From Membranipora membranacea (lineage: Eukaryota > Bryozoa > Gymnolaemata > Cheilostomatida > Membraniporidae), in the NCBI GenBank assembly GCA_914767715.1, contig OU612074.1:2619501-2683500 (forward strand): a DNA stretch of 64,000 nt, read 5' to 3'. Shown piece after piece: positions 1 through 64,000 of the stretch (the stretch's first letter is position 1; the number at the start of each line of letters is the position of its first letter). Under the pieces are notes generated by a model. That model was given only the letters and a program-made list of their open reading frames with translations. It made no database searches and was not told the origin of the DNA. The position numbers and the translations under genes were made by a program.

Positions 1-847
1 TGTGATACTATCAACTATGCTAACTTTGATATTTTACTGTGTGTTTAGAAAAAAATAACACAGTACTCAGGCTGGCCCTAAAGTGGGTCCAACAGTGCCC
101 TAAAATCGGTTTTACGATGCAGCATTTTCATTGTTAGGGTGCATTCATAAGAATAGGCCCTACCCCATTTGCAGCAGGTTAATTTGGAAGAATAAACCCA
201 AAATTATCATAGTTGTTATGAATATATAATATATGCATGTATACAATCTAAAAACGCATTTACTACATTTATGTTTATCATTAGCAGGTGCTCAGAGGTG
301 CCCATCATGTTATTGGAAGGGATTATATATGGATGAATTTCTACATGTTGTATACGGTAAAGAGGTCATTATCAAATGTAAAGCTGAAAGTGTGTGATAT
401 AATATGTGACCAGCAGAGAAGGTAATTAGCTCAGCGAAGTCGGCAGCCTGCTACCTTATCGCTGCTTCTGCCTGCAACCATGCATAGAGTGCACAATAAT
501 TCTGGTAAACAGTATATGAATTTCTATACAGTAATCCCTCAAAATATAATCCATAAGTAGATGATAAATTGGGTTTTCCAGTATTTTTTATTACAATATC
601 GACGTAAAAAAAGTCATAAATAAGATCCAATCATGACCCATGAGTCATGTTGAGGAAGTTAACTTATAAGCAGTAGTGTGGTCTAAGTGCTCAGAAGGCT
701 CAGAATGATGGCCTCATATTATCAAACATTTCAGACATATTTGAAAACTGAAGCCAAAAACTGGCACTTGCAGCCATCTAAGCACTTAGACTTGTAGCAG
801 AGTAATAACAAAGACAAGTTAACAAATAGCTAGAAGACATTCTATGT

Positions 848-853
848 TTTATT
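848..853 (-). promoter_or_regulatory. Polyadenylation signal AATAAA of P450 copy A
   Basis: AATAAA on the minus strand lies 24 nt past the P450 stop codon at 879-877. This is a plausible distance for a compact 3' UTR. Copy B has the same signal at 21820-21815. Confidence 0.6.
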
Positions 854-876
854 GAAGGCGAACTACCTAGCTACTA

Positions 877-3800
877 TTAGCGAGCAGTGTAGATTATTTT
901 GTGAGGATGCGGACTGTTAAAGAAATCAGTGATGGGTTCTTCAGTCACAGTAGTATCTGGAGGTAATGTTAGCTGATACTTCTGAAGAAGTGCTACAAAT
1001 ATCATAAACAGCTCCATCTGTGCCAGACTCTTACCAAGACATTCTCTTCTGCCTACAGAAAGTGTTAATAATGGTAAGTAAATATGAGTAAGTTAATAAA
1101 AGTAAGTAACGCAAGATATAACCTACACTCTGATTCTTGCCTCCAACTATCATTGTCAGAATAGAATATGATAGGACTTGCCACCATTTCACTTGGTGTA
1201 ACCTTGAATTATCAGTACTAGCAAATACAAAGTTTTATTATCTGGATTGCTCTGACTTCAAGGTAACTATTTCGGTAAGGGTGATCAAATCAGGCTGTGG
1301 AAATTGGATAACTGTTTGGCTTCCACAGCTCTCTGGCTGTGACACTTACCAAGACCAAAATATACAGCGTGACGTTTCTTCAGCTCGATATCTCCAGTTA
1401 GAAATCTCTCAGGTTTGAACGAGTAAGGTTCTTCGAATACTTCTGGGTTACAGAGTACTGACACCATATTTAATAATATATCAGCTCCAACAGGTATCAA
1501 CTACACAAAAGCAAAACCATGCATCATTGACATTGTATTATTAGCTAAGTAAATGTTTGTGAAGAGGAAATACGCTGCCAGTAAATATGCATCCGGGAGG
1601 TTAAAAGACAATCACTATGTTTCCATGTGGACTTTGAGGTCGGCCTAGATAAGTTGTTACCTCTTGGCTCGTCCTCGAAATATGCATCCACCTCCATGGA
1701 TAGAGCTGAGACTTCGAAATAATCTGCCACTGCTGTCCACTCTAGATCGTGAACCTCGGAGCTCAGCACGAACCAGGGAGCTCCCATAGTTCGCACAAAC
1801 TCGATATCTCAAATTTCACCTAGGCATTAATTATCCACATTACAGACCAAGGTCAGAAGATGAGAATGTCATGAAATATGTGAAAGTGTTTCCTCAAATC
1901 TCATGAGGTGAAATTTTGAGACAATATCTCTTTGATTACAGGTATACTAAAGTCAGCGCTCAGAGACTTCTTGTGTGTCCTGCCTATGATTATCTGATCA
2001 TACCTTTCCATCAACATACAGATCTTTGCCTGCTAAATGTGATAAAGCTGTAGGGGTCAGATTGACTCTTCTCAATGTCTCTCTTATAACAGCATCAGTG
2101 TAGGGCATGTTGAGCCTATCCTTAGAGGACACCTCTCTAGAGCCTGTGAAAAAAGCGTAATGATCAACAAGAGTGAAAATATCCATTATTATCAATGGGA
2201 GTTGTGTCATATGAGACAAAGGGGATGGCAACTCCAAGACAACAGGTATTACTTCTTAAATCACAAGTAGTAATTTCAGAGGGATAGAGTACATTAAAGG
2301 TTTTCAAAAATCATTTCACAAAGCAGGATGGCCAAAGGTAAATAAAATTTGCCTGTCAAAAATCTGGCAAAGCAGATGCATTATGGGTAACTATCAAAGC
2401 TCATAACATAGGGCTTTATTTATTGTCTACCCAATACATCTGACCTTAGATTTATTGTTTACTAAACTCTGACGAACCACAGGTCTTATTTATGACAACT
2501 ATAAATATCTCTTTGATCATTTTGGTTTCATCCGACACTCAAGGCACTGGTGAATATCTTTTTGCAGCTTTTTACTGCATACTTCAGTCACAACAATGAC
2601 TATTTAATTTGATTCATACCGATCTGCTTGTCAATCTCCGAGGCCACCTTCTTCTGAACATCCTGGTATTTACACACCATTAATAAGAGCCAGGACAGAC
2701 CATGAGCGGAGGTCATAGTCCCAGCGCCGTACAGGTGATAAGCAAAGGTCACAGCGTTCTCATCTACAGTAAATGGAATAACAAATTATATTTTTAACTC
2801 GATAATCTGCTTAGTTAAGTTGTGCATGAAATCCCTTACCAGATCAACACTGAGAGTTGTGTGACTCAGCAAAAACAACACTGAATTTGAAAGACTTCAG
2901 CATGCTTTATGTATTGAATGGCTATCAAATAGTTATCATCCTACCAGAATAATGCTGTAGTAATAATAAAAAACATCCGTTATTAAGAAACCCCTATGCT
3001 TATAATGACAGTTGCCAGTAAGACTTTTTCAGTGGTCGCCTCTAGTTTCCCGTCTAAATAATCAAATCGAAGTTTTGAACAGTTTGTCTGATTTGAAAAC
3101 GATTCCGTGTCAAAATGCCATGTTCAAAATGTCATTGGGACATAATGCCATTGCCATAGAATAAATAGGAAGCAGTTTGTCTTGGTAAATAAATTAAGTC
3201 GGTTTTACTGCCTGTCATGATCGGTGCTCCCCAGGGTTCGGTTCTCGGGCCAGCACTATTTATAATATTGACCTTTTAAATGCATCACCTGATCTAAATT
3301 GATTACTTTTTGCTGACAATACTAATATTTTTAGTACTGAACCTGAAATTACGAAGAGAAATTTACCTCTGATAAACAAATGGTGTATCACCAACTGTCT
3401 TGTTGTGACAGCCTGGCATGTCACTGGCTGTCACTGGAAATGCCATAATAATAATGATTTTTTATTCACTTCTAGTGGCAGAAATAATAACATTTTAATA
3501 GACATTTATTACAAAACATTGACCAACTATTTGGCTGTGTCCTGGTATGTGTAGTTACGCTTTGCCGTCTTGATGAGTGTGAGCCAATTTATTATCACTT
3601 TGCTATTACCTAGTTTTTGCAATTTCATTGATATCATAATGATATCTAGTTTAAGTGCTCAAACAGTGCAAGATGCTGATAGAGGCATTTCATTATCAAC
3701 CAGGAGAGGAAGTGGTTGATAATGAAATGCCTCTACCAGCATCTTGCACCGTTTGAGCACTTAAACTAAATGATATCCTATTTTCACATCCTTTTGGTAA

Positions 3801-6800
3801 TACTATATAAGAGATAGTTTTTTCTCAGTTTAGTGTGTGTTGTTTGAGAGAGCAATAAAGATGCTGGTAAGCAATTAAAAGTCTCGTCAATTCGCCCTAG
3901 TAAACCGCAGTGTGCGGCATAGTGGTTTAGTGCTGTCACATTGTGATAAACCAAGGATTTCTTGAAATCCTTGGATAAACAATGAGAAAACCTTTTTGAA
4001 ACCTCAAACAAAATTTTTAACCAGAAGATTAAAAGCTCATATTCGGGATATATTTTAGAAGAATAAAGAACAATATAACTTTCCATGAACATTTTAGAAG
4101 CCTGAGAAGGGAATTAAATTTAACCCTGATGATGATACGAGCACTCGGTTCAGCCATTGAGCAGAATCTAGAATTAGAGTTCTGGGGCCACGCAAGTGAT
4201 AGTCAGATTCGACTCTACAAAAAATGCTCTGCTTGTCATCAAGGGAATTAGACCAGGGGTCAAATTTCCAATAATTTTGAAAAACTAAAAATCATGCTAT
4301 TACAGATGCTTTTTGAATACAGAATTTTGAAACTTTTATTAAAATCATACTCAATTCAAAATAATTCAAATATGATAACAACCATTAATACAACGCTTGA
4401 TCCAACAAACTTGAATTTCTTAAAAACCAGTAACGAACGAGGAGAGAGGTCCTTGTAAAGCAATGGTATAGCCTTGTTCTACAAGTTCATTTTGAGAGTT
4501 GGGGCAGGGCCAGGGTGCGATCTCACAGTCGGGCTGGCGGAGCGTCTCTGGTCAAGTGGTGCATAGCGGTTACGATGAGCACGAAGTGATATCAGAAAAG
4601 TTTATATTTGATGCAATTAAAAAGAAAAACTAGGCATTGTAATATGTTGCCAAATGTCTCGGTAACAGCCATGAAAGCTATGAACAAGATATAAAAAAAT
4701 ATCCAAATACAAAGATAATCATTATGGCTGTTTTAGAAATGGCCTTGCCTCAGTTGCTTGTGTAGATTTGTCACTTTTTCAGTATCTTGGCGCTGAAAAA
4801 GATTGTATTTTCATGCTAAGCTGCATACTCATGAACTCATGATCAGAACTTTCCTACACTTTGTTCAATCATGCTAGCCTTAAAGGCCAAGCCCAATGAA
4901 GTTCTAACTTACTGTATGTTTTTCATGAGGTTCTAAGCTCTCATTTGAGCCATTGGACAAAACTCTACACCTACCACAGGCAGATCTGTTGATGCTCAAA
5001 GCTGATGCTTCATGAAAACAGTCATGGTCCCAGCTCATGACGTCACAAGCAGTGTTTTCTTAAATTACTGTGATACCGGATATATGATGCCAAATATTAG
5101 GGGAGTGATGGTACAGATCCCCTCAAAAACTTTGGAATGAGTGAATAAGATATCAGACTACAATCACCTTAATTTCTATTGGATATTTTTGCTAGGAACA
5201 ATCAGATAACAATGGATATTACAAACAGTAAAAACCATTATTGGCAAATGTTAAACACTGTCTATGACGTCAGAAGGTCAAGGACATTTAAATGGTTTCT
5301 CAATGTGACTGAATTTATTGACTGTTTGATGGAGATGTCATCTTTGAGCATCAGCAGATCTGGTTGTGGTAGGTATAGAATCTTGTCCAATGGCCCATCT
5401 GAAAGCTCATCACCTAAAGTAAAACATGACAACACTTAAAACTTCATTGGGCTTGGCCTTTAATGACGGCGGTAATAGCATCAGACAAGACCAGTCAAAA
5501 ACCCTTCAAGCCAAGACATAAAGTTGGTCATATTTAGAGTCAATTCATTTGCCATAACCCAAAGAGTTGGCGTCCAAGTATTTAGCTGCAATTTCTGCAA
5601 CACACACTAGTCTTCAGTACATTGGGGCCCAACAAACCTGGGAGAAAAAAATTCAAACATAGAAACTTCGAGACTTGAACAGTGAATGAGATGGCTCCAA
5701 CCAGCTGAACCACCTCCTACTCTGACTGAGCAACTCGCAGCTGTAATATGACTTACAGAAAATACAGCATGGTTTGATCTACTTTGGTTACATATTAGGC
5801 ATTATGGCAATGGTATTTTGGGATATGGTATGTTGTCCCCAATGGTAATATGTCCAATCTGGCTTTATATCCACTGGTATTTTGTCACAACTGGCATTTT
5901 GTACAACTGGTATTTTGGCATTGGTATAGTGTGCAGTGGTGTTATCACCTATGGCATTATGGCCATGGAATTTATGGCAATAGAATTATGTTGAGTTTTG
6001 GGTTGGGTTTCTAGTCTGGGTTCGGGGTATATAGCATCTTGTAGATAATGTCTATCATAAATCCTACTAAATGCTTTTACGACGTTCATTTCACAACATT
6101 ACAAAGCTGGTGCAGTTTTCAAAATTAAACAAGACAATGTTACCAACCTGAAAAAGCTGATGTCCCATTCTGCTCATATTCCCCTCGGCTAATTATGAAG
6201 TTGTCCAGCACATCTCGAGGGCTATCTGGGTCCACAGTCTCCTTGTGTTCGTCTATCAGGGATCTCAGCACCTTGAATTGTTCCCCTACTACCCTCTGAC
6301 TCTCCTTAACGAGTGACGCCAGAAATAAGGAGCTGAACGGAACGTTCTTAAAGGTAGAGGTCACACCAATGGTTCCGACATCCGTATTCAGTGAGGATAT
6401 CATATCAATAAATACCTGATCGTCATACTCTCTCCTGTTACCGAACAGAAGCTGAGAGATGATGTTACATGTGACTAAGGCGAGGCTGATGCCGTGCTCC
6501 ACAGGCTTGCCTTCGTACGGCTCGATGAACACTTTCATAAACTGAGATATCTCTGATAGTATCTGAGGCTCCATCGCTGCTTTGCCCATCCCTCCGTTAC
6601 GTAACGTCGTGAGGGTAAAAGCACGCAACGCTTTCCAATGAGGAGGGGGTGCCCAGAAAATACCTGCGAGAAAATAATGGTGTTAAATGTTAAGTTGGTG
6701 AAAGGGAAGCATCCATGTCTTGCATGGTCATATTTTGCATGGTCTGATTTGACTTGGAAATATCATTTAATTCCTTGGAATCGAGTTGTACACAGAATTA

Positions 6801-9800
6801 TTCGTACTGACAAGGAAGCTCGATAATACTTTTTTGTTGGTCTTGAAGATGTTATACAAACTAAATATGATGCTTTTTACTGATATAAGCTAAATAGTGA
6901 CATTCCTTGATGAAAAAAATTTCCTGTTGCAGGTGTGTGTGATCTGTAAGTTTGAGTTTCAGATAACTTTGAGTTCTGCCTTTTTGTTATAACTTTATTG
7001 AGTTAGGTTAGGGGACCAACTTGGATGAATTTACACTTGGAATCAAAAATAATACTCAATCAATTCTTAGCAGCAGTTTGGTACCTGGTGTTTTTTCTGC
7101 AGTATCAATCATTTGTTGAGTCATAGATAGAACAGATCTATCACTGGTGTAGTCAGCATTCTTCACCAGAAGTAACTGAAAGGCATCGTATCCTGATATA
7201 ACAACTCGTTTAGTGCCGCCAATCTCCATTGTGAAAACCTGATAATTGAAAAGAATCTCATGGACAGAAGGAGTGCATGACTTACCTCCTCTCTGCAGTC
7301 AGAAGGATGGTGAGTTATTTATTTAGGAACTGAAAACCTTTCTGGCCATACTTAGACCTAAATTGAGAGAATTGTAATCGAGAGACAGTTTGAAGCGCTA
7401 TCTCTGTTACCAGTTGTGACGATAAGAACAACTCTGCTTATCTTACAGGGAAGGGAAATATTGAACCGATAAGGATCCTGTCATACCTGTCGCTATAATC
7501 TATTATATCTTGTCTGGTCAAAATCAAAGATAGAATGCCATAATAATAAAAAGTGTGTAATCTGACATTGGTTCAGCACAGTGATCGAGGTTACGCGTAT
7601 TTGTTTTGCAATGTCATGCAAATGTGATATTATAATCATTTTTAATGCTCTTCGGTATTCCAACTATACTGTGAGTGGTGACATAATAAAAAAGCTCTAC
7701 GCTTGGACCTGATCATCATGGTACCCAGCCATAATGCCATGGTCAAAATGCCATTGGGACAAAATGTCAGTGACACAATGCCATTACCATAATGCCATGG
7801 CCATAATACCATAGGTGATAACACCACTGCACATTATGCCAATGCCAAAATACCAGTTGTACAAAACGCCAGTTGTGTCAAAATACCAGTGGATAAAAGG
7901 CCGGATTGGACATAATACCATTTGGGACAACATACCATATCCCAAAATACCAATGCCATAATGCCAAAATATGTTACCAAAGGAGATCAAGCCACGCTGT
8001 ATATTTTCTTGTTAGTTATATCAAGGAGTTTGAAACTGTAACTGTAACTCCCTGGTTATATTACAGCTGCGAGTTGCTCAGTCAGAGTAGAAGGTGCTTC
8101 AGCTGGTTAGAGACATCTCCTTCACTGCTCAAGTCTCGAAGTTTCTACGCTTGAATCTTGATGATCTCTGGGGTTTGTTGGGCCCCATGTGTACCGAAGG
8201 CTAGTGTGTGTTTCAGAAATTGCAGCCAAATATTGTGCTGCAAACTCTGGGATATGGCAAAACAATTGACTCTCTAAAGTTGACCAAATTTATGTCTTGG
8301 CTAGAAGGGTTTTGACTGGTCTTGACTGATGCTATTACTGGCGTCATTAAGGCTAGCATGATTGAACATAATCTAGGAAAATTCTGTTCATGAGTTCATG
8401 AGTATGCAGTTAAGCATAAAAATACAACCTTTTTCAGTGCTAAGACACTGAAAATGTGACATCTGAGGCAAGGCCATTTCTAGAACAGTCAAAATGATTA
8501 GCTTTGTATTGGATACTTTTTTACATCTTGTTTATAGCTTTCAACGTGATACCGACACATTGGGCAACATATTACAATGCCTAGTTTTTCTTTTTTATAG
8601 CAACAAGAATAAACTTTTCTGATATGTTTTCCACTTAGTGCACCCCCCCCCCCGTACCTGCTATGCACCACTTGACAAGAGGTGCCCCACCAGCCTGACT
8701 ATGAGATTGCATACTGGCCCTGCTCAAACTCTTAGAAGGTACTTGTTGAACAAGGCTATACATGCCATTGCTTAACAAGGACCTCTATCCTAGCTTTTTA
8801 TTGGTGTTACGAAATTTAAATTTGTTGGATCAAGTGTTGTATTCATGGTTTAAAATCATGTTTAAAATATTTTGAATTGAGCATGATTTCAATAAAAGTT
8901 TCAAAATTCTGTATTCCGAAAGCATTTGTAATGGCATGATTTTTCATAATTATTAGAAATGTGACCCCTGGTCTAATTCCCTTGATGAGACGCAGAGCAT
9001 TTTTGCAGAGTCGTAGCTAGCTATCACTTGCGTTGCCCCAGAACTCTAATTCTTAGATCAAATCCGGATGTAAAAGATATAAATAATGTCAACCATTTGA
9101 TTTTGCATGTTCATGGAAAGTTATATTAGAGTTTCAACCTACAAATTTTGTTGTTCCTTTTTCTTCTAAAATAGAGTTCCCTAATATGAGCTTTTACAAA
9201 CCCCTATAAAATGACTTTGCTGAATACGATGGACATGGCCTAGCCGTGAAAGTTCATTTTGGGTGAACAGACTTCTTTTTTTCTTGTTAGTTGTGACTGT
9301 AACTTTTTATACAACTAATAAATGCAGAGTTAACCTGCTCTATGTTCAATCATTGTGGTCTTATCGATGTCATTAGTAACATGAGTCAAAACTTGGCTTT
9401 CGAAAAAAAGTTGGTAATAATCCAGAGTTATTGTCATTATAATTCTAGAGTATAGTTGGGAAATATTTGTTACAAGTCACTAGCCCTCAGTTTGTGGACG
9501 CCAAAAAACTCCAGAGATCATCAAAATTCAAACGTAGAAGCTTCGAGACTTAAACAGTGAATGAGATGGCTCTAACCAACTGAACCACCTCCTGCTCTGA
9601 CCAAGCAATTCGCAGCTGTAATATAACTAACAATGAAAATAAGGCGTGGTTTGGTCTCCTTTGGTAACATATATTGGCATTATGGCAATGGTATTTTGGG
9701 ATATGGTATTTTGTCCCAAATGGTATTATGTACAATCCGGCTTTATGTCCACTGGTATTTTGACACAACTGGCGTTTTGTACAACTGGTATTATGGCATT

Positions 9801-10349
9801 GGTATAATGTGCAGTGGTGTTATCACCTATGGCATTATGGCCATGGCATAATGGCAATTGGCAATGGCGTTATGTCACTGGCATTTTGTCCCAACGGCAT
9901 TTTGGCCATGGCATTTTGACACGGAATCGACTGTCATAATGTGCTTCTCGATGTGGCTAATTGGCTCTTTCTACTGCTGACATCCAAAAAGAGCCACTCC
10001 CCTGACTCCACGATGCAGACTAATTATTTAATTGCCACATCATGAAAAACATTAGTAATAATGAATTGTTGCTGACAATAAAAGTATATATATATATGCT
10101 GAACAAGTGATGACTGGGTGCAAAACTGTTAACACAAATTATACTTACATTTCCGAATTTTCTTCTGTTTGCCTCGCAGAATTCCATGATATCTCCATAC
10201 CACATAAACTGATGTAGATTTCCAAGTATCGGTAACTTCCAGGGTCCTGGAGGAAAGCGATCACCTTTTGATTCACTAAACAGGTACCAAGACAGCAGAA
10301 ATGCGCAAATCGCCACCAGAGCTGTTGTGTAATCCAACTCAAAAATCAT
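877..10349 (-). CDS. Cytochrome P450, CYP2-clan-like (copy A)
   Basis: Heme-thiolate monooxygenase, probably anchored in the endoplasmic reticulum. Exons on the minus strand: 10349-10149, 7238-7085, 6663-6148, 2763-2620, 2143-2004, 1500-1350, 1052-877. All junctions are GT-AG and phases agree (0,1,1,1,0,1). They sum to 1482 nt, or 493 aa plus a TAA stop, the normal microsomal P450 length. An N-terminal hydrophobic anchor (about residues 8-25) is followed by the proline hinge PPGPWKLPILGNLHQF. Other hallmarks are the I-helix AGTMTS (about 304-309), the K-helix ETLR (360-363), PERF (415-418) and the heme loop FGLGRRECLG with Cys440. No disabling change was seen, so it should be functional. Substrate cannot be predicted. 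Introns 2-4 are packed with repeats, and exons 2-3 lie between inverted copies of one repeat. Confidence 0.93.
3190..3420 (+). mobile_element. Reverse-transcriptase fragment of a non-LTR retrotransposon (dead)
   Basis: Frame from 3196 reads GAPQGSVLGPALFIIL, the conserved block that precedes the catalytic motif in LINE-type reverse transcriptases. After a frame change and a stop, LLFADNTNIFS follows at about 3303; the family motif is FADD, here FADN. It is truncated, shifted and clearly non-functional, and lies in intron 3 of the P450 gene. The duplicate is at about 24351-24581. Confidence 0.75.
3647..3768. mobile_element. Foldback element with 9-bp target duplication (MULE-like MITE)
   Basis: Two arms of about 56 bp (3647-3702 and 3713-3768) are almost perfect inverted complements around a 10-bp loop. 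Termini are TAGTTTAAGTGCTCAAAC and its complement. The element is flanked by the exact 9-bp direct repeat AATGATATC (3638-3646 and 3769-3777). A 9-bp duplication with long inverted repeats is typical of Mutator-like elements, so that class is inferred. No coding capacity. Confidence 0.85.
4080..6000 (+). repeat. Interspersed repeat, forward arm (inverted partner at 7720-9250)
   Basis: The reverse complement of 7720-9250 aligns along most of this interval. Shared segments include the stretch near 4140-4260, a segment containing CTCATGAACTCATGA near 4830, a block ending in CGCAGCTGTAATAT near 5740, and a terminal array of degenerate GGYATTNTG units. The forward arm is interrupted by a nested 576-bp MITE (4884-5459). 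With its partner it flanks P450 exons 3 and 2. No intact ORF was recognised. The copy B counterpart is about 25250-27170. Confidence 0.85.
4884..5459. mobile_element. Nested MITE with TTAA target duplication
   Basis: Perfect terminal inverted repeats AGGCCAAGCCCAATGAAGTT and complement bound a 576-bp element flanked by TTAA at 4880-4883 and 5460-5463. The inverted partner repeat at 7720-9250 keeps the uninterrupted site (GCC-TTAA-TGACG on its complement), which proves insertion. TTAA targeting is known for piggyBac and Kolobok transposases; which one mobilised this is unknown. An 86-codon open frame inside (5179-5439) matches nothing I recognise and is probably chance. Copy B: about 26054-26628. 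Confidence 0.88.
7720..9250 (-). repeat. Interspersed repeat, reverse arm
   Basis: Inverted partner of 4080-6000. It lacks the nested TTAA MITE and so shows the empty site for it (near 8340-8350). It contains a poly-C run (8643-8653) and a short palindromic insertion (8022-8054). The copy B counterpart is about 28890-30470, with the poly-C run at 29812-29824 (13 rather than 11 C). Confidence 0.85.
8022..8054. mobile_element. Very short palindromic insertion, 33 bp, 7-bp target duplication
   Basis: Begins CAAGGAGTT and ends AACTCCCTG, with the exact 7-bp direct repeat GTTATAT on both sides (8015-8021 and 8055-8061). The related repeat near 9612-9625, read on the complement, has a single GTTATAT running straight into TACAGCTG, so it is the empty site. 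Confidence 0.85.
9480..9940 (+). repeat. Interspersed repeat, third partial copy
   Basis: Forward-orientation partial copy of the same repeat. It includes the segment matching 5640-5760 and the degenerate GGYATTNTG array, and ends in TTTTGACACGGAATCG. That end is the reverse complement of the sequence at about 3099-3114, where another array begins, so these may be the termini of the family. The copy B counterpart is about 30710-31155. Confidence 0.75.
9668..9938 (+). repeat. Degenerate 15-17 bp tandem array (GGYATTNTG units)
   Basis: Successive units start with GGCATT or GGTATT, continue TTTG or TATG and vary in the last 5-7 bases, giving a period of about 15-17 bp. Similar arrays occur at about 5789-5992 (forward), 7717-7975 (reverse) and, short, at about 3099-3160 (reverse). 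The arrays create many short open frames on both strands, which I do not regard as genes. Counterparts in copy B are near 26968-27150, 28892-29147 and 30910-31150. Confidence 0.8.
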
Positions 10350-10516
10350 TTTCTCAGAGTATGCTAGACAATTTGTTGTGTGCAGTTTAACAGAGTTGTT
10401 TAAAGCCTAAAACTGCAAATGCAAATATAACTCTCCACAGGATTAAGGTTGTCCATATATATATATATATATAATGGTGATTTTCAATCAGTGTGTGGAA
10501 TCGTTGGTACATGAAA

Positions 10517-10543
10517 CAAGGAGTTAAAGACTTTAACTCCTTG
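10517..10543. mobile_element. Very short palindromic insertion, 27 bp, 7-bp target duplication
   Basis: Perfect palindrome with 13-bp arms (CAAGGAGTTAAAG and complement) around one central base. It is flanked by CATGAAA at 10510-10516 and 10544-10550. It lies about 170 bp upstream of the P450 start codon, between the divergent P450 and membrane-protein genes. Confidence 0.88.
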
Positions 10544-12219
10544 CATGAAATAACGGACCACACTCATTGGTTCTTTATTTGTCGTTTTGTGCTGATTTGA
10601 TTTATTGGCATCTTTTGTGTGGAGTTTTGTAATATATGCCTTAGTCCAAGATGGGTAAAATATATAAAAGTTCGGCTTAATATGATTGCTGAAACATCAA
10701 TCAGGTGAAATGCGGTTGTGGAAATAACACTAATACTTTCATTCTTTCTTTCTTCTGTCTCTGTTTCTAGGTCAAGTTTAATGTTGTAGATGGCTTTATT
10801 TACTGCCATAATGAATATATGTGTCTGTTAATATAGAGGATATGACCTCGGACAAATTAGATCCAGTTTGCTTTAATTCAGAACCGCTGCACAAAGCGGG
10901 ATGAAACAAGATTTATAACCACAGTGAATTACAACTTATAACAAAAACACCATTTGATCACCATGGCCTTGGTGTTTGCAGAAACTCATACTGATTTTAA
11001 TCCTTGGCACTGGATCACAAATGGACATTCCAATCAGCATTAAACACTAATTTAAGTTCATTTCTGCTACCCACACAACATGAAATAAATTGTTTTTGTT
11101 TATAAATTATTTATGCAAAGATCCCTAGTGCAATCGTACTCAAACTTGTTTATATCAAATACAATGCTTCAATCCGCTATACATGCCACATTAATTTCTG
11201 TCAGTTCAACAGTTTTTAACAAGCTCTGGAAGTCACTGGAACTTCATAGTCAACTAAAAAGCTACCAATTGATATATCAGAATATCAGAGACTGCAGCTG
11301 ATAGAATCCACTTGCACCCAAATGACATATATCAGTAATTGCAACTGTTCAGATACTGAGACTGTAGACTGCGCAGCGTGCCAAAAAGCTACATAGGAAA
11401 ACTTTTTACTCTGTCAGCAGATAAAATAGCTGTGCATTTTGTTGATTTACTAATTATGGCCAGTGTACAAGGAAAAACTGTGGACTAGCTTACTGTTTTC
11501 TCACGTAAATATAACTTTGTATAACAGATTTAGCAAGTTGGAGATTGACTTTTGGTCCAACATGACATTATGAGTAGCTTACCAGCATAAGTGATCACTA
11601 ATGTTTATATCGGGTTTCTGTTTCCGAGATAAAAAAACAGTTGTGTGCTTGTGCTTGTTTGGGATCCGCCCAATTTTCCGAAAGTCATTTTTCCACATCA
11701 TGTTAGCCGTCATGCCACCGGCCGCCATGATATTTTATCGCCAAGTCTTTTTCTCTTCATAATGATTTCCCACTCTGCCATTTGCCCACCTGGACGTTTT
11801 CCCGCCAATCTATTTGTCCACCTAGAAAACTGTCTATAGCTTGGTGGGAAAGTGTCCTGTTACCCCCACTAATGTGAGTAATTTGTAATAATCAGAGTTA
11901 TCTGGCAAGAGACATGTTAGTTTGGAAGCTTGGCAGACTAGACAGTATATTTTCACATCAAGTGTTCTCTTGCTTTAATATCAAAGTACTACTATCAGTA
12001 AGACTGCCGTGCTCATTGGGGAAGCCATCTGAGAAAAACAAGGTAGAAAAATTAGTACCACTATTGATCAGACAGAAGCGTGCTCTGCGAGGAAGCCATT
12101 GATGAATAAGATGTAGACTGGAATGTTAACAATGATCATTCTACACGTGAATCTTCATCAGTATAGTTGGATTTATTTCAGCCTTCTGGTGGATTATTGT
12201 GAATATTTTATTAGTAATA

Positions 12220-12289
12220 ATGGATGTATATCATGAACGCAAACCTTCTCAAACTCGCCAGATTCTGGTACCTGCCCTAATGACTCTAG
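12220..12289 (+). pseudogene. Orphan first exon of the MDVYHER membrane-protein family
   Basis: ATG followed by MDVYHERKPSQTRQILVP... and a GTGAGT donor in phase 1 after 23 codons. It is identical in form to exon 1 at 33449 and 61533. Homology to copy B ends about 40 bp into the following intron (12331), and the transmembrane exon found at 33674 has no counterpart downstream. This copy therefore seems to have lost the rest of its gene, unless unrelated exons are captured. Confidence 0.7.
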
Positions 12290-12331
12290 GTGAGTGTTTT
12301 GTGTCAAAGTTTAAATGGACTAATTTCTATT

Positions 12332-13074
12332 TAATGATGTTATTTGGAGTAATAGACAACATGGCACGTAAAGTTATAGAAAAGTGACAAGAAGGACTAC
12401 ATCACAAGCCTGGTAGGCCTATGGCAGAAGTGGTCACATGACTTGAAAATGCAAAATTTCTGGCAACAGTATTGCGCGATGGGTGCCCAAGCTAAGGTGC
12501 AGAAAAGCTTTATAGTAATTTGATACAAATGACAGAAACATCTACTAATATAGCAAATTTTAGGCACTACATCAGTGGTACTGAATGGCATGAGAGACTA
12601 AATTTTCATACCTATAATTGGCGCTGTTATTGAGGAGTGAGGATCGTCAGTTTCAACACAAATTTAGAAGAAACCTTCCGGATGCCAGTCGGTTTAGTGC
12701 ATGGGAACCCAACTACTGTTTAATCTTGTGTGAACCTTCCCTCAGTGATTCAGGTCAATGGACACAAAGGTGGTCAAACTTTGAGGCTGATCTTAAAAGA
12801 TGGCACTCTGTCTGGCTACTATTGCAGCTGGGTTCTGCTTCTTCCGGCGTACCTGTGGGATGAGAAGCCTGCAGCAATCTCGAATTACTGTGTGATATTC
12901 TCTGAATAAGCCTGAAAAGAAACAAAGGCACAGTTGAACATCCGATCTGACTTGATACTGGGATGATAAATAATGATCACTCTATAGCTCAGGGACACCT
13001 ACAGTATGTGATGTATTTTTAAGGTGGACGGATATTCGTGGCGTTTTTTGCACTCTAGTATGCTATCTGATATG
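12332..13074. other. No gene recognised
   Basis: Unique AT-rich sequence between the end of duplication copy A and the 3' end of the caspase gene. It probably includes that gene's 3' UTR. No AATAAA for the minus-strand gene was found by eye. Confidence 0.5.
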
Positions 13075-16000
13075 CTAGAAAGGAAAACTAGGTGTTGCAA
13101 ATATGTTAAGACACAGCATTAATACAACACCACTTGAATGTATACCTTTCCTAACCAATCCATTGCTTTGCGATTCTTTGCTTGTCTTTTTCTTCGACCC
13201 ACGCGCCCTAGGCAAAATGAGGTCTAGACGCAGTATCCCACTCATTGTAGGGCCTCTGTTGTGTGAGGCCGCCTTCATAGCCATTGTCTCCCTACATCTC
13301 TCAATCATGCTGTCAAAGGATATTTCCCCGTCACTTTTGCTGATTGCATCACCCATATGCTTCAGAAAGTCTTGATCATGCACTGTGGTGGCGACAACTA
13401 GTGTATTTGGCCTCTTGAGTGCTGGAACCCCGTAATGCGAATCTTGGGTCGGATCGACCTGGGCCCCTTTCTTAACACTGCGTTGAACTAGTAGAACCTG
13501 TGCAAAACTAACGTAAGTTATACATGCAATAATTTAGGAAACCAGTGTTTATCTGGAGGAATTCCATTCGTGGTGCACTACCTATACCTAAAGATAAGAA
13601 ACGACTGAGAAAGTTTTTCAAAGACGCTAATAATCTGAATATTCCAAACATAAGTGACCTTGATGGCATTATAGATAAAAGAACCAAAAACCTGATACTG
13701 AACTACATACTTGATGATGACCATTTCATAAATGATTTTTTACCAAAGCTTCCATCAGGAAGATACAGGACAATAAAATGTGGGTCTTCTTGGGGGAAAG
13801 ACAGTTGTTTACGCAACATGATTTTATCCCTCAATAATATTATTTAAACCCAATCCACGATGCGATGTCAGTTTTTCTTCATGTACTTTTTTGTTGTTTT
13901 TTTTGTCCTAGCTCCATTTGAACAGCAGTGTATCAAACACCGAAATTCGCAACATACTTGTATGTGAGTGACAAATAAACCAATCAATCAATCAATCAAT
14001 ACCAGCCACCATCCATGTACAACAATTAATTGGTATCAATAAGCAATCAGTTAAGACACTCACTGCAGGGATGTGATTTGGTAAGGCGCCAATTTCATTC
14101 AGAACCTTGTCGATGTCTGCTTGGTCGCTAGCTGTGTTGATAGTGTCTTTGTTTGTGTCGTGTATTGTTGAAATCCATACCACCAGAAGAGAGCATTTCT
14201 CTTTGACTTCCTCGATTGATTTCTTCAGCTTTTTCCATGTCTCTATTGGTTTTCTCACTGTGAACTTGGCAGTTTTCAATCCAGTTTCCATGTTTATTGA
14301 GGTTGTGTTGTTAGAGGAAGGCATCAAGAAATTCATCGCATACATCTTCGCTTTCTTCTGGCCCCTTGGAATGAAATAGGAATCTAGTTCACCAAACAAA
14401 TTCAGTATGACCTCTGAATGCCAACTTCCCTTTAACAGCGCCTCGCTTGTAACCTCTGGAAGACCTCGAATACTCTCACGTATGTCAAGAGACACTCTCT
14501 TGTAGGAAGTGATAATGGCACTTAGGAAATTGTCGTCATCAGATTCGATTGCCTTGACAAGCAAATAATCCTGTCCCTGAGAGTACCGCTGCAAATCGCT
14601 AGGTTCGAGTTTACTCAAGAAGCAGATCAGTAGCTTGTAGTGTTTCTTCTTGATGCACAGTTGTATCACATCTTTGCCTTTCTCGATGGGGCTCAAAATA
14701 AGAGTTTTCTGCTTCCATAGCTCAAGATGACTCAAAATTTCTGGGATTTTGGTAGAGAGGGTTCTTCTTTCTTCCTTGATCTCCAGTTGCTGTATCAGAT
14801 TCAACAGCTCTTTTTTGACCTTCTCGTATGTGAGATCTTTCTGTTAATAAAACAACGAATCATTCTTGTGTTATGGTAGTGACTCACAACCTAAATCTTA
14901 TAAGCCCACCACATTGATCTTAATCGTTTTGGTAATTTTGCTCCAGGCTACGGGTGGTTCTTAATTGCCTATCATCATGTATTGCTTAATAAATCCAAAT
15001 CAAATAATTTACAAATACTAACGGCAATCATACCTTCGACAGTAGTAGCCTGTTCCTCAGGCTACTGTAGCAGACAAGTGCTTGGTCAGGCTCTTCTCTT
15101 TTCATTTCATTGGCAATGGGGAGCAGGATCTGATGAATGTCCCCAGCGCCCTCTGTTTCTTTCAATGCTTTCGCAAACATGGGAATCATGACGTTTCTTG
15201 CAGCCAAACCTCCAGCATAAGAAGCATTCAAAACGAGCATGTCAGGTCCTCTCAAGTCATAGTACCCGGGAGTCAAGTTGCCTGGACCTTCAGTCCGGCA
15301 GGCCTGCACCACTAGGATTTTTGGCTTCCCTCCCATCGCTTCGCTATTCATGAGCTCGAGTATGTCATTGATCGGAAGATGGCCATCACTACACTCAACA
15401 AAGCCTTCAAACCCATGCATCATAATGCAGACAATAAGGGCGCTTGTATCAATTGAGTCTGCTTCTTTTTTGATATTCCATCTCATTTCTTCAACAGTCG
15501 GGTCGACAAAGCTCTTTGGTTCTATTTTGTGGTGCTGAAATGCCTCAGTCAGTGTGTCTGCCTCTGTTATTGCTGTTGGCCTTCTCACTGTTGTGTAACA
15601 AATTATTACAGAGGGCGGTGCTGGCATGTTGTAGAAGCTTACTGTCGTTGGTGGAGGTGCACTATATACTGCCTTGTATAGTTCCACCCACCTGTCAGCT
15701 TCTGCAAACGATAAAATATGGTTTGAGCTGATTTCCCAAAGAAATTCAGATATTTGTGGTAGAGAATTTAGGATTGAATTTTAAGAGGGAAGAAAGCATT
15801 CAAGAATGATAATCACTATTCAGGGATCAAAATAAACAAAGGGCCTGATAATGTATTGTCTGTCGTACCTTTTTGGATTTTCTGATGATATTCAGCTGTC
15901 ATTCTGTCTCTGTTACCGTCTGCTGAATGTTGGGACGGATTTCCAACAATATTGTTTTCTGACCCAACGTTTGGAACTTGCCTTGCAAACCCAGAGTCTA

Positions 16001-19000
16001 TATCATCATTCTCCTCCTGATGGTCTATTGGAACTTGTCCATCTACAAAATGATTGCATGTGAAAGTGAGAATTAGGGCAACCAAGATGTAAGAAATTTT
16101 TAAGGGCTAAAGCAATAACAAGTTTCAACTTCTCAGTTTGCTTTATGACGCTGCACCTTTGACTTGTAAGTCTTTTCTCAGCAGACATGGAGCTAAGATA
16201 TCAGATTTTCTGGCCTCACTGTTTTTCAGCCTACCTGATTCTTTTGTGCAGGGTTTACATTCATCAGTGGTACATTTACTTAGCTGGAGGTTGCTCACAG
16301 TGACACCCTCATCAAATGTCTGATAACGAGGATCTTTCTCGATGTGCTTTATAGCAAATGCTGCTAACTCTGAAAAATTAAAGTGATATGTCAAAATATT
16401 ATAACATTTCTGATCAGGATGACATCGGGGAGTTTGGGAAACTCCCTGATAACAACAGCAAACTGATGAACCATTGCCGTTTTTGGAGTTGCCCTTTCAT
16501 ACATGAAATATCAGACTATGTATGTAGACTTATTAATGTAGAGTCAGCTTATGCAACTAACCTGTGGCAACCAGATGGATGGTGAAGTGTAGGGTAGAAT
16601 TTTCTACGTCCTTTTTTAGTTCTGCTCTTCCAGAGAGATTTGCTTCAGGCGCAAATACAAACTGAAAATAATCTCTTGCCAGGCTGCACATGTCATGCAT
16701 AGCGACCTGCTCCACCTCATGCAAAATATAGTAATCCGCTGGAATGTGGAGAGATATTCTCAGTTTCCCTAAAAAAACAAATCAAATCAAATAAAAAAAT
16801 CAGAATCTACCCCTAAATATACCTACTACACTGACCATATCGAGCTGCGGGTTTGTCTATTAACAGCTGGCAATCACACAAGTGTTATAACACTGTAAAA
16901 TCAGGATGAGGGTGTTGATTGTCTCCCCCCCCCCAACTTATTCTCAACACCTAATAATTAAAGCCACCACACTTTCAAAAGATATTTAACAATTTTCATG
17001 CTCTAAAACTTGTAGAATAAACTCACTGTGTCCATCGGTGACATTTCTGTCATAATCTGTTATCATTATTTCAGTTCTGTTAATCTGTTGAACTCTTAAC
17101 TGATTCTCTGTAAATAAATAATAAATATCAGCAAAGCCATAAAAAAGCCATGAAAACGGCTTCAAGACCACACTGACATCAATATTACACTTTTAGGATT
17201 TGATCTGATCGGTGGAGTCCATTGAGTCGGAGTAGCTTATGTGTGCTCGTCCCAAATTTCAGAAATTACCGCCTTATTCCTTTCAATTGTACTCAACCTA
17301 TATGAATACTGCTTTATCTATCAAAGGCATGCATGAAATAATATTAATCCCATGATCAGTGTGCTTCTACAAATCCATGTGTCAAAAAGTCTTGCTTCCT
17401 CAATGTAACCCTTTTCACTGATGCCAGCCACAAGCAATTAAAAGTGGCACTCAAATAACATTCAAAAGATTATATCTGATCTTAATTGCCTGTCATTATG
17501 TGGCTCAAATTTCAAAATGGTCACACACAAACCTCTAGGAAGACGATAGATGTCCCTGCTGCGGTCACCATCTTTCAGTTCAACTTTAAGCTCCATGTTT
17601 CTTCCTTGCCCCTCATAACTTAGACCATGTCTCAAAAGGGCCCGCTTCCATTCTCTCTTGCTTGTTTTCAATTCAACTACAACATTCTCACGCCCTAAAA
17701 TGTAAAGAATAGAGGCATGCTGTTCCCATTCACCCTGTTTCCAGCAGTTAATCATCATCATTAGAACTTCTAATCTAATGCTCTTCTTTAAATTATCAAA
17801 AAAGAAAAACATGCAGTTGGACAAATATTTGTTATTATTTAAAACTTCTTATTTCCATCTCTCAACATGTTAACCATAGATAGCGTTGTATGAGGTGAAC
17901 TTATAGGAAATATAACAGTAATCTGATAGATTTATGATCACATTATACCTGCAGTAGTTGGTCCATCAAAACGATCAAGACTCCGCATAGCCATCATCAA
18001 AGGTTCTAACAAGAAAACAAATCTGAATGGTTAACATAGGTGAAACATCAGGGGGGCCATCGGGCAAGTGGTAAAAGTCTGGGGGCTCAGACTACCATAT
18101 TCACTATGAAACACGTTATCAAGATGTGGCACCGTCCTCTATATAGTGTACGATGACTGTGCTGCATTGATGAAGAAGTCAATGGCCTGATAACTTTTCG
18201 TCAAAATTAGTCAAAATTGTCTATCCCTAGCCTAAAAACTTCAGTGATGTTGCATTGCGTAAGGGAAAAAACGTGACGAGCAGCAAATCTCTTTTAAACT
18301 AATCAGTAAACAAGTGGTCGTGGTGCAATATTATCCTTTATCAATTGTACTTGATACCCAATGGAACTGGATAATGGTAATCCCCTCTGTATTCCACAGA
18401 GTTGCAAAATATTGATTGGTTTTTTATTTTGTTCTTACCTCGTTGATTTACGGTGCCTGGACTAAAATGCACCATCTGCCGGGAGCCATCAGGAACTGAA
18501 AAAATGCAGATAACATTATGAGAAGGGCAGGTATTTAAAATCTGTAGGCTGTGAGCCAAGATGAAACGCTCAGGCTATAGCTAGGTTTGTCCCAGTTGAA
18601 CCTTGTATCAAAGATTATAAATACTTGTATATTTGTCTATGGTTATTAATTTGGCTAGGGGCCAGATACTGGTTTTGTGACACAGAGCTTTGATAGGACT
18701 AACAAGTTTGTATTGTTTGTAGAAGGAATTAGCATAATAGACTTTATTCAGTAGCCAAATCATACGATTCAAAAATTAAGTATATTCTCAGCTCCTTATC
18801 TATGTGACTGTTTATACCAGGAAAAATGGTGTAACAATATGGCTCACCTGTCTCTTGCTCTGGTTGTATCAATCCTTCATTCCCACAGCTATCGTACCTA
18901 CTTGGTTCCGGGTTATCTGATAAAGAATTATGTAGAGACAGCTTCATAAACACTCTACTTGCACATTTTGTGAGTTTATGAACAAGATTGAACGGATGGC

Positions 19001-20340
19001 AAACTGTTTGTCTGGTTGTGGAAAAGATTGAAATGTTTTGTAGACACGGTCTACGATCAACTACCGGAAATCAGAGCATTGACTCATTTAATATTTGTAA
19101 TAGTTTAGACTCATGTTTTGGCGAAGCCATTTCTAGATGAAGCTTATCTTACTAAGCTTGTAGTTAACTTCTTATCAGGTGGAATCTAAACACTGCTCTT
19201 ACTAGATAAGGTGTTTTTCTTTATTGAAGTTTCTTGGTAATCAAAAATTTGGGATACTCACTTTGTCTTCTTCTAGGAGCAGGAGTTGGTACGTTGATTG
19301 GTAAATGATTCCCATTCTGCGAGTCGTCTTCATGTTCTTGATCTCTTCCTGAAATATAAATAATTGGAGATAACAAAATCTGATGTGTCTCCCAACCCAC
19401 ATAATAAACATCTGCTGACCTTGAGACCTTGAGACCCTGTACGGAACTTGATATCTCAGAATAGTCCCAACAGAATTGACACTCAGTACGATGCTGCTCA
19501 TATGTTATATCCCTTGTAAATATTTCAAGTGGAAGGTTTTTGGTCATTATTCTTAGATAATCTAGCCCACTGTACTTTGTCCCCATAGTGTTTTACTCAA
19601 AACTCATAACTTTCAAACTGTCACATTATATCCATCAATGTCTCACATTGTGTACTGAAAATATTCATGGAAAGATGGCATACTGTACAGGGTACAGGCA
19701 TTTGATAATAAAATTGAATTTTTATGAATCTACTCTTCTACACAATTCAGTTAATATTGCTTTACTGAATGGCCATAGTGAATTTCCCACAAAAATATAT
19801 ATATTTATATGTTTATGCATTTTCCCTATATTGGCAACCGGCCTATATTCTTATTATCTTGGCCTCTTTGCAGGAAATAACTACACTCACTCGAAAATTT
19901 CTTGAAACATAACGACAATGGCATCCAGTTCCCTAGGGAGAATGCAAACGTCAGGTGTTGTAGTGCCACAATGCAATTTTGTGTCATATTCCTCTGTCAC
20001 CAGTTTACAAATTGTATGAATTCGCATTTGTGAAACAGTCAACTATGTTTTAAGTTTTAAACCAGATGTTAAGCTTTTTTTTGGGGAGGCAACATTATAG
20101 CTGGTGTTATGTAACTTTTGAGCTAGGTAGGTCAATCTTAGGACAAATAGCCAACAGCCAAGAATAAATTTGGATAATGTTATGTAGAAATGTTCTGCGC
20201 TTGTTGCGCTACAGTTTCCAGTTAAACTTATAAACTGCAAACACATAAACACATAAAATAAATCCTTTATTATACAGACCATCTTCTGAAAGAACGCCGT
20301 TTGTTGATTCTTGTCGGTCGTCACTGTAACCAGATGCCAT
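13075..20340 (-). CDS. Caspase fused to a C-terminal pseudocaspase
   Basis: Exons (minus): 20340-20280, 19348-19262, 18916-18848, 18495-18439, 18005-17949, 17694-17533, 17107-17027, 16768-16562, 16369-16235, 16042-15869, 15701-15034, 14840-14064, 13497-13075. All introns are GT-AG and phases agree throughout; the sum is 2958 nt, or 985 aa plus TAG. The first ten introns are all phase 1 and the last two phase 0. Residues 1 to about 363 are hydrophilic, with no domain I recognise. About 365-586 form a caspase p20/p10: MMHG with His459, VQACRTEG with Cys498, and a p10 containing ARN. The usual QACRG is QACRT. About 587-745 is a helical linker. About 746-985 repeats the caspase fold, but the catalytic His-Gly aligns with Thr811-Ile812 and the Cys with Ser852 (VQRSVKKG), so this half should be inactive. 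A regulatory or dimerising role for the dead half is inference, by analogy with c-FLIP. Exon 1 uses a weak donor (GTCTGT), so further 5' exons are possible. Confidence 0.88.
13504..14001 (+). mobile_element. LINE 3' end (ORF2 C-terminus, UTR and AATC tail)
   Basis: Open frame 13545-13847 ends in a segment (ILDDDHFINDFLPKLPSGRY, then CLRNMILSLNNI) resembling the C-terminus of LINE ORF2 proteins. There, a short R/K-rich loop is followed by a hydrophobic 'F-P-A-I-LN' segment. About 130 bp of 3' UTR and a tail of AATC repeats (13979-14000) follow, as in many CR1/L2-like elements. It sits inside the last intron of the caspase gene, antisense to it. Left boundary approximate. Confidence 0.6.
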
Positions 20341-20964
20341 TGTTTCAGTTCCCTCGTCTATAGCAAGTGTCTCATAACTGATTTGTCATATGGTTTTTTG
20401 TTGTATACAATAGTAACACGTCACACGAAATAAGATTGACGCAAGGCTGAACTTCCTCTGTGATGACTGCTGGGTAACACCTAAAATCCTGTGTAGCTGC
20501 AGCTGTAGTCCCCCGCTGAGTAAAGCAGTTTTGTTTTTATTTCTGTGTTATTAATACTATGAGATGAGGATTGTGGAAAACTTAATATGTAGACCGAGAG
20601 CACGCTACAAAATAGCCTGATGATGTCAATAAGCAACTGAATGTCAGTGCTTTAGCTAATGTTGTTGAAATTTACCTGCACTGGAAAAACCATGAGCAAT
20701 GCTCCTGGGATTTTCTGTGATTTCCAACAGTCATCTTAAAGAGTGGGCGTTGTATAGATAATTTATCAGACAAAAGATAAAAATAGCAACCTAAGTGTTT
20801 TATGATCCAAAGTCAACAGACTTTTAGAAAAACATACTTAGGTCAAGCATAGGCCTAAAAGCTACTTGCCACGTATTCATGCGCAAGCATTGCCAGCAAA
20901 AATTTAAACCAGCAGCAGAATCATCATCATAGAGTTGGCAGCTTTCACAGGCTTTGTCAAACTC
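20341..20964. other. 5' flank of the caspase gene; no gene recognised
   Basis: Lies between the caspase start codon and the left edge of duplication copy B. It must contain the caspase 5' UTR and promoter or further 5' exons. No clear TATA box or other element could be assigned. Confidence 0.5.
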
Positions 20965-21814
20965 TGTGATACTATCAACTATGCTAACTTTGATATTTTA
21001 CTTTGTGTTTAGAAAAAAATAACACAGTACTCAGGCTGGCCCTAAAGTGGGTCCAACAGTGCCCTAAAATCGGTTTTACGATGCAGCATTGTCATTGTTA
21101 GGGTGCATTCATAAGAATAGGCCCTACCCCATTTGCAGCAGGTTAATTTGGAAGAATAAACCCAAAATTTTCATAGTTGTTATAAATATATATAATATAT
21201 GCATGTATACAATTTACAAGCGCATTTACTACATTTATGTTTATCATTAGCAGGTGCTCAGAGGTGCCCATCATGTTATTGGAAGGGATTATATATGGAT
21301 GAATTTCTACATGTTGTATAAGGTAAAGAGGTCATTATCAAATGTAAAGCTGAAAGTGTGTGATATAATATGTGACCAGCAGAGAAGGTAATTAGCTCAG
21401 CGAAGTCGGCAGCCTGCCACCTTATCGCTGCTTCTGCCTGCAACCATGCATAGAGTGCACAATAATTCTGGTAAACAGTATATGAATTTCTATACAGTAA
21501 TCCCTCAAAATATAATCCATAAATGTAGATGATAAATCGGGTTTTCCAGTATTTTTTATTACAATATCAACGTAAAAAAAGTCATAATAAGATCCAATCA
21601 TGACACATGAGTCATGTTGAGGAAGTAAACTTATAAGCAGTAGTGTAGTCTAAGTGCTCAGAAGGCTCAGAATGATGGCCTCATATTATCAAACATTTTA
21701 GACATATTTGAAAACTGAAGCCAAAAACTGGCACTTGCAGCCATCTGTGCGCTTAGACTTGTGGCAGAGTAATAACAAAGACAAGTAAACAAATAGCTAG
21801 AAGACATTCTATGT

Positions 21815-21820
21815 TTTATT
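21815..21820 (-). promoter_or_regulatory. Polyadenylation signal AATAAA of P450 copy B
   Basis: Same position relative to the stop codon (21846-21844) as in copy A. Confidence 0.6.
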
Positions 21821-21843
21821 GAAGGCGAACTACCTAGCTACTA

Positions 21844-24800
21844 CTAGCGAGCAGTGTAGATTATTTTGTGAGGATGCGGACTGTTAAAGAAATCAGTGAT
21901 GGGTTCTTCAGTCACAGTAGTATCTGGAGGTAATGTTAGCTGATACTTCTGAAGAAGTGCTACAAATATCATAAACAGCTCCATCTGTGCCAGACTCTTA
22001 CCAAGACATTCTCTTCTGCCTACAGAAAGTGTTAATAATGGTAAGTAAATATGAGTAAGTTAATAAAAGTAAGTAACGCAAGATATAACCTACACTCTGA
22101 TTCTTGCCTCCAACTATCATTGTCAGAATAGAATATGATAGGACTTGCCACCATTTCACTTGGTGTAACCTTGAATTATCAGTACTAGCAAATACAAAGT
22201 TTTATTATCTGGATTGCTCTGACCTCAAGGTAACTATTTCGGTAAGGGTGATCAAATCAGGCCCTAGACACCAGTGAAAACACAGACCACTTTCTTATGT
22301 GTACCTAATTGATTTGCAACTATTGCGTACTTTGGTGGCAATATAGGCAAAAAACTGTCTTACTGTTCAACCAATCGTTCCATATGAGATGGAAATAACA
22401 TAAAATTTTGTTCTATTCTCTCCAAACAGTATGGTTCTGACATTGCTGTGGAGAGCTGTGGAAATTTGATAACTGTTTGGCTTCCACAGCTCTCTGGCTG
22501 TGACACTTACCCAGACCAAAATATACAGCGTGACGTTTCTTCAGCTCGATATCTCCAGTTAGAAATCTCTCAGGTTTGAACGAGTAAGGTTCTTCGAATA
22601 CTTCTGGGTTACAGAGTACTGACACCATATTTAATAATATATCAGCTCCAACAGGTATCAACTACAAAAAAGCAAAACCATGCATCATTGACATTGTATT
22701 ATTAGCTAAGTAAATGTTTGTGAAGAGGAAACTTGCTGCCAGTAAATATGCATCCTGGAGGTTAAAAGACAATCACTATGTTTCCATGTGGACTTTGAGG
22801 TCGGCCTAGATAAGTTGTTACCTCTTGGCTCGTCCTCGAAATATGCATCCACCTCCATGGATAGAGCTGAGACTTCCAAATAATCTGCCACTGCTGTCCA
22901 CTCTAGATCGTGAACCTCGGAGCTCAGCACGAACCAGGGAACTCCCATAGTTCGCACAAACTCAATATCTCAAATTTCACCTACGCATTAATTATCCACA
23001 TTACAGACCAAGGTCAGAAGATGAGAATGTCATGAAATATGTGAAAGTGTTTCCTCAAATCTCATGAGGTGAAATTTTGAGACAATATCTCTTTGATTAC
23101 AGGTATACTAAAGTCAGCGCTCAGAGACTTCTTGTGTGTGCTGCCTATGATTATCTGATCATACCTTTCCATCAACATACAGATCTTTGCCTGCTAAATG
23201 TGATAAAGCTGTAGGGGTCAGATTGACTCTTCTCAATGTCTCTCTTATAACAGCATCAGTGTAGGGCATGTTGAGCCTATCCTTAGAGGACACCTCTCTA
23301 GAGCCTGTGAAAAAAGCGTAATGATCAACAAGAGTGAAAATATCCATTATTATCAATGGGAGTTGTGTCATATGAGACAAAGGGGATGGCAACTCCAAGA
23401 CAACAGGTATTACTTCTTAAATCACAAGTAGTAATTTCAGAGGGATAGAGTACATTAAAGGTTTTCAAAAATCATTTCACAAAGCAGGATGGCCAAAGGT
23501 AAATAAAATTTGCCTGTCAAAAATCTGGCAAAGCAGATGCATTATGGGTAACTATCAAAGCTCATAACATAGGGCTTTATTTATTGTCTACCACGATACA
23601 TCTGACCTTAGATTTATTGTTTACTAAACTCTGACGAACCACAGGTCTTATTTATGACAACTATAAATATCTCTTTGATCATTTTGGTTTCATCCGACAC
23701 TCAAGGCACTGGTGAATATCTTTTTGCAGCTTTTTACTGCATACTTCAGTCACAACAATGACTATTTAATTTGATTCATACCGATCTGCTTGTCAATCTC
23801 CGAGGCCACCTTCTTCTGAACATCCTGGTATTTACACACCATTAATAAGAGCCAGGAGAGACCATGAGCGGAGGTCATAGTCCCAGCGCCGTACAGGTGA
23901 TAAGCAAAGGTCACAGCGTTCTCATCTACAGTAAATGGAATAACAAATTATATTTTTAACTCGATAATCTGCTTAGTTAAGTTGTGCATGAAATCCCTTA
24001 CCAGATCAACACTGAGAGTTGTGTGACTCAGCAAAACAACACTGAATTTGAAAGACTTCAGCATGCTTTATGTATTGAATGGCTATCAAATAGTTATCAT
24101 CCTACCAGAATAATGCTGTAGTAATAATAAAAAACATCCGTTATTAAGAAACCCCTATGCTTATAATGACAGTTGCCAGTAAGACTTTTTCAGTGGTCGC
24201 CTCTAGTTTCCCGTCTAAATAATCAAATCGAAGTTTTGAACAGTTTGTCTGATTTGAAAACGATTCCGTGTCAAAATGCCATGTTCAAAATGTCATTGGG
24301 ACATAATGCCATTGCCATAGAATAAATAGGAAGCAGTTTGTCTTGGTAAATAAATTAAGTCGGTTTTACTGCCTGTCATGATCGGTGCTCCCCAGGGTTC
24401 GGTTCTCGGGCCAGCACTATTTATAATATTGACCTTTTAAATGCATCACCTGATCTAAATTGATTACTTTTTGCTGACAATACTAATATTTTTAGTACTG
24501 AACCTGAAATTACGAAGAGAAATTTACCTCTGATAAACAAATGGTGTATCACCAACTGTCTTGTTGTGACAGCCTGGCATGTCACTGGCTGTCACTGGAA
24601 ATGCCATAATAATAATGATTTTTTATTCACTTCTAGTGGCAGAAATAATAACATTTTAATAGACATTTATTACAAAACATTGACCAACTATTTGGCTGTG
24701 TCCTGGTATGTGTAGTTACGCTTTGCCGTCTTGATGAGTGTGAGCCAATTAATTATCACTTTGCTATTACCTAGTTTTTGCAATTTCATTGATATCATAA

Positions 24801-27800
24801 TGATATCTAGTTTAAGTGCTCAAACAGTGCAAGATGCTGGTAGAGGCATTTTATTATCAACCAGGAGAGGAAGTGGTTGATAATGAAATGCCTCTACCAG
24901 CATCTTGCACCGTTTGAGCACTTAAACTAAATGATATCCTATTTTCACATCCTTTTGGTAATACTATATAAGAGATAGTTTTTTCTCAGTTTAGTGTATG
25001 TTGTTTGAGAGAGCAATAAAGATGCTGGTAAGCAATTAAAAGTCTCGTCAATTCGCCCTAGTAACCGCTCAGTGTGCGGCATAGTGGTTTAGTGCTGTCA
25101 CATTGTGATAAACCAAGGATTTCTTGAAATCCTTGGATAAACAATGAGAAAACCTTTTTGAAACCCCAAACAAAATTTTTAACCAGAAGATTAAAAGCTC
25201 ATATTCGGGAACTATTTTAGAAGAATAAAGAACAATATAACTTTCCATGAACATTTTAGAAGCCTGAGAAGGGAATTAAATTTAACCCTGATGATGATAC
25301 GAGCACTCGGTTCAGCCATTGAGCAGAATCTAGAATTAGAGTTCTGGGGCCACGCAAGTGATAGTCAGATTCGACTCTACAAAAAATGCTCTGCTTGTCA
25401 TCAAGGGAATTAGACCAGGGGTCAAATTTCCAATAATTTTGAAAAACTAAAAATCATGCTATTACAGATGCTTTTTGAATACAGAATTTTGAAACTTTTA
25501 TTAAAATCATACTCAATTCAAAATAATTCAAATATGATAACAACCATTAATACAACGCTTGATCCAACAAACTTGAATTTCTTAAAAACCAGTAACGAAC
25601 GAGGAGAGAGGTCCTTGTAAAGCAATGGTATAGCCTTGTTCAACAAGTTCATTTTGAGAGTTGGGGCAGGGCCAGGGTACGATCTCACAGTCGGGCTGGC
25701 GGAGCGTCTCTGGTCAAGTGGTGCATAGCGGTTACGATGAGCACGAAGTGATATCAGAAAAGTTTATATTTGATGCAATTAAAAAGAAAAACTGGGCATT
25801 GTAATATGTTGCCAAATATCTCGGTAACAGCCATGAAAGCTATGAACAAGATATAAAAAAATATCCAAATACAAAGATAATCATTATGGCTGTTTTAGAA
25901 ATGGCCTTGCCTAAGTTGTTTGTGTAGATTTGTCACTTTTTCAGTGTCTTGGCGCTGAAAAAGATTGTATTTTCATGCTAAGCTGCATACTCATGAACTC
26001 ATGATCAGAACTTTCCAACACTTTGTTCAATCATGCTAGCCTTAAAGCCTTAAAGCCAAGCCCAATGAAGTTCTAACTTACTGTATGTTTTTCATGAGGT
26101 TCTAAGCTCTCATTTGAGCCATTGGACAAAACTCTACACCTACCACAGGCAGATCTGTTGATGCTCAAAGCTGATGCTTCATGAAAACAGTCATGGTCCC
26201 AGCTCATGACGTCACAAGCAGTGTTTTCTTAAATTACTGTGATACCGGATATATGATGCCAAATATTAGGGGAGTGATGGTACAGATCCCCTCAAAAACT
26301 TTGGAATGAGTGAATAAGATATCAGACTACAATCACCTTAATTTTTATTGGATATTTTTGCTAGGAACAATCAGATAACAATGGATATTACAAACAGTAA
26401 AAACCATTATTGGCAAATGTTAAACACTGTCTATGACGTCAGAAGGTCAAGGACATTTAAATGGTTTCTCAATGTGACTGAGTTTATTGACTGTTTGATG
26501 GAGATGTCATCTTTGAGCATCAGCAGACCTGGTTGTGGTAGGTATAGAATCTTGTCCAATGGCCCATCTGAAAGCTCATCACCTAAAGTAAAACATGACA
26601 ACACTTAAAACTTCATTGGGCTTGGCCTTTAATGACGGCGGTAATAGCATCAGACAAGACCAGTCAAAAACCCTTCAAGCCAAGACATAAAGTTGGTCAT
26701 ATTTAGAGAGTCAATTAATTTGCCATAACCCAAAGAGTTGGCGTCCAAGTATTTAGCTGCAATTTCTGCAACACACACTAGTCTTCAGTACATTGGGGCC
26801 CAACAAACCTGGGAGAAAAAAATTCAAACATAGAAACTTCGAGACTTGAACAGTGAATGAGATGGCTCCAACCAGCTGAACCACCTCCTACTCTGACTGA
26901 GCAACTCGCAGCTGTAATATGACTTACAGAAAAATACAGCATGGTTTGATCTACTTTGGTTACATATTAGGCATTATGGCAATGGTATTTTGGGATATGG
27001 TATGTTGTCCCCAATGGTAATATGTCCAATCTGGCTTTATATCCACTGGTATTTTGTCACAACTGGCATTTTGTACAACTGGTATTTTGGCATTGGTATA
27101 GTGTGCAGTGGTGTTATCACCTATGGCATTATGGCCATGGCATTATGGCAATAGAATTATGTTGAGTTTTGGGTTGGGTTTCTAGTCTGGGTTCGGGGTA
27201 TATAGCATCTTGTAGATAATGTCTATCATAAATCCTACTAAATGCTTTTACGACGTTCATTTCACAACATTACAAAGCTGGTGCAGTTTTCAAAATTAAA
27301 CAAGACAATGTTACCAACCTGAAAAAGCTGATGTCCCATTCTGCTCATATTCCCCTCGGCTAATTATGAAGTTGTCCAGCACATCTCGAGGGCTATCTGG
27401 ATCCACAGTCTCCTTGTGTTCGTCTATCAGGGATCTCAGCACCTTGAATTGTTCCCCTACTACCCTCTGACTCTCCTTAACGAGTGACGCCAGAAATAAG
27501 GAGCTGAACGGAACGTTCTTAAAGGTAGAGGTCACACCAATGGTTCCGACATCCGTATTCAGTGAGGATATCATATCAATAAATACCTGATCGTCATACT
27601 CTCTCCTGTTACCGAACAGAAGCTGAGAGATGATGTTACATGTGACTAAGGCGAGGCTGATGCCGTGCTCCACAGGCTTGCCTTCGTACGGCTCGATGAA
27701 CACTTTCATAAACTGAGATATCTCTGATAGTATCTGAGGCTCCATCGCTGCTTTGCCCATCCCTCCGTTACGTAACGTCGTGAGGGTAAAAGCACGCAAC

Positions 27801-30800
27801 GCTTTCCAATGAGGAGGGGGTGCCCAGAAAATACCTGCGAGAAAATAATGGTGTTAAATGTTAAGTTGGTGCAAGGGAAGCATCCATGTCTTGCATGGTC
27901 ATATTTTGCATGGTCTGATTTGACTTGGAAATATCATTTAATTCCTTGGAATCGAGTTGTACACAGAATTATTCGTACTGACAAGGAAGCTCGATAATAC
28001 TTTTTTGTTGGTCTTGAAGATGTTATACAAACTAAATATGATGCTTTTTACTGATATAAGCTAAATAGTGACATTCCTTGATGAAAAAAATTTCCTGTTG
28101 CAGGTGTGTGTGATCTGTAAGTTTGAGTTTCAGATAACTTTGAGTTCTGCCTTTTTGTTATAACTTTATTGAGTTAGGTTAGGGGACCAACTTGGATGAA
28201 TTTACACTTGGAATCAAAAATAATACTCAATCAATTCTTAGCAGCAGTTTGGTACCTGGTGTTTTTTCTGCAGTATCAATCATTTGTTGAGTCATAGATA
28301 GAACAGATCTATCACTGGTGTAGTCAGCATTCTTCACCAGAAGTAACTGAAAGGCATCGTATCCTGATATAACAACTCGTTTAGTGCCGCCAATCTCCAT
28401 TGTGAAAACCTGATAATTGAAAAGAATCTCATGGACAGAAGGAGTGCATGACTTACCTCCTCTCTGCAGTCAGAAGGATGGTGAGTTATTTATTTAGGAA
28501 CTGAAAACCTTTCTGGCCATACTTAGACCTAAATTGAGAGAATTGTAATCGAGAGACAGTTTGAAGCGCTATCTCTGTTACCAGTTGTGACGATAAGAAC
28601 AACTCTGCTTATCTTACAGGGAAGGGAAATATTGAACCGATAAGGATCCTGTCATACCTGTCGCTATAATCTATTATATCTTGTCTGGTCAAAATCAAAG
28701 ATAGAATGCCATAATAATAAAAAGTGTGTAATCTGACATTGGTTCAGCACAGTGATCGAGGTTACCGTATTTGTTTTGCAATGTCATGCAAATGTGATAT
28801 TATAATCATTTTTAATGCTCTTCGGTATTCAACTATACTGTGAGTGGTGACATAATAAAAAAGCTCTACGCTTGGACCTAATCATCATGGTACCCAGCCA
28901 TAATGCCATGGTCAAAATGCCATTGGGACAAAATGTCAGTGACACAATGCCATTACCATAATGCCATGGCCATAATACCATAGGTGATAACACCACTGCA
29001 CATTATGCCAATGCCAAAATACCAGTTGTACAAAACGCCAGTTGTGTCAAAATACCAGTGGATAAAAGGCCGGATTGGACATAATACCATTTGGGACAAC
29101 ATACCATATCCCAAAATACCAATGCCATAATGCCAAAATATGTTACCAAAGGAGATCAAGCCACGCTGTATATTTTCTTGTTAGTTATATCAAGGAGTTT
29201 GAAACTGTAACTGTAACTCCCTGGTTATATTACAGCTGCGAGTTGCTCAGTCAGAGTAGAAGGTGCTTCAGCTGGTTAGAGCCATCTCCTTCACTGCTCA
29301 AGTCTCGAAGTTTCTACGCTTGAATCTTGATGATCTCTGGGGTTTGTTGGGCCCCATGTGTACCGAAGGCTAGTGTGTGTTTCAGAAATTGCAGCCAAAT
29401 ATTGTGCTGCAAACTCTGTGGGATATGGCAAAATAATTGACTCTCTAAAGTTGACCAAATTTATGTCTTGGCTAGAAGGGTTTTGACTGGTCTTGACTGA
29501 TGCTATTACTGGCGTCATTAAGGCTAGCATGATTGAACATAATCTAGGAAAATTCTGTTCATGAGTTCATGAGTATGCAGTTTAGCATAAAAATACAATC
29601 TTTTTCAGCGCTAAGACACTGAAACTGTGACATCTGAGGCAAGGCAATTTCTAGAACAGTCATAATGATGAGCTTTGTATTGGATACTTTTTTACATATT
29701 GTTTATAGCTTTCAACATGATACCGTCACATTGGGCAACATATTACAATGCCTCGTTTTTCTTTTTGATCGCAACAAGAATAAACTTTTCTGATATGTTT
29801 TCCACTTAGTGCCCCCCCCCCCCCGTACCTGCTATGCACCACTTGACAAGAGGTGCCCCACCAGCCCGACTCTGAGATTGCATACTGGCCCTGCTCAAAC
29901 TCTTAGAAGGTACTTGTTGAACAAGGCTATACATGCCATTGCCATGCACAAGGACCTCTATCCTCGCTTTTTATTGGTGCTACGAAATTTAAATTTGTTG
30001 GATCAAGTGTTGTATTCATTGTTTAAAATATTTTGAATTGAGCATGATTTCAATAAAAGTTTCAAAATTCTGTATTCAAAAAGCATTTGTAATGGCATGA
30101 TTTTTCATAATTATTAGAAATGTGACCCCTGGTCTAATTCCCTTGATGAGACGCAGAGCATTTTTGTAGAGTCGTAGCTAGCTATCACTTGCGTTGCCCC
30201 AGAACTCTAATTCTTAGATCAAATCCGGATGTAAAAGATTATAAATAATGTCAACCATTAGATTTTGCTCAATGGCTGGACCGAGTGCTTGTATCATCAT
30301 CATCAGGGTTAAATTAAAATTTTTTTTCAGGCTTTTAAAATGTTCATGGAAAGTTATATTAGAGTTTCAACCTACAAATTTTGTTGTTCCTTTTTCTTCT
30401 AAAATAGAGTTCCCGAATATGAGCTTTTACAAACCCCTATAAAATGACTTTGCTGAATACGATGGACATGGCCTAGCCGTGAAAGTTCATTTTGGGTGAA
30501 CAGACTTCTTTTTTTCTTGTTAGTTGTGACTGTAACTTTTTATGCAACTAATAAATGCAGAGTTAACCTGCTCTATGTTCAATCATTGTGGTCTTATCGA
30601 TGTCATTAGTAACATGAGTCAAAACTTGGCTTTCGAAAAAAAGTTGGTAATAATCCAGAGTTATTGTCATTATAATTCTAGAGTATAGTTGGGAAATATT
30701 TGTTACAAGTCACTAGCCCTCAGTTTGTGGACGCCAAAAAACTCCAGAGATCACCAAAATTCAAACGTAGAAACTTCGAGACTTAAACAGTGAATGAGAT

Positions 30801-31583
30801 GGCTCTAACCAACTGAACCACCTCCTGCTCTGACCAAGCAATTCGCAGCTGTAATATAACTAACAATGAAAATAAGGCGTGGTTTGATCTCCTTTGGTAA
30901 CATATATTGGCATTATGGCAATGGTATTTTGGGATATGGTATGTTGTCCCAAATGGTATTATGTACAATCCGGCTTTATGTCCACTGGTATTTTGACACA
31001 ACTGGCGTATTGTACAACTGGTATTATGGCATTGGTATAATGTGCAGTGGTGTTATCACCTATGGCATTATGGCCATGGCATAATGGCAATGGCATTATG
31101 TCACTGGCATTTTGTCCCAATGGCATTTTGGCCATGGCATTTTGACACGGAATCGACTGTCATAATGTGCTTCTCGATGTGGCTAATTGGCTCTTTCTAC
31201 TGCTGACATCCAATGAGAGCCACTCCCCTGACTCCACGATGCAGACTAATTATTTAATTGCCACATCATGAAAAACATTAGTAATAATGAATTGTTGCTG
31301 ACAATAAAAGTATATATATATATATATATATGCTGAACAAGTGATGACTGGGTGCAAAACTGTTAACACAAATTATACTTACATTTCCGAATTTTCTTCT
31401 GTTTGCCTCGCAGAATTTCATGATATCTCCATACCACATAAACTGATGTAGATTTCCAAGTATCGGTAACTTCCAGGGTCCTGGAGGAAAGCGATCACCT
31501 TTTGATTCACTAAACAGGTACCAAGACAGCAGAAATGCGCAAATCGCCACCAGAGCTGTTGTGTAATCCAACTCAAAAATCAT
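21844..31583 (-). CDS. Cytochrome P450, CYP2-clan-like (copy B)
   Basis: Tandem paralogue of the copy A gene with the same seven-exon structure: 31583-31383, 28409-28256, 27834-27319, 23925-23782, 23304-23165, 22661-22511, 22019-21844. It is again 493 codons plus stop, here TAG instead of TAA. By eye the predicted proteins differ at one residue, Glu56 in copy A versus Lys56 here. Other exon changes seen are synonymous, for example GAC/GAT in exon 3 and the Leu codon before the heme loop. I-helix, ExxR, PERF and the heme Cys are intact. Such similarity across about 10 kb suggests very recent duplication or gene conversion. Dosage or divergent regulation is the likely consequence (inference). 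Confidence 0.93.
24351..24581 (+). mobile_element. Reverse-transcriptase fragment, duplicate in copy B
   Basis: Same degenerate LINE fragment as at 3190-3420, carried along by the segmental duplication. It has the same frame break and stops. Confidence 0.75.
24808..24929. mobile_element. Foldback element with 9-bp target duplication, duplicate in copy B
   Basis: Same 122-bp foldback and AATGATATC flanks (24799-24807 and 24930-24938) as in copy A, so it was inserted before the segmental duplication. Confidence 0.85.
26054..26628. mobile_element. TTAA MITE, duplicate in copy B
   Basis: Same element as at 4884-5459. The left end differs by a short TTAAAGCC duplication and the loss of one G in the terminal repeat. 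The right TTAA is at 26629-26632. Confidence 0.85.
29191..29223. mobile_element. Very short palindromic insertion, duplicate of 8022-8054
   Basis: Same 33-bp insertion with GTTATAT repeats at 29184-29190 and 29224-29230, inherited through the segmental duplication. Confidence 0.85.
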
Positions 31584-31746
31584 TTTCTCAGAGTATGCTA
31601 GACAATTTGTTGTGTGCAGTTTAACAGAGTTGTTTAAAGCCTAAAACTGCAAATGCATATATAACTCTCCACAGGATTAAGGTTGTCCATATATATATAT
31701 ATAATGGTGATTTTCAATCAGTGTGTGGAATCGTTGGTACATGAAA

Positions 31747-31773
31747 CAAGGAGTTAAAGACTTTAACTCCTTG
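31747..31773. mobile_element. Very short palindromic insertion, duplicate of 10517-10543
   Basis: Same palindrome and CATGAAA flanks (31740-31746 and 31774-31780), upstream of P450 copy B. Confidence 0.88.
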
Positions 31774-33448
31774 CATGAAATAACGGACAATACTCATTGG
31801 TTCTTTATTTGTCGTTTTGTGCTGATTTGATTTATTGGCATCTTTTGTGTGGAGTTTTGTAATATATGCCTTAGTCCAAGATGGGTAAAATATATAAAAG
31901 TTCGGCTTAATATGATTGCTGAAACATCAATCAGGTGAAATGCGGTTGTGGAAATAACACTAATACTTTCATTCTTTCTTTCTTCTGTCTCTGTTTCTAG
32001 GTCAAGTTTAATGTTGTAGATGGCTTTATTTACTGCCATAATGAATATATGTGTCTGTTAATATAGAGGATATGACCTCGGACAAGTTAGATCCAGTTTG
32101 CTTTAATTCAGAACCGCTGCACAAAGCGGGATGAAACAAGATTTATAACCACAGTGAATTACAACTTATAACAAAAACACCATTTGATCACCATGGCCTT
32201 GGTGTTTGCAGAAACTCATACTGATTTTAATCCTTGGCACTGGATCACAAATGGACATTCCAATCAGCATTAAACACTAATTTAAGTTCATTTCTGCTAC
32301 CCATACAATATGAAATAAATTGTTTTTGTTAATAAATTATTTATGCAAAGATCCCTAGTGCAATCGTACTCAAACTTGTTTATATCAAAAACAATGCTTC
32401 AATCCGCTATACATACCACATTAATTTCTGTCAGTTCAACAGTTTTTAACAAGCTCTGGAAGTCACTGGAACTTCATAGTCAACTAAAAAGCTACCAATT
32501 GATATATCAGAATATCAGAGACTGCAGCTGATAGAATCCACTTGCACCCAAATGACATATATCAGTAATTGCAACTGTTCAGATACTGAGACTTTAGACT
32601 GCGCAGCGTGCCAAAAAGCTACATAGGAAAAATTTTTACTTTGTCAGCAGATAAAATAGCTGTGCATTTGTTGATTTACTAATTATGGCCAGTGTACAAG
32701 GAAAAACTGTGGACTAGCTTACTGTTTTCTCACGTAAATATAACTTTGTATAACAGAATTAGCAAGTTGGAGATTGACTTTTGGTCCAACATGACATTAT
32801 GAGTGGCTTACCAGCATAAGTGATCACTAATGTTTATATCGGGTTTCTGTTTCCGAGATAAAAAAACAGTTGTGTGCTTGTGCTTGTTTGGGATCCGCCC
32901 AATTTTCCGAAAGTCATTTTTCCACATCATGTTTGCCGTCATGCCACCGGCCGCCATGATATTTTATCGCCAAGTCTTTTTCTCTTCTTAATGATTTCCC
33001 ACTCTGCCATTTGCCCACCTGGACGTTTTCCCGCCAATCTATTTGTCCACCTAGAAAACTGTCTATAACTTGGTGGGAAAGTGTCCTGTTACCCCCACTA
33101 ATGTGAGTAATTTGTAATAATCAGAGTTATCTGGCAAGAGACATGTTAGTTTGGAAGCTTGGCAGACTAGACAGTATATTTTCACATCAAGTGTTCTCTT
33201 GCTTTAATATCAAAGTACTACTATCAGTAAGACTGCCGTGCTCATTGGGGAAGCCATCTGAGAAAAACAAGGTAGAAAAATTAGTACCACTATTGATCAG
33301 ACAGAAGCGTGCTCTGCGAGGAAGCCATTGATGAATAAGATGTAGACTGGAATGTTAACAATGATCATTCTATACGTGAATCTTCATCAGTATAGTTGGA
33401 TTTATTTCAGCCTTCTGGTGGATTGTTGTGAATATTTTATTAGTAATA

Positions 33449-34594
33449 ATGGATGTATATCATGAACGCAAACCTTCTCAAACTCGCCAGATTCTGGTAC
33501 CTGCCCTAATGTCTCTAGGTGAGTGTGTTGTGTCAAAGTTTAAATGGACTAATTTCTATTAAAGGCTTGGTTTGGTACACATTGTCATACGTAACAATAT
33601 TCTCCAATACCAAAAACTGTGATATTTTATTCTACTTCCAGGAGTAACTTATTCTTTTCTTTTCCTCTTGTAGCCGTTGTGTTGCTCTTCGTACTGCGGT
33701 TTCTTGCTCTCTTTACTCAGCCGACATTCAACAGTGATCATTTTCTGGTAAGAAAATTAAATCATTTGAGTGGTCTCACAACTGACTGTCTGTTGGATTA
33801 TTTGGATTGAGCATTAAACTGAATCTGATTGAATATTTGATATAAAATTTAATTGATCTCTATATTTTCTGTATGTTGAGAGTTGAGAAAAACGTTGCAG
33901 CTTAGAGCAGTCAGTCCATGGTAAACTGAAGTACGCTTAGTCACAGAGTCCTTGATATCATTACTATGTCTATTGGGCCTTTCTATATAACCAGAGAGTT
34001 TGATAAGTATATAACTGAGTACTAAACTTTGAGATGATTATTATTATTATTGCAAGAAACATAATATATAGAAAACAAAGGGAGTTGTGTCCTCATGACT
34101 ATTGATTAGATAACTACCATCATTTGTGTTTCCATCTGTTGATACGGTTAATCCATCTCCATCAATAATTTAAAACAGTTGTATAATATGGAAATAACAA
34201 TATGTTATGTAATTATTATTATGTAAATGTAACTCAGTTGTCAGTACCGCGGAAAGCATATGCATTCTAGTTGCTTTCTTGTACTTATGCCAGTTGAAGA
34301 GTTGTTATCGGATAACAAAACAATAATTTCCGTATTCTAGACTCAACCAAGTTAGATAGCATGTTTCGGATTGATCTTTGTTAACCCTGGTCAAGGAGTT
34401 GTAGACTCCTTGCCCTGGTTGACCTCACTCTTCCTGCATTGTAAAAACTATCAGAGTTGTCTCCTCTTTCATCGCACAGAAACCCTTAATGTTGTTACCA
34501 TTCAACAGATAGCATACAAACAAAAACAAAATGCATTGTTACAAGTTCACACAATGCAGACAAACTGGAGAGACTCATTTTCAGAGATTGTTAG
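33449..34594 (+). CDS. Membrane protein, 5' exons (MDVYHER family, copy 2)
   Basis: Exon 1 33449-33518, exon 2 33674-33747, exon 3 34509-34594; junctions GT-AG, phases 1, 0, 2. The N-terminus is a short basic cytoplasmic stretch (MDVYHERKPSQTRQ). One hydrophobic segment then runs from exon 1 into exon 2 (about residues 16-39, AVVLLFVLRFLALF), with no signal-peptidase site obvious. The third exon (IAYKQKQNALLQVHTMQTNW) looks helical and would be outside the cell if exon 1 is inside. The same three exons, open and with the same phases, recur at 61533-62709. This conservation supports a real gene. It probably continues into the exons at 38348-44285, but phases (2 versus 0) require at least one exon between them that I did not find. 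Confidence 0.65.
34392..34412. mobile_element. Very short palindromic insertion, 21 bp, 7-bp target duplication
   Basis: CAAGGAGTT-GTA-GACTCCTTG bracketed by CCCTGGT at 34385-34391 and 34413-34419. The paralogous block has a single CCCTGGT at 62528-62534 with identical flanks (TTAA before, TGACC after), which is the exact empty site. Confidence 0.92.
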
Positions 34595-35440
34595 GTTAGT
34601 ATTTTATCTATTGTAGTAGTGTAGTTATAGAAATAAGAGTAAAATTCAGACTCAAAATTAACATATATACCTAGTTATTTATCCTTACTATCCTATTATT
34701 ATGTTACATATAAAACAGATACACTTTCAACCTTATCAATCGCCTGCCTGCCTGCCCTGCTGAAGTACAACTAACTAACTAAAAATTAGAAAGAAAGTAG
34801 AGTAGAGGCACAGCACATATATTGTAGTATACAATAGATGCAGTACATGATAGCAAGTTGATACTAATAAAAGGGGATTATCAAGAATTACAAACACCCC
34901 CACCGAACAAAGCTTGTTAAGACAGGCTAGGAGGGTGGCATGCAGGCCATGCAAATCTCATGCAATGTAATGAAGGTCATATAACTCAGCCTGCCTAACA
35001 AAAACATCTCTTCAATTGAATACATATTTGATGAAAGGTGTCTGCGATGCCAGACTGTGGTTTCAAGGCTTCAAAGTCTCGGTACTAAAACGCTTGGTGG
35101 TACTCATTACAAAAGTTTATGTTGTTCTGAATGGGCACTAACTAAAACCCGGGTGGTGTAATATATATATTACACATTTATTCTGGTTGTGTTTATAAGT
35201 CCAGGGACTTTCATCTAGAAAACAAAGAGAAAAATACTTTCTTTTAAAAGAAACAATGCTAAGGTATTGAGTAAATTATAATATAGCGGGTGAATTTATA
35301 GGAACACACAAAGATATGAAAATACAGAGAATACAGGTAGGCCTAAATCAGATTATTGCAATTAAAAATTTACAATTTAATGGAGAAAATAAAGAAAAGA
35401 CTTATAGTATTAAAAAGTGTAGCTAAAAGTATAAAGAAAT
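34595..35440. other. Intron or intergenic, no gene recognised
   Basis: AT-rich sequence collinear with 62710-63570. It includes a CTGCCTGCC repeat (34743-34757). I looked for an exon linking phase 2 to phase 0 and could not decide on one. Confidence 0.4.
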
Positions 35441-35449
35441 TAGAAAAGT

Positions 35450-35668
35450 CTATACACGAAAAATGTGGCTTTTGACGTCAAACTTGAAAGATTTGAGATC
35501 ATGGCACAGCTTAACGGTCGGGGACAAGTCATTGTATAATTTGGCACCAAAGTGCGCTAGTGAGAACCTGTATTTGTCCTTGGCTAGCATCAAATGTAAT
35601 GTAAGACATGTGCCAGGTGCTGTTTGGTCAGACCTCACAATACCGCTAGAGGAGCAGCCCTCCCTCAC
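35450..35668 (-). mobile_element. LINE ORF2 C-terminal fragment
   Basis: A 72-codon open frame reads EGCSSSGIVRSDQTAPG, then YRFSLAHFGAKLYNDLSPTV, then FKFDVKSHIF. The last two match the terminal 'YR-A-G-KLWN-LP...FK-LKTHLF' pattern common in LINE ORF2 proteins. Upstream frames are broken. The paralogous copy is at 63583-63801. The first part is homologous to the satellite unit that follows. Confidence 0.65.
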
Positions 35669-35819
35669 ATTTTATCCCTCTTTGCATGTCAAAGATCTCT
35701 TTTAACTCACCAATATTTTTATCTATGTGATGCTGATAGAATGAGCCTACTCTCTAAGTGCTGTGCAAAACAAAGATTTTTAAGTCTGCAAAGATTCACC
35801 CTTCAAAAGTTTTTTTTTC

Positions 35820-38030
35820 TTTTTGGTTCGATCCAGCTCTCAAGAGCCCACATTTCTAATAGAGGTGCAGCTCTCTCTCTCTTTCATTTGAGTCCGACCC
35901 CCTTCACTTCAGTATGGTCAGACTCCATTTTTCTCCTCAGAGGTGCAGCCCTCTCTTCAAGTTAATCACCGAGAAGGAACTGGTTTGAATCTTCAAAATA
36001 AATAATTTTGTTTCACTGGTTGGCCCGATCCCCTTCACTTCAGAATGATCAGATCTCAATTTTCTCCTTAGAGGTACAGCCTTGACCCCATTTTGTTCTT
36101 TTACCTATAAAAGTGATGTTATGTTTATGGTCCAATCCCGTTTACTTCAGTCTGTTCAGACTTCACTTTTCTAATAGAGGAGCAGCCCTTCCTCTTTCAT
36201 TAAATCACCGAGGAGGGTCTGGCTTGAACCTATCAAATACATTTGTTTCACTGGTTGTCCCGTTTCACTTTAGTATGATCAGACTCCACTATTCTCCGTG
36301 AAAGGGCAACCCTCGTACTTCATTTGTTCACCTAGGAAGAACTAGTTTGAAATTCTCGAAAAGAATAATTTTGTTTCACTGCTTGGTCCGTTTCACTTCA
36401 GAACGATCAGACTTCACTTTTCCACTAGAGGAGCAGCCCTCTTCCCGTTTTATCTTGTACCAGTAAAAGTTGTGTATTGTTTTTGGTCCGATCCCGTTCA
36501 CTTCAGAATGATCAGACTTCACTTTTCCACCAGAGGAGCAGCCCTCTTCCCATTTTATCTTGTACCAGTAAAAGTTGTGTATTGGTTTTGGTCGGATCCC
36601 CTTCTCACTTCAGAATGATCAGACTTCACTTTTCCGCTTGTGGAGCAGCCCTCTTCCCGTTTTATCTTTTACCCGTATAAGTCAAGAATTGTTTTGGTCC
36701 GATCCCCTTCACTTCAGAATGATCAGACTTCACTTTTCTCCTTAGAGGAGCAGCCCTCTCCCCATTTTATCTTGTACCAGTAAAAGCTTTGTATTTTTTT
36801 TGGTCCGATCCCGTTCACTTCAGAATGATCAGATTTCACTTTTCTCCTTAGAGGAGCAGCCCTCTCCCCATTTTATCTTGTACCAGTAAAAGCTTTGTAT
36901 TGTTTTTGGTCCGATCCCGTTCACTTCAGAATGATCAGACCTGAATTTTCTCCTTAGAGGTGCAGCCCTTTCTCTTTCATTTATTCACCTTGGAGGAACT
37001 GGTTTGAATCTTCAAAACAAATAATTTTGTTTCACTGGTTGATCCCCTTCACCTCACAATGATCAGAATTCACTTTTCTCCTTAGAGAAGCAGCCCTCTC
37101 CCCATTTTATCTTGTACCAGTAAAAGCTTTGTATTGGTTTTGGTCGGATCCCCTTCTCACTTCAGAATGATCAGACTTCACTTTTCCGCTTGTGGAGCAG
37201 CCCTCTTCCCGTTTTATCTTTTACCCGCATAAGCCAAGAATTGTTTTGGTCCGATCCCCTTCACTTCAGAATGATCAGACTTCACTTTTCTCCTTAGAGG
37301 AGCAGCCCTCTCCCCATTTTATCTTGTACCAGTAAAAGCTTTGTATTTTTTTTGGTCCGATCCCGTTCACTTCAGAATGATCAGACTTCACTTTTCTCCT
37401 TAGAGGAGCAGCCCTCTCCCCATTTTATCTTGTACCAGTAACAGCTTTGTATTGTTTTTGGTCCGATCCCGTTCACTTCAGAATGATCAGACCTGACTTT
37501 TCTCCTTAGAGGTGCAGCCCTTTCTCCTTCATTTATTCACCTTGGAGGAACTGGTTTGAATCTTCGAAACAAATAATTTTGTTTCACTGGTCGATCCCCT
37601 TCTCACTTCAGAATGATCAGACTTCACTTTTCCACTAGAGGAGCAGCCCTCTTCCTTTTTTATCTTGTACCAGTAACAGTTGTGTATTGTTTTTGGTCCT
37701 ATCCCCTCCTCACTCCAGAATGATCAGACTTCACTTTTCCGCTAGTGGAGCAGCCCTTTTTCCATTTTATCTTGTACCAGTACCAGTAACAGTTGTGTAT
37801 TGTTTTTGGTCCGATCCCCTTCACTTCAGAATGACCAGAATTCACTTTTCTCCTTAGAGAAGCAGCCCTCTCCCCATTTTATCTTGTACCAGTAAAAGCT
37901 TTGTATTGTTTTTGGTCCGATCCCGTTCACTTCAGAATGATCAGACTTCACTTTTCCACTAGAGGAGCAGCCCTCTTCCTGTAAAAGTCACGGCGTATTG
38001 TTTTAGGTCCGATCCCGTTCTGTTTGGGAC
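35820..38030. repeat. Satellite array, about 105-bp unit, about 20 units
   Basis: Recurring landmarks are GGTCCGATCCC, TTCACTTCAGAATGATCAGA, GAGGAGCAGCCCTC and TTTTATCTTGTACCAGTAA, with starts near 36485, 36590, 36700, 36801, 36908, 37142 and 37247, a spacing of about 100-110 bp. Units before 36400 are more diverged. On the minus strand the unit encodes EGCSSSGKVKSDHSEVNG, matching EGCSSSGIVRSDQ of the neighbouring LINE fragment. The array thus seems to have grown from the LINE end. The same array begins again at about 63958 and runs off the window. Confidence 0.9.
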
Positions 38031-38347
38031 CTTATAATTTTTCAAATATTTTAGTTATGGTAGTAATGATAATAAAGAGATAAAGAATGATAATATAATA
38101 ATGATAATAAGTCTCAATTATATAATATAAAAATCCGCTGATATAGTACTGATATTTGGTAAGTGGTTTGATCTTCAGACATCCAATATGTCATGGTGTA
38201 TAATAGAGTCGAACAATATAGGCTTCATAGATTGACATACAAGGCAGAATTTCTCTTTGATTGTAGCTACCTGACCAAAAACAGAAGAACGTTCACGTAG
38301 GCACTGACCAATCAGAACCCTTTCTCAGGAGACTGGTATTGCGGCAG

Positions 38348-41300
38348 GTTCAAGTCACAGCCCCATCAGCAACTATCACAGATAGAAATAGCACTGAAGA
38401 CGCAAATAAACAGTTCAGCTTCACGACACATTCGGTAAGTATATAACATGTATTGAGTATTTGGTAAGTTCTCTTCTTACTGTGAAAGCTCTTTGAACAC
38501 AAACACTGCCTGAGTCCTTTTGATTTGGGTAGTAATTTTGCAGGGCCCATTCAAGGTGCCAGGCATACTTTCAGATGTGTCAACACTAGATAAACGTTTA
38601 TCTTTCCTTTGTTTCCAAAACATGTGCTTAACCATGGCTAGTAAAACTTGCTATTCTCTCGTTATTTTCATTCAACAGGACTTCTTTGACCAACCAGTAC
38701 CAGAGAACAGTGCTACTTACATATCTCTACTAGTTGCCGGAGCAGTTGTCGTTGCAGCCTTTATAGCTTTCATCATCATCTATGCCTGCAAACCCCAGTG
38801 GCTAAAGTGGCTTCCGTGTATCGACCGGTGAGTATAAGCCCAAATAATCAGGATCAGAGGAACTAGGCCAAACATGACAATGTCTCAGGACCTTGTAGCA
38901 TGCTTGTAGAAACAATCAGAAAAGGGACTGCCATCATAATTATAATATATATCAGAATTATATATTTATGATATATTCTGTGTATCCTATCACTGACATC
39001 AGTCCCAGAATTATGACGCATCAATCTCAATAATTAATGTCTCTTCACTTTTCGTTGCTGCAGGTTAAATGAAAATAAGATTAGTCCTCTACAAGAAGAC
39101 ATGCCTGATGGTGATGAGATCTTGAGGCTGGTTTGGCTTCTACTGTTCATGAAGTGAAAGAAATCATAGTCAAAGAAAAGGAGAGACGACTGTGAGTCAA
39201 CTATCACTATCCAGTATCTTTGGCAATGATCTGTATAATTTGTTGTTTGACTGAAAAATTGAATGAATTGTTTTATACTGTTGAATGGCAGCCATACATA
39301 CATGGGCGTGAAAGTTCTATGAAAATCAAATGGCGAATTAATATCAACCCATGCCACTTTTTCTTTTTTGTGTGTGCGATGTTCAGGGTCTATGCGTTTA
39401 GCCCCAACACGGCAAACGCTCCCTCAATGAATAAACTGTAATGGCTAAATTTGTTTGTAGCTCACTAGGGCCTATAGAGACAGGAACACTCCGCAAACCT
39501 TCCTTGTAAGTCACATTTCTTGTTAGAATATAACTATTAGGTCATACGGGTGTTGGATCATAATCGGTTTGCCCATCAATAGCGTGTTTACCAAGTATTT
39601 GGTTTTCACACTGACATTTAGACTACACCATTAGCGTGTGAATTTTAGGCCTTAAGAGTCAATTTCTAACAATTAATCGTGATAGCTATCCCAGTAGGAC
39701 TCCTACGGCACCAGTCACCTGGCAGTGAAAAGCAAGCACGCGAACCAATTGTGTCAACACACCATCCCAAAAAGAATAGGTTGTTCATTACTCAGAGTCG
39801 TGCATCTATCAGTTACAATCCTGGTATACCAGTTTCTAGGTTATCTTACCATGCTGTGAATAGTTGCTCAATGTTTCCAGGTCAGAGGGAGGTCAACCAG
39901 TTATCTCAGTCAGCAAACTTATATCTGCGAACATTGAGCGCGAGATGACAAGGTAAGTGAGCAGATAACTCTACAGATCAGAAAGTGACTGGCCAACCAG
40001 ATCAGATAATCTATTCATGTAGTTGATGTCATAGCAACTAACTGATTGTTTTACAAAATTGCGAATGGCAGCAATAACTGGGACTGATCGCTATCAGTAT
40101 TATCTATTTTTATCATTTTGATTTTAATTCTAGACGAAAAAATCTAGCTGCTGCAATGGCACCGGCACAAGGTTCAGACTTCTGGTGAGTTAAGTGTGAT
40201 ATGTAATAACACTAGTCTGGCCTCTCAGACTAAAAGATCGATAGCCTACTGCAGTTAAATCAGGTTAATCTTATTTCTCCTAGTGGTAAAAATGCATAAG
40301 CATTAATATTGCACAGACAAATGTAATCCAAACCTGCGGATTTAGGGGGTAATTGTACAAACTGTTAATCATAATAATATGGGAAAGAAAAACTCATCAT
40401 CCTTACTCTTCATAGACTGCTAACTTAGCGACTGACAGATTGTATAGTAGGCTATTTAACGAGACATGATTTCCTTGGTTCGTTAAAGGCGGTAAACAAT
40501 TTGTGGATATAGTGGGATTTCATCGCTTTTGCTTTTGTCCCGCTTCGCAGCCTCTCTTTGTCCGCCTGGTAGATAACGACTTGGTTATATATAACTTTCT
40601 AATATCAGAGTGTCCAGAATTTGAACCTACAACTCTCTGTTTGAGAAGCTCAAATCATAACCAACATCACCCTGTCACCTACACCACCCTGTCACCTACA
40701 CCACCCTGTCACCTACACCACCCTGTCACCTACACCACCCTGCCACCTACACCACCCTACCACCTACACCACCCTACCACCTACACCACCCTACCACCTA
40801 CACCACCCTACCACCTACACCAGCCTGCCACCTACACCACCCTGCCACATACACCACCCTGTCACATACACCACCCTGTCACCTACACCACCCTACCACC
40901 TACACCACCCTGTCACATACACCACCCTGCTACCTACACCACCCTGTCACCTACACCGCCCTGCTACCTACACCACCCTGCCACCTACACCACCCTACCA
41001 CCTACACCACCCTACCACCTACACCACCCTACCACCTACACCACCCTGTCACATACACCACCCTGCTACCTACACCACCCTGCCACCTACACCACCCTGC
41101 CACCTACACCACCCTGTCACCTACACCACCCTGTCACCTACACCACCCTGTCACCTACACCACCCTACCACCTACACCACCCTACCACCTACACCACCCT
41201 GTCACATACACCACCCTGCCACCTACACCACCCTGTCAACTACACCGCCCTGCTACCTACACCACCCTACCACCTACACCACCCTGCTACCTACACCACC

Positions 41301-44285
41301 CTGTCACATACACCACCCTGTCAATTACACCACCCTGTCACCTACACCACCCTGCCACCTACACCACCCTGTCAACTACACCGCCCTGCTACCTACACCA
41401 CCCTACCACCTACACCACCCTGCTACCTACACCACCCTGTCACATACACCACCCTGTCAATTACACCACCCTGTCACCTACACCACCCTGTCACCTACAC
41501 CACCCTGTCACATACACCACCCTGTCAATTACACCACCCTGTCACCTACACCACCCTGCCACCTACACCACCCTGTCAACTACACCGCCCTGCTACCTAC
41601 ACCACCCTACCACCTACACCACCCTGCTACCTACACCACCCTGTCACCTACACCACCCTGTCACCTACACCACCCTACCACCTACACCACCCTACCACCT
41701 ACACCACCCTGTCACATACACCACCCTGCTACCTACACCACCCTGCCACCTACACCACCCTGCCACCTACACCACCCTGTCACCTACACCACCCTGTCAC
41801 CTACACCACCCTGTCACCTACACCACCCTACCACCTACACCACCCTGTCACCTACACCACCCTGTCACATACACCACCCTGCTACCTACACCACCCTGCC
41901 ACCTACACCACCCTGCCACCTACACCACCCTGTCACCTACACCACCCTACCACCTACACCACCCTGTCACATACACCACCCTGCCACCTACACCACCCTG
42001 TCAACTACACCGCCCTGCTACCTACACCACCCTACCACCTACACCACCCTGCTACCTACACCACCTTGCCACCTACACCACCCTGTCACATACCTCGCCC
42101 TGCCACCTACACCATCATGCCACCTACATCATCCTGCCTCCCACACCGCCCTGCCTCCCACAACGAAACCTATAGGAGTTTAATTTAGCCAGAGTTCAAT
42201 TTCTAGACCTAACTGGACCTGGTACTTAATTTCACTAGTACTAAATTTCACTAGTAGGCTTACTAGTGAAAATTAAAAAAGAATGTCCAAGCTTGGATTC
42301 GAACCTAGTGCATAAACCTCCATCTGACCGCAAGGCAGACACTTAGACCACTACACCACGCTAGCTTGCATGCTTATGCATTCCTGTATGATTGTACGTT
42401 ATTTATGAAATTATGGTCAGTGAGTATAATTCAAGATACACTAAATTTCGCACCCTAGGCAACAATGAATCCTAAATGCCGATGAAAACTAAACTCCTAT
42501 AGGGTATTATGATATGGATTATTTGTTGTGTATTTTAATTGTAATTATCTTTGATTTGTATTTGAAGGCGACATCAGGTGAAAAGTCTATTGGACAGCAG
42601 GAAAGTCAGGTCTGATCATTCTGAAGTGAAAGGGAGACTTGGTAAGATTTGAATAAGAGAGCGGTTAGTCTAGATAGAAAAGAAAGGTTGAGGACTAGCT
42701 GAGCAGCGAGTTACCTGGTCGGTCTTGACATGCTGCATCACTTTGGTTGCCTTTCCACAATCAAAATAAAAATGATGCCAAGACAGCCAACGGTGAACTC
42801 ATTAGCTTAATGTATCATAGACAGGGATGGACCGAGAACCTAATTGTCGGCAGTGTTTGAATTTCCACGCTCCACTTTATATAACCACCATGTTTTATCA
42901 CTCTGCTGCCATCCAGTTATGAGATTAGGCACAAACAAAGATTTGGTGTAAAAACAAAATTATAGGGGAAATCCCCAAAGCCGTTACATCAACAATCGGT
43001 ATCCCTTCTAGGTCACATGACAAATTGGGTTGAATTGAAAAGCATTAGAACCACTGATATATATTCATGGGTTACAGGGACACATCTGATCCTGAACAAA
43101 CATATGGCAATTTATGTACAGTTGTTAGCAACATTTTCTCACCTTTGATTAGTACAAAAGTAAAGTAATGCTAGAGCTGACCCCTTGTTAATTCTCTCAG
43201 GTCACCCTGCCAGCAAAGCTGTCTTCAATTTCTTCGGGAATAATAGAGCAGTCTTCAATTTTAAAACTGTCATCTTCCGAAAAAAAACTTGAAAACAACC
43301 AATTTTGCCTCGGAAACTGGGAAATCTTCTCTTCGGGTTTCTGTTGTTATTTCATAAGCCAAACAACGAATACATTGGTTTTAGCAAACAGCATGGTTAC
43401 ATTTGATTACACCAGCAGTTCTTGCTCAATTACTGAGTGAGCGATTAGATAGGTACCTCACACTTTGTTGTTACACATGTTATATTTTGACTGATATTTT
43501 ATATTTTTATATCAGGTTCAGGATCACCAGCTACTGGATCTGTAAGTCTCAGTTCACTGACTGACCCGCCCAATACACGCACAATAAAGACTAAAAGGAA
43601 ACATAATTCTCCCCACAAGCAGATCCAGCTTGATCTTCCTCAAACTAAGAACAATGACGTACCTGGTGTTCAAGACACCCCTATCTATCCAGTCCGAGTT
43701 ACATATGAACGCAGGAAGTACGTAAGAATGTGAATGAGCTGCCTTTGTGGTGTTGGACTTTAACACCAAGTAACGCTTCCTTACTAGGCTTGTTTCTAAT
43801 ACGATGCCAACTTGGCAAGACGAGCATCAATCTTGCACACCTTTAGTGATCATGCACGGAAAACAACATCAATGCAGTGCGCTACAAATAGCCAGCAAGC
43901 GAAATATTACAATTTAATAATTGGCTTGTTTTGTACTCTGCCTATTATTTTATCAATTTAGTCTGAATTCGAAGTTGCTCCCCTCTCGCCGTGACCTACC
44001 AACAAGTAGTATTGGAGCGAACTAAAATACAGCCAAGCTGGATCAGACCTGATCTTTGTAGGTATTGTAGTGTAATGTGATGGTCAAGCTAGATAGAACA
44101 TTACATCTATTGGTACTTTTTTACCCGTTTTATTCCTTTTTTCCAGGCGCAAAACAAAAATCACTCCAGATGGTACTTATTATACTGTATCGACTCCTGC
44201 TCCCCGCAAACCCAAACCACCGGTACCAGATACTCTCCCTCAACAATTAATAAGCTATACTCTGCCTGGTATGGTTGAAACATGA
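38348..44285 (+). CDS. Single-pass membrane protein, 3' exons (probable continuation of 33449 gene)
   Basis: Exons: 38348-38434, 38679-38827, 39064-39191, 40134-40184, 42568-42641, 43516-43717, 44147-44285 (TGA). The second contains a strong transmembrane helix (ISLLVAGAVVVAAFIAFIII) followed by CKPQWLKW. The tail is basic and proline-rich (TPAPRKPKPPVPDTLPQQ), consistent with a cytoplasmic domain. Phases fit (0,2,2,2,1,2) provided the third exon is read with a one-base frame change near 39120. As written it stops at 39157-39159. The donor of the sixth exon is GTACGT. Exon 42568-42641 carries satellite-like sequence but is needed to keep the frame. Upstream extracellular exons are unresolved. 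No family recognised. Confidence 0.55.
40660..42160 (+). repeat. 17-bp minisatellite, roughly 88 units
   Basis: Unit CACCTACACCACCCTGT with point variants (TACC, CCAC, CACATA, CAACTA, CGCCC). Because 17 is not a multiple of 3 and the unit lacks stops, the array creates a 561-codon open frame with a 17-residue period (40503-42188). It lies in the intron between exons 40134-40184 and 42568-42641. There is a higher-order period: a 12-unit block (204 bp) recurs around 41305-41640. The strand is strongly C-rich, so the complement carries regularly spaced GGG/GG tracts. Confidence 0.95.
42169..42503. mobile_element. 335-bp terminal-inverted-repeat element carrying a tRNA-like sequence
   Basis: Perfect 14-bp inverted termini CCTATAGGAGTTTA (42169-42182) and complement (42490-42503). 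No clear target duplication beyond a possible TA. It is non-coding and abuts the end of the minisatellite. The tRNA-like segment at 42285-42366 lies inside on the minus strand. Confidence 0.7.
42285..42366 (-). tRNA. tRNA-like sequence or tRNA pseudogene
   Basis: On the minus strand an A box TGGTGTAGTGG and a perfect B box GGTTCGAATCC have normal spacing, with a long variable-arm-like stretch between. The T stem pairs 4 of 5. A possible anticodon stem-loop gives TGC. The acceptor stem pairs poorly, so I read it as a degenerate tRNA or the head of a tRNA-derived SINE rather than a working tRNA gene. Confidence 0.45.
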
Positions 44286-44513
44286 GAGAGATCATCATGA
44301 ACTGTATATATGAATCATTGCAGTACGGTACAAAACAAAGCTCATCACAACTCTATATATATACTTATTAAGTTATTATCTCATTATTTTTTCTGATTTA
44401 CACATCAACCTTCCCCAATATATTATTTCTCACACTCAAAATAGATATATTTTATCCAGATGCGTTGATGCAGATGGTAGAATCCCCGTTTGTTGATTTG
44501 TGTCCTCATTCTC

Positions 44514-44519
44514 AATAAA
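44514..44519 (+). promoter_or_regulatory. Possible polyadenylation signal AATAAA
   Basis: Lies about 230 nt after the TGA of the membrane-protein gene (44283-44285), on the same strand. Confidence 0.45.
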
Positions 44520-45284
44520 TTACTGGTCACACAGTGTCACTCTCACAACAAAGAAAGCTTGTTTTTACAGGGATGCCATTTTTGCAATTTCCAGCTTGCT
44601 TCACTCAGAAAAATGTTGAAGCTTTTTATTGCAAGGGAAACTCTGTTATCTTACCTCCACAGTACATAATATACCTTGTATATGCTTATTATATCACTAT
44701 TACTGATAATGTGCAGCTATTTAATATTATTGCCTAACCTACCACAGTTGTTAGGCTGTTCCTTCTAGGTCGAATAAACTACATGGACAATATCATTCAC
44801 AAAGCCAGGTAGAATGGCGCAATCCGGGACTCAGAGTGGTCCTCCAAGTTTGGAGTTCGTCCGCCGGTATCATCTGGTTTCTGGGTCTGTCAACTTGTCA
44901 AGTTTGGTTAATCCGCAATAATACCACTCATTGCAGCACGTTACAGAACCACGGTTAGAATTGAATGTCTAGAATGTCAGCAAATATAAATATTATTTTA
45001 TAATGGGCTTTGAAATATTTACGCACATAATGCGAAGTAGTTAAAATTTGGTCCTAATTTTTGTTCAAATGACGTATCTCGCGAGGTGAGCGATCTCTGG
45101 CCAGTGCGAGTGTATGTTTATATAGACGGAAGTTCTTCTGCTTACAACCAATTAAGATCAAAATCTTATTTTACAAATTAAAATTATAGGTACAGAAAAT
45201 GTAGTCACTCAATATCATAAAATAAGACATCAACACAAAATATTTCCTTGGTTATCAAATCTGTTTGAGGCAGATAAGTTTTAG

Positions 45285-45303
45285 CAAGGAGTTATACTCC
45301 TTG
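45285..45303. mobile_element. Very short palindromic insertion, 19 bp (first of a pair)
   Basis: CAAGGAGTTATACTCCTTG between two copies of GTTTTAG (45278-45284 and 45304-45310). Confidence 0.88.
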
Positions 45304-45310
45304 GTTTTAG

Positions 45311-45338
45311 CAAGGAGTTGTAGGTCTACAACTCCTTG
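45311..45338. mobile_element. Very short palindromic insertion, 28 bp (second of a pair)
   Basis: Perfect 14-bp arms (CAAGGAGTTGTAGG... and complement ending CTCCTTG), flanked by GTTTTAG at 45304-45310 and 45339-45345. The middle GTTTTAG is shared with the first insertion, so one inserted exactly at the duplicated target of the other. Confidence 0.9.
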
Positions 45339-46387
45339 GTTTTAGAGCTGCTATCTATACATCAAAAAGTATGGGACAACTCTTACTATAGCTGCTACAC
45401 TTTGTACAGGCGAATCAAATTACTTTTGTGCAGATTTGGTTTTAACAGCACAAGTTTTCACTATTATAATTAGAAAAAAGACAAAAATTCAAAAGTTTAT
45501 TTCTCCAAGAAAATCTGATCTCATTTGGCTTGACTGTGACTTCACTGTATGCAAGAGATAACTACCATTGTGTCATCAGGGAGGGTGTCCCTGGTGTCAT
45601 TGCTAATTATCAGTCAGGAAAAGAGGTCAGGCAATAAATTCTTTTGACTTTAATTGTCACATAGCTCTGCTTGCACTCTACTCTAGCCTGTCTTGTTAAT
45701 AAAGCCACTTTATTTTACAAAATAGTTGTGCTGTGCCTTTTACCAGTGGTTCCTACATATTGTAGCAGTTGGTGAAATGTGTAAACCCACAAATAAATGA
45801 GTGTAGCAAGAGTGGAGAACTGCTGGCTTCAGGACAGCTATCAAACAGTTCCCCCAAGTCCAACCATCATCACACATCCAACACATATTCAGACAAGCAA
45901 ACTTTGCCTGCCCTGCCCATTGCACTCCTTTGTTCCCCAAACAAAAGGCCTTTTGTTTTACAAGTCTGATAGTGGTCTTGGGACATGTCCGAAGCAAGGT
46001 TCCCAGCCAGACATCGTCCTATCCAACATCTACAGCACAACAGTCCTTTATTTTGTAAAGCTTTGATTGTCATCCGAGCACAACAACAAAGCTAGCCAAC
46101 CGTATGCACCATCTGTTAATGTATCTCCATCTTCAACCCAGAGAGGTGGTCGATCATGGATAGACCTTGGAATTAACAAAGAAGTATGCATTCTGGTAAC
46201 AAATTTTCAAGATTATGTTTGTTGATGCAATCATATGATATATATGAGTACATAACTCTTCTCAACACAAACAGGTATATTTAGCATTGAAGAATAACAC
46301 TGTGTTGTGTTGTGGCTCGTTAGATTTGAGCAGTTTATTATTACTTACAGGTTGAGGGTCTAATCTATTGCTACAATCTTTATAACT

Positions 46388-48567
46388 ATGGATGACAGTG
46401 GGCAGGACACAAGCCAAGGTGGAGACAGCCTCTTGTTTCAGGTAGGCTATGACAGTAAGAATACATTTACTCATTCAAAAACTCATTCAACTGTCATTGT
46501 TGTGGTGTCGGAATAATATTTTGATGATGTCGTCAAATATAGGTTCTTGGAGCCCGGTGATGTAAGAACCTAACCTGACCTCAAATTATATCTCACCAGT
46601 GCAACGTCTTTTCCAAACTCGAAACAAGTCAGTTTAACAAGCTAAACAACATGATCAGTGTGATGTACCGCAACGTTTATATATCTATTCACTGAGAGTT
46701 TGTTAAGTTGTTGAAACGTATCTCATACAGGTAGTGATGTATGTATACAGAAGTAAATTTTTGCTACAACTGTCTCTTGATTTAGGTACCACCAGTATAT
46801 AATTATACAGTTGCCTCCATACAGAATCGTACAACTCTTAGTTTGATATCAAGCAAGCTTATTTCGTCGTTATACTACATATTATACTTAATTATTGCCA
46901 ATCAATCGTTCTGTTTTTAGGATGCACTAAGCAGCCCTCCAGCGAATAGCCCTTCCAGGATGCCCATCACCAAGTCACGCTCAAAGGAAAGTCTGAGTGA
47001 TCAGACCCCACATAGTGGTGAGAAGCGTGGTGATGGCGAGCATTACACAGATAGCAGGCCGAGTTATCAGTCCCCACAGGCTGACACCAACACTAGTTTA
47101 TATTTGGATGCAGAGGAGTCTCCCATTTACTGTTATATGGAGAAGAACTTCAGTTCCGACTTTAGAGGCAAACTCACTGGTCTGTTTACAGCTGATATTT
47201 ATACCTATCGATAGAGTATTGTAGTTTTTTAATCCACATAACCATGGCACATATGGTGTTTGGCGGGTTCGAGTTGGAGCTTTTTCTTCTATAATTTCAT
47301 GTTACCAAACTTGAAAATTAGTAATTCATACCATATGAGCTCTCATACATGCACAAAGAAAGAACTGTATGTTGACTGTGCATCATCTCATATTGATATT
47401 CTCTTGAAGAGCCAGAGCAGTGACGTATTTGACCAAGTCTTTAACTCCTTGATTTGACACAAAAAATAAACGTATTAGTGCAAATTAAATCTCTCTGCGT
47501 TGACTACATCATGTGATATACATGTATCTTTGTATTGTATATTTTATATTGTATTATATTACAGCTTTAAATGGTATTACCGGTGATGCTGGTATTGTAA
47601 GCAGCAGTGCTAACTCCTCTAATGTGGAGTTATCTCTCATGCATGATACGAGATTACTAGTGTTACATTATCTATCATCAGATCAAGGCGACAGCTCAAA
47701 TACGACTACCACTACATCTGAGATCAATCACTCTCAAGGTATGAATACATAGATAGTTTAGTTGTAGCAATCCTCACAGAGTGCTAGTAGATTGTCTTAC
47801 CTTATTTTAACATTAAACTACTGCTTCAAGTCTCAGAAAAAAATTTTCTTGTTGACACAAAATTTGCGGAGCAAAATTGTCAAAATCAGGGATTGAATTC
47901 AATGATGATGCTGATTAGTCAAAATTGTTACTTGGAAAACCTCATTAATTGTTTTCACTCCAGCCCTTAAAAGCGTTCAGGATGGCGATCGCGGTCGTAG
48001 GCGGTCCTTAACGACTGCCTACGACCGCGATCGCCATCCCGAACGCTTTAAGGGCTGGCTCTGCCTAGAACTCAATACTCGTTATGATAGAGTTATAATA
48101 ATCTAATCTAATCATCTAATCATCTACGATTCCACTAAATATTTTCTTCCTTATGTCATTTGCAGCTTGCCTTTCCAAATGTTTTCTAATAATAATATTT
48201 CAGAGCCAAAGAGGATAGATCTCAGAATGAGGATACAGAATCAGTGACTACTGAACATTTCCCAGTAACCCTCTTACCTTCTACAAGACTAGTGAGAGGT
48301 ATGTGGAGTGATACTAGTACGATTAATTGAATCATTCTACTTACCCTGATAAGCTGAATGCAACAAGAGGATCCTCTGTGCCTAGTAAAGAAATATCACA
48401 TGTTATTATTGAGTTATTTCCAATCTCCTTGTTGCAAGCGTTCAAGACTGTTTGATTTGAGGTTGCAGAGTTTATTTGGGGTTCGTCATTACTACCATAC
48501 TAATCTGCCCCATCTGTCTCACTATATGGTGCTTTAATAAGCTATACACATTGCTGCGGTGGAAAAG
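46388..48567 (+). CDS. Unrecognised single-pass membrane protein
   Basis: Exons 46388-46441 (ATG), 46921-47179, 47565-47738, 48206-48298, 48462-48567; GT-AG throughout, phases 0,1,1,1,2. The first about 190 residues are hydrophilic, rich in Ser, Thr, Asp and Gln (MDDSGQDTSQGGDS at the start). A transmembrane helix follows (VYLGFVITTILICPICLTIW) with basic residues after it (NKLYTLLRWKR), so the C-terminus is probably cytoplasmic. No signal peptide at this start. Exon 2 has a second good donor in the same phase (GTGAGA at 47020), suggesting alternative splicing that would drop about 53 residues. A 16-bp microexon at about 48769-48784 and the exon at 53461 could continue the frame (phases fit), but this is weak. 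No domain recognised. Confidence 0.55.
47434..47451. mobile_element. Very short palindromic insertion, 18 bp, decayed
   Basis: CAAG-TCTTTAACTCCTTG between ATTTGAC at 47427-47433 and 47452-47458. The right arm is intact and the left arm seems internally shortened, but the 7-bp direct repeat is exact. Confidence 0.8.
47961..48057. repeat. GC-rich long palindrome, arms about 42 bp
   Basis: Left arm 47961-48002 and right arm 48017-48057 pair nearly perfectly around a 14-bp loop. They contain GATGGCGATCGCGGTCGTAG and its complement. It is far more GC-rich than its surroundings. Termini are CAGCCCTTAAA / TTTAAGGGCTG. No target duplication seen. It lies in an intron of the 46388 gene. It may be a MITE. 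Confidence 0.85.
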
Positions 48568-51500
48568 GTAGAAACAAAATTGTGAAATAAAGTACTTTGA
48601 TGATTGTAAAAAGTTGTTTAATAAGAGTGTACTGTAGGCTCCCTCATCTGTGTCGGTATCTTTGAAGCATCTCAATAATTATAAACAAAAACATAACAAG
48701 TGGCTTTAGGTGCTATTTGTTAAATGCCTTTGTCATGCATTTGTAACTAAGTTTATGTTTAAAAAGCAGGATGGCTGCTTATAAGGTAAGTTACTGTGTA
48801 GTCTGTGTAGTGTACCTTATTATTGTAGTGCTTGTAGTTATAACAGTTCATACTCCCAACTGACATGATAGGATAGATTAGACTAAACTGGACTAAACTA
48901 GATGGTTTAACCAGGGAAAATGGAAGGGTCTGACCCTAAAAAATTTTCATCTCAGTCTACATCTCCGAACGTCTGCTAGGAAATTGCCAGTTGAATCTTC
49001 TTACAAGATGTCTAGTAAATCCTTATGCCTAGTTTGAATTATAATAAACTATTTATTTATAATTTGCTTTTATGAAGTTATCATTGCATAATATGCTAAT
49101 TGATATACTTTTGATCAATCAAAGTCTGTGACCTCTGTGAGATTGACAATACATAGTATTTTCTACAGGTATCTTGTTCTCTATCTATTGTTGTTTTACT
49201 CTTTAGTTTGTCTCGCGATGATGTGAAGAGAAGTTTTTATAGCCACAGCAAAATGCTATACACCTTTGAAATGACTGTATTCTGTATTCACCACATCAAA
49301 CCTGACAAATAACAGTACTGTAGACAACATCTCCTTGATTATGCTTGCTTGGTAAGGTTGGCTAGTTTTATCTTCGTTGCCTCTCTCATCATTTTAATTA
49401 ATTCTCATGAAGATTATGACCGTTTCCCCATATTACTCACATTTCACTACAGGTGAGCAAAAATTCTTATCCTATAAGCATATCTCGAAGGCGATCTACT
49501 TTCTGGTAGTTTTATCAGCCCTGCCAGTATCCCTTTCTCATACCCAGCTCGCTAAATCTTGCAGAGGCCAAGATACTGTTAACTATTACCTCATCTCCCA
49601 ATAGCTAGTTGACGAAATAATGTAGATCCAGGTTGATAACGTTGTTCTATAGAGCCTGTGCTTATCTAGCAAAACAAACTCTCGCCTAGGCTTGTTTTTC
49701 TATAGCATAACAATGAATATATACGGTTACAATGTTGACATGATCGACGCCTACGACTGCTATAGCTTAGCTTTACTCAAATATTGTTTAGGCCTGACTG
49801 GGTTTCATTACTATGAATGTCTGTGATGATGTGACATCCTGTCATATGTTGACATATTGCTGCACACGGGAACTTTGGGCAAATTCCCTGCTGCAAGCAA
49901 ATTAGATTAATAAAATACCAAGATCACAAATTACAGAAGTTATCTGCTTGATGTCAATGGAAAGACAACTCCTATCATATATGTTAGGGCAATAAGGAGT
50001 TTGGGACTTCCTGGGTCAATCACAGCTGGTAACTTGGGATTCCCTGCTCAAAGTGTTGAATAAGATGTTTTGTCACAGACTGCCCCTTTCACATACCTCA
50101 GATAACTTTGTTCAATTGTCCCTTCAACAGCAAATTGTGGGGCTGTAAAAGTTGTCTGTTGAGATTTTGCATCAAATGAAGCTCTTGCATGAGTAAAGTT
50201 ATCAGTGTCTTTATGGTTATTATATAGTGCTGCCGAATGTTCTGAATATGGCCCTTTTTATAGGTATCAATTTCTAAAAACCAATCGTTGTTTGCTGACG
50301 TGTTTAGCTGTCATGTCAAAGGTTCCTTTCTATGTCCTGTGATGTCCTTGTTTGTTTGAAAATCTATCTTTCCTCATCTGTTGTTGAACTTAATTGTGCT
50401 CTTGTGAAGTTGATTTTGTTGCAATGTCATATATGGCACAGGGTTATATTGGCAGTATTGCATATTTGTATTGTATATTTAATGTGACACTGTAGTTTAT
50501 TCTTGTGATTGCTATCTACCCTGGCTGTCATTTGGTACATTTGTCTCAACATCTTTTTGTACCATTTGGCATCTGTGGAACAAACGGAGCATCACTCGGT
50601 TTCCTAACTTTGACAGCTCTTCCACTTCTCCCAGGAAATATGAGGCAAGATTTCCTGAACACATATCATCCATTCTCCCAAATGGATTAAGCATGAAACA
50701 TATCCTTTATCGGCCATCATTGACAAATCATACCATATTATTAGCAAGTCTTTGTTCACAGTCACTCCAAATGATGGGAACACTTTTTGTAGAAGTTCTG
50801 GTCGAAGTGAACCCTTCTGTGATATGTGGATCTGACGTACACTATTGCACACATGCAGCAATCGCAAACTTTATACTCACCAGTCCTATGGTATCCTCAA
50901 GTATTGTCAGCAAGCTGAGTGTTCCCTACATTAAAGTTGGTGAGATTACCGAAAAATGAGGCATTTCTGCTAATTTTACTACCAATAAGTTCACCAGAAA
51001 GGCTATGTCGATGAGTTCGACACTTTTTCCTCACGCAGAACTGAGCATGACAGCCTTGGGATAGGGATAGAGGTCTAAGCGAGTGTAAACGATAGAAGTA
51101 GGACGGAGTGAATATTCATGGTCATAAATGAGGTGATTTTGCTATGATAGATATTCAACTTCATATTTGATGCTTGCTCTGGGCATGGAACAAAGCTAAG
51201 ATCAGTAAAGAAGCATGTAGGTGCAGTAACGCCTCTTCTGAGAAGTCCCTGCAGTAATTTTCCATTGCAAGTTTGGAAATAGATAATTTGGTCTACTGTT
51301 TGCTATAAAGCTTGCCAGGGCATTAAGCTGTGGATTTCTGATGCAATATAAAAATTTGTACACCAGGATTGTGAATTATTTCCTTGTAAATGGTTGGGGA
51401 TTGTTGAGAGATTTCTTGTAAGGAGCATGGTATATCCTCATTTGAAGGAATTTCTTTACAATTTAGTATTCAACAAGTTCCATGAAACCATCAAAACTGC

Positions 51501-52207
51501 CTGCAAAATATCTTCCAGGATTGTCGACAGCCTTACTTCACTGAATATCTAGAAAACAGCACACCGACATTTTTAGCAGCAAATGTATACAATTTAATTT
51601 TGAGTTTTATCCAGATTTCCTCAATATCCTCCAATTTTCTGTAGCCCCACTAATATCTCACATAGTCTATGTGTAGGTGACTGAGAAGCTATGGGGCCTG
51701 GTGCACCGATGGTGTAGACGATGTGATCATTGTAACCCAGACTGGTATCATATCTATCATGGCGTCGGGTTCTCCGCTATGTACATGGAGCGCTGACCAG
51801 ATACTGTGAGGACGTTCCTGACTGCTGCATCAAGTAAGCCATCCACTCACGCAAGCCCAAATCTCACCTGACATTCAGTTATTAATATGACCACTGCCAA
51901 TCTGCCTTGGTGATAGATACACTTGACTGTGAAAAAAGTTTGGATAGGCTTAGACTGATGTTCAAGCCAGAGGGGAATGATTGACAATGATCACCATTTA
52001 TGTTTTGTTGTGTCTACAATTTAGAGTTATGTCCTCCCAAAGGCTCTGGTTCAGAGAGAGGATAACCCTACACCCATGAAATAATGTTGTAATCTCGCTA
52101 TAGGAGGAGAATGAGGTCAAGCGGTTCTTCAATTATTGTGAAAAGTTCATGATGAAGTCATTTTTAGGGTCAGGTAATATCTGAGACTATTAACATTATT
52201 GTTTTGA

Positions 52208-52243
52208 AATATATATATATATATATATATAGATATATATATA
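52208..52243. repeat. (AT)n microsatellite
   Basis: About 18 AT units with a single AG interruption. Confidence 0.9.
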
Positions 52244-52896
52244 AGCAGTAGATATCTAGGCAATCCTAGATGGAATCGTACCACCTTGCAGATTTCCATC
52301 AGTTGAGTCTGTAGGCCCAAAATTTAACTTCCATAGACGAAATATAGATAGGACTAGTACTTTGTCGCACTGCTCTGCCTTGTAGAGAGACACCTATCTC
52401 AGAGTGCTCATTACCTTCAATATTATATATCTTATGGGTGCTAAATCTTTCACCTCAGTAGTTATGCTGCAATGATTTTACAAGCCTGTCGTTCTTCCAA
52501 GCTGTGTTTCTCTGTCGTTCTTACCTCAGTTTTTATCTTCTCTTTGATAGCTTATCAGATTACACTACTTCTGAGTGAGGTGCTCCATAAGAGTCGCTTA
52601 GAGTTGGAGTATAGAGTGTAACATAGGAGGAGTGAGTCTAGGTAAAAGAGAACTCGTAAATGGAGCTGAATCCATGGGACGTGGATCTATCTTGGCCGCT
52701 TAAGCTTACAGATTATTAGAATTTGTGTTACAGGTCGATAAATGTAGCCTTTATGATGAAATCACGTAAAGCTTTGTTGATGTAACTGTTGTTGTAGCTG
52801 TAACCACATATTTTCATTGATTATTTTTTTAAATTATTACAAATTTGATTGAACATTTTAGTTTAGGACCACGCTCTCCTTCCTCCCTTCCTTCCT

Positions 52897-52966
52897 CACT
52901 GCTTATATCCGCCCCTTGTAAGCTTGTTGTACACTGCTTATATCCGCCCCTTGTAAGCTTGTTGTA
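52897..52966. repeat. 35-bp tandem duplication, two identical units
   Basis: The unit beginning CACTGCTTATATCCGCCCC is repeated exactly at 52897-52931 and 52932-52966. Confidence 0.9.
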
Positions 52967-53460
52967 CACTGTTTTTAGCCTTGTTGTAGGTATAATTGCC
53001 AATCTTCAAGTTTATTTTGTAGTTCTCCTCTCCATCTGCAGGTCATCACCAAAAATTTAGAACTATTAAAAATTGGACAGTTCAGTCACTCACCATATTT
53101 TTATTGCATTTTATTGAGATTTGACATTTTTTAATTTTGTATTCATTGTGTGGTTAAATTGATGTTTGCTAAAGCTCCAGCTGCTAACTAACTTCTCTTG
53201 TCTTTTCAACTACTAAAACTAATACTAACTGATATCAAACTAATACTTACTACTACTCTCAAACTAATACTAATCTGGAGTTTTAGCAACAACCATGATT
53301 GTCGAAAGGCCACTTTTTCACATGGAGTAACATTTTGGATATTTTAACTTGTACATTTTGCTGCTCTTCATTGCAGCTCCTTGTTGTTATATATTCATTT
53401 GTATTCTTTTGATGATTGATACTCACCGAGCCTTTCTTATTCTGTATTTGACAGGTCTAG

Positions 53461-53688
53461 AATAACAAACCCTACAAAAAACCTTTTCGAAGGGGTCTTC
53501 GGGTTCCTGCTCTGTATCAGGAGATTCAGAGATTCTTCAGGCCCAGGGCAGCCGCTACAACTGGTTGTTTTATATCATGTCAGTTTGCGCTGGCTGACCT
53601 GTACTTGAAAGACCGAATCAACGGAAACTTCAACCACTCTGAACAACTATGTGTCTATGGATGTGAAAGCGACGCTGATAATCTTAAG
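53461..53688 (+). CDS. Isolated coding exon, product unknown
   Basis: A 76-codon open stretch (NNKPYKKPFRRGLRVPALYQ ... CVYGCESDADNLK) between an acceptor ending TAG at 53460 and a good GTAAGC donor. Its basic first part and cysteine-containing end look protein-like. It begins and ends in phase 0. It could be a late exon of the 46388 gene or part of another gene. No family recognised. Confidence 0.4.
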
Positions 53689-56440
53689 GTAAGCTTTGTT
53701 TATTTCTGCATCATCAGTAAAATTTGAATTTGGCGAAACTGTGATAGATCTGTCACAAAAAACTACATTACCCAATAGAGCATATGAAGATCATGGTGGG
53801 ATAATTATGATATGTGTGCAAGAATTTAGAAAAGGGCTTCAACTCCTCTATTTTTTTATCGTTAAGTTTTTCAGATTGCCACCACTCATTATTCATTCTT
53901 GTGTAACAGGAATACTGATGGTAAATGTAGCAAGTTTCCAAGTTGGGTGTCAAACAATAGATGTTATATCAGGATTTTTAACTGTATGCAAGGTGATCAC
54001 TTGTTAATTAACTGTTGGTAAGCTTTTCGAGGAATTTTTTACCTTAGATAAGATAAGACAGTTTTTCGCAAAGCATTCAGACTGTGAGGCCTGCTTTCAG
54101 CTGGTGGATGTAAATGTGTATCTTGTGGACGATGATATCTTATTTCAGGGCTGAATATAACTCGGCCCCATCCCATAAGCCATCATTAACATCGATATGC
54201 ATCAAATAGTATAAAGCATCCGATCCCTAATTACAGGGCCTTACAGTTGTCTTTTAGGTTATTTGGCATGCGCTGCTTGTAAACTAAAAGTAATTCATAC
54301 CATCCACAATTCTGTTCTGAATGCAGTAGTTGGTATTTTGTTAGAAAAGTCATCACAACAAAAAATCCTCGCAATAATTTTATTATATGCATCAGAAAAT
54401 GAGCACCAAGGTTTTGTGAAGAAAATTATGTCATCATAAAAAATGTCTTTGATCGTCTGACTGGTTGTCGCATGTGTTATTTGTGTGTTGTATTGTGGCC
54501 TATGCTTTCATGCCTGTTGTTGTGGGGGCCTAGCATATGGTCTTCTTATTGTCATCTGTTGCTTATCTGCCATGTGCATTTGCTGAGGTAGGGCAGTCTG
54601 GTTTTAACAAATCATTGCACTGAGTTAGAATCTGCAAAATCTAGTTACTTTTACACGCTAAACAACTATAAGCATAGCAACTATTCATTCAGATTTAGAT
54701 TCATTATAAACTGAGCTTGCTGGGCTGTGGAGGTCCAGAATTTGTCCCCCAGCAGAGTACCAGCCATACAGTTATTCTAAGCTAGAAGCGCTTGGGTATC
54801 ATTCAATTAATGAAACAACATCTACCATATTGAACCAGGTTGACTTTCGAGCTGCCGTAGTAATTTCCTGACTAGGTGTGTCGTGTACAGAACTTATTTT
54901 ATTGGGTTGCTGGGTTCACATCTTAATCTCGCTCTGTTTCACTGCTTTTATAGTCACCCTCAACGCTGAAATTGTTGGGTTGTTTGGTAGAGCAAAGTGT
55001 CTTTCAGCTGACGTACACCGAAATCACAGGTGTCGGCGAGATAGTTGGGGCAGAAGCACACCAAAGTTATTTATAGCATTAAGCTTTCAAAGATGAAATA
55101 TAATTGAAAAATCATGCTCATCTCAATTCAGATTTAATCTTCTGGTTCCTGTTTGAAAATAAATGTCTATTAATTCTGCACTGTTTTTGTATTTGTCACA
55201 GTTGGGCATTGTTTAGTCGAAAAGTGGAGAGATAATTGTCAAGATAACTTTGGTGTTGTGCTGACATGTAGTTGACCAAAAATATTACCCATAATGTATT
55301 TTTGGTATGACAATGTTTTCCAGTTAGAGCTTTGCATTCTGGGTGTATCGATGCTACGCTAGGAAAAAGGGGAACTGCTGTCAGTACCATAAAGTACTGC
55401 ATTCATCCAATTCTAGGGTATGTAAGTAAACGTTGGGCGCTCCATAAACAATATCACTGACTTGTAACAGTTATAAATCTTAGTAATATAATGAATTTAT
55501 AATAATAATGATATTTATTTGCTATTCTGTGCCCCTTTCGGGGACAATGAAAATATGCTTACGTAAATTTAATGATACAACGCAGTTCTATTCAGCGCAC
55601 CGCTGTACAAGGTAAGTGTGGGCAGGCTAGGGATAGGATTGAAGAGGTCACCTCCATTAACAGCATGGGTGGTGATATGATTATGTGGTAGACATCATTT
55701 ATCAATCATTAACTGTTACAATTACGCAGTGTACTTGTTTTAAAAAAACTGGCTGCACCGCATCATATAACCCCAATATTCTGCAATATTTGAAAATATT
55801 GCAGAATATTCTATATACCCTTGAGGTGTAGATGGTAGCTCCAGTTTAGCTGAGCTATTCTGCTGATTTCTTTGGTCAACTTACAACCGGAACTATATGG
55901 AAAGTGTTAAAATATGTACTTCTTGAAAGAACAAATTTCGAATAGTACTCCAAAAGTACCAAAAAGTAGCCAATGCGTTGGCTCTGAATTATTTGAGTGG
56001 TCGTCGAAAACAATGGTCTAGAATGGAGCTTCGATGGTTTTCATAAATTTAAATATTTATTCTTTTTTTATGAGATTTGAATCTTTAAATAACTCAAACA
56101 TGTGATGCCCATTTTAACAGCAAGTGTAACGCTAACACGCAACTGCACGGTTGATTGTTGTGAAATTTGGTAGTGGAGCTTGAACACCTCATTTTTGGCA
56201 TAAGCCTTCAATAGCAAGCCTTACATTGTAAAACCCTTCCTTAGCATTTCACCGAGATCACTCAGGTGGAGTCTTCATATTAGGGGCGGAGCTTTCAATG
56301 AATTAGGTACTTGTTTCTTATCGTTTACCTCATACCAACTTAATTTAACAAGCTCAATGGTGGCCTAAGCAGGCCTCAAAGGCCCTATTTTGCATGAGTT
56401 AAGGCAAGTGTCTATAACTTTGTATTGTGCAACTAGTATT
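53689..56440. other. No gene recognised
   Basis: AT-rich sequence with short, mutually overlapping frames. It includes a perfect palindrome at 55775-55810. Confidence 0.5.
55775..55810. repeat. Perfect palindrome, 16-bp arms
   Basis: AATATTCTGCAATATT, four-base loop TGAA, then the exact complement. No direct repeats at its borders. Confidence 0.85.
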
Positions 56441-59400
56441 ATGGGTGTCAAAAATTTGAGCAATTTCGTATCTATCCCAAGTTTGAGGCAACTTAAAAAA
56501 CTGACCGAATGCTTTGAGGGTGATACTGATGACCAAAAGTGTCTTCTGATTGATGGAAACAATTTCAAGGTATATTTTTTTGATCACAGCAATAAACTAT
56601 AAAAGGGTAAATATGGAAGAGAGTTGATTCGTTCGCTTCTGATGTTGATCGCTTCTTCAAGGCTCTAGAGGAACTCAAAGTTACCAGCTATGTCGTGTTC
56701 AATGGGTATGATAGAGATCAGAGTGAGGGGTGTCTTGGACGTGGTGACCAACATCTGCAGACTATCAAGAAACTTTCAACAGGTTCTGATATCAACGTTA
56801 GATTGCCTATCAATCCTGCTTGACATCCAAGTTGAGTTCTTGCAGTGTCACTTTAATGCCGTTGGGAGCTGAATGGGGCTTTCATTGTGCCTGTGCCTCG
56901 TATATTGTCTCTGATCTGATTGCTGATTCCTCTCCACGTCTCACAAATACTTGAGTCTTGGCGACCCCTTTTATTACTTCATTACAGCAGCAGTTTACAT
57001 CGTGATTTTTTACTTTTAGTTATTAACTTATATACTTTATTTGAGCGTGAACCAGAATTAAACATCCTTGGTAGCTTTTCAAAGAAATGTGTTGAAATTT
57101 TCAGGATCTTGAAAAAGCACCAGGTATTTTGTTCTAAGCTGGCAGTGAGTGTTGCCTGACATTGCCCTCCTTTGTGACTCAGATTACCAGCATCAGATAC
57201 AACAGGTATATGAAAGAGATACTGAATTTTTAGCCTGACTGTCCTCGTTCATGATGGAGATTGCATATTGCTGCAATTTAAATTAATTTTGATACACTGC
57301 AGGTTTTCATAGACTGTCTGCGGAGTCAGGCGTCAGTAAGGATTTGTATGGCAGATGGCGTAAGTACAGGTGGCCTGTAGTCAGTAATGACAGCGATTTC
57401 TTACCGTGTGACTTAGAAGGTGGTGTGATCCAGGCAAGTGAGCTGATGGAAGAGCTGCTTAACAAGAAACTCAAAAAAGTGTAAGTCATACTTCTAGGAT
57501 TCCTTTGAAAGATGTGATGAAGCTAACTAACATGCACACTATACAAAGCTACCGAGGGCTTGTGTTGGTGAGTAAAGATTGGCCACCATGAAAAGCAAAT
57601 AACAGTTGAAGCGCTCAGAAAATCCCTATTGCATTCTTACTGGTGAACCAACAGATGGAACATGCCTTAGGATCAATGTCCACCAATAGCACAAATGTGA
57701 TCAAGGGGAGACAATAAGTGGGAATTTATACAAGTCACTGGACTGAACAGTGGGTATATTTTACTATATATTTTCCAACTCATTGCCATGCAACCCACTG
57801 CTCTGCTTCACCGTGTCCGCAAAGTTTGGTTATTATTTTGTAGAATCAGTCACGTCAAGGTACACATATATTATGCTAAACATTTATGTGACAAATATAA
57901 AATACATTCGAATTTGCTGCCTCTTCTGGCCTTAACAATCGGATCTGAAAAACATGACCCATGGAAGACCATTCAGAAGTTCATAGAAAAGAAACATCTT
58001 GTATTCGGAGGCAGAATCTCTATAAAAAACCACATCAACATTATAAAGAAGGTATGTCAGTACTGTTTTTCCCATTGCATGCATTGCATGCATTGTTGTT
58101 ATAGAGATTTTCTCTAATTCTCTTGACATATAGGTTACAGTAAAGCAGCAATGCAAATTCGAAACAAATCAATTATGAATCATGAAAATAAAACAAAAAA
58201 ATGCCATGACTTACTGAGGGGTATCTTCCATAGTTTTTTATATGTATTTAAAACATGAAGCTTAAATTGCACCGCCCCATACTTGGTATCATATTGAAGG
58301 TCTCAGGCTAATTCAGAGCACTGTGGCGACGCTTTAAATAGCCTATGGACAAAGTAGAAACTGTTAGTTTACTGGGAAGAAAATTCTTCTCAACTTTTCT
58401 CAACCGCTAAGGTTGTCCTCCCTATACCACATAAATGTAGTATAAGATGCTCAAATTTCAGAGCATGGTCTTCTGATGTAGGGAAAATTCTTTGAAAATT
58501 ATTTTTATTGGCATGTGAATTGTGAACCGCAGTATGTTTTTACTTTAGATCTTGAAAGTGCTACTATAGCTATAAGTTCACTTGGCTCATAACTATCTGA
58601 GAGAGCTGAGATTCTTATTTTGAATATTGTAAAAACTTGCATCAGTATATATTCAAATATTACACTGACTAATGAATGCGACAGGTTGTGTTGTTAATGG
58701 GGAGGAAAATCAGCAACAGCGGTTTTTATTATAACCAATTGTCAAGATAATGATATTCTTTGGTAGTATGATGATCTGACAGAAGCTATTGATGACATGG
58801 TCAAAACTCAGCATCCAGATGAAAACAGAGACATGAATGGAGAAGAGAACAGGGACACAGGAGGCAGAGCTGGAAGAGAAAATGGGGAAGGACAAAGAAG
58901 AGCCATCGGGGATAGTGATGGAGGTGGCGGTGTAAATGTAGACGATGATAGAGATTTTGAAGAAAAAGGCGGGATCTCCGTAAAGCGGCGCTGAAGATTC
59001 TTGCGGAGTACAACTCCAATGACAGAGGTATGTGTGGCAGCTTCTCTTTTATCAATGAGGTTGAGGTTTAACATTGTATACTTTGCCAGGGATCATAGCA
59101 AAGTTTGTCCTTGAGGTGGTGATCATAATATGATCACGATCATACACAAAAGTTCAACATTGAATTAAAAGGACATGCCTTCAATAGTTTGAGTATCTGA
59201 AGAGCGGACTAATCATCTAGCTATAATTGAGAAGGTTGGCAGCGAGTGATTTATTCCACTCATCATAAATATTCAGCAATTCACAAAATATTTTCTGTCC
59301 CCTCTCCACAAATATTATTCCTGGGGCTCAGTAGACAGTTGAAGAGGGCGATAACTCTCAAGTGTTTCTGTTTGAAACATTGTCCTGATTATCATAAGTT

Positions 59401-60540
59401 TGATATCAGTTAGGTGCTGCAGGTCAATATTTTAGTCAGTGTCCTGGCTGCCTTTAAATAAAAATATGGTCTTTTCTGCGACAGAGAGACCACCAGAAGT
59501 TAACAACCTGAGTGAAGGGGTCTGGAGGAAATATAGAGCTGGTCGGATGCCTGTCAGGATTCTCAAGTTGTTCTTTGAAAAAGGTGAATCACAGTGTGAT
59601 GTTCTACACCCACAGGTAAATACAAAAGCTAACACATATGACACATATGACATATGTCACATGAGGTCCTTGTGTCAAATTTTGAAGCTTGTATAGTCGC
59701 CTAGTCAGATATTTTAATTGATGCTTCAATATTAGAAGACTTAATATATTTTGCATATTCAGCTAGTGAAAATTGGCGCTGAGGGTTTAGTTAACGTTAT
59801 CTAGCAGTGTAGTGCATATATAGGACACTGATACTAACAGAAATTATATTGCATAGAACATAAAATACCCAAGAAAGCTGGTGGCTCGAACCCACCACTC
59901 CTGCGCCATCTCACTATTTCCAAAAAGTGATTGGTTGATGGCGCTAATTACAAGGCTCGCTATTCTCTACACGGAGTCATTCACTTTCATAACACAGCTC
60001 ATTCCATTTCACCATTGCCACCCTGTGCAACACAGTGGACATGGCATATTGCTGGAACCCCCTGTAGTGATTTATAGTGATGTAAAGAAAATGTGTGTTT
60101 GTTGTTATTGTTGATGAGGTTGAGTAAAGTTTTTGACCAGGAAGCTGTAAGGTGTGACTGTTCAAGTATACCTAACATCTAACGATTATTTACACTTTAA
60201 GATGGAAGACTTGCGCCAACCCAGCTCTTTATCATGTGGATTAACGAATTGCTCAGCAATATACTGTTTTGTAAAGATGAAAACGGGAAAAGCTGAGTTC
60301 AGGGTGAAAGAACGGCACGGGAGAAATAAGATGAGGGTGAACACAGTTCTAGCTGATAATAAAATCGTGGAGATGTTTTATCCAAGGCACATGAACGGAG
60401 AACCTTGGTTATTTGATGAAATAAGGGATATTCTATAGATGAATGACAAACAAAAAGAGGGCTGCCTTCAGTGGTCCGTCAGAGGATACCAACTAAAGAT
60501 GGCCTTGATATTCTACTGGTGTCACCATGCCCAACCGCGC
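56441..60540 (+). pseudogene. Asteroid/ASTE1-like (XPG-family nuclease fold), disrupted
   Basis: The start MGVKNLSNFVSI...CLLIDGNN matches the N-terminal XPG-like domain of asteroid proteins. In-line blocks then follow: DSFASDVDRFFKALEELKV at 56629-56685; PVVSNDSDF in exon 57303-57480, the family's 'VLSNDSDF' motif; NLLPLLALTIGS in exon 57844-58051; an acidic low-complexity exon 58767-59027; a 'W-YRAGRMPV-IL' exon 59485-59615; and MEDLRQPSS in exon 60202-60438, the family's conserved block near the C-terminus. Disruptions seen: TAA at 56600-56602, a frame change near 56625, further breaks around 56800-56900, a one-base loss near 58967 (the next acceptor phase fits only after correcting it), and TAG at 60436-60438 before a still-homologous tail. 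Most likely an inactivated gene; assembly errors could explain single breaks but not all. Confidence 0.72.
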
Positions 60541-61120
60541 ATAACCAGAATGTAAGTGATCTTAAGTTTCTTTCCAAATTGAAGGTTGCTCCTCCTGTAT
60601 TGAACCATTTGTTGGTGGAATCTCCCCTCAACAACTCTCCTTTCTAGGCCCCTCGCAGGCAGTTCACCAGTAAAATCAGATCGACTGAATTGTAACAAAA
60701 TTTAATTTAGAGAACTAATTGATGGTCGATGTTCTCTGCAAGCAGACTGATGTCGTCTATAGTTGGTAGTAAGCAAATTTATTATGTAAATGTTGTCAGA
60801 GAGTAAACAAGTTCCCTAACGTACCTTGGGGATACAATTCAGATGGAGATCAAATGCCATTTAAAACTTACAAAGATCATTTTACTGGACAACAAGTAAA
60901 AGAATTGGAAGACTTATAAGGTTTTTTAAATATTCACTACCTGGAGTGGTACGCTGCCATCCCACAACCTCTTTCCGCTTCGTCATTGCCACCCTAAATA
61001 AAGCATATATATTAATTGAGGCTATTGGACCTAACATGACCCATTGTGGGAACCCCCAGTAGTGTTTACGCTATATTTTTTTCATTGTCTCTCTGCTTTT
61101 CCATATTCTTTCTGTCACTG
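60541..61120. other. No gene recognised; weak repeat of 60000-60110
   Basis: A stretch near 60985-61070 (CATTGCCACCCT ... GGAACCCCC) resembles 60018-60070, suggesting a short interspersed repeat, but I cannot define its ends. Confidence 0.4.
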
Positions 61121-61532
61121 CATGAAAAACATTCATAAATATGATTGTCGATTGACAATAAAAGTATACAATATATAAATATGGCTAAAAATTAAATTTA
61201 GTTTAGTAAAACAAAAGCTTGGCAGACGGTAATCAATCAATCTCAATGTCATATAAGTCATAAATAAATAAAAATGTACATAAATAAAAAAAGTACTACT
61301 ATCAGTATTACTGCCGTGCTAATTGGGGAAGCCATCAGAAAAAAAAACAAGGTAGAAAAAAGTACAAAATAGTGATCTGACAGAAGTAGTGAGCTCAATT
61401 AGGAAGCCATTGATAAATGAGAAGTAAACTCTGGAATGTTGGCAATGATCATTCTACATGTGAATCTTCATCAGTATAGTTGGATTTATTTCAGCCTTCT
61501 GGTGGATTATTGTGAATATTTTATTAGTAATA

Positions 61533-62709
61533 ATGGATGTATATCATGAACGCAAACCTTCTCAAACTCGCCAGATTCTGGCACCTACTCTAGTGACTCT
61601 AGGTGAGTGTGCTGTGTCAAAGTTTAAATGGACTAATTTCTATTAAAGGCTTGGTTGTCATACGTAACAATATTCTCCAATACTAAAAACCACTGTGAAT
61701 AATCCTGTAGACCATTCTCGGTACCAGCATTTCTAGTCCTCGGACTCCAAAGCAGGCAAAATACCATCCACCAAAAAAATTGTTGTTCTTTTCATAGAGA
61801 ATTCGGTCAGACTATCTTGATCAAGATATGTATAATGAGATATTATATTCTACTTCCAGGAGTAACTTATTCCTTTCTTTTCCTCTTGTAGCCGTTGTGT
61901 TGCTCTTCGTACTGAGGTTTCTTGCTCTCTTTACTCAGCCGACATTCTACAGTGATAATTCTCTGGTAAGAAACTTAGACCATGTGATTGGTCTTACACA
62001 TTTATAACTTATAACTTATTATGTTGAATTATTTGGATTGAGCATTAAACTGAATCTGATTGAATATTCGATATTCAATTTAATTGATCCCTATATTTTC
62101 TGTATGTAGAGAGTTGTGAAAAACGCTGCATTTGCTTAGCGCAGTCAGTCCATGGTAAACTGAAGTACGCTTAGTCACAGAGTCCTTAATATCATTACTA
62201 TATGTCTACTGGGCCTTTCTATATAACCAGAGAGTTTGATAAGTATATAACTGAGTATTAAACTTTGAGATGATTATTACTATTATTACAAGAAACATAA
62301 TTATTTATAGAAAGCAAAGGGAGTTGTGTCCTCATGACTATTGATTAGATAACTACTATCATTTGTATTTCCATCTGTTGATACGGTTAATCCATCTCGG
62401 TTAATCCATCTAGTTACTTTCTTGTACTTATGCCAGTTGAAGAGTCGTTATCGGATAACAAAACAATAATTTCTGTATTCTAGACTCAACCATGTTAGAT
62501 AGCATGTTTCGGATTGATCTTTGTTAACCCTGGTTGACCTCACTCTTCCTGCATTGTTAAAACTATCAGAGTTGTCTACTCTTTCATCACACAGAAACCC
62601 TTTATGTTGTTACCATTCAACAGATAGCATACAAACAAAAACAAAATGCATTGTTTCAAGTTCACACAATGCAGACAAACTTGAGAGACTCATTCTCAGA
62701 GATAGTTAG
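61533..62709 (+). CDS. Membrane protein, 5' exons (MDVYHER family, copy 3)
   Basis: Exons 61533-61602, 61892-61965 and 62624-62709 have the same lengths (70, 74, 86 nt), phases and splice sites as at 33449. All remain open. Amino-acid differences from copy 2 are few: LAPTLVTL for LVPALMSL, FYSDNSL for FNSDHFL, ALF for ALL, and TNLRDS for TNWRDS. The transmembrane segment is conserved. The rest of the gene would lie beyond the window. Confidence 0.65.
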
Positions 62710-63582
62710 GTTAGTATTTTATCTACTGTAGTAGTGTAGTTATAGAAATAAGAGTAAAACTCAGACTCAAAATTAACATATATACCTAGTTATTTATCCT
62801 TACTATCCTATTATTATGTTACATATAAAACGGATACACTTTCAACCTTATCAATCGCCTGCCTGCCTGCCTGCCTGCCCTGCTGAAGTACAACTAAGTA
62901 AAAAGTAGAATGAAAGTAGATATAGGCACAGCACATATATTGTAGTGTACAATAGATACAGTACATGATAGCAAGTTGATGCTAATAAAAGTGGATTAAC
63001 AAGAATTACAAACACCCCCACCGAATAAAGGTTGTTAAGACAGGCTAGGAGGGCGGCATGCACTATGCAGGCCATGCAAATCTCATGCAATGCAATGAAG
63101 GTTATATAAATCAGCCTGTCTAACAAAAACATGTCTTCAATTGAATATATATTTGATGAAAGGTGTCTGCGATGCCAGACTGTGGTTTCAAGGTTTCAAA
63201 GTCTCAGTACTACAATGCTTGGTGGTACTCATTACAGAAAGAAGTTTATGCTGTTCTGAATGGGCACTAACTAAAACCCGGGTGGTGTAATATATATATT
63301 ACGCATTTATTCTGGTTGTGTTTATAAGTCCAGGAACTTTCATCCAGAAAACAAAAAGAAAAGTAATTTCTTTTAAAAGAAAAAATGCTAAGGTATTGAG
63401 TAAATTATAATATAGTGTGTGAATTTATAGGAACACACAAAGATATGAAAATACAGAGAATACACGTAGGCCTAAATCAGATTATTGCAATTAAAAATTT
63501 ACTATTTAATGGAGAAAATAAAGAAAAGAAGTGATTTATAGTATTAAAAAGTGTAGATAAAAGTATAAAGAATTAGAAAAGT

Positions 63583-63801
63583 CTATACACTAAAAATGTG
63601 GCTTTTGACGTCAAACTTGTAAGATTTGAGATCATGGCACAGCTTAACGGTCGGGGGCAAGTCGTTGTATAATTTGGCACCAAAGTACGCTAGGGAGAAC
63701 CTGTATTTGTCCTTGGCTAGCATCAAATGTAATGTAAGACATGTACCAGGTGCTGTTTGGTCAGACCTCACAATACCGCTAGAGGAGCAGCCCTCCCTCA
63801 C
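63583..63801 (-). mobile_element. LINE ORF2 C-terminal fragment, second copy
   Basis: Counterpart of 35450-35668 with a few substitutions (YFGAKLYNDLPP for HFGAKLYNDLSP); the LP here matches the family pattern better. Adjacent satellite starts at about 63958. Confidence 0.65.
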
Positions 63802-64000
63802 ATTTTATCCCTCTTTGCATTTCAAAGATCTCTTTAAACTCACCAATATTTTTATCTATGTGATGCTGATAGAATGAGCCTATTCTCTAAGTGCTGTGCA
63901 AAACAAAGATTTTTAAGTCTGTAAAGACTCACCCTTCAAAAGTTTTTTTTTTCTTTTTGGTTCGATCCAGCTCTCAAGAACCCACATTTCTGATAGAGGT

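What the first reader, a model, noticed from the sequence alone, without database searches (positions are those of the whole stretch)
8015..47458. A family of 18-33 bp palindromic insertions with exact 7-bp target duplications
Six independent sites (8022-8054, 10517-10543, 34392-34412, 45285-45303, 45311-45338, 47434-47451, plus two inherited duplicates in copy B) share the form CAAGGAG...CTCCTTG. Each is bracketed by a perfect but different 7-bp direct repeat: GTTATAT, CATGAAA, CCCTGGT, GTTTTAG (both members of the pair) and ATTTGAC. Different target sequences with a constant 7-bp length are the mark of staggered-cut integration. At under 35 bp these are far smaller than ordinary MITEs, and the middle varies while the ends are fixed. 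I do not know a described element class that fits. They could be end products of a transposase acting on bare termini, or repair scars of aborted transposition.
Basis: seen in the sequence. Interest (0 to 1): 0.92.

Follow-up and report, generated by a model that had tools for sequence, protein, structure and literature searches.

The report
Palindromic scars left by departed transposons
The tiny palindromes are best read as scars left when P-element-like jumping genes cut themselves out and the broken ends were rejoined; this animal-like genome carries over a thousand of them, so they record where vanished transposons once sat and how their enzyme cut.

Summary
The listed palindromes exist, each with an exact 7-bp direct repeat; the window holds two more, at 3952 (copy 25114) and 45577. 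Paralogous empty sites prove insertion at 34392 and 8022. Genome-wide: 1103 such palindromes against 1 for the reversed pattern; of 40 consecutively listed sites 26 have an exact 7-bp repeat, 34 at most one mismatch. Best explanation: excision footprints of P-superfamily DNA transposons, not a new class of tiny element. (1) A related family has complete elements encoding P transposase, with ends identical over 25 bp and 8-bp duplications; short palindromes made of those ends have 8-bp repeats too (5 of 8 exact, 7 of 8 with at most one mismatch) and keep at most 17 nt of the end, 18 where the base is shared by both arms. The P transposase makes a 17-nt stagger (PMC7776569). (2) CAAGGAGTTGTAGACCT scars show joints 17+2+17, 17+3+17 and 17+9+17. 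(3) Numbers fall from 1103 to 53 above 48 bp, many of the latter with filler made of end sequence. Gap: no unambiguous complete element with CAAGGAGTT ends was found.

The parts
25107..25142 (.). inherited copy of the 3952 footprint in copy B of the segmental duplication
8015..8061 (.). footprint 8022-8054 (33 bp; read by eye as arms CAAGGAGTTTGAAA and CAGGGAGTTACAG around a CTGTAA duplication), repeats GTTATAT; empty-site paralogs at about 5.7 and 9.6 kb
   Evidence: arm split by eye
29184..29230 (.). inherited copy of the 8022 footprint
10510..10550 (.). footprint 10517-10543 (27 bp, 13+1+13), repeats CATGAAA; the same 27-mer lies at L082, L087 and L117 with other flanks
31740..31780 (.). 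inherited copy of the 10517 footprint
34385..34419 (.). footprint 34392-34412 (21 bp), repeats CCCTGGT; clean empty site in the paralogous block 62409-64000
45278..45310 (.). footprint 45285-45303 (19 bp), repeats GTTTTAG; the right repeat is shared with the next footprint
45304..45345 (.). footprint 45311-45338 (28 bp, 13+2+13, CAAGGAGTTGTAG type), repeats GTTTTAG; the pair recurs with one base difference at C10:2691390 outside the window
47427..47458 (.). footprint 47434-47451 (18 bp, asymmetric, symmetric arm only 4), repeats ATTTGAC; the same 18-mer (other strand CAAGGAGTTAAAGACTTG) lies at L128 with repeat GTTAAAT

Best explanation
Each palindrome is the excision footprint of a P-superfamily cut-and-paste DNA transposon. 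Shown: an insertion event made a 7-bp target duplication. Inferred: a complete element with inverted ends CAAGGAGTT... inserted, and later its transposase cut one strand at the element's end and the other 17 nt inside each terminal repeat, leaving two donor ends that each carry the 7-bp duplication plus a 17-nt single strand of the terminal repeat. End joining then filled in, trimmed and joined them, often at 1-3 bp of microhomology and sometimes with filler copied from the terminal repeat. Because the two terminal repeats are inverted copies, the join is automatically a palindrome of up to 34 bp plus filler. Several related families (ends CAAGGAGTTARAGAC, CAAGGAGTTGTAGACCT, CAAGGAGTTTGAAA/CAGGGAGTTAC, CAATGAACTCCCTCTTC, and the 8-bp families with CATAGAGTT ends) did this, more than a thousand times in all.
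For: Insertion with duplication: empty sites; 7-bp repeats at 26 of 40 consecutive sites exact and 34 of 40 with <=1 mismatch, and at 17 exact plus 2 one-mismatch of 20 CAAGGAGTTGTAGACCT sites. Proven parent for a related family: complete elements of 5972 and 5987 bp in L078 and L079 with 8-bp duplications, ends of L078 identical over 25 bp, ORFs with Pfam Tnp_P_element, TNP-like RNaseH_N, GTP-binding and RNaseH_C domains. CATAGAGTTA-N0-30-TAACTCTATG occurs 192 times against 0 for the control; 8 of the 50 sites listed carry the L078 end beyond its first 11 bases (counted by eye). Those 8 have 8-bp repeats, 5 exact and 2 with one mismatch, one none; of 12 further consecutive sites with related ends of unknown parent, 9 exact and 1 with one mismatch (random pairs: 0 exact and 3 one-mismatch of 380). 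The scar thus has its parent's duplication length. Cut position: in the 16 arms of those 8 scars the 25-bp end is followed for 10-15 nt in 13, 17 in one and 18 in two, and in both of the 18s the last base is also supplied by the other arm. In CAAGGAGTTGTAGACCT scars the arm not used for selection matches 5,5,5,5,7,7,7,9,14,14,14,16x5 or 17x3 of those 17 bases (19 of 20 scored; L198 and L200 are copies of one site); at joints 17+2+17 (L194), 17+3+17 (L191) and 17+9+17 (L201) the 18th bases of the two arms disagree. A 17-nt stagger is stated for P transposase in PMC7776569 (passages). Length cut: 1103 sites with a gap of 0-30, 53 with 31-60, many of these with repeated end pieces. Identical 18-, 19-, 21-, 24- and 27-mers recur at different places. 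At least 134 P-transposase domain matches in the genome. Target words average (G/A)T(T/C)N(A/G)A(C/T), like GTANTAC of Galileo, a P-superfamily element with 7-bp duplications (PMC4168063, passages).
Against: No unambiguous complete element with CAAGGAGTT ends was found. Of 360 hits to CAAGGAGTTARAGACTYV the 12 cut-out loci are all scars (read by eye: 6 exact, 6 one-mismatch repeats); of 20 further picked sites 6 have the 7-bp word again (one of them, L144, without a matching right end), the rest are decayed or unclear, and five (L141, L145, L146, L149, L151) show no second end. The best candidate, L181, has CAAGGAGTTGTAGACCT at 114, a P-transposase domain at 572-1666 on the other strand and a near-matching end at 2833, but the flanks GATAAAC and GACCAAC differ at 2 of 7, the right end lies in a 25-bp palindrome, and the search that would settle the border did not complete. 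Every complete P element delimited here has an 8-bp, not 7-bp, duplication. For CAAGGAGTT the parent end beyond base 17 is unknown, so an arm could not score above 17; the cap rests there on the disagreeing 18th bases of three joints and on the mixed 18th letter (T 12, C 10, G 7 of 29; A excluded by the pattern). The recurrent 24-mer CAAGGAGTTARAGACAACTCCTTG is not explained by ARAGACTY ends without a further end type. Some CATAGAGTTATTATATACT palindromes have arms of 19 or more (parent unknown). A footprint test on a second proven family (CATAGACCTA, L159/L160) was sent twice and not answered.
Confidence: 0.86

Rival explanations
1. Micro-elements: the 17-40 bp palindromes are themselves the mobile unit, moved by a P-type transposase that recognises only the first dozen bases of the ends.
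For: No unambiguous complete CAAGGAGTT element in the sites examined; identical 18-, 24- and 27-mers at several places, most with their own 7-bp repeat.
Against: Middles differ from site to site with asymmetric arms, microhomology joints and filler, which a replicating unit would not show; the same objects carry the ends of a P family with complete elements, and that family's 8-bp duplication; Drosophila P elements need about 138 and 216 bp of their ends to transpose or excise (passage in PMC1562414; the same passage notes Anopheles P-MITEs with under 100 bp).
Confidence: 0.08
2. Footprints of another cut-and-paste superfamily (hAT, Mutator, PIF, Tc1/mariner or an undescribed one).
For: No CAAGGAGTT element with an assigned transposase was secured.
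Against: A 7-bp duplication and a 17-nt retained arm do not fit what I recall of those families (hAT 8 bp with flank hairpins, Mutator 9 bp, PIF 3 bp, Tc1 TA; no call); the ends CAAGGAGTTA resemble the P-family ends CATAGAGTTA of L078, and P-superfamily Galileo makes 7-bp duplications.
Confidence: 0.03
3. Internally deleted elements (terminal repeats joined after gap repair that stopped early), not direct end joining.
For: Would also give duplication - terminal repeat - inverted terminal repeat - duplication, as seen.
Against: Interrupted repair should leave remnants of all lengths; instead the count falls from 1103 to 53 beyond a 30-bp gap, and arms of the proven family stop at 17-18 of 25 matching bases. 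Gaps over 60 were not searched genome-wide.
Confidence: 0.03

Closest known systems
Excision footprints of the Drosophila P element
   Same: Terminal-repeat remnants of up to about 17 nt on each side between two copies of the target duplication, sometimes with filler; the 17-nt stagger and end-joining among the repair routes are stated in PMC7776569 (passages); the footprint sequences themselves are recalled, from no call.
   Different: Here the duplication is 7 bp for the CAAGGAGTT families, the ends differ, and the scars are counted in hundreds to over a thousand in one genome assembly.
Galileo (P superfamily, Drosophila)
   Same: 7-bp target duplication, palindromic target preference (GTANTAC); PMC4168063 passages.
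   Different: Galileo copies there are long elements; no transposase with 7-bp duplications was tied to the CAAGGAGTT ends here.
Pdre2 / THAP9 (zebrafish P-like element)
   Same: Ends start with CA (CATACCTGTCAAC), 8-bp duplication, P transposase homolog (PMC10983969 passages), like the CATA families of this genome; L160 has a THAP domain.
   Different: 13-bp terminal repeats; different sequence.
MITEs
   Same: Short, inverted ends, target duplication, many copies, no coding capacity.
   Different: No shared interior, far shorter, and an upper size limit that fits the cut position.

Membership tests
P-superfamily excision footprint | Direct repeats of the superfamily's length (7-8 bp) on both sides | tested here: met
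P-superfamily excision footprint | Site arose by insertion (empty site with one copy of the word) | tested here: met
P-superfamily excision footprint | Retained arms limited by the 17-nt stagger, measured against a proven parent end | tested here: met
   16 arms of 8 L078-type scars, at most 17, or 18 with the last base shared
P-superfamily excision footprint | The same limit for the CAAGGAGTT families | tested here: inconclusive
   consistent (three 17+n+17 joints with disagreeing 18th bases), but the parent end beyond base 17 is unknown
P-superfamily excision footprint | P transposase genes in the genome | tested here: met
P-superfamily excision footprint | Complete parent element with the same ends and duplication length | tested here: inconclusive
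   met for L078-type CATAGAGTTATCC ends; for CAAGGAGTT only the ambiguous L181
P-superfamily excision footprint | Element seen to excise and leave the scar | not testable with these tools
   needs cells or several individuals
MITE | Shared internal sequence of at least some tens of bases between the ends | tested here: not met
   (capped listings)
Longer CAAGGAGTT element copies | Longer copies with the same ends | tested here: inconclusive
   53 with gap 31-60, many of them two footprints side by side or with filler; gaps over 60 not searched genome-wide; window searched to 8 kb without a CAAGG or CAGGG hit

The most novel reading that the evidence does not exclude
The CAAGGAGTT palindromes are not scars but the smallest known mobile DNA units, 17-40 bp, that a P-type transposase inserts using only the terminal dozen bases, which would explain why palindromes are everywhere and complete CAAGGAGTT elements were not found.
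Probability: 0.07. Interest if true: 0.9.

Novelty: new variant of a known kind. Interest (0 to 1): 0.55.

Why it matters
Excision by cut-and-paste transposons is usually seen in assays over a few generations. Here one genome assembly keeps more than a thousand apparent end-joined donor sites, from P-type lineages with 7-bp and with 8-bp duplications. That lets one read the transposase's cut position from sequence alone outside Drosophila, measure the spectrum of microhomology and filler of break repair in this animal, count departed transposons, and date them by decay of the repeats. It also means that short palindromes with 7-8 bp repeats should be annotated as transposon traces before being taken for new elements or regulatory sites.

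Tried and rejected
Chance palindromes: rejected. RNA hairpins: no Rfam match at gathering threshold in the window, and empty paralogous sites show insertion. MITEs or longer copies: no pair with CAAGG or CAGGG ends and 7- or 8-bp repeats up to 8 kb in the window; gap 31-60 fell to 53. The first idea that the stagger was 13-14 nt (from the window's arms) was replaced by 17 nt when genome sites were read. Looking for the parent: loci and stretches around P-transposase matches gave complete elements with CATA ends and 8-bp duplications (L078/L079, L122/L123, L159/L160), and shorter pairs with CATACTTGCC (L051) and CATGGGCG (L053) ends, also 8 bp; no ends were found in L080/L081, L156, L157, L158 and L202. 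PDB sequence search with the L078 ORF: nothing. Species not identified: P450 and caspase domains suggest an animal. Not in print: searches (no paper; listings only, open-licence papers) showed no title or abstract opening that reports genome-wide P footprints or this palindrome family; most journals are not held. On checking the draft I found that could not score an arm above 17, because only 17 bases of that end are known; I added, reworded, and lowered confidence from 0.88 to 0.86.
Full report
What was checked. A scan that did not use the CAAGGAG motif found two more independent members: 3952-3973 with a copy at 25114, and 45577-45593 with CAGGGA ends. The window thus has 8 independent sites, 11 counting copies in the segmental duplication, whose halves are 98% identical. 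Ten shuffles give 0-6 rows of inverted ends plus 7-mer against 14 observed, and of 43 viral-contig loci holding the same palindrome pattern none has a flanking repeat of 5 bp or more.

They are insertions. Site 34392 has a paralog in the block 62409-64000 that carries one CCCTGGT and no insert. Site 8022 lies in a dispersed repeat whose four inverted relatives in the window have the GT(T/C)ATAT word once and no insert. Outside the window, L055 carries CAAGGAGTTTGAAAGTAACTCCCTG between GTTTGAG words, while L064 and L065 have a single GTTTGAG. The three footprints inside the segmental duplication are present in both copies, so they are older than it.

Genome-wide. The window lies in a 339-Mb assembly of 18 contigs. 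CAAGGAGTT-N0-30-AACTCCTTG occurs 1103 times against 1 for the reversed pattern. Of sites 5 to 44 in listing order, 26 of 40 have an exact 7-bp repeat, 8 more have one mismatch, and the exact repeat, where there is one, is always 7; flanks paired at random agree exactly in 3 of 1560 (three of the 40 are copies of one site). The first four listed sites gave three exact repeats and one with a single mismatch. The repeated words average (G/A)T(T/C)N(A/G)A(C/T) over 24 distinct words, a symmetric target preference similar to GTANTAC of Galileo.

An independent prediction held. The genome has at least 134 matches to the P transposase RNase H domain. Complete elements were delimited in L078 (5972 bp) and L079 (5987 bp), ends CATAGAGTTATCCCCCTAGA and 8-bp duplications, with ORFs in L078 holding the P-element HTH, RNase H and GTP-binding domains; L122, L123, L159 and L160 give further P families, also with 8-bp duplications. 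If palindromes are scars, these ends should also occur as short palindromes, and with 8-bp rather than 7-bp repeats. CATAGAGTTA-N0-30-TAACTCTATG occurs 192 times against 0. Only the first 50 are listed; 8 of them carry the L078 end past its first 11 bases, the others belong to related ends whose parents were not sought. All 8 and 12 consecutive others were read: 8-bp repeats are exact in 5 of 8 and 9 of 12, with one mismatch in 2 of 8 and 1 of 12, against 0 and 3 of 380 random pairs. L167 has none. The duplication length therefore follows the parent family.

The cut position. The two ends of L078 are identical for 25 bases. The 16 arms of its 8 scars follow that end for 10, 10, 10, 11, 11, 12, 13, 13, 14, 14, 15, 15, 15, 17, 18 and 18 bases, and in both of the 18s the overlap with the other arm is 1-2 bases, so the 18th base need not come from that arm. 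For the CAAGGAGTTGTAGACCT family, 29 sites have those 17 bases followed by something other than A (the 18th letter is T 12, C 10, G 7). Twenty of the 29 were read: 17 have an exact 7-bp repeat, 2 have one mismatch, 1 (L193, a copy of the L198/L200 site) has none. The arm on the other side matches 5,5,5,5,7,7,7,9,14,14,14,16 (five times) and 17 (three times) of the 17 known bases (19 sites, L198 and L200 being one). Because the parent end beyond base 17 is unknown, this tally cannot exceed 17; but at the joints 17+2+17 (L194), 17+3+17 (L191) and 17+9+17 (L201) the next bases of the two arms disagree. Other joints overlap by 1-3 bp, and the 19-mer CAAGGAGTTGTAGACCTTG occurs four times with four different 7-bp words. 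Beyond a gap of 30 the count falls from 1103 to 53, and many of those are two footprints side by side or carry repeated pieces of the end (by eye). That is what end joining of two 17-nt overhangs would leave. The P-element transposase is described as cutting 17 nt inside its terminal repeats, an unusually long stagger, with end joining among the repair routes of the donor site (PMC7776569, passages read).

Other families. CAATGAACTCCCTCTTC leaves 32- and 21-bp scars with 7-bp repeats (L045, L080). In L123 a P element sits inside what looks like a scar of yet another family (CACAGAGTAAGG, 7-bp ATAGCTT).

What is not settled. No unambiguous complete element with CAAGGAGTT ends was found. All 12 cut-out loci of CAAGGAGTTARAGACTYV (360 hits) are scars (by eye); of 20 more picked sites 6 repeat the 7-bp word exactly, others are decayed, and five show no second end. 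L181 joins an intact 17-nt end, a P-transposase domain and a second end 2.7 kb away, but its flanks match at 5 of 7 and the right end overlaps a short palindrome; the search that would settle its border did not complete (12 tries). So membership of the CAAGGAGTT families in the P superfamily is inferred from the joint structure, the ends, the duplication length and the related family. Two details are not fully explained: a recurrent 24-mer, and arms of 19 or more in AT-rich CATAGAGTTATTATATACT palindromes.

The tandem pair at 45285/45311 shares one GTTTTAG between its members; the simplest reading (inference) is that a second element used the same 7-bp target beside the first scar. The pair recurs, one base different, at C10:2691390.

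Verdict. A good observation with a known molecular cause on an unusual scale: end-joined excision scars of P-type transposons, kept in very large numbers.

Noticed in passing
1-12347 and 20965-33575: Segmental duplication about 98% identical carrying a cytochrome P450 exon (Pfam, 6143-6682) and its copy; a further block 33212-35866 is 87-92% identical to 61290-64000.
   Followed up: partly
40660-42155: 17-bp minisatellite (ACCTACACCACCCTGCC, 88 copies) open in all three forward frames.
   Followed up: no
36392-37979: 106/212-bp tandem array; related sequence extends to 35875.
   Followed up: no
47985-48034: Hairpin GCGATCGC-GGTCGTAGGC...GCCTACGACC-GCGATCGC; the repeat word is itself a palindrome, so no target duplication can be claimed.
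   Followed up: no
4220-9920 and copy B: Family of inverted repeats of 65-276 bp, partly with ATGGCATTATGGC-type subrepeats, around the P450 exons.
   Followed up: no
L123:74-6498: A P-type element (8-bp GGATATAT) appears inserted into a palindromic scar of another family (CACAGAGTAAGG, 7-bp ATAGCTT).
   Followed up: no
L122 and L123: P-type elements of about 6.4 kb with terminal inverted repeats of roughly 800 bp.
   Followed up: no
G000:C1:24037743-24037796: Two different 27-bp palindromes directly abutting without a repeat between them.
   Followed up: no
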